Assembly (NCBI GenBank): GCA_017625155.1
Contig: JAGALP010000008.1
Coordinates: forward strand, 1-52,168
Reading direction: 5' to 3'
Source: Paludibacteraceae bacterium
GTDB taxonomy: Bacteria > Bacteroidota > Bacteroidia > Bacteroidales > Paludibacteraceae
DNA length: 52,168 nt
A program made the position numbers and the translations under genes. Within the stretch, counting starts at the first letter, position 1; every line of letters begins with the position of its first letter. The notes beneath the pieces were generated by a model that saw nothing but the letters and a program-made list of their open reading frames with translations, was not told the origin of the DNA and made no database searches. Positions 1 to 52,168 of this stretch are shown piece after piece.

Positions 1-71
1 ATTGAATATCAATTATAGGCGCTTTTTTTCTTTGTCTTATTTTGTTAAGCAAAAGTTTTCTAACATATTGA

Positions 72-104
72 ATACCACGCAAATACTAAAGCGTGGTATT
101 TTCC
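72..104 (+). terminator. Rho-independent terminator left of the integrase
   Basis: A perfect 9-bp stem (ATACCACGC, 72-80, pairing with 91-99) encloses a 10-nt loop and is followed by TTTTCCTTTC. It probably ends the last chromosomal transcript, or insulates element A from it. The stem is symmetrical enough to act on both strands. No gene is visible in bases 1-71. Confidence 0.7.
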
Positions 105-140
105 TTTCTTTTCCCTGCTTAATAAAATAAATGCCTAAAT

Positions 141-239
141 TTTGTTACCCGTTTGTTACTTTTTGCCGTAAATGCTTGGAAGTAACAAATACATTTTATA
201 CCTTTGCCGGCGTAACAAACCTTTAATAGTAGTAACAAA
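141..239 (+). promoter_or_regulatory. Integrase promoter with five phased GTAACAAA octamers
   Basis: The octamer TTTGTTAC occurs at 141-148 and 152-159, and its complement GTAACAAA at 182-189, 212-219 and 232-239. Start-to-start spacings are 11, 30, 30 and 20 bp, close to whole helical turns. A Bacteroidota -7 element TACCTTTG lies at 199-206 with CTTG 20 bp upstream at 175-178. The 182 copy sits between the two promoter elements and the 212 copy sits near the expected start of transcription. This fits arm-type integrase or excisionase sites doubling as operators. The last copy touches the integrase start codon, so it may partly reflect A-rich leader preference. Confidence 0.55.
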
Positions 240-1421
240 ATGGCAAGGCCTAAGAAACAAACCAGGGCTAAAGAGCCCGTACGTATCCGTTTCAAGGAAT
301 TGAGCAACGGAAACAAATCTATCTATCTGGATATTTACAGAGACGGCAAACGCAGTTATGAATTTCTTAAACTGTACCTGGTGCCGGAAAAATCACAAGT
401 AGCAAAAGTACAGAACGAGCAAGTAATGGCCGCGGCTAACGCGATCAAGTCGCAGCGTATTATCGAGCTGAGCAACAACACGGCCGGAATTAAGGTAGAC
501 CCCACGAAAGCAAAAATACTTTTATGCGACTGGCTACAGATCTGCAAGGAGCAAAAGCGTAAAAAATTTACGGCGGGTACTGTAAACAATATGCAGGCGC
601 TTATTAACAACCTGGCAGAGTACGGCGACCGTATACCGATGCGTAACGTAGATAAGGACTACTGCCTGGGATTTATCGAGTATTTGCGTAATTACCGCGT
701 AGAGCTAAAACCGGATCCAAAAACTGGCGAGCTGCGCCCAGGTAAGCCGCTAAGCGCGTTTACTATTAACGCCCGCTTTGAGCTGCTAACCGCTGTACTT
801 AACGCCGCCGTACGCGAGGAAATTATAAGCGTAAACCCTATTAAGAAAATCGAAAAGACAGACAAAACACACCGTCCAGAAAGTACGCGTACGTTCCTAA
901 CAATCGACGAAATAAAAACACTGATCGACACGCCAGCAGAAAAAGATCATATTAAACGGGCGTTTCTGTTTTCGTGTTTCTGTGGTTTGCGTTTCAGCGA
1001 CGTAAAGCAAATAACCTGGGCTAATATCGAAGAAAATAACGGCCGCTATTATGCAAATATCATAATGCAAAAGACCAAAGAACCGCTATATTTGCCACTG
1101 AGCCAGCAGGCGTTATCATTTTTGCCGGAACGCAAAAAAGGCGACAGTATGCACGCGCCTATATTTAATAACGATATACGCCTAAACTGCGTAGTAAATA
1201 AGTACCTCAAGCGCTGGGCCGACGCAGCCGGAATAACCAAAACGGTAACGTTTCACGTAGCCCGCCACACTTTCGCCACTACGTCGCTAACCCTGGGCGC
1301 AGATCTATACACCACGTCGAAGCTGTTAGGCCACACGAATATAAGTATTACCCAGGTATACGCGAAGATCGTAAACGAAAAGAAAAACGAAGCTGTAGAT
1401 TTGTTCGACCGCGTATTTTAG
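240..1421 (+). CDS. int: Tyrosine recombinase / integrase of element A
   Basis: This 393-residue site-specific recombinase would insert and excise element A by strand exchange at an att site. The N-terminal half has a SAM-like core-binding region. The C-terminal catalytic half shows the expected residues: Arg near 251 in CGLRFSD, Lys in MQKTKEP, HVARHTF near 339-345 (His-x-x-Arg), LLGH, and the Tyr nucleophile near 372 in TQVYAKI. Length and motifs are typical of Bacteroidales element integrases. It differs strongly from the element B integrase, which lacks the first catalytic Arg, so the two elements probably use different att sites. The ATG at 240 follows an octamer that may autoregulate it. 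Family assignment is secure; the target site is unknown. Confidence 0.95.
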   Translation: MARPKKQTRAKEPVRIRFKELSNGNKSIYLDIYRDGKRSYEFLKLYLVPEKSQVAKVQNEQVMAAANAIKSQRIIELSNNTAGIKVDPTKAKILLCDWLQICKEQKRKKFTAGTVNNMQALINNLAEYGDRIPMRNVDKDYCLGFIEYLRNYRVELKPDPKTGELRPGKPLSAFTINARFELLTAVLNAAVREEIISVNPIKKIEKTDKTHRPESTRTFLTIDEIKTLIDTPAEKDHIKRAFLFSCFCGLRFSDVKQITWANIEENNGRYYANIIMQKTKEPLYLPLSQQALSFLPERKKGDSMHAPIFNNDIRLNCVVNKYLKRWADAAGITKTVTFHVARHTFATTSLTLGADLYTTSKLLGHTNISITQVYAKIVNEKKNEAVDLFDRVF

Positions 1422-1468
1422 CCAGGACCAGTTTTTAGTATTGTAGAACTTAACCGTATTAGTAGAAT

Positions 1469-2218
1469 ATGGATTACCGAGAAAAAAAATATTTGGAGCG
1501 CGTAGGCCAGGCCGTAGACGATTATATATACGAATATTTAATTTTGCCAGACGAAACCCGTATATATGTAAATCCCGCTGCTTTCGAAGCATATCTAAAA
1601 ACGATACAGCCCCAATTATGGGCGCCCGAATTTCGTAACGCTTACGACACGATTCGAGCGTATAAGAGCCTATACAACGACGAAGAAACAGAAAAAAGCC
1701 TAAGCAGTGCGATAGATTGTTTGCGCAGTTTGGCGGCTACCTACTGCCCAGAGATCGCCCAGGAACTGGGAGAGCTGCACACCTCAGCAGCGCAGCCAAC
1801 GGCCCAGGAACCGCAGAGCGAAACGGAAAAACGAACAGTAAACGAAACGACAAAAAGCGTTTCACGTCCAGCGCTGCCAGCAGGCATAAAAGACACACCA
1901 GGGGCGCGCGCTGCTTTCGATAGCCTGGTAGATGCAGGGTATTTGGATAGCGAGTACAAGCCGACCGCGAGCGCCGCAAAAAATGTAATTTGTGCGTATA
2001 TGGCAGCAACGCTTAGCCAGCTGCTGGGCGTGGATCACTGGGCGAAAGTATTTGCCGATTTTTGGAACGTAAAGCCTATTTTGTCGCAGTCGTATAACCA
2101 GCTTAACCCAGGCAAACAATTTATAACCGATATAGATAAAGCCCTGGCAGCAGCAGCCAGGAACTGCGAGCAGCTGGCCCAAACCAAACGAGGCAAAGAG
2201 CTATTACGCAAAAAATAA
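1469..2218 (+). CDS. Hypothetical protein, helical, after integrase
   Basis: A 249-residue protein whose function I do not recognise. Residues 1-100 are helical with many aromatic and acidic residues. Residues about 105-140 are a low-complexity Ser/Thr/Gln/Glu/Pro linker. The last 110 residues form a second domain (AGYLDSEYKPT, LLGVDHWAKVFADFW, basic end KRGKELLRKK). Such C-terminal domains occur next to integrases in Bacteroidales mobile elements, which is a loose family impression. It lies 47 bp after the integrase and is probably cotranscribed with it. The two-domain layout with a flexible linker and basic tail would suit a regulator or nucleoprotein factor, but that is inference. Confidence 0.75.
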   Translation: MDYREKKYLERVGQAVDDYIYEYLILPDETRIYVNPAAFEAYLKTIQPQLWAPEFRNAYDTIRAYKSLYNDEETEKSLSSAIDCLRSLAATYCPEIAQELGELHTSAAQPTAQEPQSETEKRTVNETTKSVSRPALPAGIKDTPGARAAFDSLVDAGYLDSEYKPTASAAKNVICAYMAATLSQLLGVDHWAKVFADFWNVKPILSQSYNQLNPGKQFITDIDKALAAAARNCEQLAQTKRGKELLRKK

Positions 2219-2230
2219 CAATTATAGAAC

Positions 2231-2272
2231 GTAACAAACCTATATTATAAACAATTAAATTTTAGTAACAAT
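2231..2272 (+). promoter_or_regulatory. GTAACAAA octamers before the coiled-coil regulator
   Basis: GTAACAAA recurs at 2231-2238 and, with one mismatch, at 2265-2272, overlapping the ATG at 2271. The same octamer is repeated five times before the integrase. This suggests shared control of the integrase and this gene, possibly by the gene product itself. AT-rich DNA (TATATTATAA) lies between the copies. No full TTTG/TAnnTTTG promoter is evident. Confidence 0.35.
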
Positions 2273-2651
2273 GGCAACAATGAACAATGAGAGCCAAAAG
2301 TATTTGGCCGAGCTCCAGGGATTAGAAAATTTTGCAGACCGCGAAAAGTTAGTAAAAGAGTGGTTAGGCTGCGAAGAGTATTACGATGCTTTAGACCAGT
2401 TTTTCGGTAGTTTGTACGTATACAAATGCGAGAAAATGCAAGCTATTTTAGCCTATTTTCGCGAGATTAACGGCGTGGACGATGCGGAACAGCCAGCAGA
2501 TCTTAACGCTGGCGAGCGCACGCCAGTAACACCCGCTGCGGGCCTAAGCGCCGAATTTGTGCGGGATCTGTTAGCGGCTAAAGACAAGCAGATAAATACG
2601 CTGCTGGATATACTGGCAAAAACTAAGGCAAGAAACGAGGCAGCCCAATAA
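2271..2651 (+). CDS. Small regulator-like protein sharing the phage repressor C-terminal helix
   Basis: A 126-residue protein. The N-terminal 70 residues are helical (YLAELQGLENFADREKLV...) with no recognisable helix-turn-helix. After a Pro/Thr/Ala linker, residues about 98-118 read FVRDLLAAKDKQINTLLDIL, closely matching FVRDLLAEKDRQIDALLKII at the C-terminus of the element B repressor (19,016-19,408). In Bacteroidales phage repressors this helix is probably an oligomerisation segment. A protein with the pairing helix but no DNA-binding domain could form mixed complexes with the repressor and act as an anti-repressor; that is inference. It is followed by a strong terminator, so it is the last gene of its unit. 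Confidence 0.75.
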   Translation: MATMNNESQKYLAELQGLENFADREKLVKEWLGCEEYYDALDQFFGSLYVYKCEKMQAILAYFREINGVDDAEQPADLNAGERTPVTPAAGLSAEFVRDLLAAKDKQINTLLDILAKTKARNEAAQ

Positions 2652-2673
2652 TAACAGCTGCTAATTATAGGGC

Positions 2674-2712
2674 AATACCCCGACGCTATTACGGCGCTGG
2701 GGTATTTCTTTT
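2674..2712 (+). terminator. Terminator after the coiled-coil regulator
   Basis: AATACCCCGACGC (2674-2686) pairs with GCGCTGGGGTATT (2694-2706), with two internal mismatches and a 7-nt loop, followed by TCTTTTT. This closes the integrase-proximal transcription unit. Confidence 0.8.
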
Positions 2713-3060
2713 TAACACACCCAGGAAGAAGCAGAAACGGGCCTATTTTCGCTTTTCTGCGAGACGGCGACAAATCCTACAGCGGCGAATTAGGACGGCT
2801 GTACGGGCCTAAATTAGCCCAAAGCGTTGAGGCTATAAACTGACGGCAGCGCCTGGATCCTTTCGGGTAGTATGGCAGCAGCTACCAGGTGGCAGGCAAA
2901 ACGCGTCGTTTTATTTATAGATATTATAGTTATTTATAGCGCTATATTATAGCTATTTAGCTGTGTTATGCGCTGTTTTTCTTTTATATTCCTTTGTTGT
3001 GCTTTTGATACACAAGAGCCCGCGCGAAGCGGATTTTGTCGAACTATAAAAGTTACAGTT
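2713..3060 (+). promoter_or_regulatory. Gene-free stretch with direct repeats upstream of the AlpA-like gene
   Basis: The left part holds a coding-looking open frame without an ATG (2721-2843, ending SVEAIN and a stop), perhaps the remnant of a small gene. The right part is AT-rich and carries a direct repeat: ATATTATAGTTATTTATAG (2921-2939) and ATATTATAGCTATTTAGCT (2944-2962), 23 bp apart. This looks like a paired operator before the AlpA-like gene and VapE operon. The GC-rich segment 3020-3035 (GCCCGCGCGAAGCGG) could form a small hairpin in the leader. Confidence 0.35.
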
Positions 3061-3288
3061 ATGGGAGCAAATGAAATGCTAACAACAAAAGAGGCCGCCG
3101 AATTTTTGGGCCTTTCTGTGGGGTATCTGTACAAACTTACAATGCAGAAGAAAATACCCTATTACAAACCTTTCGGGAACCGCTGCTATTTCAAGCGCGA
3201 CGAATTAGCCGAGCTTTTACAAAGTAACCGTATCGCGACTGTAGACGAAGTACAGCGCCAAGCCGTCGTACACGTATTAAGCAAATAA
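3061..3288 (+). CDS. AlpA/excisionase-type helix-turn-helix protein
   Basis: A 75-residue winged-helix (HTH_17) protein. The core reads LTTKEAAEFLGLSVGYLYKLT followed by the wing KIPYYKPFGNRCYFKRDELAELL, the standard form of excisionase/AlpA proteins. I chose the ATG at 3061 because the frame upstream, which opens at 2968, has a hydrophobic Cys-rich lead-in unlike the family. AlpA relatives direct excision of P4-like satellites and activate their integrase. Here it sits just ahead of the VapE gene and behind the paired direct repeats. It is probably the excision or early-control switch of element A. Confident on fold, moderate on role. Confidence 0.85.
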   Translation: MGANEMLTTKEAAEFLGLSVGYLYKLTMQKKIPYYKPFGNRCYFKRDELAELLQSNRIATVDEVQRQAVVHVLSK

Positions 3289-3299
3289 CCTGGGTCCGT

Positions 3300-5720
3300 A
3301 TGAAAGATCGTGTATTTGTTGTATCTGTAGGCAAAAGCCGAGAGAGCAAGAAATGGAAACGGACTAACTACAAGTGGCCCGATTTCGTGGAGCGCTGCAC
3401 GCAGACGCTACGCACGAAAGAAACAGCCGCCCAGTACGCAGCTATGAGCAAAGACGCCCAGGGTAATATAAAAGACGTGGGCGGGTTTGTGGCCGGATCC
3501 TTAAACGGCGAAAGACGCAAAAAAGAAAACGTTATATCGCGATCTATGCTAACGCTGGATCTGGATTTTGTGAATATGCCGGCAGCGGATCTGTGGGGCG
3601 AAATAGATAGCGGCCTGGAATATACGGCGCTGGTTTATTCGTCGCACTCACATACGCCGGAAAAACCACGCCTGCGACTGATCATACCGACCAGCCGAGA
3701 TATGGCGCCGAATGAGTACGAACCGATCGCGCGCAGGATCGCGGCCGAAATAGGTATAAATCAATTTGACGACACCACCTACGAAACAGCCCGCTTAATG
3801 TACTGGCCCAGTACGTCCAGCGATGCCGAGTTTTACTGCAACCACAAAACCGGCAAGATGCTAAACCCAGACGATATATTAGCACAGTACGACGACTGGC
3901 AGGACGTAAGCAGCTGGCCGCGTAGTATACGCGAGGGCGACACAGTGGCGCGCCGAGAGATTAAAAAGGCCGGCGATCCACGCGAGAAGTACGACGGCGA
4001 CGGTAAGATAATAGGCGCTTTTTGCAGGGCCTACAGTATCGAGGACGCTATAGAAACGTTTTTAGACGAAGTATATAAACCTGGTACAAAAGGACGCTAC
4101 AGTTACAAACTGGGCGAAAGCACTAACGGCGTAGTTTGTTACGATGGGCTGTTTGCCTATAGCCACCACGGAACCGACCCAGCGGGCGGTAAACTGTGCA
4201 ACGCTTTCGACCTGGTACGTATACATAAGTTTGGCAGCCTGGATATAGGCAGCAGGGCCGACGACGTTACGCGCCAGCCGTCCTATAAAGCTATGCGAGA
4301 TTTTGCCGCAAATGACGACAAAGTAAAAATAGCGCTGCTGCACAGTGCCGGCGACGATTTCGCAGCTGTGGATCTAACGGACGCCAACCAGTGGAAAACA
4401 GGTTTAGAGTTCGGAAAGAAAAACGAACTAAAGCCCACAGTATTAAATTTCCGTTTGATCCTGGAGAACGACCCGCAGTTACGCGGCCGTTTCTGGGTAA
4501 ATGAATTATCGCAATATATTGAAGCTGGGCTACTGCCCTGGAGATCGCAGCCTGGCCAGTGGGTAGACGCTGACGACGCGAACCTACGCGGCTACTTGGA
4601 AGAACACTACCAGTTAGCCGGTAAAGATAAGCTGGCCGACGCTTTTACGATCGTGGCGCTAAAGAACAAGCAGCACCCCGTACGGGCATATTTGCAGGGC
4701 CTACAGTGGGACGGACGCGCGCGCCTGGATAAAGTTATTATATCGCTGCTGGGCGCTAAGGATACGGCCCTAAATAGGGCTATCACGCGCAAACACTTTG
4801 TGGCAGCTGTAGCCAGGATCTACCAGCCAGGTATAAAATACGATACCTGCCTAACGCTTACTGGCCCAGAGGAAACGGGCAAATCAAGCCTGTTTAGAAT
4901 AATGGGCGGCCCCTGGTTTGACGATAGTATTACTACGATCGAGGGCAAAGAGGGACGCGAGAGCCTGCGCGGTAAATGGATTATCGAGCTGGCCGAGCTT
5001 AACAGTATAAAGCGCAGCGAAGTAGCAGCCGTTAAAAATTTCCTATCCAACCAGGCAGACAGCTATAGGGCCGCGTACGACAGACGCGTAACACCGTACC
5101 CGCGACAATGCGTTTTTTGTGGAACTACCAACGAAGATAAATTTCTAAAGGGCGACACCGGAAACCGCCGCTTTTGGGTTATCCAGATTGTTCCGGAGCT
5201 GTGCGGCGGCGAACCGCTGGCCGATCGCCTGGAACGTTTGGAACTGTGGCGCGATCAGCTTTGGGCCGAAGCGGTACACTACTATAAGGCTGGCGAAAAA
5301 CTATACCTGGATAAAGAGCAAGCCGACGCGCTGCGCAATACTCAGGAAGAATTTAGCGACGAAAGCGACGACCCCACAAAACCGCTGCTGCGCCAGTTCC
5401 TATATATGAAGCTGCCGACCGACTGGGTAACCTGGGATTTGCCACGTCGCCGCGCTTACCTCAACGCTGGCGACCCGCTGGACGCTGAGGGAATAGTACC
5501 GCGCGATCGCTTTTGTATTGCTGAGTTTCTTTGCGAGAGAATGGGCGCAAATATGGCCGATAAGGACTACAGATATAGAGCGCGCAAGATTGCAAAACTA
5601 ATGGCTGATTTTCCAGAATGGCAGCCGCTGACCAGTACAAGACACGCGGAAAAATTGTACGGCTCACAGCGTGGCTACCAGCGTAGGATCCGAGACGCGG
5701 ACACCGACGAAAAGATATAA
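3300..5720 (+). CDS. VapE/VirE-type primase-helicase with BT4734 N-terminal domain
   Basis: An 806-residue replication protein. Residues about 10-330 resemble the BT4734 N-terminal domain found in Bacteroidales phages (conserved KDVGGFVAG, LTLDLDF, PRLRLIIPTSR, YWPSTSSD). About 400-806 is a VirE/VapE superfamily 3-like ATPase with Walker A GPEETGKSS near 522-530, then KWIIELAEL and CGTTNEDKFLKGDTGNRRFW. It is a clear homologue, of almost identical length, of the element B protein at 28,678. Both lie close upstream of GTAAAC iteron arrays, so the likely role is origin melting and priming. VapE-like ATPases are common in satellites and small prophages. It starts 11 bp after the AlpA-like gene. 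Confidence 0.92.
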   Translation: MKDRVFVVSVGKSRESKKWKRTNYKWPDFVERCTQTLRTKETAAQYAAMSKDAQGNIKDVGGFVAGSLNGERRKKENVISRSMLTLDLDFVNMPAADLWGEIDSGLEYTALVYSSHSHTPEKPRLRLIIPTSRDMAPNEYEPIARRIAAEIGINQFDDTTYETARLMYWPSTSSDAEFYCNHKTGKMLNPDDILAQYDDWQDVSSWPRSIREGDTVARREIKKAGDPREKYDGDGKIIGAFCRAYSIEDAIETFLDEVYKPGTKGRYSYKLGESTNGVVCYDGLFAYSHHGTDPAGGKLCNAFDLVRIHKFGSLDIGSRADDVTRQPSYKAMRDFAANDDKVKIALLHSAGDDFAAVDLTDANQWKTGLEFGKKNELKPTVLNFRLILENDPQLRGRFWVNELSQYIEAGLLPWRSQPGQWVDADDANLRGYLEEHYQLAGKDKLADAFTIVALKNKQHPVRAYLQGLQWDGRARLDKVIISLLGAKDTALNRAITRKHFVAAVARIYQPGIKYDTCLTLTGPEETGKSSLFRIMGGPWFDDSITTIEGKEGRESLRGKWIIELAELNSIKRSEVAAVKNFLSNQADSYRAAYDRRVTPYPRQCVFCGTTNEDKFLKGDTGNRRFWVIQIVPELCGGEPLADRLERLELWRDQLWAEAVHYYKAGEKLYLDKEQADALRNTQEEFSDESDDPTKPLLRQFLYMKLPTDWVTWDLPRRRAYLNAGDPLDAEGIVPRDRFCIAEFLCERMGANMADKDYRYRARKIAKLMADFPEWQPLTSTRHAEKLYGSQRGYQRRIRDADTDEKI

Positions 5721-5727
5721 AAAAGAG

Positions 5728-6045
5728 CTGTAAACGTAACCTGGAATGTAAACGCAAAAAAGCACTGAGTTTACAAGCGACCAACCAACAAACGAACCAA
5801 CGAACAAACCAAATGTAAACCGAGCCGTAAACGTTTACAAGCCGGTTTACAAGTCAGTTTACGGCTAAATAACTGAGTAATAAATATATATATATATGTA
5901 AACTATGTAAACTTAAAATATCTATATAGCTATATAGTTTTATCGTAATATATAAAAATACGGTATTACAGTATACAAAATAGTATACATACGCGTAACA
6001 GTATAGAATATAGGGAAAATGAGTTTACCCAGTTTTAGTTTACAA
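5728..6045. other. Putative replication origin of element A: GTAAAC/GTTTAC iterons and AT-rich tract
   Basis: No gene lies here. Twelve copies of GTAAAC or its complement start at 5730, 5748, 5769, 5815, 5827, 5833, 5845, 5857, 5898, 5907, 6023 and 6038. The 5815-5862 block is spaced 12, 6, 12 and 12 bp with adjoining inverted copies. A very AT-rich stretch with (TA)n lies at 5881-5995, as expected of a DNA unwinding element. A purine-rich CCAACCAACAAACGAA block is at 5780-5812. It directly follows the VapE gene. The element B array downstream of its own VapE uses the same hexamer. Confidence 0.65.
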
Positions 6046-6064
6046 AACGCAAAATAGTAATCGT

Positions 6065-6472
6065 ATGCGCCACCGTATAAACGTATCAATAACGCCGGTA
6101 TTCCACGACGAGTTACAGCGTATCTGCAAGGACTACGGGTTTGTTAATCTGTGCGAGATATGTACGGCCCTGCTGAGGGTTTTTGTAGATCGAGTAAACA
6201 ACGCGGAGCAAGACAAGAGCCGACGCTTAGAACGGAATGAGGATTTAATAAAGCAAATGTTTGCTGAGTTTGAAAACTGGGAGCCGACGCCGCAGCCGGA
6301 TATTATGTACAAGCGACACCAGCGACGTAATCCGGACAACGTATACCAACGCAAACCCAGACCGGAAGCTGGCGACTGTGCCGACGGCCTGGAAGATCCG
6401 GACAGTAGCGCTGAGGATCCCGCCCAGATCTGCGACGATATAGGTATTAGTCTATACGATTTTGAGGGCTAA
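6065..6472 (+). CDS. Ribbon-helix-helix-like protein with acidic tail
   Basis: A 135-residue protein. The first 60 residues (RINVSITPVFHDELQRI, YGFVNLCEICTALLRVFVDRV) have the strand-helix-helix pattern of a ribbon-helix-helix DNA-binding protein. They align with the element B protein at 33,699 (VNISVDPETYAKLQQL, YGFSNVCELVVAFVHILLDRM). The following IKQMFAEFENWEPTP also matches IDQMFDDLGHVERTP. The extra C-terminal 50 residues are acidic and Pro-rich. In element A it sits just after the origin; in element B it sits just before HNH and the packaging site. A role in DNA binding near replication or packaging is plausible. Confidence 0.8.
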   Translation: MRHRINVSITPVFHDELQRICKDYGFVNLCEICTALLRVFVDRVNNAEQDKSRRLERNEDLIKQMFAEFENWEPTPQPDIMYKRHQRRNPDNVYQRKPRPEAGDCADGLEDPDSSAEDPAQICDDIGISLYDFEG

Positions 6473-6476
6473 AAAT

Positions 6477-6520
6477 GGTTAAAACCTTTTTATGCTGGTA
6501 CCCAAAACAAGGTTTTAACC
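6477..6520. promoter_or_regulatory. Perfect 12-bp inverted repeat, candidate operator pair
   Basis: GGTTAAAACCTT (6477-6488) and AAGGTTTTAACC (6509-6520) are exact inverted copies separated by 20 bp. Each arm is itself nearly palindromic (GGTT-NN-AACC), centred 34 bp apart. There is no T-run, so a terminator is unlikely. The site lies between the RHH-like gene and the next operon, suggesting an operator or a looped RNA leader. Confidence 0.5.
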
Positions 6521-6558
6521 GTATAGTAGAGACTGTTAAACATAATAGACATTAACGT

Positions 6559-6909
6559 ATGAGTAAATTAAATCAACTAATGTTAGTTTTCGCACGCCCC
6601 GGCTGCGAGAAAGGAGCCGGTAAACTGTGCGAAATTGCCGCCGACATTCAGTATTTGAACGAGTGTGTAATACCAGAAATGCGCAGAGCCGGTATTAAAA
6701 GTATGACTATCGGTGAAATTGTCAATTTTGCCCGTTTGGGCGATTTGCTTAAATGTGGTTTTTGTCCGCGTACAATACAGAATGTGGACTATATAAATTA
6801 TTCCGGCCGTCGCGTATTCTTTGTAGATAAAGCATTTCTGAACTGGTACGCAGGCACTGAGGAGGGAAAACAAAATGAAAAGTTTTGTAAATATCTTTTA
6901 GAACAGTAA
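6559..6909 (+). CDS. Hypothetical protein
   Basis: A 116-residue protein I do not recognise. The N-terminus carries scattered Cys (PGCEKG, KLCEIAA, NECVIPEM). The middle MTIGEIVNFARLGDLLKCGFCPRTIQNVDYI is reminiscent of a small DNA-binding helix pair, but the match is weak. The gene, like the next one, is more AT-rich than the structural genes and uses many TTT, AAA and AAT codons, suggesting separate acquisition. It lies 38 bp downstream of the GGTTAAAACC inverted repeat and may be the first gene of a small accessory operon (6559-7551). Confidence 0.65.
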   Translation: MSKLNQLMLVFARPGCEKGAGKLCEIAADIQYLNECVIPEMRRAGIKSMTIGEIVNFARLGDLLKCGFCPRTIQNVDYINYSGRRVFFVDKAFLNWYAGTEEGKQNEKFCKYLLEQ

Positions 6910-6927
6910 CTATTAACAGACAATACA

Positions 6928-7551
6928 ATGAAAGAAGAAAAAATTTTAATTGGACAAAGCGACGGTTTTATAGTCCGCCTATCTATGTATGAGAAACTCC
7001 GCCGTATAAATAATTCTACGATGCCGACGCTTTTTGCTTTGGGATTGTCGGTAGACGTAGAAACAGTTGTTGATATTGCCGCAGGTGGCTATGACAAATT
7101 AAAGTCGGTGTACACAGAACGTTATTACGAAGCACACCCAGAAGCAGAACGTAACGACGTCCTTAGAACTTTTACAGAAAACAATATACGTTTGACGTTA
7201 GATACTGTTTGTGAGCAGTATAAGTTCGGCGGATTGTCGAGTAGCGAGGCCGGCGAAATAGCAGGCATTAAAAAACTTTGCAGGTTTAACGCATCTGGTT
7301 TGTTGGAGATTGACGATGAGAAATTTGAGGAAAGTCAAAAGAAATACGCTACCGGAGAAAGCGCGAAACTATATAGAGAGATAGAAAAGGCCGTTAAAAA
7401 CCTTAACGCCGCCTGCAAAGGTTATTTAACGCACGCAGTTTTTAATCACTTGTTTTACTTTGGCAATGATAACCGGCTGCATATTAAAGATAATATAGAC
7501 CCGCGCGCACTGGAAGAGATCCGCGGCGTAACCAGGGGGGTGTTTTTTTAA
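6928..7551 (+). CDS. Hypothetical protein
   Basis: A 207-residue, mainly helical and soluble protein with no signal peptide or membrane segment. I see no known motif. The gene ends in G6 and T7 runs that encode GVFF just before the stop, immediately upstream of the cos-like site. It is AT-rich like its neighbour and sits 18 bp after it. Where element B has VRR-NUC, helicase and HNH genes before its packaging site, element A has these two unknown genes. They could be satellite-specific interference or packaging factors, but nothing in the sequence proves it. Confidence 0.65.
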   Translation: MKEEKILIGQSDGFIVRLSMYEKLRRINNSTMPTLFALGLSVDVETVVDIAAGGYDKLKSVYTERYYEAHPEAERNDVLRTFTENNIRLTLDTVCEQYKFGGLSSSEAGEIAGIKKLCRFNASGLLEIDDEKFEESQKKYATGESAKLYREIEKAVKNLNAACKGYLTHAVFNHLFYFGNDNRLHIKDNIDPRALEEIRGVTRGVFF

Positions 7552-7553
7552 TG

Positions 7554-7630
7554 GAGGTATACCCCGTTAAACCTCGCCCCAAACCTCGCGAGAACGCGAG
7601 CAATTTTTTGGATTTGCGGAACTTTTGGCA
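7554..7630 (+). other. cos-like packaging site of element A, copy of the site before terS in element B
   Basis: Two blocks are identical to element B: CCGTTAAACCTCGCCCC (7564-7580, matching 34,353-34,369) and TTTTGGATTTGCGGAACTTT (7606-7625, matching 34,395-34,414). They are separated by exactly 25 bp in both elements, with 14 of those 25 bases matching. The left flank (7554-7563) matches at 7 of 10 positions. In element B the site sits between HNH and small terminase genes, the usual place of cos in HK97-like phages. Element A has no terminase. The natural reading is a terminase recognition or cutting site kept for packaging by a helper phage. Confidence 0.65.
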
Positions 7631-7664
7631 AAATGGAGTGTAAACGGAAATAGATTTTGAAAAA

Positions 7665-7952
7665 ATGAACAAAATAGTATTTGAGGATCTTTTTGCAGCT
7701 GTGCAAATAAACACTGTAGTAAACCTGGAGTATAGGCATACTACCGACAACGTCCAGGCGATATTAGTAAAAACCAAACACGGCGACAGCTACAAAATTG
7801 CAGTAATACGCTATAAACCAGATAGCGCCTGCGCTACAAGCAAATGTTTTGAAGCTCACGCCGCGGGTTTAGTAATCAGTACGAAACAATACGCCGCAGC
7901 TATCCCCTGGGACGAAATAGCAGCTTTGTACACAGAAGCAGTTAAAAACTAA
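7665..7952 (+). CDS. Hypothetical protein
   Basis: A 95-residue small soluble alpha/beta protein with no known motif (NLEYRHTTDNVQAILVKTKHGDSYKIAVIRY). It is the first gene after the cos-like site. Position alone would make it the counterpart of small terminase in element B, but there is no sequence likeness to TerS. It could be a packaging adaptor or unrelated cargo. Confidence 0.6.
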   Translation: MNKIVFEDLFAAVQINTVVNLEYRHTTDNVQAILVKTKHGDSYKIAVIRYKPDSACATSKCFEAHAAGLVISTKQYAAAIPWDEIAALYTEAVKN

Positions 7953-7981
7953 AGAAGTATAACCCAGTAAAACGAATAACA

Positions 7982-8377
7982 ATGTTTGTAAAAATAATTG
8001 CGCCAGACGGCGAATATAAAAGAGAAGGGCTAAATATTAACGACTACATAGAACGTAATCGCGAATTATTCCTAAACATTAACGCGGTAAAATCAATCCA
8101 CGTAATAGGTAATAGGCTGTATTTTGATAGGCTTCGATTAACTTTTGAGACTGAAAACGCAGCAAAGAACGCGATTAACGGTTTAACCGAAGCTATGCGA
8201 AATAAAGAAGCGCTAACCGAAATTTCGCGCGGTTTGGTAACAGTTAAGGCCCTTAGCGGTTGCACTGTTAATATGATTAACGGCGCAACAGAAGAAACCG
8301 ACGACGGCCCCGCTAAGCCGGAACCAGTAGAAGCGGATCCGGTACAACCCGAACAAGCAGAAGCAGCCGTAGAATAA
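7982..8377 (+). CDS. Hypothetical protein with portal-like acidic tail
   Basis: A 131-residue protein. Residues 1-95 are an unknown alpha/beta domain. Residues 100-131 form a Pro/Glu/Ala tail (KPEPVEADPVQPEQ) resembling the C-terminal tail of the element B portal (EPVADPEPVPAEPVE). In both elements that tail comes directly before the protease gene. It may therefore be a chimera or a portal-tail mimic interacting with the same capsid partners. The similarity is compositional, so caution is needed. Confidence 0.6.
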   Translation: MFVKIIAPDGEYKREGLNINDYIERNRELFLNINAVKSIHVIGNRLYFDRLRLTFETENAAKNAINGLTEAMRNKEALTEISRGLVTVKALSGCTVNMINGATEETDDGPAKPEPVEADPVQPEQAEAAVE

Positions 8378-8425
8378 TAAAGCAAGTTATAAACGGAAAT
8401 AGGTAAATATAACCCTGCTGAGAAT

Positions 8426-9157
8426 ATGAAGAAAGAAGAACCGATAAAAAGAGTATTGCACACCGTAACGGATCTGCGAATACGTGAGAATGAAAACGGC
8501 CAGGCTGAAAGCCGTACTATTACCGGTTACGCTATTTTGTTTAATACCCCGTCTGCAAAACTTTACAGCGACGGTAACGAAGAAGCGTACGAGGTTATAG
8601 CTCGCGGCGCGGTTACTAAAAAGCTCCTGGATAACTGCGATATTAAAATGACGATGTTTCACGATAGGCATTTGATTTTAGCACGCAGCAAGAACGGGAA
8701 AGGTACACTAACTTACAGCGTGGACGATAAGGGCGTATACTTTGAGTTTGAAGCGCCTAAGACTGTAGACGGCGACAAAGCGTTAGAGCTGGTAAGGCGT
8801 GGCGATATTGCCGGCTGTAGTTTTATGTTTACTACTCATTATTACGATAATGCTTTTGTTTCGCGTAGCGTGAAGATCGTAAAGGGTAAAACGATAGTTA
8901 CCTACACCGTAAAAGTTATTACCGGTATCTATGATTTTACCCTGGCGGCAGATCCGGCGTACCCAGATACAAACTGTAATGCGCGAGCCCAGGAAGTAGC
9001 CGACGAAGCGCGAGTAATGAAAACCGTAGAAGAGATGCGCCAGGCTGCTAATGCACCTATAATGGGTAAACCGATTGAAATTAAACGCAGAAATAAGCGA
9101 GAAGATGCGAAATTTCAAATAGCAGAAATGAGAAAAAAGGCAAAATACGGACTCTAA
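8426..9157 (+). CDS. HK97-family prohead protease, orphan (no capsid gene beside it)
   Basis: A 243-residue serine protease of the HK97 prohead (peptidase U35) family, which trims scaffold and capsid precursors during head maturation. The conserved parts are TITGYAILFN, MFHDRHLILARSKNGKGTL with the likely catalytic His, the DDKGVYFEFEAP strand, and RRGDIAGCSFMF with the likely catalytic Ser. It is highly similar to the element B protease (38,142) along most of its length, including IYDFTLAADPAYPDT. All expected active-site residues are kept, so it looks functional. Normally it lies between portal and capsid genes; here both are missing. It may act on helper capsids. Confidence 0.9.
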   Translation: MKKEEPIKRVLHTVTDLRIRENENGQAESRTITGYAILFNTPSAKLYSDGNEEAYEVIARGAVTKKLLDNCDIKMTMFHDRHLILARSKNGKGTLTYSVDDKGVYFEFEAPKTVDGDKALELVRRGDIAGCSFMFTTHYYDNAFVSRSVKIVKGKTIVTYTVKVITGIYDFTLAADPAYPDTNCNARAQEVADEARVMKTVEEMRQAANAPIMGKPIEIKRRNKREDAKFQIAEMRKKAKYGL

Positions 9158-9245
9158 CACGCTGTAAAATAAATGCCGTATTTTACAGATAAACTAATTA
9201 GGCGCCAAAATGCCAGCTTTCCTGAAATTCATTTTACGGAGCCGC

Positions 9246-9280
9246 CCGCGGTCCGTTTTCGCCAACGGGTCGCGGTTTTT
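9246..9280 (+). terminator. Strong terminator after the orphan protease
   Basis: A 12-bp stem (9246-9257 with 9264-9275) includes two G-U pairs, has a 6-nt loop TTCGCC and is followed by T6. It separates the protease unit from the tail/fibre/DGR/lysis operon that starts at 9307. Confidence 0.85.
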
Positions 9281-9306
9281 TATTTATAACATAATTACTC
9301 AAAGAT

Positions 9307-9753
9307 ATGGCAGAAATAAAGATTTTGTTTTGTGATCCTAAAACAAGCAAAGATATAACCGGAACAGTGAAAGACTGGGACAACGCCCCAGACGGTAAGA
9401 AGTGTTACGGGGTACTGGTTACGACGGAAAGCGAAGCTATCGTAATTTCGCCCACGGAGATAACGCCGCAAAGTATAGCGACTGTAGCGTATTGTATCGA
9501 CGCGAACGTAAGCGATAAAAAATTTTCCTGGAGATTGCCAACGCCGGCAGAACTTAGGCTAATACGTAGGAACCGCCGCAAAGTAGACGACGCCCTGGCA
9601 AGTGTAGGCGACAGCGTAAAGCTGGCCAGGTATTGGGCGCAAGATCCAGGCACTGGCGAACTGTACCGCGTACTAATGCGAGACGGAAGCGAAAGCAAGC
9701 TATACGATAATCCGGCCAGAGTGCGTTTAGTAGCAACCTATAAACAAAAATAA
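9307..9753 (+). CDS. Small C-type-lectin-like (DUF1566-like) protein without a variable repeat
   Basis: A 148-residue protein. The C-terminal half has the C-type lectin/DUF1566-like pattern seen in DGR variable proteins: FSWRLPTPAELRLIRRNRRKVDDAL, a Trp/Gln segment, then DNPARVRLVATYKQK, comparable to WWLPSLGELMMIYANMRKINYAL and RVRAVSAF in the protein at 13,205. Its DNA has no copy of the variable repeat and no downstream tetraloop hairpin, so it should not be diversified. It is the first gene of the tail operon and ends 4 bp before the tail-tip gene. A fixed tail-tip or fibre accessory subunit is plausible. Confidence 0.75.
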   Translation: MAEIKILFCDPKTSKDITGTVKDWDNAPDGKKCYGVLVTTESEAIVISPTEITPQSIATVAYCIDANVSDKKFSWRLPTPAELRLIRRNRRKVDDALASVGDSVKLARYWAQDPGTGELYRVLMRDGSESKLYDNPARVRLVATYKQK

Positions 9754-9757
9754 CCGT

Positions 9758-12046
9758 ATGAAGTATTTACGATATATGGGCGAATTTCTTAGCGTGGCCG
9801 GCGTAGTCTGGCGCGCTGAGATTATGCAAGAAGCCGACGCCGAGTTTGAAACTATAGGCGCTTTGGAATTTGATGCAGACCAGCCGCTGGTTATCGAATG
9901 GGGCCACAAAAACAAAGAGGAGGTTATTTGCAGTAGTACGGCCACGCTAAAGATAATAAGCCCTGGCGACCGCACCTACGAAGATCTGTACAGTATCGAA
10001 GTGGGCCGCGTCCGTTTGGACGTCTACCGTAATAATTCGCTGTACTGGAGTGGCTGCATAGATACTGAGTTTTACGAAGAACCGTACGAACGTCTAAACG
10101 GCTATTCCGTTTTGCTCACGTTTAACGATATGGGCGTACTGGATCGTTTGAATTTTGATTTATCCGGTATGCAGACACTGGCCGGCTTGGTTAGTTACTG
10201 TGTGGGCCGCTGTGGTTTTATTTGTGGCGGTATCGACGACAGCCTAATAAGTACCCAGCTAACAAAAAATGGCAGCGCGTTAAAGCTGGCAGACTTAAAA
10301 GTACGTAGCGATAATTTCTACGACGAGGACGGCGAAGCTAAGACACTGGCCGACGTTATCGAGGGCATTTTACAGCCGCTGGCGCTGCGTATCGTACAAC
10401 GCGCTGGAAAGGTATACGTATACGATATTAACGGACTGTATACAAAAGCTGCAAACAAACTGATCGAGTGGGACGGATCCAGCCAAACGATGGGAGTAGA
10501 CAGCGTATACAATAACGCAAAAATAACCTGGAGTACATACGCCCAGAGTGGCAACCTATCGCCCGAAAGCTGCTGGCCCGAAAGTATAGAGACGCCGCCT
10601 AACGTAGCAGCATTAAATAACGTTTCCGGTGGCAGTATGAACGGCGCTCAGTATTTTTCGTACCACTACGAAAATAAAGACCTGGTTAAATGGTGGGACG
10701 CGCAGGATTACGGTTTTACTATCTGGCTGGCAAAGCAGGGAGACAACGCAGAGCTTACAAACACTAACGTACGTTTCTTTAGGATCGTACCGCAGTATGA
10801 CGGTACAGAGTGCGAGGGCGTAGCGGTAAAGTGGACAGCTGTAGCCGGTATTAAAATTACATACCCTGGCGGTTACGATATGTCGTATAGATTTGTTCCG
10901 TACGGCGTAAACTTAGCAGATCTTACGGGCTTTTTAACTGATATAGGCCCTGCACTTTTTAAGAATAACGGCGTATGGGTGCCGCCAGTAGAGACCGCAA
11001 GCGATCTATTATTACGCGTGCGCCTGGATATGCTGTTAGATCCACGTTTTAACCCGTTTGAAAGTGCCGAAAATAACGGTTTGGTAAACTATAAAGATTT
11101 TTACAGTAACTGGAATACGCACGGTAATTTTGTCTACGTGCCCGTTACTATTAAGTTCCAGCCAGACGGCAGCGATACTGTATATGTATGGGATAATCGT
11201 AGTATCGTGCAGGCCGACGTAAGCAACCCAGTAAAGAGTATTAACGGTACATACGGCAGCTGGGTAAAATTAACCGACGACGAAACACCTAACGCCTGGG
11301 GCTGGCTGGCTTACTACGACGCTAAGGATAGGAAAGAAACCAGCGGCGTACTGGGTTGGAAGATGAACCGCCCAGCGATTAACCCGCATACCGCGGCTAC
11401 GCTTTCAATCCTAACCAATGCAGAGGACGGCCAGTACATTCCTTACCCTAATTTTGGAGGTAACGGCGGTAAATTATGGGTAGAAGTGCGCGCCGGAAAC
11501 TGGCAAATTAGCGACGGTAACGCAACGCTAAAAAATGTAAATTACAATAACCCTAAACAGTTATGGGATAAAATTAGCTGGATCCTTTTTAAGCTGCCGG
11601 AAATTGAAATTTTGAACGGCCGCCAGTTCGACCAGACAATTAACACCGATGACGTAGAATATAGCGCACTGTTAAACAGAGCAGCCAAAGAAGCGATCGA
11701 AATAGACACGATTTGCGGCACCAGTGCAGAGGGCGTACCGACAGCGCGCGGCGCTTATTTCGACGCCTCAACGGGTAAGCAAATAAAGCAACTGACCAGA
11801 GCCGGACGAACTACGCAGGCAGAAGATCTACTAATAGGCACACTGTACAGCCAGTTTGCGCAGCGCCGTACGACGCTAAGCGGCGAAGCTGTTATATCGC
11901 AGGATCCTATAGTAGCTTACCAGGAAGCAAACCAGGGCGATAAATTGTTTATGATCGTTGAGGAAGTGCAGGACGTACGCCTGGATAGCAGCGATACTAC
12001 CTACGTGGAAATTAGACCAGACGAGTATAAACGTAATAACGAATAA
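9758..12046 (+). CDS. Tail-tip/baseplate structural protein
   Basis: A 762-residue homologue of the element B protein at 45,310 (764 residues), with the same start (MKYLRY..GEFLSVAGVVWRAEIMQEAD) and near-identical end (VEIRPDEYKRNNE). The centre (about residues 270-440) diverges most. In element B the gene follows the tape measure, the usual place of the tail-tip or baseplate hub proteins of siphoviruses. No enzymatic motif is seen. In element A it is followed directly by the tail fibre, without the four tail genes that lie between in element B. It could replace or compete with the helper tip protein to install element A fibres. Confidence 0.85.
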   Translation: MKYLRYMGEFLSVAGVVWRAEIMQEADAEFETIGALEFDADQPLVIEWGHKNKEEVICSSTATLKIISPGDRTYEDLYSIEVGRVRLDVYRNNSLYWSGCIDTEFYEEPYERLNGYSVLLTFNDMGVLDRLNFDLSGMQTLAGLVSYCVGRCGFICGGIDDSLISTQLTKNGSALKLADLKVRSDNFYDEDGEAKTLADVIEGILQPLALRIVQRAGKVYVYDINGLYTKAANKLIEWDGSSQTMGVDSVYNNAKITWSTYAQSGNLSPESCWPESIETPPNVAALNNVSGGSMNGAQYFSYHYENKDLVKWWDAQDYGFTIWLAKQGDNAELTNTNVRFFRIVPQYDGTECEGVAVKWTAVAGIKITYPGGYDMSYRFVPYGVNLADLTGFLTDIGPALFKNNGVWVPPVETASDLLLRVRLDMLLDPRFNPFESAENNGLVNYKDFYSNWNTHGNFVYVPVTIKFQPDGSDTVYVWDNRSIVQADVSNPVKSINGTYGSWVKLTDDETPNAWGWLAYYDAKDRKETSGVLGWKMNRPAINPHTAATLSILTNAEDGQYIPYPNFGGNGGKLWVEVRAGNWQISDGNATLKNVNYNNPKQLWDKISWILFKLPEIEILNGRQFDQTINTDDVEYSALLNRAAKEAIEIDTICGTSAEGVPTARGAYFDASTGKQIKQLTRAGRTTQAEDLLIGTLYSQFAQRRTTLSGEAVISQDPIVAYQEANQGDKLFMIVEEVQDVRLDSSDTTYVEIRPDEYKRNNE

Positions 12047-12052
12047 AACTGT

Positions 12053-13177
12053 ATGGGAGTTACAAGTAAACAAGTAGTTAAATTTATCCGTAAGGGGGAT
12101 AAAGGCGACAAAGGAGAGCAGGGCGCAGTATTGCGAGGGCCGCAAGCCTGGAGCGACTGCGCCACTGGCTACGCGTTTCAAGCCGGCGGCGCTGGCGAGA
12201 CCTGGCAGGACGTCGTAATATATGGCGACCAGCACTACGTCTGTAAAAAATCGCATACCAAGACCGCCAGCAATTACCCAGGCAGCACCACGGCTAATAA
12301 TAACGGCTACTGGCAGCTGGGCGATCATATAGACCTGGTAGCGACTAAAATTTTGCTGGCTACCTACGCACTGGTTAAAAATCTGGGTGTAGAGGCTATA
12401 GATATGAAAGACGCCAGCGGTAATATACTATTCCAGGCAAAAGACGGCGCGGTAACGTGCAAAACTGGTACGTTTGATAATATCGTGGTGCAGTCTGGAA
12501 AAGTGGCCGGCTTTACGATTTCCGGTAATGGTTTATCTAATACGCCATTTGATAACGACGCCTATATAGTCTTTAGAAACGACGCCCAGGGTGCATTTGC
12601 TGGTATCGGTGGTAACGTGCAGCCGGCGTCGTCCGGTATGCGAGCCGTGGCCCGTTTTGAGAACCACGACGCTAACGACGTTTGGGGGCTGGGAACTAAC
12701 TACGGTATGCTGGTATCGGCCCGTGGATCCAGGGATAATCGCGCTATACATATCGACGGTGGCAATATAAGCGGCTTTGCCCTTAAAAATACGATAATCG
12801 GTACTACTACAACCAGCCAAACACTGGCCAGGACTGATTATAATGTAATTACCATAAATACGAGCGCGTGCACGCTGACGCTGCCGACTATGCAGCTGTA
12901 CGATGATGGCCACGTTATCCGTATTAAGCGTTTAGGATCTGGAGCACTTAAACTTAAACTGGGCTACTGTTATACCTGGAATGGTACGAGCTACCGATAT
13001 ACGCGGCCCGTCCTGGTATATAACGACGACAAAAAACTAACCGGAACCAGCGAGCTATCGGTAGACAGCGTATGCGACAGTATGGAATTAGTTTGGGTGC
13101 GTGATATTAACTACACGATAGACGGCACACAGTATTACGGTGCGTGGGTGCAGTACAAGTTACCGCGCGCGTGGTAG
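12053..13177 (+). CDS. Tail fibre with collagen-like N-terminus
   Basis: A 374-residue fibre. The conserved N-terminal anchor VVKFIRKGDKGDKGEQGAV has three Gly-x-y collagen triplets. Next comes a Trp/Tyr module with features of a small carbohydrate-binding module (GETWQDVVIYGDQHYVCKKS...GYWQLGDH). A beta-rich shaft and a C-terminal domain (about 285-374, WNGTSYRYTR, YYGAWVQYKLP) follow. From base 12,070 to 12,210 the DNA is identical to 52,028-52,168 of element B, whereas the upstream tail-tip genes differ noticeably. It starts 6 bp after the tail-tip gene. Probable role: attachment to the cell surface and anchoring of the variable protein. Confidence 0.85.
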   Translation: MGVTSKQVVKFIRKGDKGDKGEQGAVLRGPQAWSDCATGYAFQAGGAGETWQDVVIYGDQHYVCKKSHTKTASNYPGSTTANNNGYWQLGDHIDLVATKILLATYALVKNLGVEAIDMKDASGNILFQAKDGAVTCKTGTFDNIVVQSGKVAGFTISGNGLSNTPFDNDAYIVFRNDAQGAFAGIGGNVQPASSGMRAVARFENHDANDVWGLGTNYGMLVSARGSRDNRAIHIDGGNISGFALKNTIIGTTTTSQTLARTDYNVITINTSACTLTLPTMQLYDDGHVIRIKRLGSGALKLKLGYCYTWNGTSYRYTRPVLVYNDDKKLTGTSELSVDSVCDSMELVWVRDINYTIDGTQYYGAWVQYKLPRAW

Positions 13178-13204
13178 TATTACTAACGATAAAGATTTTA
13201 GATT

Positions 13205-13963
13205 ATGGCAAAGAAAACAAAGACTTTAGCGGCGGTTACGACCGTATCGACCGTAAATACGTCGCAGTTTATACCGCTTACAGATGGTAACGGTAACACC
13301 ACCAAAGTATCGCTGGCCAACCTCAAAGCGTCGCTGCTGGCGGGTTTGGATCTTGACAGTATTAACGACGGGGTATTTATTATGTTTCACAGAAACAGCG
13401 ATAATTACCCGCTAATGGTAAAACCGCATAAGTGGACGAGCTACCAGAACAGCGGCGAGATCGCCGAGGGCGTCGTAGTTGTTGAGGGCGGCAAAATACT
13501 GGTGGTGGCACCTACCGAAGCGACGCTGTACTGGAGTAGCGCAGCGGTAAGCGGCGGCGGTAAAACGACTACCGACCGACTTACTGCACTGGACGACTGG
13601 ACGGGTAAAGCCAGCACAGCTGCACAGATTACGCATAGCGAGTGCAACAGCGAAAGTTACGCGCCTGGTTACTGTGCTGCGTACGAAAGAGTAAACGCAA
13701 ACGGTAAGGGCCTAACAGCTGGCCGATGGTGGCTGCCGTCGCTGGGCGAGTTAATGATGATCTACGCAAATATGCGTAAAATCAATTATGCGCTATCGCT
13801 GATTAACGGAGCTACGCCGCTGGCCGAAACCTGGTACTGGAGTAGTACCGAGTACAGCGCTACCAACGCGTGGCTTTTGTACCTCGACGATGGCTTCGCG
13901 GGCAACCTCACTAAGGCTACGCACCAGGGCAGAGTTAGGGCCGTTTCAGCATTTTTGTATTAA
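13205..13963 (+). CDS. DGR variable protein 1 (C-type-lectin-like adhesin)
   Basis: A 252-residue protein. Residues 1-50 carry a tail-associated motif (IPLTDGNGNTTKVSLANL). The C-terminal 130 residues have a C-type lectin/DUF1566-like fold: GRWWLPSLGELMMIYA, TWYWSSTEYSATNAW, ending RVRAVSAFLY. The last 38 codons contain VR1. Relative to the template, asparagine codons have become Leu, Tyr, Asp, Asp, Phe, Gly, Leu, His and Gly, on the expected ligand-binding face. It sits just after the tail fibre and before avd, so it is the likely receptor-binding tip whose specificity is retuned by the retroelement. Confidence 0.92.
   Translation: MAKKTKTLAAVTTVSTVNTSQFIPLTDGNGNTTKVSLANLKASLLAGLDLDSINDGVFIMFHRNSDNYPLMVKPHKWTSYQNSGEIAEGVVVVEGGKILVVAPTEATLYWSSAAVSGGGKTTTDRLTALDDWTGKASTAAQITHSECNSESYAPGYCAAYERVNANGKGLTAGRWWLPSLGELMMIYANMRKINYALSLINGATPLAETWYWSSTEYSATNAWLLYLDDGFAGNLTKATHQGRVRAVSAFLY
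13850..13951 (+). repeat. DGR variable repeat 1 (VR1)
   Basis: A 102-bp copy of the template repeat at 14,531-14,632. By hand alignment it differs at 15 positions, and every one is an adenine in the template (to C, G or T). No template C, G or T is changed. The shared 3' segment GTTAGGGCCGTTTCAGCA is followed by TTTTT in VR1 and by CCTTT in the template, the usual IMH/IMH* contrast. This is a textbook sign of adenine-specific mutagenic retrohoming. Confidence 0.97.
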
Positions 13964-13992
13964 CAGTTAGTAGTTAGTTTTTAACCTTAAAA

Positions 13993-14010
13993 GTACGGCG
14001 ATAGCCGTAC
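13993..14010 (+). promoter_or_regulatory. DGR target hairpin downstream of VR1 (GATA tetraloop)
   Basis: GTACGGC (13,993-13,999), loop GATA, GCCGTAC (14,004-14,010) form a perfect 7-bp stem. It begins 53 bp after the start of GCCGTTTCAG in VR1. In the Bordetella phage BPP-1 DGR, a GC-rich stem with a GRNA-type tetraloop downstream of VR is needed for target recognition. VR2 has an equivalent hairpin at a 52-bp offset; the template has none. Confidence 0.8.
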
Positions 14011-14038
14011 AGTATTCCGTTTCAACCGCATACGTAGT

Positions 14039-14422
14039 ATGGCAAAGTTAGTATCTAATACGCAGATCTATTTAGACTGCCGAAAACTGCTGGACGCGAT
14101 ACTGGATATTACGCCCAGCTTTCCACGCGCCTATAAATTTAGCATAGGTAGCCGGCTGCACGATTTAGCCATAAATCTAATGTCGGAAATATCGGCAGCT
14201 TACATAAATAGAGATCGTGCCGTGCGTATTCAGCACCTGGTTAATTTCCAGGCTGACTTTGAGGTATTAAAAACCCTGCTGCGTATCGCGGGCGAAAGGA
14301 AATGGATATTAGGTAAAAGCAAACACGCAGATATTATCGAACTGACGGACGCGATAGGCAAACAGTCTACTGCGTGGAAGAACTCACTATTAAAGTTAAA
14401 CAGCAGACCGGATAGCGAGTAA
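14039..14422 (+). CDS. avd: DGR accessory protein Avd
   Basis: A 127-residue all-helical protein of the accessory variability determinant family. Avd forms a barrel-like homopentamer of four-helix bundles, binds template RNA and reverse transcriptase, and is needed for mutagenic cDNA synthesis. Visible features are a small size, basic overall character, helices with the pattern IGSRLHDLAINLMSEISAAY...RAVRIQHLVNFQADFEVLKTLLRIA, and the RKWILGKSKHADII segment. It lies between the variable protein and the template repeat, the standard DGR order. Downstream (14,423-14,530) is noncoding and should form the 5' part of the template RNA. Confidence 0.9.
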   Translation: MAKLVSNTQIYLDCRKLLDAILDITPSFPRAYKFSIGSRLHDLAINLMSEISAAYINRDRAVRIQHLVNFQADFEVLKTLLRIAGERKWILGKSKHADIIELTDAIGKQSTAWKNSLLKLNSRPDSE

Positions 14423-14530
14423 ATGCCAGATTTGGACGGTTACGACTAACCAAGCGTGCAAGTTATCTGTAAAAATGGGCCGTGCACTATCATTTATAGT
14501 TAAGACCAAGTAAGTACGGCACGGAGTTGC

Positions 14531-14632
14531 GAGTACAGCGCTACCAACGCGTGGAATTTGAACCTCAACAATGGCAACGCGAACAACAACACTAAGGCAA
14601 CGAACCAGAACAGAGTTAGGGCCGTTTCAGCA
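14531..14632 (+). repeat. DGR template repeat (TR)
   Basis: A 102-bp noncoding donor copy of VR1 and VR2, rich in AAC/AAT triplets in the variable frame, so adenine mutagenesis reaches many amino acids without stop codons. It lies between avd and the reverse transcriptase. Read in the VR frame it would encode a run of Asn residues (NLNLNNGNANNNTKATNQN). There is no target hairpin after it, which should protect it from rewriting. The template RNA probably spans about 14,423-14,675. Confidence 0.95.
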
Positions 14633-14674
14633 CCTTTGCAGATTACCAAATACACACAGAAAAGATTAAAAGAT

Positions 14675-15859
14675 ATGGTTACTACAGCTGGAATGTTAGA
14701 GGCGTATTTTGACTGCCGCCAAAGGAAGCGGAAAACAGCCAGCGCCATAATGTACGAAGTGGACTACGAAAGCAAGCTAATAGCGCTGCGCGATCGTATA
14801 AACGACCGTACCTACCAGCCTGGTAAATCTATCTGTTTTGTCGTAACGCGTCCGCGGTATCGAGAAGTATTTGCGGCCGCTTTTGAAGATCGCATAGTGC
14901 ACCACTGGGTAGCGCTACGTTTAGAGCCGTTATTTGAGCAAGTTTTTAGCCCGCGTACATTTAACTGCCGAAAGGGAAAAGGCCAGCTGTACGGCGTAAA
15001 AATGCTATACAACGATATAGTAATATGCAGCCAGAATTATACCCGCGACTGCTATATTATGAAACTGGATTTGCAGGGCTTTTTTATGTCAATAAACAAA
15101 GCTATGCTGGCCCGTATGTTAGACGCGTTTATACTGGAACACTACCAGGGCGACGATATAGAGGACGTACGGTATTTATGCCAGGTACTGATACTGCACA
15201 GTCCAGAACACCACTGCGAAAGGCATAGCCCTATACGATACTGGGACTATCTACCGGCTAATAAATCGCTGTTTACAAATGGCGAGGGCCTGGGCGTCGC
15301 TATCGGTAATTTGTTTGCGCAGCTTTTCGCAAATTTCCTGCTAAACGTCCTGGACTGGTTTTTACTGAAAGATTTAGGATTTACCCACGTCGGCCGATAC
15401 GTGGACGATTTCTATATTATCCACACCGACAAAGCAAAGCTGCTGGCCGCAGTGCCACGGATCCGCGAACTACTGGCGCGGTATGGCCTAAAGCTCAGCC
15501 CGACTAAATTTTATATCCAGCATTACACCAAAGGCGTAGAGTTTACCGGCAGTATCGTAAAGAAGCAGCGCGTATATACCTGCAACCGTACAGTAAAAAA
15601 TTTCGTTATGGCCGTGCGGCGCCTCAACAAAGCCGAGACCATACCGGAAGTGCAGCACGCTATCGACAGTATAAATAGTTATCTGGGCTGCCTACGCCAC
15701 GGAAACGAATATAACACCAGGCGAAAGATCCTGCGAAAGATAGAACCGCACTGCTATAAGTGGATCTACATAAAAGGACGGTACGAAAGCGTACAGCTGA
15801 TTAAAAGATATAGGCAAAGAAGTATAACCCTACAGCGTATTAGAGATGGAACCTATTAA
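14675..15859 (+). CDS. DGR reverse transcriptase
   Basis: A 394-residue group II-like retroelement reverse transcriptase of the DGR clade. It has the catalytic box YVDDFYII (Tyr-x-Asp-Asp, residues 242-245), IGNLFAQLFANF near 210-221 (the DGR variant of the motif 4 QGxxxSQ region), KLDLQGFFMSI upstream, and the thumb region GLKLSPTKFYIQHYTKGVEFTGS. No endonuclease or RNase H domain is present, as is usual. The frame is open upstream to an ATG inside the template repeat (14,558), but 14,675 gives the normal family N-terminus (MVTTAGMLEAYFDCRQRKRKT). It makes adenine-mutated cDNA from template RNA with Avd. Confidence 0.95.
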   Translation: MVTTAGMLEAYFDCRQRKRKTASAIMYEVDYESKLIALRDRINDRTYQPGKSICFVVTRPRYREVFAAAFEDRIVHHWVALRLEPLFEQVFSPRTFNCRKGKGQLYGVKMLYNDIVICSQNYTRDCYIMKLDLQGFFMSINKAMLARMLDAFILEHYQGDDIEDVRYLCQVLILHSPEHHCERHSPIRYWDYLPANKSLFTNGEGLGVAIGNLFAQLFANFLLNVLDWFLLKDLGFTHVGRYVDDFYIIHTDKAKLLAAVPRIRELLARYGLKLSPTKFYIQHYTKGVEFTGSIVKKQRVYTCNRTVKNFVMAVRRLNKAETIPEVQHAIDSINSYLGCLRHGNEYNTRRKILRKIEPHCYKWIYIKGRYESVQLIKRYRQRSITLQRIRDGTY

Positions 15860-15995
15860 CCCACCGAAGCCGGTAGCTGTGCTGCCACTGCCGGAGTTAG
15901 ACGTAGAATTAGTGCAGGCGCTGGCCAAACACTGGCTGGTAACTGTGGAGCAGCAAAATAACGAAGTGCTAATAAAGTTATACCCTATGGCCTAA
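15846..15995 (+). CDS. Small protein between RT and lysis genes
   Basis: A 49-residue frame overlapping the end of the RT gene by 14 bp and abutting the next start codon with no gap. It is Pro-rich at the N-terminus (MEPINPPKPVAVLPLPELD) with a short amphipathic helix (VQALAKHWLVTVEQQNNEVL). The exact fit between neighbours supports a translated gene coupled to the lysis cassette. Function unknown. Confidence 0.6.
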   Translation: MEPINPPKPVAVLPLPELDVELVQALAKHWLVTVEQQNNEVLIKLYPMA

Positions 15996-16331
15996 ATGAA
16001 AGAAGTATTACTAACGGCTGCCAGCATATTAGGAACGCTGGGCGGCTGGGAAATGATTAAGTATTTAATAAACCGAAAGACGAACACCCGAAAAGCAGAA
16101 GCCGAAGCAGACAGCAGCGAGTTTAGCGTATTGCGTGATACTGTTATATTCCTGGAAGAACAGCTAAAGCAGAAAGAAGAACGATTTGCCGAGCAGACGA
16201 ATTTAGTACGAAAGCTAACTAATGAAAATTTGGAGCTGACGCGCGAAAATTCTATGCTGAAAACTGAAAGAGCGCTAAAGCTGTGCGAGCGCAGGAACTG
16301 TGCACAGCGCCAACCTCAAAGCGGATATTAG
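15996..16331 (+). CDS. Holin-like protein: membrane segment plus coiled coil
   Basis: A 111-residue protein. A hydrophobic N-terminal segment (VLLTAASILGTLGGWEMIKYLI) is followed by a basic stretch and a heptad-rich coiled coil from about residue 45 to 95 (LEEQLKQKEERFAEQTNLVRKL). It lies immediately upstream of the amidase, a usual place for a holin or membrane accessory of lysis. Similar single-span coiled-coil proteins precede amidases in Bacteroidales phages. The predicted role is inner-membrane permeabilisation or timing, unproven because single-span holins are hard to recognise. Confidence 0.65.
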   Translation: MKEVLLTAASILGTLGGWEMIKYLINRKTNTRKAEAEADSSEFSVLRDTVIFLEEQLKQKEERFAEQTNLVRKLTNENLELTRENSMLKTERALKLCERRNCAQRQPQSGY

Positions 16332-16332
16332 T

Positions 16333-16734
16333 ATGCGAAAGATAACGAAGATTATAGTACACTGTAGCGCGACCCCAGAGGGCCGCGACTACACAGTGGC
16401 CGATATAGACCGCTGGCACAAGCAGCGCGGCTGGAAAGGTATAGGCTACCACTACGTAGTATATCGGGACGGCAGCGTACACACTGGCCGAGACGTGGCA
16501 GCTATCGGCGCACACTGCACCGGCCAGAACGCAAACAGTATAGGTATCTGCTATATAGGCGGCTGCGCTGCTGATGGCAAGACACCAAAGGACACCAGGA
16601 CACCGGCACAACGCGAAGCACTGCGCGACCTGGTAGAGTTATTAAAAACCGAATACCCTAACGCGACGATACACGGCCACCGAGAATTTGCAAACAAGGC
16701 GTGCCCGTGCTTCGACGTAAATACAGATCTGTAG
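16333..16734 (+). CDS. N-acetylmuramoyl-L-alanine amidase (endolysin)
   Basis: A 133-residue type 2 amidase, like T7 lysozyme, that cuts the bond between MurNAc and L-Ala in peptidoglycan. Expected zinc ligands are visible: His10 in IIVHCSAT, a His in IHGHREF near 114-116, and Cys near 124 in KACPCFDV. GYHYVVYRDGSVHTGRD is the usual core. I chose the ATG at 16,333, one base after the preceding stop; an upstream ATG (16,300) would overlap the previous gene and add an unrelated lead. There is no signal peptide, so export should need the holin. It is compact, as phage amidases of this family are. Confidence 0.93.
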   Translation: MRKITKIIVHCSATPEGRDYTVADIDRWHKQRGWKGIGYHYVVYRDGSVHTGRDVAAIGAHCTGQNANSIGICYIGGCAADGKTPKDTRTPAQREALRDLVELLKTEYPNATIHGHREFANKACPCFDVNTDL

Positions 16735-16735
16735 T

Positions 16736-17176
16736 ATGAAACATTTGTTAATTATCGTTTCAGCGTTAATACTGGCCAGCTGCGCCAGTATGCGCCACGC
16801 GTCCACCCACCAGGTAGACCGCGACAGTACCTACCTAAGCACACGCCAGCTGGATAGCCTATATAGGGCATTTTGGCAGCGTGATAGCGTTTATAGACGC
16901 GACAGTATACACGAATACCATAAGGGCGACACAGTTATTAAATACGTCGAAAAAGAGGTATACAAGTGGCGCACCAGGACGGACACTATATACCGCGATC
17001 GCTGGCGCGTCGATACTATGTACGTCGAGCGCGTGGATAGTGTTACTGTAGAGAAACCCGTATATATCGAAAAGCAGATAAAGTGGTATAACCAGGGCTT
17101 TATATGGCTGGGCCGCTTATGCTGCATAGCGTTAATACTTTGGGCGCTATTTCTATACCTAAAGCGAAAATTTTAG
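16736..17176 (+). CDS. Lipoprotein with C-terminal membrane anchor, unimolecular-spanin-like
   Basis: A 146-residue protein. A lipoprotein signal with lipobox ILASC (Cys16) would anchor the N-terminus in the outer membrane. The centre is strongly charged and Tyr/Arg/Asp-rich with repeated short motifs (RDSVYRRDS, RTDTIYRDRWRVDTMYVERVDS). The C-terminus has a single transmembrane stretch (LCCIALILWALFLYL, about 126-141) and a basic tail. An outer-membrane lipid anchor joined to an inner-membrane segment is the design of a u-spanin, which fuses the two membranes in the last step of lysis. It follows the amidase by one base, completing a holin-endolysin-spanin cassette. Confidence 0.8.
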   Translation: MKHLLIIVSALILASCASMRHASTHQVDRDSTYLSTRQLDSLYRAFWQRDSVYRRDSIHEYHKGDTVIKYVEKEVYKWRTRTDTIYRDRWRVDTMYVERVDSVTVEKPVYIEKQIKWYNQGFIWLGRLCCIALILWALFLYLKRKF

Positions 17177-17210
17177 CATTTCTGTAAAGTGTTATTACGG
17201 CAGCCGTGCA

Positions 17211-17240
17211 AGCCCGCGAGGGTAAGCGCGGCTATTTTTC
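17211..17240. terminator. Bidirectional terminator between the two elements
   Basis: AGCCCGCG (17,211-17,218) and CGCGGCT (17,227-17,233) form a GC stem with one bulge, followed on the + strand by ATTTTTC. On the - strand it overlaps the last codons of the convergent integrase gene. It would end both the element A lysis operon and the element B integrase transcript. The junction of the elements probably lies near here, but I see no clear att core in 17,177-17,231. Confidence 0.5.
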
Positions 17241-18380
17241 TGCCAGGTAGTCCAGCACCTGCCTATTAGCTACGTCGATTTTATCCAGGCTGTATTTAAT
17301 GTATACGCCGGTAACAGTGCTGCCGTGCTTATGGCCCAGGGCTTCGCTTATGGTATCTTTTGGTATATCAAGATCCACGGCGTAATTAGCCCAGCTGTAA
17401 CGCGCCCAGTACCACGTTAGGCCCGTTTCCAGTTTACCCAGCAGCTCGTTACAGCTTTGGCGAAACTGCGTACCCTTTTCGGCAAAGCTCAGCAGATGGT
17501 TTTTGCCTGGGTATTTGTCTATAATGGCCTGCGCTTCCGGCTCTATCTTTATGCTGTAATTTTTGCCCGTTTTAGCGCGTTTATAGTTTAGACGACCATT
17601 TACTATACAGTCTTTAGGTAAGGCCAGCAGATCGGCCATATTTATACCAATTAGGTAGAAAGACAGCATAAATGCGTCCTTAAATCTGGCTGTTTTTCCT
17701 TTTACCTCAGTATCGCGGATCCTGCGCAGCGTCTCTACCGGCAAATTACGCATAGGCGTATCGGCTTCGGCCCTGCTGTTTACTTTCGTATAGGCTTTAT
17801 TTACTACCACGCCGTCGTCCTCAGCGTATTTTATTACCGTCTTAATTACTTTTAAGTATTTGGCCACTGTGTTACGTTTTAGGCCGTCGCTTTCCAGCTT
17901 ATTTACGAAAGCCTCAAACCAGGCATACGACATATCGCTAAAGCGTACGTTATCGACGTCGCAGTAACCGGCCAGACGGTTTTTGGTAGTGATGTACGAT
18001 ACCCTGGTATGATCTGTTTTTAGGGCGCCTACTTTGTCTATATAATCGCCCAGCGTAGGGACGCCGATAGTGGGCGCAGTTAGCGTTAGATCGGTAAGCA
18101 TTTGGCGCAGCTGGGCTTTGCTGTATGTATCATACTGGCCCGTTTCGCGTAATTCCATTAACCGGTTAGTAACACGAAGCAGCGACGTACTTAATATATT
18201 ATTTATCGTACGTGCCTGGCGACCGGTACAGATTTGCAGGCGCGCGTCCCAGTCTTTGGCTTCCAGGTATATACCGGTAGACAAATATAGGTTAGTGCCG
18301 TAACCTACTTTAATCTGGACTGGGTACGTGCCGTCTTTGAGGGCACGGCGCGTATCGAGGCGTAAAGCTGATCTACTCAT
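17232..18380 (-). CDS. int: Tyrosine recombinase of element B, atypical catalytic residues
   Basis: A 382-residue integrase with an N-terminal arm-binding domain (RRALKDGTYPVQIKVGYGTNLYLSTGIYL), core-binding domain and catalytic domain. The first Arg of the RHRY set is replaced: the motif reads FYLIGINMADLLAL where GxRxSDL is usual. The second motif reads WYWARYSWANYA, keeping Arg but not the preceding His. LGHKHGSTVTGVYIKY keeps His and the Tyr nucleophile. This pattern is common in a Bacteroidota integrase subgroup; IntDOT likewise lacks the first Arg, so activity is still expected. The gene converges on the element A lysis genes. Confidence 0.93.
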   Translation of the reverse strand: MSRSALRLDTRRALKDGTYPVQIKVGYGTNLYLSTGIYLEAKDWDARLQICTGRQARTINNILSTSLLRVTNRLMELRETGQYDTYSKAQLRQMLTDLTLTAPTIGVPTLGDYIDKVGALKTDHTRVSYITTKNRLAGYCDVDNVRFSDMSYAWFEAFVNKLESDGLKRNTVAKYLKVIKTVIKYAEDDGVVVNKAYTKVNSRAEADTPMRNLPVETLRRIRDTEVKGKTARFKDAFMLSFYLIGINMADLLALPKDCIVNGRLNYKRAKTGKNYSIKIEPEAQAIIDKYPGKNHLLSFAEKGTQFRQSCNELLGKLETGLTWYWARYSWANYAVDLDIPKDTISEALGHKHGSTVTGVYIKYSLDKIDVANRQVLDYLAEK

Positions 18381-18637
18381 TTGCTGAAAATTTGCTGAAT
18401 AATGTACCGTAATAAACCATAAACTACCATAAAACGCAGTATTTTTACCGATTTTAGCTGGCGAAACGCCTAAATAATAGCTTTTATAATTTTTGTAATA
18501 TGCTGATATTTAGCACCATAACTGCCGTAACCGACCGAAATACAGCACGTCCCCACAGGTATTGTTGGTTTATTACAAGCCATTGAGTTATAAGTATTTA
18601 TAAGTTATTAAAATCTATTTGCTGAAAATTTACTGTT
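18380..18637. other. Repeat-bearing noncoding region beside int, candidate arm-site/attP region
   Basis: There is no gene between int and the lipoprotein. TTTGCTGAA occurs at 18,380-18,388, 18,391-18,399 and 18,618-18,626, the last followed by a degenerate copy TTTACTGTT at 18,629. Copies in each pair are 11 bp apart. ACCATAAA is repeated at 18,416 and 18,426, 10 bp apart. Helically phased short repeats in two clusters next to an integrase are typical of arm-type binding sites. The core crossover sequence is not identifiable from one window. Confidence 0.45.
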
Positions 18638-19019
18638 TTGTAAAGACTACGCCCGAAATTTCCAAAGCCAGCATAGAACCAGTAGGCAGCTGGCCGTCGT
18701 CGTATTTTTCGGATCGCAGTACACCCGATACGTCGGCTGTAAAACTTTCGACGCCGGTAAACCTGGCACGTATTATAAAATCGTCTACCTGGTAGGTATA
18801 ATTAGGATAGCTGCCGGTTACGTTAATAGTGCCCCAGTGCCCTAATAGATCGCCGCGAGTATAGACAGTTAGGCCGGTGCATTTTTCATTATCGAGCACC
18901 AGGCTAATATCTACGTCCAGAAGATCTGCGACGTATTGCCCGCTATCCGGTATTACGTCGTCCTTTGAACACGACACCAGACACAGAACCGCTACTAACA
19001 AAGCTGCTAACTTTTTCAT
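18630..19019 (-). CDS. Small lipoprotein in the lysogeny module
   Basis: A 129-residue protein with a clear lipoprotein signal (hydrophobic core, lipobox LVSC, Cys17). The mature part is a small beta-rich domain (VDISLVLDNEKCTGLTVYTRGDLLGHWGTINVTG). It overlaps the repressor gene by 4 bp and should be made in the lysogen together with repressor and integrase. Envelope lipoproteins in this position often cause superinfection exclusion or alter the host surface. That role is inferred from position; the fold resembles small Bacteroidales lipoproteins of unknown function. Confidence 0.8.
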   Translation of the reverse strand: MKKLAALLVAVLCLVSCSKDDVIPDSGQYVADLLDVDISLVLDNEKCTGLTVYTRGDLLGHWGTINVTGSYPNYTYQVDDFIIRARFTGVESFTADVSGVLRSEKYDDGQLPTGSMLALEISGVVFTKQ

Positions 19020-19408
19020 TTGCCTATAATCTTTAATAGTGCGTCTATTTGCCTATCCTTTTCGGCCAGTAGATCCCGTACGAAAGCCTCAGTAAGTACG
19101 CCGGCCTGCTGGCCGATTATCGTAGCATTACGGCCGGTTACATTATTAGCACCGGTTACACTGGTGCCAGCCGTTACGTACATATCACCGGATCCACGCA
19201 GCAGCCAATCTGCCGACACGTCGGGGCACGCTTCCAGGATCCGCAGCAAAGTATCTAAAGAGATACCGGCGCCGTGGCTCAGCTGGCGGTTTAGCCGTTT
19301 TTGGGCGGGCGTATCGCCAGCGGCTAACCCGTTTTCGGTAAAATTCTTTTCTTTTTGCAGCTGCTTTATACGATCGCGCACTGCATTTTCCAAATTTTCA
19401 TAGTCCAT
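19016..19408 (-). CDS. CI-like repressor of element B
   Basis: A 130-residue transcription regulator. The N-terminal 65 residues form an XRE-type helix-turn-helix (RIKQLQKEKNFTENGLAAG, ISLDTLLRILEACPDVSADWLLRG), the usual form of Bacteroidales phage repressors. After a Thr/Gly/Asn-rich linker, the C-terminus FVRDLLAEKDRQIDALLKII is a probable oligomerisation helix. There is no peptidase domain, so induction cannot rely on LexA-like self-cleavage and may depend on an anti-repressor. The element A protein at 2271 carries the same C-terminal helix. The gene faces away from the lytic operon, with candidate operators upstream. Confidence 0.88.
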   Translation of the reverse strand: MDYENLENAVRDRIKQLQKEKNFTENGLAAGDTPAQKRLNRQLSHGAGISLDTLLRILEACPDVSADWLLRGSGDMYVTAGTSVTGANNVTGRNATIIGQQAGVLTEAFVRDLLAEKDRQIDALLKIIGK

Positions 19409-19473
19409 ACGTAGACTTTTTTAGGGTTTATAATGCCGTTTTTAGACCCTTATAGGGCCGTTTTGCAAAAATT

Positions 19474-19538
19474 TTACCCGATTTCGAGTAATTTTTTGCG
19501 AAAATGTTTGGTAGTTTACCCGATTTCGTCTACATTTG
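19474..19538 (+). promoter_or_regulatory. Early lytic promoter with two operators
   Basis: TTTG (19,507-19,510), a 20-bp spacer and TACATTTG (19,531-19,538) match the Bacteroidota consensus exactly. The 14-mer TTTACCCGATTTCG occurs at 19,473-19,486 and 19,515-19,528, 42 bp apart (four helical turns). The first lies in an 18-bp dyad TTAC-N-CGA-NN-TCG-N-GTAA (19,474-19,491). The second falls between the -33 and -7 elements, where bound repressor would block polymerase. A weaker reverse-strand -7 (TACCTTTG, 19,633-19,626) may serve the repressor. Confidence 0.75.
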
Positions 19539-19661
19539 CACCAACCAACGAACAAACCAACGAAAACGGGCAATAGAAAAGCTGCCGACCTTATAGCCGG
19601 TATTACATATCTAAAACTCCACCCGCAAAGGTAGACAGTTTTTTCTATTGCACCAACAAAC
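19538..19661 (+). promoter_or_regulatory. Structured early leader with CCAAC/CGAAC repeats
   Basis: An 11-bp perfect inverted repeat GCAATAGAAAA (19,570-19,580) / TTTTCTATTGC (19,641-19,651) would pair across 60 nt of the early leader RNA. It is flanked by repeats GCACCAACCAACGAACAAACC and GCACCAACAAACC. The 18-mer AACCAACGAACAAACCAA at 19,543-19,560 is repeated exactly in the element A origin region (5795-5812). A terminator-like T6 overlaps the right arm, so antitermination or leader control is possible. Confidence 0.45.
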
Positions 19662-19691
19662 CAACCAAAAAAGTAAAGGTTTAACCCAAAA

Positions 19692-19907
19692 ATGGTGCGT
19701 ATGACACAGAAAATTACAGAAAAAGTTACCCGCGAGCGTCTGCGAAGTATGAAAAATGGCGAGACGCTGACCGTACAGTGCGTCGATGGCTACGACCTGG
19801 CGAGCCAGAAAAATACAGCCTATGCGATGGCTAAGTTAGAAAACTGCCGCTTTAGCTGCACAGCTGACGGCCTAACCCTAACAGTAACCCGCTATGACGC
19901 CGAGTAA
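19692..19907 (+). CDS. Small early protein
   Basis: A 71-residue protein, the first gene of the lytic operon, with a helical basic N-terminus (ITEKVTRERLRSMKNGETLTV) and a C-terminal beta stretch (CRFSCTADGLTLTVTRYDAE). The ATG at 19,701 is an alternative start. Function unknown; a Cro-like role is possible by position only. The gene overlaps the next by 14 bp, so the two are probably translationally coupled. Confidence 0.7.
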   Translation: MVRMTQKITEKVTRERLRSMKNGETLTVQCVDGYDLASQKNTAYAMAKLENCRFSCTADGLTLTVTRYDAE

Positions 19908-20094
19908 ACCAGTATGCGATCCGGATAGACGATACAGCCAAAAAGAGGCTGCACAGATCCTGGCAGTAGAACGCCACACGATACGGCGCTACGAGTTAGC
20001 CGGCTGTATACGCTTCCAGATCCGCAAAGCTGGGCGACAAAAATTTACGACTGGCCAGCAGATTATCAAATGCTGGGAAGCCGTCTACCTATAA
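19894..20094 (+). CDS. Excisionase-like HTH protein
   Basis: A 66-residue single-domain winged-helix protein (RRYSQKEAAQILAVERHTIRRYELAGCI, then the wing RFQIRKAGRQKFTTGQQIIKCWE). The size and motif fit HTH_17/excisionase or a small early regulator. As the second gene downstream of the early promoter, it could bias the element B integrase towards excision. It differs in sequence from the element A AlpA-like protein. Confidence 0.75.
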   Translation: MTPSKPVCDPDRRYSQKEAAQILAVERHTIRRYELAGCIRFQIRKAGRQKFTTGQQIIKCWEAVYL

Positions 20095-20120
20095 AATCCA
20101 ATTTTCAAAATATCAAAATT

Positions 20121-20384
20121 ATGAGTTTTCAACCTATCCAATTAAAGCAGGCGCCGCAGGACTTTGTACCGAACTGCGACACACACCACGACGAAGTAGG
20201 TAACGTAATGCGCCAATGGTTTAAGGGCGGCCGCGTCCGCTTCAATTACTACAAAAGTACCGGTTTGGCCGAAGCGCTGGTAGATAACCGCGTAGTAGGA
20301 ACCTGGACTAACGTAACAGTAGGTATGTGGGGTAATATCCTTTTCACACTGCAAACAGAGTTTAACCACTTAATAGAACAGTAA
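20121..20384 (+). CDS. Hypothetical early protein
   Basis: An 87-residue soluble protein of unknown function. The ATG at 20,121 is preferred because it follows an A-rich leader (AATATCAAAATT), whereas the upstream ATG (20,070) overlaps the previous gene and reads poorly. Aromatic and His residues are frequent (FVPNCDTHHDEVGNVMRQWF). Confidence 0.65.
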   Translation: MSFQPIQLKQAPQDFVPNCDTHHDEVGNVMRQWFKGGRVRFNYYKSTGLAEALVDNRVVGTWTNVTVGMWGNILFTLQTEFNHLIEQ

Positions 20385-20388
20385 CACT

Positions 20389-20625
20389 ATGAAAGCAATT
20401 TTTACAAACTACCGCTACTACGTACTGGCCATTTTAGTAATGGCAGTTATCGTGCTAATCTTTTACGACATAGACGACACGCTGCCGCGTTATCTATGGC
20501 TATACTGCCTGGTTACTACCAAGCTGTTAGGTATCGTCCTGGCCTGGATCGTAGCTAAGCTGACAAAACGCTGGGAGCGTATGGGAACAGTACCCGAACT
20601 AAGTAACGCCAAAAAGAACTATTAA
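20389..20625 (+). CDS. Small membrane protein, two transmembrane segments
   Basis: A 78-residue protein with two hydrophobic spans (about 10-25, YVLAILVMAVIVLIFY; about 35-60, YLWLYCLVTTKLLGIVLAWIVAKL) and a charged C-terminus. It sits 4 bp after the preceding gene in the early operon. Early membrane proteins can mediate superinfection exclusion or host takeover; no specific motif supports a choice. Confidence 0.7.
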   Translation: MKAIFTNYRYYVLAILVMAVIVLIFYDIDDTLPRYLWLYCLVTTKLLGIVLAWIVAKLTKRWERMGTVPELSNAKKNY

Positions 20626-20637
20626 CACTTTACAGTT

Positions 20638-21135
20638 ATGCAACCTATTCAAATTAACGTCCAGGTAACTATCGGCGTAAGCCAAGAGCTAAACGCGCTT
20701 TTGCTGCCGATGGTTAGAAACCTGCAAGCTGCGCCAGCGGTAGCCGCCGAGCCAGCCAAAAAACCGGTAACGGTAGAACCGCAGCCGGCAGTAGAGAACA
20801 AACCCGCCGAGGATCCCGCGCCAGTTGAGGCAGCACCGGCAGAACCCGCCGCCGAAGCACCCGAAAAAGAGTACACCGAGGTAGACGTACGCGCTGCTAT
20901 GGACGCCGCACGTAAACGTATCGAGGGCGAGAACTACAAAGAAAAGCCGGACAGCGAGGGTTACAAGAAGTGGCACCGCGTATTAACAGTCTGGTTTAAG
21001 AATGCCGCCGCTATGTTTGGCGCCGAGAAACCCAGCGCACTACCAGACAGCGAAAGCCGCTACAAGTTTATCCGCTGCTGCGAGGCAGTATTTGTAAATG
21101 ACGCTGGCGAGTTAGACAGCGATTGCCCGTTTTAG
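20638..21135 (+). CDS. Hypothetical protein with Ala/Pro linker and SSB-like C-terminal tip
   Basis: A 165-residue protein. Residues 1-30 are a short domain (IQINVQVTIGVSQELNALLLPMV) and 32-78 an Ala/Pro/Glu linker. Residues 80-160 form a helical domain with conserved Trp/Lys (YKKWHRVLTVWFKNAAAMF). The extreme C-terminus is GELDSDCPF, close to the acidic Asp-x-Pro-Phe tip through which bacterial SSB recruits replication and repair enzymes. It lies one gene before the DUF2800 nuclease and three before the DUF2815 protein, so a replication-recruiting role is a reasonable guess. Confidence 0.7.
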   Translation: MQPIQINVQVTIGVSQELNALLLPMVRNLQAAPAVAAEPAKKPVTVEPQPAVENKPAEDPAPVEAAPAEPAAEAPEKEYTEVDVRAAMDAARKRIEGENYKEKPDSEGYKKWHRVLTVWFKNAAAMFGAEKPSALPDSESRYKFIRCCEAVFVNDAGELDSDCPF

Positions 21136-21138
21136 CCT

Positions 21139-22299
21139 ATGGGAGCACACGCACTTTTAAGCCCGTCAGCAGCGCACAGATGGTTACACTGTACGGCGGC
21201 CCCACGTCTGGAAGCTAACGTAGCGGACGAGGGTAGCAGCTTCGCTTTAGAGGGTACTTTAGCCCACGCCTACTGCGCGCTGAAACTTAAACAGTTTATG
21301 GACTGGCCGACTGACAGCGAGGAAGCCGAAATAAAGCAGCTAAACGACCAGTACCACACCGGCGAAATGGACGAGTACACCGATACGTATAAAACTATCG
21401 TAATGGAAAAATACAACGCCGCGAGAGTAGCGACACCGGACGCCCGCCTGCTGGTAGAAACTAAGTTAGATTTTAGCGAACACGTGCCCGACGCTTTCGG
21501 TACTGCCGACGCTATTATTATCGCCGACGGCGTAATGGAAGTTATCGACTTTAAGTATGGCAAAGGCGTAAAAGTATCGGCCTACCGTAACCCGCAAATG
21601 ATGATCTACGCCCTGGGCGCCTATGATCGCTTTAGCTTCGATTACCGTATAGAGCGCGTACGTATGACTATCGTACAGCCGCGTATCGACAACCTCAGCG
21701 AGTACGAAATAACAGTTAGCGAGCTTATGGCCTGGGTGGACGAGGAACTGACGCCAAAAGCAAAGCAGGCGTACGAGGGTAACGGCCCGCAAGTACCTGG
21801 CGAGTGGTGCCAATTCTGCAAAGTAAAGAACTGCTGCCGAGCACTGACCGAGCGCTGCACCAGTACAGCCGCTGACTATCCGGATCCAAAACTGCTAACC
21901 GCCGAGGAACTGGCCACCGAGGTACTGCCAAACCTGGCCGTAATTAAAACCTGGCTAACCGGCGTAGAGGACTACGCGCTACAGCAGGCGTTAAGCGGCG
22001 TACAGCTTCCAGGCTGGAAAATCGTAGAGGGCCGCAGCGTCCGAAAAATCACAGATCCCGAAGCGGCAGCCGTAGCGCTTAACCAGGCAGGCTACAAAAC
22101 TACAGAGATCTACAAGCCGCAGGAACTACGCACGATTACGGAGCTGGAAAAGATGGCCGGTAAAAAGAATTTCGCCGCGATCTGTGGCGAGTTTATCGAC
22201 AAACCGCGGGGCAAACCGACCCTGGCGCCGGAAAGCGACAAACGCCCAGCTATCGACCCAGTAGCCGACGATTTCAAAGGCATAAACCTAACAGACTAA
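21139..22299 (+). CDS. DUF2800 protein, PD-(D/E)XK Cas4/RecB-like nuclease
   Basis: A 386-residue protein of the DUF2800 family, found in phages next to DUF2815 and family A polymerase. The start MGAHALLSPSAAHRWLHCTAAP is the family signature. A PD-(D/E)XK core is visible: GTADAIIIADGVMEVIDFKYGKG with Asp, Asp and Lys in order near residues 117-142. The clustered cysteines CQFCKVKNCC...C near 231-245 suit an iron-sulphur cluster, as in Cas4/AddB-type nucleases. Probable role: DNA end processing or recombination during replication. It is 3 bp after the previous gene. Confidence 0.88.
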   Translation: MGAHALLSPSAAHRWLHCTAAPRLEANVADEGSSFALEGTLAHAYCALKLKQFMDWPTDSEEAEIKQLNDQYHTGEMDEYTDTYKTIVMEKYNAARVATPDARLLVETKLDFSEHVPDAFGTADAIIIADGVMEVIDFKYGKGVKVSAYRNPQMMIYALGAYDRFSFDYRIERVRMTIVQPRIDNLSEYEITVSELMAWVDEELTPKAKQAYEGNGPQVPGEWCQFCKVKNCCRALTERCTSTAADYPDPKLLTAEELATEVLPNLAVIKTWLTGVEDYALQQALSGVQLPGWKIVEGRSVRKITDPEAAAVALNQAGYKTTEIYKPQELRTITELEKMAGKKNFAAICGEFIDKPRGKPTLAPESDKRPAIDPVADDFKGINLTD

Positions 22300-22303
22300 G
22301 AAT

Positions 22304-22438
22304 ATGCAGGCGCTTTTTGATTTCGTAATGCAGCACCCGTTTTGGGCTTTGTATCTGGCGATCCTATGCGGAATAGCTATACACGGTTTTAGGACAAACA
22401 GAACCTATTACCGAGACAATAACGACGACCAAGAATAA
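22304..22438 (+). CDS. Very small membrane protein
   Basis: A 44-residue frame with one hydrophobic span (HPFWALYLAILCGIAIHGF) and an acidic, polar tail (TYYRDNNDDQE). It starts 4 bp after the DUF2800 gene, in keeping with the tight operon. Function unknown. Confidence 0.6.
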   Translation: MQALFDFVMQHPFWALYLAILCGIAIHGFRTNRTYYRDNNDDQE

Positions 22439-22481
22439 GACGGCCTGGCGTATTCCAGGAGACGATAAAAAGTTTATAGAT

Positions 22482-22781
22482 ATGAAAGAAAATCAAGACA
22501 AAGTAACCGCAAAGGTTAAGGAACTGGCCGAGACAGTAACGGCCGCAAATGGTAGCGTATTAGTTATCGGTTTGATCGAGGGGGGGGACGAAAACTGCAT
22601 AATAGGAGCTGTGCAGGGTAAACCCTCAAAGATCACAGAGGCGATAGCAAAGCTGGTATCGAATGACAGCGCAGGCGCCGTGGCTAAAATCATTAAAGAG
22701 GGTATGGCCCTGGGCGCGATATTCAAGATCGCCGGCAGACACGCCGACAAAGTGGAAGTAGAAACAGAAACCAACAAGTAA
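22482..22781 (+). CDS. Hypothetical protein with internal G8 tract
   Basis: A 99-residue alpha/beta protein (GSVLVIGLIEGGDENCIIGAVQGKPSKITEAIAKLV) of unknown family. A run of eight G at 22,580-22,587 encodes Gly-Gly; gain or loss of one base would truncate it. It precedes the ssDNA-binding protein gene by 15 bp and may belong to the same replication group. Confidence 0.7.
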   Translation: MKENQDKVTAKVKELAETVTAANGSVLVIGLIEGGDENCIIGAVQGKPSKITEAIAKLVSNDSAGAVAKIIKEGMALGAIFKIAGRHADKVEVETETNK

Positions 22782-22796
22782 AAAAAAGTAAAAGTT

Positions 22797-23357
22797 ATGA
22801 TTACACCAATCGTAAAAGACAACAAGGTAGTATTTGGCCCGTGCCGCCTCAGCTACACCCACCTATTTAGCAAGTACGCCCCAGAGGGCGATCCAGCTAA
22901 TGGTAAGTTTATGACTAACGTACTGATCCCAAAGGACGAAAAAGAAACTATAGCCGCTATCCAGCAGGCTATCGAGGCCGGCAGGCAGGCTGCTATCGTA
23001 TCTAAGTGGGGCGGCAAAGCGCCTAAAAAACTGGATATGCCGCTGCGTGATGGCGACGTAGACAAAGAGGACGACGACGTATACGCGGGCTGCTTTTTCG
23101 TGAACGCGAAAAGCAACACCCGCCCAGGTATCGTAGATAAGCACAAAGCGCCTATCGTAGACGAGGACGAAATATACAGCGGCGTATGGGCTATCGTTTC
23201 AGTAACATTTTACGGCTACGACGTTAGCGGAAACCGCGGCGTAGCGTGCGGCCTAAACAACGTAATGAAGTTTAAGGACGGCGAGCGCCTGGGCGGTAGA
23301 GCCTCAGCAGATACCGACTTTGCGGATATTGATATGGAGGACGACGACGATTTATAA
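22797..23357 (+). CDS. DUF2815 single-stranded DNA-binding protein
   Basis: A 186-residue protein of the DUF2815 family, OB-fold ssDNA-binding proteins of phages. Typical features are FGPCRLSYTHLFSKYAPEGDPANGKFMTNVLIPK, YAGCFFVNAKS, GVWAIVSVTFYGYDVSGNRGVACGLNNVMKF, and a strongly acidic C-terminal tail DIDMEDDDDL like those of SSBs. It partners the DUF2800 nuclease and the polymerase in replication. A long-stem terminator follows. Confidence 0.9.
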   Translation: MITPIVKDNKVVFGPCRLSYTHLFSKYAPEGDPANGKFMTNVLIPKDEKETIAAIQQAIEAGRQAAIVSKWGGKAPKKLDMPLRDGDVDKEDDDVYAGCFFVNAKSNTRPGIVDKHKAPIVDEDEIYSGVWAIVSVTFYGYDVSGNRGVACGLNNVMKFKDGERLGGRASADTDFADIDMEDDDDL

Positions 23358-23367
23358 ACCACTAACC

Positions 23368-23440
23368 AAGCCCGCGCGATCCGTCAAACTAAATCTGGAC
23401 GACGACGTAGTGCAACCGGATAGGCGCGGGCTTTATTTTT
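23368..23440 (+). terminator. Terminator after the ssDNA-binding protein gene
   Basis: AAGCCCGCGC (23,368-23,377) pairs with GCGCGGGCTT (23,424-23,433), followed by TATTTTT. The large loop includes smaller pairing (GATCC with GGAT). It probably attenuates rather than fully stops the early transcript, since polymerase and other genes follow closely with no clear promoter. Confidence 0.75.
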
Positions 23441-23446
23441 CCAAAT

Positions 23447-23908
23447 ATGTATAGACTAATTACCGAAATATCGCAGCGCTGCTACCAGACAGCAACCAAG
23501 CGCGGAAAAGATACCAGCTGCGTAGGCTGCCTAAAGTATCTGCATACCGAGTTAGGCGAATACTGGAAAGCCGTAGAAGCGGGCAAAATCGCGCCGGATA
23601 TGGCCGATTTAGTGCAGCAGGCTACCGGACTATCGGACGAAGATTTTACAGCGTTTTACAGCGAGAAAATCCACAACACAACCACCGACGAGCTGGCAGA
23701 TATACTAATAGTGGCTGCGTCCTGGTATGAAGCAGCAAAGATCGGCGAGGGCGACGACTTTAACCCTGGTAAATCTTTAGACGTGCTACTGCTCAGCGGT
23801 GCGATCCATTTTGTATTTGACCGTACAAACTGCGACCCTGCCGATATAGAGCTGGTGCGCCAGGTAGTAAATCTTAAAATGAGATATAACGAAACCCGTA
23901 ACGACTAA
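23447..23908 (+). CDS. MazG-like nucleotide pyrophosphohydrolase
   Basis: A 153-residue all-alpha protein with the MazG/all-alpha NTPase pattern: LHTELGEYWKAVE provides the first acidic cluster and TTDELADILIVAASWYE the second (Glu and Asp four residues apart). Such enzymes hydrolyse NTP or dNTP to the monophosphate and clean or shape nucleotide pools in phage infection. It sits just ahead of the polymerase. The cysteines CVGCLKYL are extra to the family. Confidence 0.8.
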   Translation: MYRLITEISQRCYQTATKRGKDTSCVGCLKYLHTELGEYWKAVEAGKIAPDMADLVQQATGLSDEDFTAFYSEKIHNTTTDELADILIVAASWYEAAKIGEGDDFNPGKSLDVLLLSGAIHFVFDRTNCDPADIELVRQVVNLKMRYNETRND

Positions 23909-23914
23909 TATAGT

Positions 23915-25861
23915 ATGCGAGAAATAGGCATAGATATAGAGACCTACAGCAGCAACGATCTAAAAAGCTGTGGCGTTTACAAGTACGTAGAAGCGGACGA
24001 CTTTACGATACTGCTATTTTCGTACAGTGTAGACGGCGGCGCCGTGCAGTGCGTAGATTTCGCCCAGGGCGAAACGCTGCCGGCTGAGATCCTGGCGGCG
24101 CTGAGGGATCCGGCAGTTATCAAAACTGCGTTTAATGCCGCTTTTGAACGTATCTGTATTAGCCGTTATTATGGCTGGCCGCTTATGGATCCTGCGCAGT
24201 GGCGCTGCACTATGGTACGCGCTGCACGTATGGGCCTGCCGCTATCACTGGAACAGTGCGGCGAAGTGTTGAGGCTGGAAGATGGAAAAATGAAAGAGGG
24301 CAAAACCTTAATACGCTATTTTTCTACACCAACCAAAGGCAAACGCCACCTACCAGCTGACGCACCCGACCGCTGGGAAACTTACAAGCAGTACAATATC
24401 CGCGACGTTGAGGTAGAGCAGCAGGTATTAGCCAAAGTGCGACGCCTGGAGCCTGCCGAATTTGACGAACAGCTATACGTAGTAGACCAGCTTATTAACG
24501 ACCGCGGCGTGCTGCTGGATCGCCAGCTGGCCGAGAACGCGGCCCGCTTCGACGAGGACTACAAAGCGCAGCTGCTGGACGAGGCAAAGGCGCTTACTGG
24601 TATGGAAAATCCGAACAGCACTACACAGCTGAAAGAATACATACGCAAAGTTACCGGCGTATCTGTGGCCACGCTGAACAAAAAGAACCTGGACGAAGTA
24701 GAAAGCCTGGTAAAGCACAGCAGCAAAGCACGCCGAGCGCTGGAACTGCGCCGCGAAATGGGTAAAACCTCAAACAAGAAGTACGCAGCTATGCTGGAAT
24801 GTGTTTGCGCAGATGGCCGTATACACGGGCTTTTACAATTCTGCGGCGCCGCCAGGACTGGCCGCTGGGCTGGTAGACTGGTGCAGGTGCAGAACCTACC
24901 GCAGAACCATTTACGCGACCTGGACTACGCCCGCAGCCTGGTAAAGCTGGGCGATTTAGACGATTTCCAGCAGAACTACGCCAACCCTACGCAGGTACTT
25001 TCCGAGCTGATCCGTACGGCATTTATCGCAAAGCCTGGCTGCACGCTGCACGTCTGCGACTTTTCGGCTATCGAAGCCCGCGTAATAGCGTGGCTGGCTG
25101 GCGAGCAGTGGGTATTAGACGTTTTCCGTGGTGGTGGCGATATATACTGCGCCACAGCTTCGCAAATGTTTGGCGTACCCGTCCAGAAGCACGGCCCTAA
25201 CGCAGAACTGCGCCAAAAAGGAAAAATCGCGGTTTTGGCCCTGGGCTATGGTGGTGGCGTCGCAGCCCTGGAAGCTATGGGCGGTAGCCGTATGGGACTA
25301 ACCCAGCAGGAAGAAAAAGATATTATGCAGCGATGGCGCCAAGCTAACCCGCATATCGTACGCTTTTGGGGCATAATCGAGGCAGCAGCCGTACGCGCCA
25401 TAAAGACCGGCGAAGCTACGACGATCCACCGCGGTATAGTGGTGGCCTACCGCTGGGGTATGCTGCTAATTACCCTGCCGTCTGGCCGTACTATCTGTTA
25501 CCCACGTGCCGAAATAGGTATAGAGCGTAACGACGGCTGGCGTGGCGACCACGAAATTATCGAGTACGAGGGTATGAACCAGGTAACTAAAAAATGGGAA
25601 CGTATACGAACCTATGGCGGTAAGCTGACCGAGAACGTAGTACAAGCGATCGCACGCGATATACTGGGCCATATCATACTACGCGCACACGATAGCGGGC
25701 TAAATATCGTATTTCATATCCACGACGAAATAGTGGTAGAGGCAGAGCCAGGCCAGACACTGCAAGACGTCGAAAGCATTTTTAGCAAACCTATTAACTG
25801 GTGCCGCGATCTGCCGTTAAAAGGCGCTGGCTACACGACACCGTATTACCTCAAAGACTGA
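23915..25861 (+). CDS. Family A DNA polymerase with 3'-5' exonuclease domain
   Basis: A 648-residue phage replicative polymerase. The N-terminal DEDDy exonuclease starts with GIDIETYSSNDL and has FNAAFERICIS and the NIRDVEVEQQVL block. The polymerase domain includes FCGAARTGRWAGRLVQVQNLP, motif A VCDFSAIEARVIAWLAG with Asp near 382, the O-helix region RQKGKIAVLALGYGGGVAAL, and motif C HIHDEIVVEAEP near 601. It lacks the 5' nuclease domain. This is the DUF2800/DUF2815-linked polymerase type of many temperate phages. Element A has no polymerase and must rely on another. Confidence 0.95.
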   Translation: MREIGIDIETYSSNDLKSCGVYKYVEADDFTILLFSYSVDGGAVQCVDFAQGETLPAEILAALRDPAVIKTAFNAAFERICISRYYGWPLMDPAQWRCTMVRAARMGLPLSLEQCGEVLRLEDGKMKEGKTLIRYFSTPTKGKRHLPADAPDRWETYKQYNIRDVEVEQQVLAKVRRLEPAEFDEQLYVVDQLINDRGVLLDRQLAENAARFDEDYKAQLLDEAKALTGMENPNSTTQLKEYIRKVTGVSVATLNKKNLDEVESLVKHSSKARRALELRREMGKTSNKKYAAMLECVCADGRIHGLLQFCGAARTGRWAGRLVQVQNLPQNHLRDLDYARSLVKLGDLDDFQQNYANPTQVLSELIRTAFIAKPGCTLHVCDFSAIEARVIAWLAGEQWVLDVFRGGGDIYCATASQMFGVPVQKHGPNAELRQKGKIAVLALGYGGGVAALEAMGGSRMGLTQQEEKDIMQRWRQANPHIVRFWGIIEAAAVRAIKTGEATTIHRGIVVAYRWGMLLITLPSGRTICYPRAEIGIERNDGWRGDHEIIEYEGMNQVTKKWERIRTYGGKLTENVVQAIARDILGHIILRAHDSGLNIVFHIHDEIVVEAEPGQTLQDVESIFSKPINWCRDLPLKGAGYTTPYYLKD

Positions 25862-25864
25862 TTT

Positions 25865-26197
25865 ATGACGACCAGAAAATTTTTGCGATTTACCTACGCC
25901 GCTATTAAGCGTTACGGCGATAAGACCTGGACGGCCCACACCGGCGTAGTAGAATTTAACCCGACGTATACGGTAAGCTGTAGCGAGTGCGAAAAGGGCA
26001 ATTTTGGCGACCTGCACGATACCGCCTATATCGTGGAACTATCTAACGGCACTAAGTTTTTGTGCTTTATAAACGACTACTGCGGGCCGGACGACGACCT
26101 GCTGAGCGAAAGAGGCGAAACAGCTAATAGCTACGCCGCACGTGCACACCACGAAAAAGTAAGACAGAATATACGATTACTTAATAATACTTACTGA
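25865..26197 (+). CDS. Hypothetical protein
   Basis: A 110-residue protein of unknown family with a beta-rich centre and a Cys pair (SCSECEKGNFGDLHDTAYIVELSNGTKFLCF). The C-terminal part is helical and basic. It begins 3 bp after the polymerase and ends one base before the DGR variable protein, so the three are almost certainly cotranscribed. It might be a partner of the variable protein. Confidence 0.7.
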   Translation: MTTRKFLRFTYAAIKRYGDKTWTAHTGVVEFNPTYTVSCSECEKGNFGDLHDTAYIVELSNGTKFLCFINDYCGPDDDLLSERGETANSYAARAHHEKVRQNIRLLNNTY

Positions 26198-26198
26198 T

Positions 26199-26885
26199 AT
26201 GCTTACAGAAAAACAAACCCTGCGCTACGATTTGCTAAAAGCAACGCGCTACGAAGTGGCAGCCGCTAAAGCCTGCTACGAGTTTATAACCGGATCCGAC
26301 AACCAGACACCAGCTGCGCCAGTGGACGGCGTAATACCGGACGGCGTATATTTGGTAATGGCCGACGACAAAAATACGGCCGTACTTTACCGCCCTGGTA
26401 TGCAGCTTATGGCTGAGGAAATAAGCCGCTGTATAGGTATCGGCGTTAAGCAGGGCGACCGATCGCTGACAGTATCGCTGCGCGACGCTGCCGATGGCGA
26501 CACAGAGCTAACCACCCAGAAAGGCGGCAGCCGTTTTATCACTAACTACCACGACGCAGTAACAGACTGGGACGGCGAAGCTGGTACAGCAGATCTGCGC
26601 GAGATCCTGCACCCTAATATCAAACTGGGCGAAAAGGAATATATACCGAGCCTGGGCCAGTTGTATTTTATCCTGGCGCATTTCCGCGAAATTAACGAAG
26701 CACTGAACGCCGTAGGCGGCGATCCTTTGCAGGATTTGTGGTACTGGAGTAGTACCGAGCACAGCGCTACCTTCGCGCGGACTTTGACCCTCAACAATGG
26801 CTACGCGGACGGCCACACTAAGGCTACGAACCAGCTCAGAGTTAGGGCCGTTTCAGCATTTTTACCGTTAGTAGTTAATCTTTAG
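26199..26885 (+). CDS. DGR variable protein 2, encoded in the early replication operon
   Basis: A 228-residue protein. The C-terminal 110 residues have the same C-type-lectin/DUF1566-like pattern as variable protein 1 (GEKEYIPSLGQLYFILAHFREINEAL, DLWYWSSTEHSATFAR, RVRAVSAF), with VR2 near the end. The N-terminal half is different: helical residues 1-32, then VIPDGVYLVMADDKNTAVLYRP. Unlike usual DGR targets it is not among tail genes but behind the DNA polymerase, without a signal peptide. A cytoplasmic target, such as a variable decoy or inhibitor of host defence, is possible; an unusual virion protein is the alternative. Confidence 0.9.
   Translation: MLTEKQTLRYDLLKATRYEVAAAKACYEFITGSDNQTPAAPVDGVIPDGVYLVMADDKNTAVLYRPGMQLMAEEISRCIGIGVKQGDRSLTVSLRDAADGDTELTTQKGGSRFITNYHDAVTDWDGEAGTADLREILHPNIKLGEKEYIPSLGQLYFILAHFREINEALNAVGGDPLQDLWYWSSTEHSATFARTLTLNNGYADGHTKATNQLRVRAVSAFLPLVVNL
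26757..26858 (+). repeat. DGR variable repeat 2 (VR2), matching the element A template
   Basis: A 102-bp repeat aligned without gaps to the template at 14,531-14,632. It shows 14 differences: 12 at template adenines and two T-to-C changes (template 14,534 and 14,552). The 3' IMH segment matches VR1 exactly through GTTAGGGCCGTTTCAGCATTTTT. The two non-adenine changes suggest either drift or origin from a slightly different template, for instance an element B DGR beyond the window. Confidence 0.93.
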
Positions 26886-26898
26886 TAGTTAATCTTTA

Positions 26899-26916
26899 GC
26901 CCGCCGAAAGGCGGGC
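26899..26916 (+). promoter_or_regulatory. DGR target hairpin downstream of VR2 (GAAA tetraloop)
   Basis: GCCCGCC, loop GAAA, GGCGGGC form a perfect 7-bp GC stem starting 52 bp after the start of GCCGTTTCAG in VR2. The VR1 hairpin is at 53 bp with loop GATA. Stem sequences differ while position, stem length and GRNA loop are kept, which argues for conserved function. There is no T-run, so it is not a standard terminator. Confidence 0.8.
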
Positions 26917-26938
26917 ACCTTAAAAACCCTATCCGAGT

Positions 26939-27922
26939 ATGAAATACTTTGCTTCGTGCAGTTTTGGCAAAGATAGTATAGCTACGGTTTTGCTGGCCAT
27001 TGAGAATAACGAACCGCTGGACGGCATACTGTTTAACGAAATAGTATTTGACCATAAACGAAACATATCCGGCGAAATACCGGAGCATATAGAATGGGTT
27101 TATAACACAGCGATACCAACTTTTGAACGTATGGGCGTGCCTACAAAGGTTATCAAATCGGAAAAAGACTATATGTATTTTTTCACAAACACCGTAGGGG
27201 GGGGGAAGTACAAAGGCAAACTCTACGGTTTTCCGATGGGTGGGCGCTGCGTAATAAACCGAGATTGCAAGGTAGGGGCGATAAAGAAGTATTTGCGCAC
27301 CATAGGCGAAGAATACACGCAGTACATAGGTATAGCAATAGACGAGCCGAAAAGATTAGCCCGACTAAAAGATAACCAAATTTCGCTACTGGCTAAGTAC
27401 GGCTACACTGAAAAAATGGCTATGGAGCTGTGCCGCAAATATAATTTGGTATCGCCTATCTACGAAACTGGAACCCGTGGCGGTTGTTGGTTTTGCCCTA
27501 ACGCCAAAATATCGGCTTTGGCAAATTTCCGAAACAAGCACCCCGAATTATGGCAAGAGTTGGAAATACTCAGCCAGACAGAGAACCTTTGTACTACCGG
27601 CTTTAAGTGGGGTTTAACCCTGCAAGAAGTAAATGAAAAGATAGACAAATTTAACAAGAAACAAAAAGAAACTATGTTAATCCGAGAAAAACAGCTTTCC
27701 TTATTTGAGGATCCAGCGCCGGATATGCTGGGGGGGGTGCCGACTTGCAGTATGGAACACCCGAAACCCAAACGGGCTAAATACCGCGTCTATTTCAAAA
27801 ACGGAAACTGCCGCGACGTTTGCGGCTGGTGCGTAAAGCGATACCAGGCAGGCGGCGACAGTGCCAAGATTACAGAACGTATCGAGAAACTAACAAAAAA
27901 GCTGCTAAAACAAGATGGATAA
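26939..27922 (+). CDS. PAPS reductase-like / adenine nucleotide alpha hydrolase family protein
   Basis: A 327-residue PP-loop ATP pyrophosphatase-like protein. SFGKDSIATVLLA (residues 8-20) is the nucleotide-binding loop, with Phe in place of the usual Gly. A Cys-rich part follows (GGRCVINRDCK, GGCWFCPNAK), and the C-terminus has CRDVCGWC. The family includes sulphate reductases, DndC and tRNA or nucleotide thiolases. Next to a DNA methylase gene, nucleotide or DNA modification is plausible but not shown. The gene contains G9 (27,197-27,205) and G8 (27,730-27,737) tracts encoding Gly runs, and is more AT-rich than the structural genes. Confidence 0.85.
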   Translation: MKYFASCSFGKDSIATVLLAIENNEPLDGILFNEIVFDHKRNISGEIPEHIEWVYNTAIPTFERMGVPTKVIKSEKDYMYFFTNTVGGGKYKGKLYGFPMGGRCVINRDCKVGAIKKYLRTIGEEYTQYIGIAIDEPKRLARLKDNQISLLAKYGYTEKMAMELCRKYNLVSPIYETGTRGGCWFCPNAKISALANFRNKHPELWQELEILSQTENLCTTGFKWGLTLQEVNEKIDKFNKKQKETMLIREKQLSLFEDPAPDMLGGVPTCSMEHPKPKRAKYRVYFKNGNCRDVCGWCVKRYQAGGDSAKITERIEKLTKKLLKQDG

Positions 27923-28334
27923 AGTTTTATTTTCCAGTGCAAACGACGTATGGGCCACGCCGCAGGATCTTTTCGACGAGCTTAACCGCGAATTTAATTT
28001 TAACCTGGATCCGTGCGCCCTGCCGGAAAACGCAAAATGCGAAAAGTATTTTACGCCGGCCATAAACGGCCTATTACAGTGCTGGGGGGGGTACACTGTT
28101 TTTTGTAACCCGCCGTACGGTAGACAAATTTATGACTGGGTTAAGAAGTGCTACCAGGAAAGCAAAAAGCCTAATACTACAGTGGTAATGCTGATACCGG
28201 CACGCACAGATACTAAGTATTTCCACGAATTTATCTACCACCAGGCAAAGGAAATAAGATTTATAAAAGGACGTCTAAAATTTGGATCTGCCAAAAATTC
28301 TGCGCCTTTCCCGTCTATGATAGTAATTTTTTAA
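27915..28334 (+). CDS. Phage Dam-like DNA N6-adenine methyltransferase
   Basis: A 139-residue protein of the phage DNA N-6-adenine methyltransferase family (Dam_meth type). WATPQDLFDELNREFNFNLDPCA is the family opening and the catalytic motif FCNPPYG lies near residues 63-69, followed by VVMLIPARTDTKYFHEFI. It overlaps the previous gene by 8 bp. Substrate is probably GATC by family. It could protect phage DNA from restriction. A G8 tract (28,084-28,091) encodes Gly-Gly just before the catalytic motif, so a one-base slip would inactivate it. Confidence 0.9.
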   Translation: MDKVLFSSANDVWATPQDLFDELNREFNFNLDPCALPENAKCEKYFTPAINGLLQCWGGYTVFCNPPYGRQIYDWVKKCYQESKKPNTTVVMLIPARTDTKYFHEFIYHQAKEIRFIKGRLKFGSAKNSAPFPSMIVIF

Positions 28335-28345
28335 TAATCGGAGTT

Positions 28346-28481
28346 ATGGACGAACAACAAAAAAAAATGTGGTAACTGCCTGCTATGCGTACACACCTAT
28401 TTAGGTGGCGAATGTAGCCTAACCGATAACCCAGTAGACTACGAGCAAGACGGCTGTATAGACCATATACCAGAGGACTAA
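28346..28481 (+). pseudogene. Small Cys-rich protein interrupted at an A9 tract (frameshift or slippage)
   Basis: From the ATG at 28,346 the frame reads MDEQQKKMW and stops. One base over, just after A9 (28,359-28,367), a good frame continues: KKCGNCLLCVHTYLGGECS...DGCIDHIPED to 28,481. With A8 the two would join into a 44-residue protein with six Cys, resembling a small zinc-binding protein. Options are loss by indel, sequencing error, phase variation, or transcriptional slippage on the A-run restoring the frame. Its spacing to the next gene is normal, which favours a real gene. Confidence 0.55.
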
Positions 28482-28484
28482 AAT

Positions 28485-28700
28485 ATGGACGAAAAAGATT
28501 TTAACGGATCGGTAACAGCCGATATACCCGCAAAGCTGATGGAAAATTTTTTCCGGCGTTTGGAAAATGAGGAAACGCCACACTGCGTAACAGTGCGTAA
28601 AGGCCGCCGAGGTATAAAACATATTACTATTTGTTGCGACGCTAAAGACGTCGTATACTTTAACACTATAGTAACCGATGAAATTAAAGCTAAAATATGA
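28485..28700 (+). CDS. Hypothetical protein
   Basis: A 71-residue protein (DFNGSVTADIPAKLMENFFRRLENEETPHC...ITICCDAKDVVYF) without a recognised family. It overlaps the start of the VapE gene by 23 bp, so it is probably translationally coupled to it. A small replication accessory protein is possible by position. Confidence 0.65.
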   Translation: MDEKDFNGSVTADIPAKLMENFFRRLENEETPHCVTVRKGRRGIKHITICCDAKDVVYFNTIVTDEIKAKI

Positions 28701-31104
28701 CTACACAGTAGACCTGGCCACCGGCCATAGCCGCACGTCTAAAAAATGGCGTAATAGGCACTGGCAGTGGAGCGAGTTACTACAACGCTGTAGCGAAACC
28801 CAGCGCACCAGTGAGACTGCCGCCGAATACGCGAAAATGAGCCGCGAGGAACAAAGCAACGTAAAAGACGTGGGCGGTTTTGTCGGCGGCTACCTCAGTG
28901 GCGGCGTACGTAAAAATACAAACGTACTGTATCGTAGCGTCGCCACCCTGGATATAGACTACGGCACGCTAAACGTCTGGGAAGATTTCCAGATGGCGTT
29001 TGGCTTTGCCGCTATGATCTATAGCACGCATAAGCACAGCGAAAAGACGCCACGCTATAGGCTGGTATTTCCACTATCGCGCCAGGTATCGCCAGCTGAA
29101 TACGAACCGCTTTGCCGTAAGATCGCGGCCGAAATAGGTATAGATCTTTTCGACGACACGACCTACGAGCTGCCGCGCTTATTCTACTGGCCCAGCACCT
29201 CAAAGGACGCCGAGTACGTATTTGAATACCAGGACGGGCCAGCCTGCAACGTAGACCAGATACTGGCGCAGTATGTAGATTACCGCGACGTTAGCGCCTG
29301 GCCGGTTAGCAGCAGAGAGGGCGACGTAATAGCCCACGAAATTACAAAAGCCGGCGACCCTACCGAGAAACCAGGACTAATAGGCGCATTTTGTCGCGCC
29401 TATAGTATCGAGGACGTAATAGAGCGTTTTTTATCGGACTACTACGAGCCTACCGGCGCCGATGGCCGCTACACCTACAAGCTGGGAAGCGTGGCCGGTG
29501 GCCTGGTTTGCTACGAGGGCAAATTTGCATTTAGCCACCACGAAACAGACCCAGCCAGCCGCCAGCTGTGTAATGCTTTCGACCTTTGCCGTATACACCT
29601 ATACGGAGCCAAAGACGAGGGCAGCCGCGCCCTGGATATTACCCGTAAACCGTCGTACCTGGCTATGACTGATTTTGCCCGCCAGGATCGTAACGTAAAA
29701 CTGATACTATCCAGGGACAAACAGCAGGCAGCCGCGGACGATTTCGCCGGCGTAGAACTGCCGGAAGATTATAGCGACGAATGGAAAGCCGATTTAGAGT
29801 ATAGCAAAAGCGGTAAGCTACAGTGCACGATCGGTAATATAATACTGATACTGGAAAATGACCCAGCGCTGCGCGGCCATATCGTCCACGATCTTTTTGC
29901 CGGCTACGACGGCGTAGTAGGTGGCCTGCCGTGGAATAAGAACGCGACCCAGTGGACGGACACCGACGACGCTAACCTGCGCGTATGGCTGGAAAAGAAC
30001 TACGATATAACCGGTAAGGAAAAGATCGCCGACGCTTTGACCGCTGTACTGACGCGCCACAGCTACCACCCTATACGCGACTACCTCAACGGCTTAACCT
30101 GGGACGGTACGCCACGCCTGGAACGCCTAATTATTGACTATATCGGCGCTGAGGACACCGAGCTAAACCGAGTTATGACCCGTAAGCATTTTACGGCCGC
30201 CGTTACCCGCGTTTTTAAGCCAGGCTGCAAATACGACTACTGCCTGGTTATGACTGGGCCGGAGGGTGCCGGAAAATCGACGCTGCTAAATAAGATGGGC
30301 GGCCAGTGGTTTAACGACAGTATAACTACCACCGAGGGCAAAGAGGGTATGGATCAATTACGCCGCGCCTGGATTATCGAAATGGGCGAGCTGGCCAGTA
30401 TCAAGCGCAGCGACGTAGAGAGTATAAAAGCCTATCTATCCAAGCGCGTAGATATATACCGCGCAGCATACGCACGTCGCACGGCTGAACACCCGCGGCA
30501 GTGTATTTTCTGCGGTACGACTAACGAGGCTTTATTTCTCAAAGGCGATAACGGAAACCGCCGCTTTTGGATAATCGCCGTAGATCCTACGCTGCGTAAA
30601 TATACAGCCTGGCAGGACGCTATAGACCGCGACCGCGACCAGCTTTGGGCCGAAGCTGTGCACTACTACAAGCAGGGCGAAAAACTGTACCTGGACGACA
30701 GACTGGAAGCCCAGGCAAAGCAGCGCCAGGCTGAGTATAACGACGACCACGACGACCCGCTGGCAGATATGCTGCTAAACTTTCTGGACGCAAAGCTGCC
30801 GGCCGACTGGGAGACGTACGACCTAAGCAGGCGCCGCGCCTGGTGGCGTGATCCCGACCCGCTGAACGCTGACGGTACAGAGACACGCACCCGCGTATCT
30901 GCTGTGGAATTTATCTGCGAGCGAATGGGCCGAGATATGGCCGATAAAGAATTTAAGTACCTGGCCCGAAAGATTAGCAACCTAATAAAAGCGCTGCCGA
31001 ACTGGGAAAAGGTAAGTACGACCAAACACTGCCAGAACCTATACGGCATACAGCGAGGCTATCGCCGTATCGTTGAGGCCGGCAGTACCGAAGATGACCT
31101 ATAA
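28678..31104 (+). CDS. VapE/VirE-type primase-helicase of element B
   Basis: An 808-residue homologue of the element A protein at 3300, collinear throughout. The BT4734-type N-terminal domain (KDVGGFVGGYL, ATLDIDYG, YRLVFPLSR, FYWPSTSKD) covers about 1-330. The ATPase has Walker A GPEGAGKSTLL near 527-537, then WIIEMGELASIKRSD, CGTTNEALFLKGDNGNRRFW and DRDQLWAEAVHYYKQGEKLYL. It probably melts the origin located one gene downstream. The C-terminal regions (RMGRDMADKEFKYLARKI against RMGANMADKDYRYRARKI) show close kinship with element A, in keeping with the shared iterons. Confidence 0.93.
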   Translation: MKLKLKYDYTVDLATGHSRTSKKWRNRHWQWSELLQRCSETQRTSETAAEYAKMSREEQSNVKDVGGFVGGYLSGGVRKNTNVLYRSVATLDIDYGTLNVWEDFQMAFGFAAMIYSTHKHSEKTPRYRLVFPLSRQVSPAEYEPLCRKIAAEIGIDLFDDTTYELPRLFYWPSTSKDAEYVFEYQDGPACNVDQILAQYVDYRDVSAWPVSSREGDVIAHEITKAGDPTEKPGLIGAFCRAYSIEDVIERFLSDYYEPTGADGRYTYKLGSVAGGLVCYEGKFAFSHHETDPASRQLCNAFDLCRIHLYGAKDEGSRALDITRKPSYLAMTDFARQDRNVKLILSRDKQQAAADDFAGVELPEDYSDEWKADLEYSKSGKLQCTIGNIILILENDPALRGHIVHDLFAGYDGVVGGLPWNKNATQWTDTDDANLRVWLEKNYDITGKEKIADALTAVLTRHSYHPIRDYLNGLTWDGTPRLERLIIDYIGAEDTELNRVMTRKHFTAAVTRVFKPGCKYDYCLVMTGPEGAGKSTLLNKMGGQWFNDSITTTEGKEGMDQLRRAWIIEMGELASIKRSDVESIKAYLSKRVDIYRAAYARRTAEHPRQCIFCGTTNEALFLKGDNGNRRFWIIAVDPTLRKYTAWQDAIDRDRDQLWAEAVHYYKQGEKLYLDDRLEAQAKQRQAEYNDDHDDPLADMLLNFLDAKLPADWETYDLSRRRAWWRDPDPLNADGTETRTRVSAVEFICERMGRDMADKEFKYLARKISNLIKALPNWEKVSTTKHCQNLYGIQRGYRRIVEAGSTEDDL

Positions 31105-31106
31105 AT

Positions 31107-31775
31107 ATGGCAAAGGGTATTAAAATAGAGCTGACAGAAAAGCAGGAAAAATGGCTAAAAACGCATTTTTTACACACGAAAAACGCGGAAATAGCCGAAA
31201 AACTGGGCATTTCCGAGACAGCAGTACACCGTTTCGCGCGTGCTTTGGGCCTCAAAAAGAGCCGCCAGTATATGGTAAAATGCCAGCGAGCAACAGCCGA
31301 CGCAGCGCAGCGATCGCACCGACGAAACGGTACGTACCCGCCAAAAGGTTACAAGATACCAGGCAGCGAAAAGTACCAGTTTAAGCCTGGCGAGACCTGC
31401 CGCGATAGGATCGGCGCGAAGCGTGAGGCTGAGAGGATCCGCAAAAGTGCCGAGACCAGGAAACAGACCTACAAAAGCGAAAGAGCACGCGCCGTCTGGG
31501 GCTTTGAACAGCGTACGAAAATGCGAGTAATAAGGCAACCCCAGGCTAAAATACAGCTGCGCTACTACCTAAAGAAACGCGGTTATATCGTGGACGACGT
31601 AGCGCGTATAGTCTACTATACCGAGACGACAAAACGAGGCAAAAAGATAGAGGCTAAACGGCAGCCGTGGTATAAGTTTATGCCGCTGGATCCGGTAAAC
31701 GATACGGGCGAAAATCCCGAAAAGGTAAACGGAAACAACGCAGCCGCCGAGACTGGCCGAAAACCGAGAGAGTAA
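31107..31775 (+). CDS. HTH DNA-binding protein, candidate origin-binding factor
   Basis: A 222-residue, very basic protein. Residues 10-55 are a helix-turn-helix (LTEKQEKWLKTHF, NAEIAEKLGISETAVHRFARALGL), the form of phage replication or terminase-type HTH proteins. The rest is Lys/Arg-rich (RAVWGFEQRTKMRVIRQPQAK, RYYLKKRGYIVDD). Its stop codon lies inside the first GTAAAC of the iteron array, and it starts 2 bp after VapE. The location and charge suit an iteron-binding initiator. Element A has no matching gene between VapE and its array, so there the role may fall to another protein. Confidence 0.75.
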   Translation: MAKGIKIELTEKQEKWLKTHFLHTKNAEIAEKLGISETAVHRFARALGLKKSRQYMVKCQRATADAAQRSHRRNGTYPPKGYKIPGSEKYQFKPGETCRDRIGAKREAERIRKSAETRKQTYKSERARAVWGFEQRTKMRVIRQPQAKIQLRYYLKKRGYIVDDVARIVYYTETTKRGKKIEAKRQPWYKFMPLDPVNDTGENPEKVNGNNAAAETGRKPRE

Positions 31776-32003
31776 ACAAAAAATTTCGTTTACCGCGTCG
31801 TTTACTTATTTCGTTTACTGCTTAAAATGCTATAAACCAATAAATAAATATATAAGTAAACGTAGTAAACGATAGTAATATAAATAAAGATATAAATAAC
31901 GTAATACAGAGATATACAGCATTATTTACACGAAAATAAGCGTACCTACGCGTAAAGGGGTATTATATGTAGAAAATGCGCACCGTTTACGTTTTTCGTT
32001 TAC
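31772..32003. other. Putative replication origin of element B: GTAAAC/GTTTAC iterons
   Basis: No gene lies between 31,776 and 32,006. GTAAAC or its complement starts at 31,772, 31,788, 31,800, 31,813, 31,856, 31,865, 31,985 and 31,998. The centre (31,820-31,925) is a run of AT-rich DNA with repeated ATAAATA. The layout (iteron cluster, AT-rich tract, two terminal iterons) mirrors 5728-6045 in element A. Confidence 0.65.
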
Positions 32004-32006
32004 AAG

Positions 32007-32333
32007 ATGGAAAAGAAGATAGAAAAAATAGTGAAGCACGCCGAAGTATCGGAAAAAGCCATAGAGCGCTATTTATCCGACAGCGTAAAAGAGCTGGGCG
32101 GTATCTGCCTAAAGTATAGTAACCCTGGTATGGCCGGTTATCCGGATCGTATCTGCCTGCTGCCAGGTGGCGTTACTATCTGGGTGGAACTAAAGAGCAA
32201 GGACGGCGAGCTGAAAGCTATACAAAAAGTCCGGATCGACCAGCTGCGTAAGATCGGCCACACTGTGTACGTATGCAGCAGCAAAGCTGCGATCGACGAA
32301 GTATTAAAACCCTATAAAGCTGCCGCCCTATGA
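32007..32333 (+). CDS. VRR-NUC domain nuclease
   Basis: A 108-residue stand-alone VRR-NUC (PD-(D/E)XK) nuclease. Core: GGICLKYSNPGMAGYPDRICLLPGG (catalytic Asp in PDR), then WVELKSKDGEL (Glu-x-Lys), then QKVRIDQLRKIGHTVYVCSS. Phage VRR-NUC proteins usually pair with a SNF2-type helicase, as here: the two genes overlap by 4 bp. Likely role: resolution or processing of branched DNA during replication or before packaging. Confidence 0.92.
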   Translation: MEKKIEKIVKHAEVSEKAIERYLSDSVKELGGICLKYSNPGMAGYPDRICLLPGGVTIWVELKSKDGELKAIQKVRIDQLRKIGHTVYVCSSKAAIDEVLKPYKAAAL

Positions 32334-33709
32334 TATACAAGCCATACGATTACCAGCGTACCGCTATGCAGTGGATAATAGATAAACCGCACTGCGGGTT
32401 ATTCCTGGATATGGGACTGGGTAAAACAGTATCTACGCTGACTGCCATACAGCAGCTGATAGACGACTGCGAAATAAGCCGCGTACTGGTGGTAGCGCCT
32501 AAAAAGGTGGCCGAAACAACCTGGAGCACCGAGGCCGAAAAGTGGGAACACCTACACGACCTTAAAGTGGTTAAAGTGCTGGGATCCGAAAAGCAGCGCT
32601 GTTTAGCCCTGGCCGAAAAAGCAGACGTATACGTAACGGGCCGCGATAATTTCGTATGGCTGGTAGGAAAATACGGCGGCCAGCTTCCGTTTGACGCTAT
32701 AGTAATAGATGAGCTTACCAGCTTTAAGTCTGCGAAAAGTGAACGATTTAAGGCTATGCGCGTAGCGCTTCCAAGTGTAAAACGCGTTATCGGTTTGACC
32801 GGTACACCTGCGCCAAACGGCCTAATAGATCTGTGGGCGCAAATGTACTGTATCGACCAGGGCGAGCGTCTGGGTAAATCTATAAGCCGCTACCGCGAAA
32901 CTTATTTTGAGACCCACAAATGGAATAACATAGTAGTACGCTGCGACGTGAAAAAAGGCTGCGATACGATCATACGTAACAAGATCGCCGATATATGCCT
33001 AAGTATGCAAGCCAAAGACTACCTACAGCTGCCGGATATGATTACGCACACTGCCACTGTGGAACTGAGCAGTAAAACGATGGCGGCGTATGCGAAATTT
33101 GAAAAAGAAAAGGTTTTAGAATTTAAGGCCGAGCACGGCGGCGAACCTGCTAACGTACTGGCCAATTCTGCCGCCGGACTGATGAACAAATTAAGCCAGT
33201 TTGCTAACGGCGCCATATACGACGAAGATAGGCAGGTACACGCTATCCACGACGAAAAATTAGACCGGCTGGCCGAGATCGTCGAGGCTGCTAACGGCAG
33301 CAGCGTATTAGTGTTTTACCAGTACAAGCACGATATACCCAGGATCACTGCAAAGCTGAAAGGCTATAAAGTACGTACCTATGAGGGCGAAAAAGACCTA
33401 ATAGACTGGAACGCCGGAAAGATAGACGTACTACTGGCCCACCCTGCCAGTACAGCGTACGGCCTCAATATGCAGCAGGGCGGCCACTATATAGTCTGGT
33501 TTGGTACGGGCTGGAACCTGGAGCACTACCAGCAGGCTAACGCCAGGCTACATAGGCAGGGCCAAAGGTACCCAGTAACCGTATATAAGCTGATATGTAG
33601 GGGGACTGTAGACGAGAGAGCAGCCGCCGCACTGGATAGTAAAAAGGGAGTGCAGCAGGGCTTATTAGATAGTTTGAACTACTTAATACGTAAACACAGT
33701 GAGCAATAG
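32330..33709 (+). CDS. SNF2-type DEAD/DEAH helicase
   Basis: A 459-residue superfamily 2 ATPase. Motif I GLFLDMGLGKTVSTL near 24-38, motif II AIVIDELTSFKSAKSERF, motif III GLTGTPAPNGLIDLWAQM, and in the second lobe VLVFYQYKHDIPRITAKL, STAYGLNMQQGGHYIVWFG and motif VI QANARLHRQGQ. It is of the phage type that partners VRR-NUC. It may remodel DNA or displace protein at forks. It overlaps the next gene by 11 bp. Confidence 0.93.
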   Translation: MIYKPYDYQRTAMQWIIDKPHCGLFLDMGLGKTVSTLTAIQQLIDDCEISRVLVVAPKKVAETTWSTEAEKWEHLHDLKVVKVLGSEKQRCLALAEKADVYVTGRDNFVWLVGKYGGQLPFDAIVIDELTSFKSAKSERFKAMRVALPSVKRVIGLTGTPAPNGLIDLWAQMYCIDQGERLGKSISRYRETYFETHKWNNIVVRCDVKKGCDTIIRNKIADICLSMQAKDYLQLPDMITHTATVELSSKTMAAYAKFEKEKVLEFKAEHGGEPANVLANSAAGLMNKLSQFANGAIYDEDRQVHAIHDEKLDRLAEIVEAANGSSVLVFYQYKHDIPRITAKLKGYKVRTYEGEKDLIDWNAGKIDVLLAHPASTAYGLNMQQGGHYIVWFGTGWNLEHYQQANARLHRQGQRYPVTVYKLICRGTVDERAAAALDSKKGVQQGLLDSLNYLIRKHSEQ

Positions 33710-33977
33710 AAAACGGGTAAATATATCGGTAGATCCAGAGACCTACGCGAAGTTACAGCAGCTAAAGCAGGCATACGGGTTTAGTAATGTTTGCGAGCTG
33801 GTGGTAGCTTTCGTGCATATACTGTTAGACCGTATGGAAGTAGCAGAACAGCGAAAGTATGATTTACCGGACGACGACGGGAAATACATAGATCAAATGT
33901 TTGACGATCTGGGCCACGTAGAGAGAACGCCGGACGGTACCGTACCAGTAAGACACCACACTAAACGACCTAAGTAA
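33699..33977 (+). CDS. Ribbon-helix-helix-like DNA-binding protein
   Basis: A 92-residue protein: VNISVDPETYAKLQQLKQAY then YGFSNVCELVVAFVHILLDRM fits a strand-helix-helix protein. An acidic patch and IDQMFDDLGHVERTPDG follow. It is homologous to the element A protein at 6065, which is longer at the C-terminus. Here it is squeezed between the helicase and HNH genes with overlaps on both sides, ahead of the packaging site, so a role in packaging or late control is possible. Confidence 0.8.
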   Translation: MSNRKRVNISVDPETYAKLQQLKQAYGFSNVCELVVAFVHILLDRMEVAEQRKYDLPDDDGKYIDQMFDDLGHVERTPDGTVPVRHHTKRPK

Positions 33978-34315
33978 TGGCAAAGGATAAGGACTACCAG
34001 CGACTGATCAATACAAGCCAGTGGCTACGCCTGCGACGCGATACACTGACAGCGCACCCACTTTGCCAACGCTGCCAGGCTGAGGGAAAGATAACAGCAG
34101 CTACCGAAGTGCACCACGTACGGCCAGTAGAGGAAGCGATAAACTACGCGGAAAAGCGCCGGCGTATGTATGACCCAGCCAACCTACGCGCCCTATGCCA
34201 CGACTGCCACGTGAGGACACACACAGAGGCAGGGCGTAGCGGGCGTGAAGCAACAAAGAAGCGAAACGCTGAGCAGGTGGCCCAGGTAATAAAAAAATTT
34301 TTTGGCAACGGCTGA
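33977..34315 (+). CDS. HNH endonuclease of the packaging module
   Basis: A 112-residue HNH nuclease: CQRC near 30-33, EVHHVRPVEEA with the catalytic His pair, DPANLRALCHDCHVRTH with the second Cys pair and terminal His. HK97-type cos phages carry such a gene immediately before small terminase, where HNH assists TerL in cos cleavage. It overlaps the previous gene by one base and is followed by the cos-like region. Element A lacks it, so a helper would have to supply it. Confidence 0.92.
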   Translation: MAKDKDYQRLINTSQWLRLRRDTLTAHPLCQRCQAEGKITAATEVHHVRPVEEAINYAEKRRRMYDPANLRALCHDCHVRTHTEAGRSGREATKKRNAEQVAQVIKKFFGNG

Positions 34316-34342
34316 CTAAAGACGGGGGCCTATTTTTTAAGA

Positions 34343-34420
34343 GGGGTACACGCCGTTAAACCTCGCCCCCACCTTTGAGCGACCGCGGGTAAAATTTTGG
34401 ATTTGCGGAACTTTGGCCCG
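34343..34420 (+). other. cos-like packaging site of element B
   Basis: The only gene-free gap near the packaging genes (34,316-34,494) holds the two blocks CCGTTAAACCTCGCCCC (34,353-34,369) and TTTTGGATTTGCGGAACTTT (34,395-34,414). They are 25 bp apart, with GC-rich imperfect symmetry between them (GACCGCGGG). The same bipartite site is present in element A at 7564-7625. The rest of the gap (34,421-34,494) is AT-rich with short repeats (GATTTCC, GAAATTTCC) and may hold further terminase sites. Confidence 0.65.
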
Positions 34421-34494
34421 ATTTCCAGAGAACCGCCCGAAATTTCCAGGATCCGCGCAAAAATTGACAAAAAACGATAAAAATTTTACAGAAT

Positions 34495-34890
34495 ATGGCA
34501 AAAAGTGTAGCAGATTACAAAAAAGAGATCGTGCGACAGCTGAAAGCTAACGGCACCTACAGTAAGGGCCTGGATATGCAAATTATTTCGCTGGCCAGTG
34601 CTATGCGTAATTTGGAAATGGCTAACGCGCAGATCGACGGGCTGACCGAGACGACCGTATGGGAAACGACCCGATACGGCGAGAAGCTGGCGCCACACCC
34701 AGTATTTAAGATCGCCAAAGAAGCCCAGGAAATGATAACGCGACAAATGAAAGCGTTAGGACTGACCGCAGAGGAACTGGCCGGCGGCGTGGACGACGAC
34801 CCGCTGGCAGATCTTACAAAGAAGCTGAACAAAAAGCGCAAAGCACCAGTAGTAATTAGACCAGGCGAACCAGAAACAGACGCGCAGTAA
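34495..34890 (+). CDS. terS: Terminase small subunit, P27-like
   Basis: A 131-residue helical protein of the P27-type small terminase family: VADYKKEIVRQLKANGTY, MQIISLASAMRNLEMANAQIDGLTETT, HPVFKIAKEAQEMITRQMKALGLTAEELAG. It recognises the packaging site and recruits TerL. It overlaps the TerL start by one base. The adjacent upstream noncoding region carries the cos-like site, its expected target. Confidence 0.88.
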   Translation: MAKSVADYKKEIVRQLKANGTYSKGLDMQIISLASAMRNLEMANAQIDGLTETTVWETTRYGEKLAPHPVFKIAKEAQEMITRQMKALGLTAEELAGGVDDDPLADLTKKLNKKRKAPVVIRPGEPETDAQ

Positions 34891-36596
34891 TGACCGAGGA
34901 AGAAAAAGACAGACTACGCCAGGCGAAAATAGACGTTACCGAAAAGCTGGCAAATATGCAGATAGACCGTTACCGGTTATCCGACGTGGATAGCCGGCTG
35001 GACGACTACGTGCGCGAGGTGGCGACTAACCCAGACGGGCACAACCTATACGAGCAGCTGGCCGTAGCGCTGTTTTTCCAAAAGTGCGACCGCTACGGCA
35101 TAAACGCTACCGAAGTATGGCGGTTTTTCGATCTGTACGAAAGCCTATATTTTCCTGGTAAGACCGGCCAGCAGCGCTATAAGCTGACGCCGGTACAGTG
35201 CTTCCAGTTTGCCAATATACACGCGTTTTGGCAAGATGGCCGCCGCGTAGTGCGCGAAGTAGTGCTATACGTACCGCGTAAGTTTAGCAAGACGACCAGT
35301 ACGGCGTCCCTGGCTATCGACGATTTACTGTACGGCGACGCTAACGCGGAAAGCTACACCGGCGCGAACAGTAGCGACCAGGCTAAAAAGTGTTTCGACG
35401 TTATCCGCGGCTGTATGCGCAAACTGGATCCAAAGGAACGGCGCTACACCATAAACGAGCAAACGATAAAAAGCCGCCGAAAGGATCGCAGCGCATTTGC
35501 TCAGTGTTTGACGGCCAACGCCAGAACCAAAGACGGACTAAACGCCAGCACGGTAATTATGGACGAGTTTAGCCAGGCCCGCGATAGCGACCTGCTAACT
35601 GTGCTAACTACGTCTATGGGCGTACGCGAAAACCCACTAACAGCCATTATTACTACTGCGTCGGACGTTTTCGATGGGCCGTTTTACGAAATGCTGCAAG
35701 GCTACAAAGCTGTACTGCTGGGCGAATATGACGACGACACCGTATTTGCGCATATATTTGAGCCGGATATAGACGACGCCGAGGACGACGAAAAGACCTG
35801 GTATAAAGTGCACCCGCATTTAGGCATAACGGTAAATATCGAGTTTTACCGCCAGGAGTACAAAAAGGCGCTGCGCGATGGATCCGAAGCTATGCTGGCT
35901 TTCCGTACAAAGCTGCTGAACATATACGCCGAGAATGAGCAGCGCAGCTGGATAAGTAGCACCCTGGCCCGCCATATTAGCCGCCCGATCCATATAGACG
36001 CGATCAAAGGCAGGCCCGACGCTATGGTGGCTATCGACCTATCGGAAAGCGACGACTTTAGCGCCGTTACAGTTGGAATGTATGAGCCGACGCAGCGTAA
36101 TTTCCATTTCCATACGGCGTACTTTTTTCCAGCTGGCGCGTTACCTGGCCACCCTAACGAAAAGCTGTACCGCGTCTGGGCTGATAAGGGCTATTTAACG
36201 CTGACCGACGGCGACGTTATCGACTATGCAGCTATCGTTAATTACGTGCTATGGCTGAACCAGCACGTACGTATACTGGGTATCGGCTACGATCCCTGGA
36301 AAAGCCAGGAAGTTATAAATATGCTGGCCGCTGCCGGTGCCGACAATGTGATAACCGGCGTAAAGCAGACCTACGGAAACTTTACCGCGCCGGTAGAGAG
36401 CTTCGAGCACGGCGCTAAGACTGGCCACGTATTTATCAACGATAACCCTATAAACGCTTACTGTTTCGGTAACGCTGTACTGGATAGCGACAAGCTGGAG
36501 AACTGCAAGCCAATAAAACGAAAGCAGACGGCCAAGATAGACGGCGTTATAACGAAACTTATGTGCTTACGCTTATTTATTGATTATGAAAGATAG
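34890..36596 (+). CDS. terL: Terminase large subunit
   Basis: A 568-residue packaging motor of the HK97/P27-linked Terminase_1 type. ATPase: VLYVPRKFSKTTSTASLAIDD near 126-146 (variant Walker A) and VIMDEFSQARDSD near 222-234 (Walker B Asp-Glu). Nuclease: VAIDLSESDDFSAVTVG near 380, LGIGYDPWKSQEVINML, then the C-terminal ITKLMCLRLFIDYER. It cuts and pumps DNA into the prohead. With HNH upstream this indicates cos packaging. It is the only terminase in the window and so the candidate motor for element A as well. Confidence 0.96.
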   Translation: MTEEEKDRLRQAKIDVTEKLANMQIDRYRLSDVDSRLDDYVREVATNPDGHNLYEQLAVALFFQKCDRYGINATEVWRFFDLYESLYFPGKTGQQRYKLTPVQCFQFANIHAFWQDGRRVVREVVLYVPRKFSKTTSTASLAIDDLLYGDANAESYTGANSSDQAKKCFDVIRGCMRKLDPKERRYTINEQTIKSRRKDRSAFAQCLTANARTKDGLNASTVIMDEFSQARDSDLLTVLTTSMGVRENPLTAIITTASDVFDGPFYEMLQGYKAVLLGEYDDDTVFAHIFEPDIDDAEDDEKTWYKVHPHLGITVNIEFYRQEYKKALRDGSEAMLAFRTKLLNIYAENEQRSWISSTLARHISRPIHIDAIKGRPDAMVAIDLSESDDFSAVTVGMYEPTQRNFHFHTAYFFPAGALPGHPNEKLYRVWADKGYLTLTDGDVIDYAAIVNYVLWLNQHVRILGIGYDPWKSQEVINMLAAAGADNVITGVKQTYGNFTAPVESFEHGAKTGHVFINDNPINAYCFGNAVLDSDKLENCKPIKRKQTAKIDGVITKLMCLRLFIDYER

Positions 36597-36708
36597 AAAA
36601 ATTAGCCCCGAAAACCTACGCAGCGGCGATACTTTTCGACTTTTTGGCCGTCTATGCCATTTTGTTGGAACGATAAAAGACGGTAAAGACGTGCTGTATA
36701 TTTATTAG
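36586..36708 (+). CDS. Small protein between TerL and portal
   Basis: A 40-residue frame overlapping the end of TerL by 11 bp (MKDRKISPENLRSGDTFRLFGRLCHFVGTI). The SGDTFRLFGRLCHFVG part is a plausible small beta domain. Its tight overlap supports translation. The following 36,709-36,815 has no convincing gene. Confidence 0.5.
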   Translation: MKDRKISPENLRSGDTFRLFGRLCHFVGTIKDGKDVLYIY

Positions 36709-36815
36709 CAATGGAACCGGTATAGTAGGCAACGAGTTTACAAAACCAAACCGTATCAGGTGTTTTGTATGGAACTATTATACGCAGAAAAATAAAATTT
36801 TTATGGATTTAGACG

Positions 36816-36845
36816 AAAGCGGGTACCAGTTACCCGCTTTTCTGT
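36816..36845 (+). terminator. Hairpin between TerL and portal genes
   Basis: A perfect 10-bp stem AAAGCGGGTA (36,816-36,825) / TACCCGCTTT (36,831-36,840) with loop CCAGT, followed by TCTG. It is a terminator or attenuator that could separate packaging from head gene expression. It lies inside the open frame upstream of the portal, supporting the internal ATG as portal start. Confidence 0.7.
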
Positions 36846-36871
36846 GTATATGTAGAGGCAGCATTTACATT

Positions 36872-38155
36872 ATGGGATTACTGGATAAAATAAAGAAGAT
36901 ATTTACGCGCGAGGCGGACGCTACCGAAGCGGACGCGTTTACGCCGCGTACTGGCGCGTCGGATATATGGCCCCTAACTGGTGGTAATGCTTTGTGCATA
37001 GCCACAGCCTACCGCTGTATAAATTTGCTGGCAGATAGCGTGGCTAATTTGCCTATACGCTATATGCGTTTGAAAAATAACATTTTCGTAGAGGACAAAA
37101 ATAGCCGCCTTCATTATTTACTGAATATACAGCCTAACGCCTATATGTCGGCAGTAGATTTTTGGCGGTTACTAATACAGCAGTGTATATCGGACGGAAA
37201 CGCCTACGTAGTGCCTATTTTCGACTATGTTACTATGGATTACGCCGCGCTTATACCGGTTAATCCAGGCTGCGTAGCACACGATACGTTAAACGACAAA
37301 TATATAATTAACGACACTACGGCGGGAGTAGCTGGTACATTTGACGAAAGCGAGATAATCCATATTAAGAATTATACAATAGACGGAAAGCGCGGTATAT
37401 CTACGCTGGCTTATGCGCGTAATACTGTGAGCATAGCGCTAACGGGAGACGCCGAGACGCTGAACCGTTTTGCTAATGGTGGTAACGTGCGCGGAATAGT
37501 TAGCAACGATACCAGCGTGCGCGGTTTTGGCGAATACCAGGACGAACAGCTGAAAAAGACAGCTACGGATCTGGACGGCAGATTTAGAACCGGTGAGCGC
37601 ATAGTATCGCTACCTGGCCAGGTACAGTTTAGCCCTATTTCGCTATCGTCTACCGATATGCAATTTTTGGAAAGCCGCAAATTTACCGTGCGCGATATAT
37701 GCCGTTTCTTCGGCGTGCACCCGTCGTTTGTATTTGACGACACCAGCAATAATTATAAAAGCGCGGAAATGGCTAACGTAGCTTTCCTCAGCAGTACGCT
37801 AAACCCACTACTGCGTAAAATCGAAGTAGAACTGCACCGCAAATTAGTAACGCCGTCGCTTTGTTGTAAACGTCGTTTTGAATTTGATCGTACCAGCCTA
37901 TACGCGTGCGATCTGGATAGCAAAGTTAAGTATATCGCGCAGACAATAGCCACCGGCGTATACACAGTAAACGACTGGAGACTGAAAGAGAACCAGGCAC
38001 CCGTAGAGGGTGGCGATACTGTACTGGTATCGGCCAACCTTAAAAGCATAACCGAGGCGGGCAAAGCTACCGAACCAGTAGCGGATCCGGAGCCAGTACC
38101 CGCAGAACCAGTAGAAGATAACCCGAAAGAACCTAAAGAAGATGGCAAAGAATAA
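36872..38155 (+). CDS. Portal protein, HK97 family
   Basis: A 427-residue portal. The start MGLLDKIKKIF at 36,872 is the normal family N-terminus; an upstream ATG (36,803) lies before the hairpin and is unlikely. Conserved parts: CIATAYRCINLLADSVANLPI, LLNIQPNAYMSAVDFWRLLIQQCISDGNAYV, IIHIKNYTIDGKRGISTL, RDICRFFGVHPSFVFDD, YKSAEMANVAFLSSTLNPLLRKIE. The C-terminal 45 residues are an acidic Pro/Glu tail. It forms the dodecameric ring for DNA entry. It overlaps the protease gene by 14 bp. Confidence 0.95.
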   Translation: MGLLDKIKKIFTREADATEADAFTPRTGASDIWPLTGGNALCIATAYRCINLLADSVANLPIRYMRLKNNIFVEDKNSRLHYLLNIQPNAYMSAVDFWRLLIQQCISDGNAYVVPIFDYVTMDYAALIPVNPGCVAHDTLNDKYIINDTTAGVAGTFDESEIIHIKNYTIDGKRGISTLAYARNTVSIALTGDAETLNRFANGGNVRGIVSNDTSVRGFGEYQDEQLKKTATDLDGRFRTGERIVSLPGQVQFSPISLSSTDMQFLESRKFTVRDICRFFGVHPSFVFDDTSNNYKSAEMANVAFLSSTLNPLLRKIEVELHRKLVTPSLCCKRRFEFDRTSLYACDLDSKVKYIAQTIATGVYTVNDWRLKENQAPVEGGDTVLVSANLKSITEAGKATEPVADPEPVPAEPVEDNPKEPKEDGKE

Positions 38156-38825
38156 GGACGCAGTAATTAGCAGAATGTTACACACTGTAACGGATCTGCG
38201 AGTGCGCGAAGCAGCCGAGGGCGAAGTAGCCAGCCGCACTATTACCGGCTATGCTATTTTGTTTAATGTGCCGTCGGCGCCGCTTTATTCCTACGACGAC
38301 GAGGAAGCGCGCGAAGTGATCGCACCAGGCGCAGTTACTAAAGAGCTGCTGGACGGCTGCGATATTAAAATGACAATGTTTCATAACCGCCAGCTGATTT
38401 TAGCGCGAAGCAAAAACGGCAAAGGTACGCTAAGCTATGGAATAGACGACAAAGGCGTATACTTTGAGTTTGAGGCGCCAAAGACAGCCGACGGCGACAA
38501 AGCCCTGGAACTGGTAAGACGTGGCGATATAGCCGGCTGTAGTTTTATGTTTACTACACACTACTACGACAGTGCCTATGTATCGCGCGACGTGCAGCGC
38601 GTAGACGGTAAAACGATAGTAACGTATACCGTAAACGTGATTACCAGCATTTACGATTTTACCCTGGCTGCGGATCCAGCATACCCAGATACTACCTGCG
38701 AGGCTGAGGCCCGCGAGCTGGTAAAAGAGCTGCGCACAGCGGTAGAACCGGAGCAACCAAAGAACGACGAAAAAATGCGTAAGCAAGTGCGCGAAATGCG
38801 CCGCGCTGCTACGCTTAAACTATAG
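38142..38825 (+). CDS. Prohead protease, HK97 family
   Basis: A 227-residue U35-type serine protease that matures the prohead. It carries TITGYAILFN, MFHNRQLILARSKNGKGTLSYG (active His), DDKGVYFEFEAP and RRGDIAGCSFMFTTHYYD (active Ser). The order portal-protease-capsid is canonical. It is closely similar to the orphan protease of element A; element A has a longer, basic C-terminal end (EIKRRNKREDAKFQIAEM). Confidence 0.95.
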   Translation: MAKNKDAVISRMLHTVTDLRVREAAEGEVASRTITGYAILFNVPSAPLYSYDDEEAREVIAPGAVTKELLDGCDIKMTMFHNRQLILARSKNGKGTLSYGIDDKGVYFEFEAPKTADGDKALELVRRGDIAGCSFMFTTHYYDSAYVSRDVQRVDGKTIVTYTVNVITSIYDFTLAADPAYPDTTCEAEARELVKELRTAVEPEQPKNDEKMRKQVREMRRAATLKL

Positions 38826-38854
38826 TATGTTTAACAGTTAAAAAGTTTTGAGGT

Positions 38855-39976
38855 ATGACAAAGACCAAAAACAAAGTGAATGTGCGCGAGTTGGCCGACA
38901 AGTACCAGGCTAACTGCGAGCGTATCGGCGCTATCGCCGACGCGTGCGAAAACGAGCAGCGCGAGCGTACCGAGGCTGAAACAGCCGAGTATGAAACACT
39001 TGCGCGTGAAAACGCCGTACTGCAAATGCGTATGCAGGCAGCAGTAGCGGAGCAGAACAGACCAGCAGAGGTAGCAAACCCCGACCAGGTTATGCGCGAA
39101 AATCTGCTTGAACGTAACCGTAAAGTAACTATTCAGTTACAGCGCGAAGTAACCCCACAGACTACCGCGGCTTTGGCTGATACTGGTATTATTCCAGTGC
39201 AGGAGCAGGAAATGATCAAGCCTATGCGTATGGGCCTTATCTGGGATAAGGTAGGCATTAACGTACGTACTGGTTTGTCTGGTAAGCTTCGCTGGCCTAA
39301 GCATACTAAGGCTACGGCGCAGTTTGCAGACGAGGGCGCGAAGCTTACCGATAGTAAGATCGACTGGAGCAAGCTTGAAACAACCGGCAAACGCTTGGGT
39401 ATCGCTATTCCAGTAACCCGCGAGGAGTTGGAGGATAGCAACGGTATCGTAGAGGGCGTTATTAGGGAGGAAATGCCCGCAGCGGTGGCAGACGCTATTA
39501 ACGCAGCGCTTTTCTGCGTAGAGGCTGGCGACAGAAAGGTATACGGGCCTTTCGTCGAGGCGGCAAAGAAGCTTACTACTTTTGCCGGAGCAGAGCCTAC
39601 ACGTAAGGAGCTTCTCAAAATGAAAGCTGCTGTAGCTAAGGTTGTGAAGCTTGTAGCACCGTGCTGGGTTATGACCGAGGATATGAAAGCTATCCTGGAG
39701 GATATTAAGGTAGACGCAGGCAGCGGCCGTTTCCTTTGCGAAAACGACCACGTACTGGGCTATCCGGTATTTGTTACCGACGCTATCCCTGCGGGCTATA
39801 TCGGCTTCGGAGACTGGAGCTACCAGGCTGCCGGCTTTTTCGGTAAAATGAACTTGGTAGCGGATCCTTATACGCTTGCACGTAACAACGCTGTAGACTT
39901 TGTGCTTAACACACGTTTCGGCACTGTTACTTTGCGCGATGAGGCGTTTGTACTTGGTAAGGTTAAAGCCGAGTAA
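38855..39976 (+). CDS. Major capsid protein, HK97 fold
   Basis: A 373-residue capsid precursor. Residues 1-100 form a helical, charged delta/scaffold domain (ANCERIGAIADACENEQRERTEAETAEYETL) that the protease would remove. The rest is the HK97 shell domain (TGIIPVQEQEMIKPMR, KLRWPKHTKATAQFADEGAKLTDSKIDWSKLETTGKRLG, VADAINAALFCVEAGDR, GYPVFVTDAIPAGYIGFGDWS). Codon use shifts here to CGT, GGT, GCT and CTT, unlike the CTA/CGC-rich neighbours, as expected for the most highly made protein. Confidence 0.95.
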   Translation: MTKTKNKVNVRELADKYQANCERIGAIADACENEQRERTEAETAEYETLARENAVLQMRMQAAVAEQNRPAEVANPDQVMRENLLERNRKVTIQLQREVTPQTTAALADTGIIPVQEQEMIKPMRMGLIWDKVGINVRTGLSGKLRWPKHTKATAQFADEGAKLTDSKIDWSKLETTGKRLGIAIPVTREELEDSNGIVEGVIREEMPAAVADAINAALFCVEAGDRKVYGPFVEAAKKLTTFAGAEPTRKELLKMKAAVAKVVKLVAPCWVMTEDMKAILEDIKVDAGSGRFLCENDHVLGYPVFVTDAIPAGYIGFGDWSYQAAGFFGKMNLVADPYTLARNNAVDFVLNTRFGTVTLRDEAFVLGKVKAE

Positions 39977-40019
39977 AAGAGAGTAAGCACAAAGGTAGAA
40001 TTATAGACGCAGTTTAATT

Positions 40020-40334
40020 ATGGCTACAGTGGATATAGCACTTTTGAAGCAGCACGTACGGGCTGACGATTTCAGCGCGGACGACGCATACCTGGCGCAC
40101 TTACTGGAAGCAGCCGAGACGTACGTATGCAGCGCCACCAACCGAACCAGCGACGAGCTGGTGCAGGCTGACGGCAAATTACCTGCTACGCTACAGCAGG
40201 CGGTTTTAATGATCGCGGGGCACTGGTACAACCAGCGCGAAGCTGTTAGCGGCGTGCAGATGGCCGAAGTGCCATATACACTGCAAGCCCTAATTAAACC
40301 GTATCGAAAATTAGTGAGCGACACCGAAGTATGA
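40020..40334 (+). CDS. Head-tail connector, gp6-like
   Basis: A 104-residue helical protein matching the HK97 gp6/SPP1 gp15-like adaptor family: VDIALLKQHVRADDFSADDAYLAHLLEAAETYVCSATN and LPATLQQAVLMIAGHWYNQREA. It forms the ring under the portal. It overlaps the next gene by 4 bp. Confidence 0.88.
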   Translation: MATVDIALLKQHVRADDFSADDAYLAHLLEAAETYVCSATNRTSDELVQADGKLPATLQQAVLMIAGHWYNQREAVSGVQMAEVPYTLQALIKPYRKLVSDTEV

Positions 40335-40651
40335 GAGCCGGCGCGATGAAATATAAATTAGAGCTGCTGAAACCTAAGCAGACGACCGACCGAATGGGAG
40401 CCGAGCGCGTGGTATATGAACCTACGCGAACCGTGCACGCAGAACGCGTAACGACCACCGGCAACCGTAGCGAGGAAGTGGGCGAACATTTCGCAGCTTA
40501 CAGCGCGCAGTTTAATATACGCGACGCGCACCCGATCGCCGAGAACTGGCGAGTACGGCAGCTGGGCGGCTATTTATACACGGTGGTAGCGATTATCCCT
40601 AATTTGGATCGCGGCTATAATACCCTGGTATGCGACCGAGTTAATGAATAG
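40331..40651 (+). CDS. Head closure protein (head-tail adaptor)
   Basis: A 106-residue beta-rich protein of the SPP1 gp16-like stopper family: YKLELLKPKQTTDRMGAERVVYEPTRTVHAER followed by short strands (WRVRQLGGYLYTVVAIIPN). The position after gp6 is standard. An internal ATG at 40,346 is an alternative start. Confidence 0.82.
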   Translation: MRAGAMKYKLELLKPKQTTDRMGAERVVYEPTRTVHAERVTTTGNRSEEVGEHFAAYSAQFNIRDAHPIAENWRVRQLGGYLYTVVAIIPNLDRGYNTLVCDRVNE

Positions 40652-40657
40652 TTACCA

Positions 40658-41188
40658 ATGGCCAGAGATATAGACTACGACGACAGAAATTTGCAGCAGC
40701 TATTTGCTGATCTGGAGCCAAAACGTAGGCTGCAAGCGGTAAAAGGTGGATTTCGTAAGGAAGCTAACCGCGTCCGCAAAACTGCAATAAATAACCTACG
40801 TAGCAGTATCCGCACTGACAAAGATCTGGAAAAGGGCGTGCGCGCTATAGTATTTAAGCGTAAAGCCGGTTTTCGGGTTACTGTAGGAACTAAAAAAGCT
40901 GGCAAAAATGGTAAGGGCGAAGCGGGATTTCATACAAACCGCCAGGGACTGAAAAAACCGATACTAATATGGGCCGAGGACGGAACCGAAGAGCGTAAAA
41001 CAAAGCCGAAGCAGGGCACGCGCAGACGTGCTGCCAGGCTGCGAGCTTCGCACCGTACCGGACGTATGAAACGATACGGTTTTATGGCGCAGACGCTAAG
41101 CAGCGTACGCGATACAGTAACTGCCGATATCCACGAAATGGTAACAGAGAACGTACAAAAAGTAGCTAAAAAGTATGGCTGTAAATAA
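40658..41188 (+). CDS. Tail completion protein, HK97 gp10-like
   Basis: A 176-residue very basic protein. RDIDYDDRNLQQLFADLEPKRRLQAVKGGFRKEANRVRKTAINNLRSSI resembles the HK97 gp10/minor tail family, which is usually about 110-170 residues. It is placed between head closure and the DUF3168 gene and overlaps the latter by 14 bp. Confidence 0.82.
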   Translation: MARDIDYDDRNLQQLFADLEPKRRLQAVKGGFRKEANRVRKTAINNLRSSIRTDKDLEKGVRAIVFKRKAGFRVTVGTKKAGKNGKGEAGFHTNRQGLKKPILIWAEDGTEERKTKPKQGTRRRAARLRASHRTGRMKRYGFMAQTLSSVRDTVTADIHEMVTENVQKVAKKYGCK

Positions 41189-41564
41189 ATCGAGCCTCAG
41201 CGCGGGCGAAATTATACGCGCTGTATTAGTTGAGGATCCGGAAGTGGCCGCCAGGACTACAAAGGTTTACCCAGTAGTAGCGGACGAAGCAAAGCTGCCG
41301 TATATCGTTTACCGACGTACCCAGCTGGAGCAGGACGCGACAAAGGGCCGCCGAGGTGCCGATACAGTAGGTATCGAGGTTATCTGCTATACTGAGCAGT
41401 ACACCCCAGGCGTAGAGCTGGCCGAAGCGGTACGCGACGCCCTGGACGGTAAGCAGGCCACAGTAGACGGTCTGGTAATGCGTAGCTGCCATTTGACGGA
41501 TAGCGAGGAAGGCTGGCAGGACGACGCCTTTATGCAGCAGTTAGTATTCACAGTTAAAATGTAA
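41175..41564 (+). CDS. Tail terminator/completion protein, DUF3168
   Basis: A 129-residue protein of the DUF3168 family: LPYIVYRRTQLEQDATKGRRGADTVGIEVICYTEQY, LAEAVRDALDG, SCHLTDSEEGWQDDAFMQQLVFTVKM. It caps the tail tube at the head-proximal end. It precedes the tail tube gene by 8 bp. Confidence 0.85.
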   Translation: MAVNKSSLSAGEIIRAVLVEDPEVAARTTKVYPVVADEAKLPYIVYRRTQLEQDATKGRRGADTVGIEVICYTEQYTPGVELAEAVRDALDGKQATVDGLVMRSCHLTDSEEGWQDDAFMQQLVFTVKM

Positions 41565-41572
41565 CAAACGAT

Positions 41573-42037
41573 ATGGTAAAAACTGGATATTGTAATGGTA
41601 GCGATATGCTACTTTACGTAGGCGGTAAGGCTATCGGTAGCTGTACCAGCCATACCACTACGTTTAACAGCGAGACCAAAGAACGCGCAGTAAAGCCCGT
41701 GGCCAGTGCAGCTATGGCAAGCGGCCTATGGAAGAAAAAAGGCGTTATCGGTTTGTCTTACTCTATTAGTGCAGAGGGTTTGGTATTCTACAACGAAACC
41801 GAATTTGGCTACAAAGCACTGGTAGCAGCGTGGAAAGCCGGTAAATCCGTAGAGGTTAAATGTATGGAGCGCGAGAGCGAAAAACCGTACCTGGCTGGTA
41901 TGTGTGTTATCGCTTCGCTGGAGCGTACAGACCCTGCGCAGGACGACAGCACCTACAGTATTAGCCTGGAGAACGACGGCGAGCCTACAACGCTGGACGA
42001 AACCGCTATTACTGAGGAAACAGGAGCAACCGAGTAA
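41573..42037 (+). CDS. Major tail tube protein
   Basis: A 154-residue beta-barrel tail tube subunit (GSDMLLYVGGKAIGSCTSHTTTFNSETKERAVKPVA, GYKALVAAWKAGKSVEVKCMERESEKPYLAGMCVIASLERT) of the siphovirus TP901/phi13 type. Position before the chaperone and tape measure genes is diagnostic. Codons shift towards GGT/GCT/GTT, suggesting high expression. Confidence 0.9.
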   Translation: MVKTGYCNGSDMLLYVGGKAIGSCTSHTTTFNSETKERAVKPVASAAMASGLWKKKGVIGLSYSISAEGLVFYNETEFGYKALVAAWKAGKSVEVKCMERESEKPYLAGMCVIASLERTDPAQDDSTYSISLENDGEPTTLDETAITEETGATE

Positions 42038-42047
42038 ATTTTAGTCT

Positions 42048-42356
42048 ATGGCTAAGATAGAAGTAACCATAAATAACGTAGCATACCCCTGCCGTCCAAC
42101 GATGGGGGCTATGCTACGTTTTAAGAAAGAGACCGGCAAAGAAGTTACCGAAATGGACGCTACCAGCTTTACCGAGCTGTGCACGTACCTATACTGCTGC
42201 GTGGCTTCGGCCTCAGCTGCTGACGGCGTACCGTTTAGTATGTCGTTAATGGATTTTGCCGACGCACTTAACCCCGACGATATGACCGCGTGGGCCGCAA
42301 AAGTGCAAGCAGATAACACCGTTACAGAGGGTGCCGAGGGCGAAAAAAAAAGTTAA
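42048..42356 (+). CDS. Tail assembly chaperone, short form (gpG-like)
   Basis: A 102-residue protein: IEVTINNVAYPCRPTMGAMLRFKKETGKEV and a helical middle (SFTELCTYLYCCVASASAADGV, DFADALNPDDMTAWAAKVQ). It ends EGEKKS at a stop just after a run of nine A (42,343-42,351), which contains the -1 slippery heptamer A-AAA-AAG. The gene sits just before the tape measure, where lambda G and its G-T fusion lie. Confidence 0.88.
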   Translation: MAKIEVTINNVAYPCRPTMGAMLRFKKETGKEVTEMDATSFTELCTYLYCCVASASAADGVPFSMSLMDFADALNPDDMTAWAAKVQADNTVTEGAEGEKKS

Positions 42357-42712
42357 AGCCTAAAGGCATTTACGATTTATTAGGTATCGCGCTGGGCTGC
42401 ATACGGCTAACGTACGACGAGTTTTGCAAAATGGATTTTGCCGAGTTTGCCGCCGTCTACAAAGCCTATGCAGAGCAGCGCGATACTGATTTTAAGGATA
42501 GATGGGTGCGTATGCGATTATTGGCGACTATCGTAATACAGCCGCATTTAGCCAAAGGTAAGAAGATTACACCGGAAAAGTTACTGCCGTTTCCGTGGGA
42601 AAAGACCCAGAAACGCAGCGCTAAAAAGGGCAAAGGCCAGGAACTGACCCCAGAACAGCAGCGTAAACGTATGGCAGAATTAGTTAAGAAATTAGGCGAC
42701 GAAATGATATAA
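42048..42712 (+). CDS. Tail assembly chaperone, long form by -1 frameshift (gpGT-like)
   Basis: At A9 (42,343-42,351) a -1 shift joins the short form to a frame continuing EKKKLKPKGIYDLLGIALGCIRLTYDEFCKMDFAEFAAVYKAYA to the stop at 42,712 (ending MAELVKKLGDEMI). The second frame has no good start of its own before 42,431 and reads as protein from the slip onwards, so it is best explained as the T domain of a G-T fusion, about 221 residues. The 4-bp gap to the tape measure supports coupling. The ratio of the two forms normally governs tail length assembly. Confidence 0.85.
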
Positions 42713-42716
42713 AACT

Positions 42717-45305
42717 ATGGCTGGTAAAAGTACAATTAGCATAACTTTTAAGCTGGACAGCGACGGCAAAGGTTTTAAGGATCTGGCCAACGACGCCGAG
42801 GGCTTAAAAAAGGTTATAACCTCAACCGTTACCGAGGCGCAGCAGCTGAAAGGTAACGTTATAAATTTTGCTGCGCTGGCTACTGGCATAGACGCGGCGC
42901 AGCGCAGCTTTAACCAGTTGCAAGCGGGTATGCAAAATTTGGCAGACGCTTACGCCGTCCAGGAAGTAAACGAAACCCGATTAGCTACCGTTATGCAGCA
43001 GCGTATGGGCGCGACGGCCGCCGAGATCCAGAGCATTAAAGACCTGGCCAGCGCCCAGCAGGAATTAGGAGTTATCGGCGACGAAGTGCAGCTATCCGGA
43101 GCGCAGCAGATCGCTACATTTTTGAACGAAAAAGCGAGCCTGGAAACTTTGCTGCCGGCTATGAATAATTTGTTAGCCCAGCAAAAAGGACTAAGCGCTA
43201 CCACGCAGGACGCTATTACTGTGGGTAACTTAATGGGTAAAGTAATGCAGGGCCAAACCTCAGCGCTTACGCGCGTGGGTATTACTTTCGACGAAGCCGA
43301 GGAAAAGGTACTGAAATACGGAACCGAAAGCGAGCGCGCGGCTATGCTGGCCCAGGTTATTACTAATAACGTGGGTAATATGAACGCCCAATTAGCGCAG
43401 ACCGAAAGCGGAAAGCAGCAGCAGTTAGCTAACCGATTAGGCGATATTAAAGAGCAAATCGGCGGCCTGGTAAATGGCGCTTTGCCGTTTGTTACGATCG
43501 CGGCGCAGTCTACGCAGGCACTGGCCAGCATTACCACACTGGTAGGCGGTATTAAAACCCTATCGACAACCTTATACGCCAGCGCTAAAGCGTTTTCAGT
43601 ATCTACCGCGGCGTTTGTTAAAAACAAAGTAGCAACCCTGGCGGCGGCAGCTGCGCAAAAGGTAGTAACCGCGGCTACTACGGTATGGACGGGCGTACAG
43701 AAGATCTTAAACCTGGTACTGACTGCAAACCCGATAGGCTTAATTATTACGGCTATCGGTGCACTGGTTACAGCCATTATCGCGGCATACAATAACTGCG
43801 AGGGCTTCCGGCAAATCGTCGATAAAGTCTGGGAAGCCATAAAGCCGCTGGCTAACGCCATTATGAACGGTTTGGCTAAGGCTTTCGAGTGGCTGGTAGA
43901 AAAGTGTAAGGAAGCCTGGGAATGGCTTAAAAACATACTGGGCCTGGGCGGTAAAAAAGTAGAGGTAGCAGTAGAGGTTAGCAAGCCTAAAGCTGCGCCA
44001 GCTATGGATCTGGGCGAAACAAAAGCGAAATACGCTAACTACACGCCAACAACAACCGGCGGCGCTACTACGCCAAAGGTAGCAGCGCCAGTATGGGACG
44101 ATAACGCCAGCACGTTAAAGGCTATTACGGGAAATATCCAGATACTGACCGATAAGCTGCAAACCGCGAGCGTAGAGGAAGCAGCCCTAATTAACCAGCA
44201 GATCGCGCACTGGAAAGCTAAAGCCGACGCGATCGAGGACGCCGGCAAAGCTGCGGAAAATAATACGCCGCTGTGGAAAGAGGACGCGGCCACCCTGCAA
44301 GATATTAACGGAAATATCCAGATACTGACCGATAGGCTGCAAACGGCTACCGTAGAGGAAGCCGCCCTAATTAACCAGCAGATCGACGCCTGGAACGCTA
44401 AAGCAGACGCGATCCAGAACGCGGGCAAAGCGTCGCAAAGCGCCATACCTGCCTGGAAAGCTGAGGCCAGCACGCTAAAAGATATTAGCGCTAATATCCA
44501 AATACTAAATAGCCAGCTGGAAACAGCGACTATCGAGGAAGCAGCCCTAATTAACCAGCAGATCGCAGCCTGGAACGCTAAAGCCGACGCGATCCGTAAC
44601 GCTGGTAAAGAAGCCGAAAAAACGGCTATGTCTACCAGCGACGGCCTACTAAAAGGCTGGGGCGCTATTAAGGGTATCGGAAATAGCGTACAGAGCATTA
44701 CCGACGCACTGAAAGGCAACGGCAACGCCTGGCAAATGGTAGTAGGTATCGTAGACGGCTTTATAGGCTTATACGAGGGTATACAGACTATTATAGGCAT
44801 TATTAACCTGCTGACCGCCGCCAGTGCCGCGCACGCTACTACTAAGGGCGTCGAAGCTGCGGCCGAGACAACCGAAGCGACAACCAGGGCGACCACAGCA
44901 GCCACCAACGCGGCAGCGTCGGCAGCTACCATTACCGCCAATAAGTTAGAAGCTGCGAGCTTTAAGGAATTAGCGGCAGCGCAGTATATGGCAGCGCACG
45001 CGTCGATCCCGTTTGCGGGCTTTGGTATTGCTATGGGCTTTACTACTGCGATGATGGCCGCAGTAACGGCCGCTGGTATTCCTATGCTGGCCGATGGTGG
45101 TATAGCTTCCGGCCCTACTTTGGCGATGGTGGGCGAATACGCGGGCGCGTCTGGAAACCCAGAAGTAATAGCGCCGCTGGATAAATTACGCGGTATGCTG
45201 GCTGAGCCTGCCGGCTTCGATTTCGGAAAGGTAAAATTTGAGATCAAAGGCCGCACCCTGGTAGGCATTATCGAAAAAGAATATAACATAACAAAGCGAG
45301 GCTAA
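42717..45305 (+). CDS. Tape measure protein
   Basis: An 862-residue helical protein that sets tail length. The N-terminal TMP-type core includes LSGAQQIATFLNEKASLETLLPAMNNLLAQQKG. Hydrophobic membrane-spanning stretches lie near 330-365 (ANPIGLIITAIGALVTAIIAAY) and 750-790 (FAGFGIAMGFTTAMMAAVTAAG). Between about 460 and 637 are three tandem 60-residue repeats. The C-terminal GEYAGASGNPEVIAPLDKL is typical of tape measures. By length the tail would be roughly 120-130 nm on the usual rule of about 1.5 angstrom per residue. Element A has no counterpart. Confidence 0.95.
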   Translation: MAGKSTISITFKLDSDGKGFKDLANDAEGLKKVITSTVTEAQQLKGNVINFAALATGIDAAQRSFNQLQAGMQNLADAYAVQEVNETRLATVMQQRMGATAAEIQSIKDLASAQQELGVIGDEVQLSGAQQIATFLNEKASLETLLPAMNNLLAQQKGLSATTQDAITVGNLMGKVMQGQTSALTRVGITFDEAEEKVLKYGTESERAAMLAQVITNNVGNMNAQLAQTESGKQQQLANRLGDIKEQIGGLVNGALPFVTIAAQSTQALASITTLVGGIKTLSTTLYASAKAFSVSTAAFVKNKVATLAAAAAQKVVTAATTVWTGVQKILNLVLTANPIGLIITAIGALVTAIIAAYNNCEGFRQIVDKVWEAIKPLANAIMNGLAKAFEWLVEKCKEAWEWLKNILGLGGKKVEVAVEVSKPKAAPAMDLGETKAKYANYTPTTTGGATTPKVAAPVWDDNASTLKAITGNIQILTDKLQTASVEEAALINQQIAHWKAKADAIEDAGKAAENNTPLWKEDAATLQDINGNIQILTDRLQTATVEEAALINQQIDAWNAKADAIQNAGKASQSAIPAWKAEASTLKDISANIQILNSQLETATIEEAALINQQIAAWNAKADAIRNAGKEAEKTAMSTSDGLLKGWGAIKGIGNSVQSITDALKGNGNAWQMVVGIVDGFIGLYEGIQTIIGIINLLTAASAAHATTKGVEAAAETTEATTRATTAATNAAASAATITANKLEAASFKELAAAQYMAAHASIPFAGFGIAMGFTTAMMAAVTAAGIPMLADGGIASGPTLAMVGEYAGASGNPEVIAPLDKLRGMLAEPAGFDFGKVKFEIKGRTLVGIIEKEYNITKRG
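44094..44630 (+). repeat. Three tandem 180-bp repeats inside the tape measure gene
   Basis: Units start at 44,094, 44,274 and 44,454. Each encodes a Trp-led helix pair with NIQIL, EEAALINQQI and KADAI conserved. Tandem units of this kind let tail length change by whole repeats through unequal recombination. Confidence 0.85.
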
Positions 45306-45309
45306 CCGT

Positions 45310-47604
45310 ATGAAGTATTTACGATATAGTGGCGAATTTCTCAGCGTGGCCGGCGTAGTCTGGCGCGCTGAGATTATGCAGGAAGCAGACGCGGCATTTG
45401 AAACCGTCGGCGTCCTGGAGTTTGACGCAGACCAGCCGCTGGTTATCGAATGGGGCCACAAAAGCAAAGAAGAAGTTATTTGCGGATCCGTGGCCACGCT
45501 AAAGATAATAAGCCCTGGCGATAGAACGTACGAAGATTTATACAGTATCGACGTCGGCCGTATACGCCTGGACGTATACCGTAACGACCGGCTGTACTGG
45601 AGTGGCTGTATAGATACAGAGTTTTACGAAGAACCATACGAGCAGGCCAACGGCTACAGCGTTATGCTGACGTTTAGCGATTTTGGCGTGCTGGATCGTC
45701 TCAAATACGAGCTGGCAGGTATGCAGACACTGGCCGACCTGGTTAGCTATTGCGTAGGCCGCAGCGGTATTATTTGCGCAGGTATCGACGACAGCCTAAT
45801 AAGCACCCAGATAAGCGCCGGCAGTGGCGCTTTGGGTTTGTCGGATCTTAAAGTGCGTAGCGACAATTTCTACGACGAGGACGGCGAAGCCTCAACACTG
45901 GCCGAAGTTATCGAGGGTATTTTACAACCGCTGGCCCTGCGTATGGTACAGCGCGCCGGTAAGGTATACGTATACGATATTAACGGCCTATATACTAAGG
46001 CTACTACAAAGCCTATCGAGTGGGACGGCGCCAGCCAGGAAATGGGCGTAGATACAGTATACAATAATGCAAAAATAACCTGGAACACCTACGCCCAGAG
46101 TGGCAACCTATCGCCCGAAAACTGCTGGAGCGAGGACGTAGCAGTGGACGCGTCTAAAATGGCGCTTAACAATGTATACGGAGGCAGCACAGCAGACGCG
46201 CAGTATTTTTCTTACCATTACAGTACGTCGTTAAATGACTGGATAGACGCTACCGACTGCGGTTTTACTATATGGCTATCGAAAAAAGGAAATAACGCCG
46301 AGCTGGTGCACAAAGACGCGCGCTATTTTAAGATAGTGCCGCAGTATGACGGCACCGAAAGCGAGGGCGTAGCCATATACTGGAAAGCTGTAGCGGGTAT
46401 TAAGGTGGGCGATAAAAATAACTGGTCTGCGAATTTCCAAAGTATGGGTTATGGCGTTACCAGTATGCCAGGTGGCCCGAACCCTGGCGCCCTGGATAAT
46501 ATAGGCGGCGTTATCTTTAAGACTACGCCAGTATGGGTACCGCCCGTAGATAACGCGGGCGATTTGTTGCTGCGCGTGCGTATGGATATGCTGATGGATC
46601 CGCGCTTCAATCCGTTTGAAAGTGCGGCTAATTTAATGGCCTATGTAGAGCAGAAAGACTGGCACAGCCAGTTTAATACCTACGGTAACTTTATCTACGT
46701 GCCGGTTACTATAAAATTCCAGCCGGACGGCAGCGATACGGTATACGTATGGAGTAACCAAAGCGAAGTAAAGCGCGCAGTAAGCAGCCCTATTACAACC
46801 CTGGCCGGAACCTACGGCAGCTGGAAAGTATACAGCGGCGACGCAAACCCTAACGCCTGGGGTTATCTGTGTTACTACGACGCCAAAGACCACGTAGACA
46901 CCAGCGGCGTACTGGGCTGGAAGATGAACCGCCCAGCGATTAACCCGCACAAGCAAAAAACCATATCTATTTTGACCAACGCCGAGGACGGCCAGTACAT
47001 ACCGTACCCGAACTACGGCGGCGGTGGCGGTAAACTTTGGGTAGAAGTACGCGACGAGGGCTGGGAAATTGTAAACGAGGGCACCGAACTATCGAAAGCC
47101 GAGAACGGGCCTAAACAGCTATGGGGTAAAATTAGCTGGATCCTTACAAAGCTGCCGGAAATAGAGATAATGAACAGCAGCCAGTTTGACCAGACAATTA
47201 ACACCGACGACGTAGAGTACGACGCCGAGATAAACAGCGCAGCTAAAGAGGCTATCGAAATAGATACGATCTGCGGCACCAGCGCTGAGGGCGTACCGAC
47301 TGCACGCGGCGCGTATTTCAACACCTCAACGGGAAAGCAGATAAAGCAGCTTACCAGGGCTGGACGTACCAGCCAGGTAGAAGATCTGCTAATAGGCACA
47401 CTTTACAGCCAATTTGCGCAGCGACGTACGACGTTAAGCGGCGAGGCAGTAATAGCAAGCGACCCGATGGAGATTTACAGCGAAGCAAACCAGGGCGATA
47501 AAAAATTTATGATCGTCGAGGACGTACAAGACGTGCGCCTGGATTGCAGCGAAGCCACCTACGTAGAGATTAGACCGGACGAGTATAAACGTAATAACGA
47601 GTAA
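45310..47604 (+). CDS. Tail-tip/baseplate structural protein
   Basis: A 764-residue homologue of the element A protein at 9758, starting 4 bp after the tape measure. The N-terminal 270 residues (GEFLSVAGVVWRAEIMQEAD, LVIEWGHKSKEEVICGSVATLKIISPGDRTYEDLYSI, CIDTEFYEEPYEQ) and the C-terminal 250 are well conserved between elements; the centre varies. No enzymatic motif is seen. It is probably a distal tail or hub protein on which fibres assemble. Confidence 0.87.
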   Translation: MKYLRYSGEFLSVAGVVWRAEIMQEADAAFETVGVLEFDADQPLVIEWGHKSKEEVICGSVATLKIISPGDRTYEDLYSIDVGRIRLDVYRNDRLYWSGCIDTEFYEEPYEQANGYSVMLTFSDFGVLDRLKYELAGMQTLADLVSYCVGRSGIICAGIDDSLISTQISAGSGALGLSDLKVRSDNFYDEDGEASTLAEVIEGILQPLALRMVQRAGKVYVYDINGLYTKATTKPIEWDGASQEMGVDTVYNNAKITWNTYAQSGNLSPENCWSEDVAVDASKMALNNVYGGSTADAQYFSYHYSTSLNDWIDATDCGFTIWLSKKGNNAELVHKDARYFKIVPQYDGTESEGVAIYWKAVAGIKVGDKNNWSANFQSMGYGVTSMPGGPNPGALDNIGGVIFKTTPVWVPPVDNAGDLLLRVRMDMLMDPRFNPFESAANLMAYVEQKDWHSQFNTYGNFIYVPVTIKFQPDGSDTVYVWSNQSEVKRAVSSPITTLAGTYGSWKVYSGDANPNAWGYLCYYDAKDHVDTSGVLGWKMNRPAINPHKQKTISILTNAEDGQYIPYPNYGGGGGKLWVEVRDEGWEIVNEGTELSKAENGPKQLWGKISWILTKLPEIEIMNSSQFDQTINTDDVEYDAEINSAAKEAIEIDTICGTSAEGVPTARGAYFNTSTGKQIKQLTRAGRTSQVEDLLIGTLYSQFAQRRTTLSGEAVIASDPMEIYSEANQGDKKFMIVEDVQDVRLDCSEATYVEIRPDEYKRNNE

Positions 47605-47609
47605 ACGAT

Positions 47610-49280
47610 ATGGCTATATATGAGCTGAAAACCTACAAACGTGGTGCCCGCCCGCGCAGTAAGCGCCTGCGCGAGCTGGGCGGCACCGGTACTGCTGGTA
47701 GTGGCAGTACCATAGTAACCGTAACTGGTGGCGGTAACGTGGTTAGCCCGATGGATCACAGCCACGACAACAAAAAAGCGTTAGACCAGATTAGCACCGA
47801 CGCTAACGGCTACCAGTATTTAACGCTGGAAAAAGAAGCTACCGACGACCAGGGTAACGCGATTATAGAGCAAACAACCGAAAAAGTTAAGGCCGGATTT
47901 GCAGACGTGGCGCAGGATCTATCCGAAGATAGCCCAGTGCGCCAGCAGTTTTTATCGCGTCTGGCCGACGATGTAGCCAAAGGTAATATAACCTTTGAAA
48001 AAATGATTACGACGCTGGGCCTGGCCATATTCCAGGGCGGCGCCGAGTACGGCCAGTTTGTAAAATCACTGTACGCGGGTATGGGTGCCGGTATCGACGC
48101 CCACGGTAACGCTGAATTTGAGAGCGTACGCGTACGTAGTTATTTTGAGTGCCTGGAACTTATTATTAACCGTCTATCGGCCATAGAGGGCGACCAGATA
48201 CTGACCGAGGGCGACACGATCGAAAGCGTGGACGATCTGGGCGATGGCTGCTACGGTTTACACCTTAAAAGCAAGTGGGACGGATATTTTACCGCCCAGT
48301 ACCCTAACAACGTACTGAAAGGTATAGTTAATACCCTGGCTGCTGGCAGCGGCGTTTACTATACCAGCTGGCTAAGGGTAAACAGTGTAAATACGGCTAA
48401 TAACTATATCGAAGTATCGCTATATCCGGACGACGAAACACCAGCCGGCCAGAATTACCCGCCGTGCGAAATGATGAAGATAGCGCGCTGGGGAAACCAA
48501 ACAGACGAAACCCGCCAAAGCTGTATTTATCTATCCAGCACCGAGGGCCGAATAGTAAGGCTAACCGGCGTAACTAAACCGATTATCGACGCCACTAACT
48601 ACGGCGCCACTTTCGGCACGCTTCCAGAATTTCTTAAAAATATGGACTTGCCGCTGGTTGAGCACCAGGACTACGTATACGCGCGCGGTTTGATCGTCCA
48701 GGATATTATACGTATCGACTACCAGGGTAAACCGATTAGCGAAGTAGTAGACCGCGGCGCCTGGAAAGAGGGCGAAGCCTACTACAGCGGAACACTTAAC
48801 CCGACGACTGGCAAATACGAAATATCCGACGTCTGGTATATGGGCTGTAAATATCGCTGCGCTATGACTGGAACTACTACCGCGCCCGCCTGGAATAATA
48901 CCGACTGGGCGATGGTTGAGGGAAACCCAGAGTTTACCGTAGAGTTTGCAGATACCGACTATATTTTTGATCCGGACAGATTTAACCTAACACTGGCCAT
49001 TATTGCAAAGCTGTATAATATGGACGTAACGGGCGATATTCTGGACGCCGACGTACAGTGGACGCGCTACAGTGAGGACGCCGACGGCGTGGAACGCGTG
49101 GCCAGCGATCAAGCCTGGGCGATTAAAAGAGCTGGTGCGGGTAAATCTATAACCCTAACAACGGCCGACTGCGATTTTAACGGTTACGTACCTAAGACGC
49201 TAAAATTTATAGCCACCGTAACACTGCGCGACGGTATGGGAAACGCAGCGGGTACCGAAAGCGCGATATTTCAGTATTAG
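47610..49280 (+). CDS. Tail structural protein with carbohydrate-binding-like module
   Basis: A 556-residue protein. The N-terminus has a Gly-rich segment and HSHDNKKALDQI typical of baseplate or fibre-attachment proteins. The middle (about 185-350) is beta-rich. Residues about 395-440 (AWKEGEAYYSG...DVWYMGCKYRCAMTGTTTAPAWNNTDWAMV) resemble a small CBM5/12-like aromatic module that binds glycans. The C-terminus is Ig-like (VEFADTDYIFDPDRFNLTLAI onwards). It is absent from element A. Confidence 0.75.
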   Translation: MAIYELKTYKRGARPRSKRLRELGGTGTAGSGSTIVTVTGGGNVVSPMDHSHDNKKALDQISTDANGYQYLTLEKEATDDQGNAIIEQTTEKVKAGFADVAQDLSEDSPVRQQFLSRLADDVAKGNITFEKMITTLGLAIFQGGAEYGQFVKSLYAGMGAGIDAHGNAEFESVRVRSYFECLELIINRLSAIEGDQILTEGDTIESVDDLGDGCYGLHLKSKWDGYFTAQYPNNVLKGIVNTLAAGSGVYYTSWLRVNSVNTANNYIEVSLYPDDETPAGQNYPPCEMMKIARWGNQTDETRQSCIYLSSTEGRIVRLTGVTKPIIDATNYGATFGTLPEFLKNMDLPLVEHQDYVYARGLIVQDIIRIDYQGKPISEVVDRGAWKEGEAYYSGTLNPTTGKYEISDVWYMGCKYRCAMTGTTTAPAWNNTDWAMVEGNPEFTVEFADTDYIFDPDRFNLTLAIIAKLYNMDVTGDILDADVQWTRYSEDADGVERVASDQAWAIKRAGAGKSITLTTADCDFNGYVPKTLKFIATVTLRDGMGNAAGTESAIFQY

Positions 49281-49296
49281 TAGAAAGCTATAGCAA

Positions 49297-50451
49297 ATGA
49301 AAACGAAAAGATTTGATTTTAACTGGAAACCGTTACAGCTGCAAATTTCCTTTGCGGTAGACGGCAGCGTGCCGGATAAACAGAACTATAACGCCGACGC
49401 GCAGGAATATACGCCAGACTATACGCTGACGCCGTTAATTATCCAGCCTAACGTATCTATACTGGATAAAGACGAAGTGCTGCCAGCCGGCCGCATTAAC
49501 CACGCACTGGCAAACGTGCGCTGGTATGAAAACATTAACGGCGTATCGACCTTAATAGCGGCCGATAATGCGAACTACGAAATAACGACCAGCGGCGGTT
49601 ATAACGGCCGTATCAAAGTAAAGCGAAACGCTGCGCCGAAAATACCTATTACGCTGGAGTTTTACGCCGAGTATACAGATACGCGAAATAGCCAGCTAAT
49701 GATCATAAAAGGTACTTACCAAATTAGCTGTAGCAGTGCGTCGGATCTGGTACGCGTGGAGCTTAACGCCGCCGACCAAACCGTATTTAATCCGCTGGCC
49801 GACGCTGCCACGCAGACCGTAACGGCTACCGTATGGGTGGCAGACAAGATCTGCGACGCGAGCAAATACGCGCTGGTTTGGGAAGTAATGGGCGAAGATA
49901 ATACCTGGCATACAGTAGGCAGCGACGACGTACTGGACTACGACGTAACGGCCGCTGGTAATACGGCTACGATAAACCGCTGGCTGATGGGTACGGAAAT
50001 GCGCCTGCGCTGCCGCTGTAAATACAGCGCTGCCGGCGAACCGGCTACGGTTACACTAACCGACGCCAGCCCGCAGGCCGAGGCTACATTTGTGCGCCGT
50101 ATACCTAAGTACGAGTACGAAATAGCCGAAGTGCCGTACAATATCCCAGCCGGTTTGCTTCGCATATCGCCGCGCGCGATTATCCGTAACACTAACGGCG
50201 AAATAACTAACGCCGAAACAGAGCTGCTGCCGCTGTGGTATATCGCTACAAACAAAGCAAGCGGCAGCCTAAGTTATAGCCTGGTAGCCCACGGCAGTAA
50301 CCCGACAATACCTACCGCAAAGATGGATAATAACTACGGCGCGGTTATCGGTTTGGACGTGATAGATAGAGGCTACGCGGGTGCATTTACCGACGCAGCC
50401 GATGGCGCCGTATTCTGCGACGCTGACGGCTCAGTATTGATTATCCACTAA
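49297..50451 (+). CDS. Tail-associated structural protein
   Basis: A 384-residue beta-rich protein (FDFNWKPLQLQISFAVDGSVPD, LTPLIIQPNVSILDKDEVLP, ANYEITTSGGYNGRIKVKRN) with Ig-like strand patterns and no catalytic motif. It is probably a baseplate or tip-decorating protein, part of the four-gene block (47,610-52,007) that element A lacks. Family not recognised. Confidence 0.7.
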   Translation: MKTKRFDFNWKPLQLQISFAVDGSVPDKQNYNADAQEYTPDYTLTPLIIQPNVSILDKDEVLPAGRINHALANVRWYENINGVSTLIAADNANYEITTSGGYNGRIKVKRNAAPKIPITLEFYAEYTDTRNSQLMIIKGTYQISCSSASDLVRVELNAADQTVFNPLADAATQTVTATVWVADKICDASKYALVWEVMGEDNTWHTVGSDDVLDYDVTAAGNTATINRWLMGTEMRLRCRCKYSAAGEPATVTLTDASPQAEATFVRRIPKYEYEIAEVPYNIPAGLLRISPRAIIRNTNGEITNAETELLPLWYIATNKASGSLSYSLVAHGSNPTIPTAKMDNNYGAVIGLDVIDRGYAGAFTDAADGAVFCDADGSVLIIH

Positions 50452-50463
50452 AAGTATATTACG

Positions 50464-50961
50464 ATGGCACGTTACATTAAAGCAAACCCGAAAGTAGCGC
50501 AGTATCTGCGCCTGGAAAATGACCGTAACAGAGTAACAGACGGTAACTACCTGCTGTGGCAGGCCGATATGTTAGCGTTTGGAAGATTAACCGACCTGCC
50601 GCTGATCCTGGGGCAAATAGGCGCTATCGCACTGGCAGCGCACGAAGCCCGCGAGGAACAAGACGGCACTGTAGTACGCGAGCTGCCGATAGCGACAGAT
50701 CCGCGCTTTGTCGTAGAACCGACCGAGGACGGCGAGCCAGCGGAAGATCCAGAAGCTGGCCAGGATCCACAGCCGGAAACTGAGGCACCAGCGGAAGATC
50801 CAGAAGCTGGCAGCGAGGAACCCGTAGAGGATCCCGCCGGCGAGACTGAGCCGACCGACCAGGAACCCGAAGCAGAACCGGAACCGGAACAGCCCGCCGA
50901 AATAGAAGTGCCGGCCGAGGATCCGGAAACCGAAACCACTAACGACGAAACCAAGATTTAA
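50464..50961 (+). CDS. Tail-region protein with long acidic Pro/Glu repeat tail
   Basis: A 165-residue protein. Residues 1-70 are a small globular domain (VAQYLRLENDRNRVTDGNYLLWQADMLAFGRLTDLP). From about 85 to the end it is an acidic tail built of repeats such as PAEDPEAG, PEAEPEPEQPAE and VPAEDPE. The repeats are GC-rich with several GGATCC/GGATCCC copies and may recombine. It could be a flexible spacer or a tail chaperone. Confidence 0.7.
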   Translation: MARYIKANPKVAQYLRLENDRNRVTDGNYLLWQADMLAFGRLTDLPLILGQIGAIALAAHEAREEQDGTVVRELPIATDPRFVVEPTEDGEPAEDPEAGQDPQPETEAPAEDPEAGSEEPVEDPAGETEPTDQEPEAEPEPEQPAEIEVPAEDPETETTNDETKI

Positions 50962-50963
50962 GT

Positions 50964-52007
50964 ATGAGTACAGCGAGCACCAGCAGAACGATTAAATTTA
51001 TAAGCAAAGCCGGAACGTATACGGCGCTTATAATGTCGCCCAGCGGCGATTTGTACCAGGACTACGAGGGTACGACCAACGACGTAACCGCGATTTATCC
51101 GAATTTCGAGACTACGAAACCAGTATTATACTTTATCTGCACCAGCAGCCGAGTAGCCGAGGGCGTGGCAGATCCGGACGCGATGGAATACTATTTTAAC
51201 GGCGAAAAAATTAGCTTTAGTGGCGGCGTCTCTACCGGCACGTTTGCGGGCTATTTTAAGACCGTGGCACCCAGCGGCGACCAAATGTACTACGGTTTGC
51301 AGATCGTTAAAAATATAGCAGCTTTAGCCGGCTATGCGCCCGCAGTTATTAAGATGGTGGCGACGATTAGCTACGGAACACAAAGCGACACGATCCAGGC
51401 CAGCTATACTATACCTATCCAGCCGGCTACCGGTAGCAGCTACCGCGTAACGATCGCGGCGGGCGATACAAAAAATTTCGTTATTACCGATAAGGGCGGC
51501 AGCTGCATACTTAAAGCGCTGGCCTACCAAAGCGGTAATGCTTTGTCGAAAGATCTAACCTACCAATGGGAAAAGATGGGCGCTACCGGCTGGGCTTCGA
51601 TTACTGGCGCTACCGGCCAGACGCTAACCGTATACGCTGACGATATTAACACCTACGGCGAGTATCGCGTACACGTATACCGCGCAGGTAGCGAGATCGG
51701 CACCGATATACAGAGCGTAATGGACGCCAGCGACCCGTACGATATAGATCCACACCCAAGCCCAGAGGACGAGGCGATAACCGAAGATACAACCGGTAAC
51801 GGATCCGTAACCTATACGCCGGTAGTGGTAAAGCGTGGCACCGCGACTAAGGCCCTGGAAACGCAGTTTTATTTCGTGCTGAAAGACGCAGCAGGCGTTT
51901 ACCTCAACAGCGACAGAACCACTGCAAAAGCAAGCCAAACCGTAACCCGCGATCACTGCATACAAGCAGGCGGCGACGTTTCCGTAACCATTACCAGCGT
52001 ATTATAG
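50964..52007 (+). CDS. Tail protein with Ig-like domain
   Basis: A 347-residue beta-rich protein. Residues about 165-250 (RVTIAAGDTKNFVITDKGGSCILKAL, LTYQWEKMGATGWASITGATGQTLTVYADDINTYGEYRVHVYRAG) form a clear Ig-like domain of the kind found on phage tails, which aids weak surface binding. It sits directly before the tail fibre. Element A lacks it. Confidence 0.75.
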   Translation: MSTASTSRTIKFISKAGTYTALIMSPSGDLYQDYEGTTNDVTAIYPNFETTKPVLYFICTSSRVAEGVADPDAMEYYFNGEKISFSGGVSTGTFAGYFKTVAPSGDQMYYGLQIVKNIAALAGYAPAVIKMVATISYGTQSDTIQASYTIPIQPATGSSYRVTIAAGDTKNFVITDKGGSCILKALAYQSGNALSKDLTYQWEKMGATGWASITGATGQTLTVYADDINTYGEYRVHVYRAGSEIGTDIQSVMDASDPYDIDPHPSPEDEAITEDTTGNGSVTYTPVVVKRGTATKALETQFYFVLKDAAGVYLNSDRTTAKASQTVTRDHCIQAGGDVSVTITSVL

Positions 52008-52010
52008 GCT

Positions 52011-52168
52011 ATGAGCGTAACCAGGACACAAGTAGTTAAATTTATCCGTAAGGGGGATAAAGGCGACAAAGGAGAGCAGGGCGCAGTATTGCGAGGGCCG
52101 CAAGCCTGGAGCGACTGCGCCACTGGCTACGCGTTTCAAGCCGGCGGCGCTGGCGAGACCTGGCAGGA
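52011..52168 (+). CDS. Tail fibre, 5' part only (cut by window end)
   Basis: The first 52 codons of a tail fibre homologous to the element A fibre at 12,053. After a different start (MSVTRTQ against MGVTSKQ) the DNA is identical from 52,028 to the window end, covering VVKFIRKGDKGDKGEQGAV and the following aromatic module. The remaining gene, and any DGR following it, cannot be seen. Confidence 0.9.
   Translation, partial: MSVTRTQVVKFIRKGDKGDKGEQGAVLRGPQAWSDCATGYAFQAGGAGETWQ

Follow-up and report, generated by a model that had tools for sequence, protein, structure and literature searches.

The window analysed here is a whole contig of 52,168 nt that carries two elements, termed A and B. Element A proper comprises positions 1-12069; its true right end is unassembled, and its total length is expected to be approximately 13.6-13.9 kb, judging by its relatives. 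Its conserved core is composed of an integrase, an AlpA-like protein, VapE, iterons, a cos site and a prohead protease, followed by a variable slot, and phage B occupies the remainder of the contig. The features are as follows (contigs compared with the window bear L numbers).

1-19, forward strand: left att site of A; the contig begins at the crossover core TATCAAT (7-13), shared with L051/L161, the L088 circle and the chromosome junctions of L087
240-1421, forward: tyrosine integrase of A (phrog_1, E 2e-52; 93-100% amino acid identity in L051, L087 and L088)
1469-2218, forward: satellite-core protein of no named function, with no Pfam or PHROG match; its C-terminal part is confined to the four core satellites among the fetched loci
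2271-2651, forward: satellite-core protein of no named function (54-56% amino acid identity in L051, L087 and L088)
2968-3288, forward: AlpA-like HTH/excisionase (phrog_66, excisionase and transcriptional regulator, E 8e-9)
3300-5720, forward: VapE-type primase-helicase (phrog_256, E 2.5e-275; 53% amino acid identity to the copy of B)
5721-6064, no strand: AT-rich iteron region with GTAAAC/GTTTAC hexamers, probable replication origin
6065-6472, forward: homologue of g33699 of B (33% amino acid identity), which in the phages lies upstream of HNH-cos-TerS and in L010 is also 5' of cos
6559-6909, forward: satellite-core protein of no named function, confined to the four core satellites among the fetched loci
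6928-7551, forward: satellite-core protein g6928, ending at the cos site, likewise confined
7544-7625, forward: cos site of A
7665-7952, forward: satellite-core protein of no named function
7982-8377, forward: satellite-core protein g7982 of no named function
8426-9157, forward: prohead (head maturation) protease, final gene of the conserved core (Peptidase_S78, E 2.5e-25; phrog_80)
9307-9753, forward: variable slot, Lcl_C-like small protein g9307 (Lcl_C E 5e-5, under the Pfam cut-off)
9758-12046, forward: variable slot, tail-tip protein (phrog_30639, E 8e-182, function unnamed there; 73.8% amino acid identity to that of B)
12053-12069, forward: A-specific start of the fibre gene (6 differences from B in 17 bases; reading frame as in phage fibres)
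12070-12210, forward: exact repeat of the contig end by sequence identity, and merge point of the A and B assembly paths
12070-17210, forward: right arm of phage B with fibre, DGR target, Avd, RT and lysis genes, contiguous with B-type genes in L008
17232-52027, no strand: remainder of phage B (39,958-bp circle, 12070-52027), which is probably the helper type
34333-34414, forward: cos site of phage B, between HNH and TerS
52028-52168, forward: contig end, exact repeat of 12070-12210 by sequence identity

The integrase, AlpA-like protein and VapE of the original prediction were confirmed by PHROGs matches, and the tail-tip gene, fibre, Avd, RT and amidase were located where it had placed them. 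The top match of the AlpA-like protein is phrog_25262, whose function is unnamed. Every match of the VapE of A among phage and plasmid records was below 60%. The proposed iteron origin was upheld by 12 hexamers within 346 bases, against a mononucleotide-shuffle mean of 0.2, and the same hexamers occur at the equivalent place in L087 (12) and L088 (11). The g6928 product, a candidate packaging or assembly factor, was sought in the family genomes and found in one of 358, the window itself. The dN/dS of g7982 exceeds 1, resting on few changes. A PHROGs scan of the 13 ORFs of 240-12046 returned no terminase, portal, tube or tape measure; the absence of terminase, tube and tape measure had been claimed along with that of a capsid gene. 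However, the prohead protease had been overlooked, and head genes are thus not entirely lacking from A. This protease also matches the first 200 positions of phrog_2263 and phrog_13042, whose name is major head protein.

The final 141 bases of the contig copy 12070-12210 exactly, and the identity extends no further, so that 12070-52027 can be read as a single circular phage. In L008, a relative of B, the genes g50964, fibre, VR protein, Avd, RT, lysis and integrase form an unbroken run whose proteins are 93-100% identical to those of the window, except for the fibre (85% over 169 residues), while the head genes are more divergent (39-86%). On these grounds, 12070-17210 is assigned to B as its right arm. 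A and B are thus not necessarily adjacent; they seem to have been linked during assembly through the common 141-mer. Gene content and order place the DGR in phage B, together with the lysis genes and the greater part of the fibre. The right end of A was sought in the MAG of the window, with no match in a search run without a positive control.

The core of A is present in four contigs, the window, L051, L087 and L088, the last three from three other samples. The ends of L088 overlap by exactly 141 bases, giving a closed circle of 13,872 bp; L087 is a 13,641-bp insertion between copies of TATCAAT, whose flanks rejoin in frame. L051 and L161, from one sample, show this core in attL and attR at a different site and were treated as one element. 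The circle and the insertion point to a mobile element that would integrate and excise on its own and that lacks a full virion gene set: homologues of the terminase, major capsid and tail tube of B are absent from both complete copies, a result of homology that leaves room for an unrelated capsid gene among the unnamed ORFs. No homologue of the DGR genes or of the lysis genes was found in either complete copy or in L051 with L161. The original proposal of a new satellite family among Bacteroidota phages is supported by the circle, the insertion and the further site, all with the phage packaging site; the unit does recur at other loci in three samples, but at 13.6-13.9 kb in complete copies and without the DGR or lysis genes, not as the 17-kb unit with its own DGR and full lysis cassette that had been drawn up to 17210. 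An uninterrupted copy of the gene broken by L087 was sought in 150 genomes, two of which gave weak matches of 26-37%. In the MAGs of L087 and L088, all relatives of TerL are distant (27-36%), and a helper was thus not seen in either. L010 is a more distant relative with cos, tip and portal on a contig without a terminase homologue; in a search for wider relatives, its 329-aa gene matched only itself.

The slot downstream of the core varies in its low-copy virion genes, which are of helper type: it holds chaperone, tape measure and portal in L087 and L088 and probably also in L051/L161, Lcl_C protein, tip and fibre start in A, and tip and portal in the distant L010. The slot of A (9158-12069) was observed in one contig only. 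Thus, the tip is one of several slot alternatives, not a trait of the family as had been suggested, and of the tip and fibre credited to the satellite, the tip (in A and L010) and the fibre start (in A) stand, but most of the fibre belongs to B. The tail-tip name rests on the position of the B homologue after the tape measure. The g9307 product is 27% similar to the C-terminal part of the DGR target, and the search used found no relatives of it in IMG/VR. The gene-wide dN/dS between L087 and L088 is 0.10 for the portal, 0.08 for the tape measure and 0.15 for the protease, values which indicate purifying selection on all three. The four satellite proteases form one clade in a quick tree (SH-aLRT 100), and the C-terminal half of the tape measure is 96-98% identical among satellites against at most 63% to the fetched phages. 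The satellite portals are 395, 397 and 411 aa long compared with 450 in B, within the range of the other phages compared; the L161 copy has an apparent frameshift, and a search of the window's MAG for a satellite-type portal found only that of B. A quick portal tree of 52 rows groups L010 with L087 and L088 (SH-aLRT 89), whereas a careful tree of 33 of those rows does not, and the AU test (p 0.52) does not discriminate between one origin of all satellite portals and more than one. Long branches were flagged in both quick trees (portal and protease); rows with fewer than 300 aligned residues (170 for proteases), internal stops or identical sequences were left out, and the split L161 portal was not among the rows.

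Phage B is the probable helper type. Its cultured relatives are the Bacteroides uniformis phages Bacuni_F1, F2 and F4 (PMC8143477; TerL 85%), which, like B, are about 40 kb (F2 in two records) with a DGR and an equally placed cos. Their heads are described as about 50 nm in diameter (PMC8143477). They differ from element A in being phages, not satellites. The cos-like site originally proposed in A proved 80% identical to the site of B (E 1.3e-15), and the site could be aligned in five satellites and six phages. Of the 23 IMG/VR contigs recovered with the pattern from that alignment, 21 were phages in which the site comes just before TerS and two were satellites, although five of the 23, including both satellites, had been rows of the source alignment. 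Its lack of matches in 100 shuffles is an after-the-fact result, as the sites themselves gave rise to the pattern; the E value above is free of that bias. Across genomes of the order, the pattern was found in one of 393, namely the window itself. The database records of F1, F2 and F4 break at the cos position, but the F2 records have a second break elsewhere and the other end of the F4 record lies inside TerS, so record ends are weak evidence; in the F1 record 35 bases are missing at this position, for which reason even a loosened pattern does not detect it. A packaging site is common to the satellite and these phages, which implies that the satellite would need helper particles for its spread.

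Taken together, A is likely a member of a cos-type satellite family that exploits Bacuni_F1-like siphophages, supplying parts that nucleate head or tail and taking the bulk parts from the helper. During helper growth, the satellite would excise and replicate with VapE, and its protease and the carried portal, tape measure, tip or fibre would join helper assembly at head or tail nucleation, while coat, tube and terminase would come from the helper. The helper HNH-TerS-TerL would cleave the satellite cos, and the satellite DNA, one third of the helper length, might be packed into a small head or, as a trimer, into a normal one; the particle of A would bear its own tip and fibre. More tentatively, and with somewhat less than an even chance of being right, these elements may represent a satellite class that hijacks the helper by replacing low-copy parts: its own protease with portal and tape measure, or with tip and fibre, would commit each head or tail to the satellite, coat, tube and terminase being stolen, and the slot would trade which virion end is controlled, including the host-recognition tip, with sequence exchanged with the helper (the shared fibre start and the N-terminal half of the tape measure).

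Other explanations were weighed against the satellite reading. It is rather unlikely that the satellite is real but never enters particles, its altered protease, portal, tape measure or tip instead poisoning helper assembly or conferring immunity. Tail-assembly inhibitors (Tai) are carried by PICIs and phages, as described in PMC11364771, and the short portals would fit, yet they lie inside the range of other phages, the genes are long with low gene-wide dN/dS, and the common cos site implies dependence on helper particles. An assembly join to a second phage, confined to the slot at 9158-12069 (Lcl_C protein and tip) and compatible with the satellite reading of the core, is improbable: L026 does have an A-like tip (85% over its first 332 residues, to the contig end) behind an ordinary tape measure, and the slot of A was seen in no second contig, nor any relative of g9307; against this, the window has no long exact repeat there, though joins need not leave one, and L010 independently combines cos, tip and portal on its contig lacking a terminase homologue.

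As first drawn, with tip, fibre, DGR and lysis cassette all its own, a 17-kb satellite next to phage B is very improbable. The identity of A with B spans at least 141 bases, and A reaches the common stretch with its own fibre start, so that A does carry a fibre gene, a point in its favour; but it was rejected on the exact end repeat, the gene order of L008, and the sizes and gene content of L088, L087 and L051/L161. Still less probable is a decayed prophage, that is, a Bacuni-like phage stripped of head and tail genes and now eroding. The structural genes are homologous to those of B-type phages and the L161 portal is out of frame, yet the L088 circle, the precise L087 insertion, the low dN/dS and the separate protease clade led to its rejection; in addition, one core in four samples and retained iterons and cos speak against it, and a portal after the tape measure is not expected from deletion in the phage order.

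A small parasitic DNA element of gut bacteria seems to spread inside the particles of a larger phage, bearing a few of that phage's building parts. The satellites compared below either resize the helper head or bring an entire head. If the present reading is true, a family contributing no more than protease and portal with tape measure, or than tip with fibre, would show nucleation to be a stage at which assembly can be taken over, and a satellite could determine its receptor specificity or how long its tail is; the differing part sets between copies suggest an unfamiliar takeover of another element's assembly line. It would be a satellite family for Bacteroidales, where the literature search found no description of one, and the cultured Bacuni phages make the satellite reading testable. 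A search of the open literature found no description of a satellite that supplies nucleating parts while taking bulk parts.

PICIs have the gene order integrase, AlpA-like regulator and primase-type replication with origin, and a size of about one third of the helper genome. This order is present in A, and the Gram-negative cos-type PICIs share with the A family these genes and the length of approximately one third of the helper. P4 likewise has a genome one third the length of that of its helper. As in the A family, PICIs use a helper-recognised cos, and the cos of P4 is recognised by the P2 terminase (PMC10690885). The A family gave no match to a known PICI gene for packaging or capsid size and instead has a protease and helper-type portal, tape measure, tip or fibre: among the same 13 ORFs (PHROGs) and seven of them (Pfam), no match was named TerS, Rpp, CpmA/B or Ccm, and g6928 has no assignment. 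P4 and PLE resemble the proposed A family in capturing the helper coat, but no match named Sid or TcaP was found in A, nor any Sid/Psu-type name among the PHROGs or Pfam matches of its ORFs. Similarly, cf-PICIs carry a prohead protease and portal and borrow the remaining virion; capsid, connectors, HNH and terminase are their own and the tails are borrowed (PMC10690885), whereas the A family carries tail parts, and L087 and L088 lack homologues of the B capsid and terminase and so fall outside a cf-PICI class defined by an own major capsid protein and terminase. The Streptomyces satellites MulchRoom and MiniFlayer also have structural genes, with a tail fibre in MiniFlayer, but unlike the A family they have genes for terminase, portal and major capsid and, as far as the source describes them, no primase (PMC10690885). 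Ccm of SaPIbov5, a capsid-protein homologue of which none was found in the A family, parallels what is proposed here in that a satellite version of a helper virion gene redirects assembly (PMC8569155).

The window is a complete contig of 52,168 bases from a genome bin of 1.6 Mb (62% complete), made up of a satellite, element A (1-12069), and a siphophage-type genome, phage B (12070-52027), with the following features:

240-9157, core genes of element A: integrase, two unknown proteins, AlpA-like protein, VapE-type primase-helicase, iteron region, five small proteins and prohead protease
9307-9753, after A's protease: Lcl_C-like small protein (sub-threshold Lcl_C match)
after the Lcl_C-like protein: tail-tip protein of A, 762 aa
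from 17232 on, phage B: HNH, TerS, TerL, portal, protease, major capsid, tail tube, tape measure and tip

The contig ends in 141 bases that are identical to 12070-12210, an identity that does not extend to 142 bases, and the contig of L088, a related satellite, closes on itself with an overlap of exactly 141 bases as well. The number 141 is the largest default k of the MEGAHIT assembler, for which reason the assembly paths of A and B seem to merge at 12070; B would then be a circle of 39,958 bp (12070-52027). In L008, an IMG/VR phage locus, the fibre, DGR target, Avd, RT and lysis genes run unbroken into a B-type integrase; its proteins are 93-100% identical to those of the window from g40331 through lysis, except for the fibre (85% over 169 residues), and 39-86% identical in the head genes. 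Since L008 keeps the same uninterrupted order with near-identical proteins, the DGR and lysis cassette, which the original prediction had assigned to element A, belong to B. The same prediction gave the satellite its own tip and fibre. The tip gene stands, and 12053-12069 hold a fibre start of A's own, in frame and with six differences from B within 17 bases, so that A does carry a fibre gene; past 12069 this fibre enters the B-identical stretch, which is at least 141 bases long.

Several further observations concern these genes. The 9307-9753 protein, just before A's tip, resembles the DGR target protein in the C-terminal part of the latter (27%), and a search of IMG/VR found no relatives of it. 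A second DGR target lies in B's early region, far from the DGR (26199-26885; VR2 26739-26863). Against the template repeat (14513-14637), 15 of 28 differences in VR2 and 18 of 29 in VR1 fall on template A's, and homologues of this target lie upstream of VapE in four fetched loci (L058, L059, L062, L089). The tape-measure gene of B contains three tandem 180-base repeats (44086-44619). The contig begins at the att crossover core (positions 1-13), probably the point at which an assembly would break when a sample contains both excised and integrated forms.

When the species-genome collection was scanned with VapE, 10 relatives were found, two of them with the A core: L087, from a Rikenellaceae bin of roe deer, and L088, which is perhaps misbinned, from a water-buffalo bin labelled Clostridia. 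Helper-type TerL was sought in both bins and not found. In IMG/VR, a single core-bearing locus, L051, was found with g6928, integrase and VapE as queries; L161, found with the portal, shares its sample of origin with L051. The core ATTGATTATCAAT stands at the left junction of L051 and the right junction of L161, and the tape measure stops near residue 50 in the former and starts near residue 49 in the latter, with no exact overlap of at least 15 bases; we infer that the two are one element. The L161 portal is out of frame (apparent frameshift at L161:2892), through real decay or assembly error. L088 is a 13,872-bp circle. L087 is a 13,641-bp insertion that interrupts a host gene and is flanked by copies of TATCAAT; the two halves of the gene join in frame. 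The core of the predicted unit recurs in these elements, at these lengths and not at 17 kb. The genes that follow the protease in L087 and L088 encode a tape-measure chaperone homologue (our own label, by position and a 53-54% match to B g42048), a tape measure of 811-813 aa and a portal of 395-397 aa (PF04860, E 2.6e-78, plus PHROGs). A's own slot after the protease was seen in one contig only. The distant relative L010 has a g6065-like gene, cos, small genes, a 329-aa gene, tip and portal.

Between L087 and L088, gene-wide dN/dS is 0.08 for both tape measure and VapE, 0.10 for portal and 0.15 for protease. In a quick tree of 46 rows, the four satellite proteases group in a single clade among those of phages (SH-aLRT 100). 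The portals of L087 and L088 likewise form one clade; the L010 portal is placed in the trees with little assurance. The satellite tape measure has a mosaic structure: its residues 1-400 share 94% identity with B-type phages, whereas residues 450-813 share 96-98% identity between satellites and no more than 63% with the phages retrieved for comparison.

The cos site of A (7544-7625) is 80% identical to that of B (34333-34414; E 1.3e-15), and the block can be aligned in five satellites and six phages. A pattern drawn from this alignment matched 23 IMG/VR contigs, 21 of them phage with TerS within about 170 bases downstream, the others being those of L051 and L010; five of the 23, including both satellites, were already alignment rows, so the new information lies in the remaining 18, all with the site before TerS. 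Across 393 genomes of the order, the pattern occurs in the window's genome only, in two copies. In a set of 50,697 records, the closest phages are the Bacteroides phages Bacuni_F1, F2 and F4 (TerL 85%). One of two F2 records ends at the cos site, as does one end of F4, and the F1 GenBank record, although labelled complete, is missing 35 bases across the site (L177:3478-3627) that are present in a related phage contig, L068. As counter-evidence, there is a second break in F2 at another place, and the other F4 end lies inside TerS; with moderate confidence, the breaks at the cos site are read as the physical end of virion DNA.

As read from the genomes, the satellite family integrates, has a circular form, and carries replication genes, a cos site of phage type and conserved virion parts. 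In line with the predicted lack of capsid, terminase and tube, no homologue of those of B was found in the satellite. In tailed phages, the first steps of head assembly involve protease and portal, and those of tail assembly involve tip and tape measure. The satellite parts are probably built into particles; by supplying just protease, portal, tip or tape measure, a satellite could commit each particle to itself, and the helper would pay for the bulk virion material. The lengths agree with this: L087 and L088 are 34.1% and 34.7% of B's length, and three copies are 102-104% of it, so that the DNA could fill either a small head or, as a trimer, one of normal size.

The element A family is filed as a putative new variant of phage satellite. 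In the open-access literature, with subscription papers mostly outside it, the matches listed included no capsid-less satellite that carries either a tip or both portal and tape measure. SaPIbov5 is described as using a capsid homologue (PMC8569155) and AH14b as using structural proteins of its helper (PMC4936722). Capsid-forming PICIs (cf-PICIs) carry head and terminase and take tails (PMC10690885), whereas the A family has no homologue of B's capsid or terminase; identity with cf-PICIs was rejected after both were looked for and not found. Streptomyces satellites are described there as carrying terminase, portal and capsid (PMC10690885), whereas no homologue of B's terminase or capsid was found in the A family. 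Charybdis elements are without portal, terminase and protease genes (PMC12324425).
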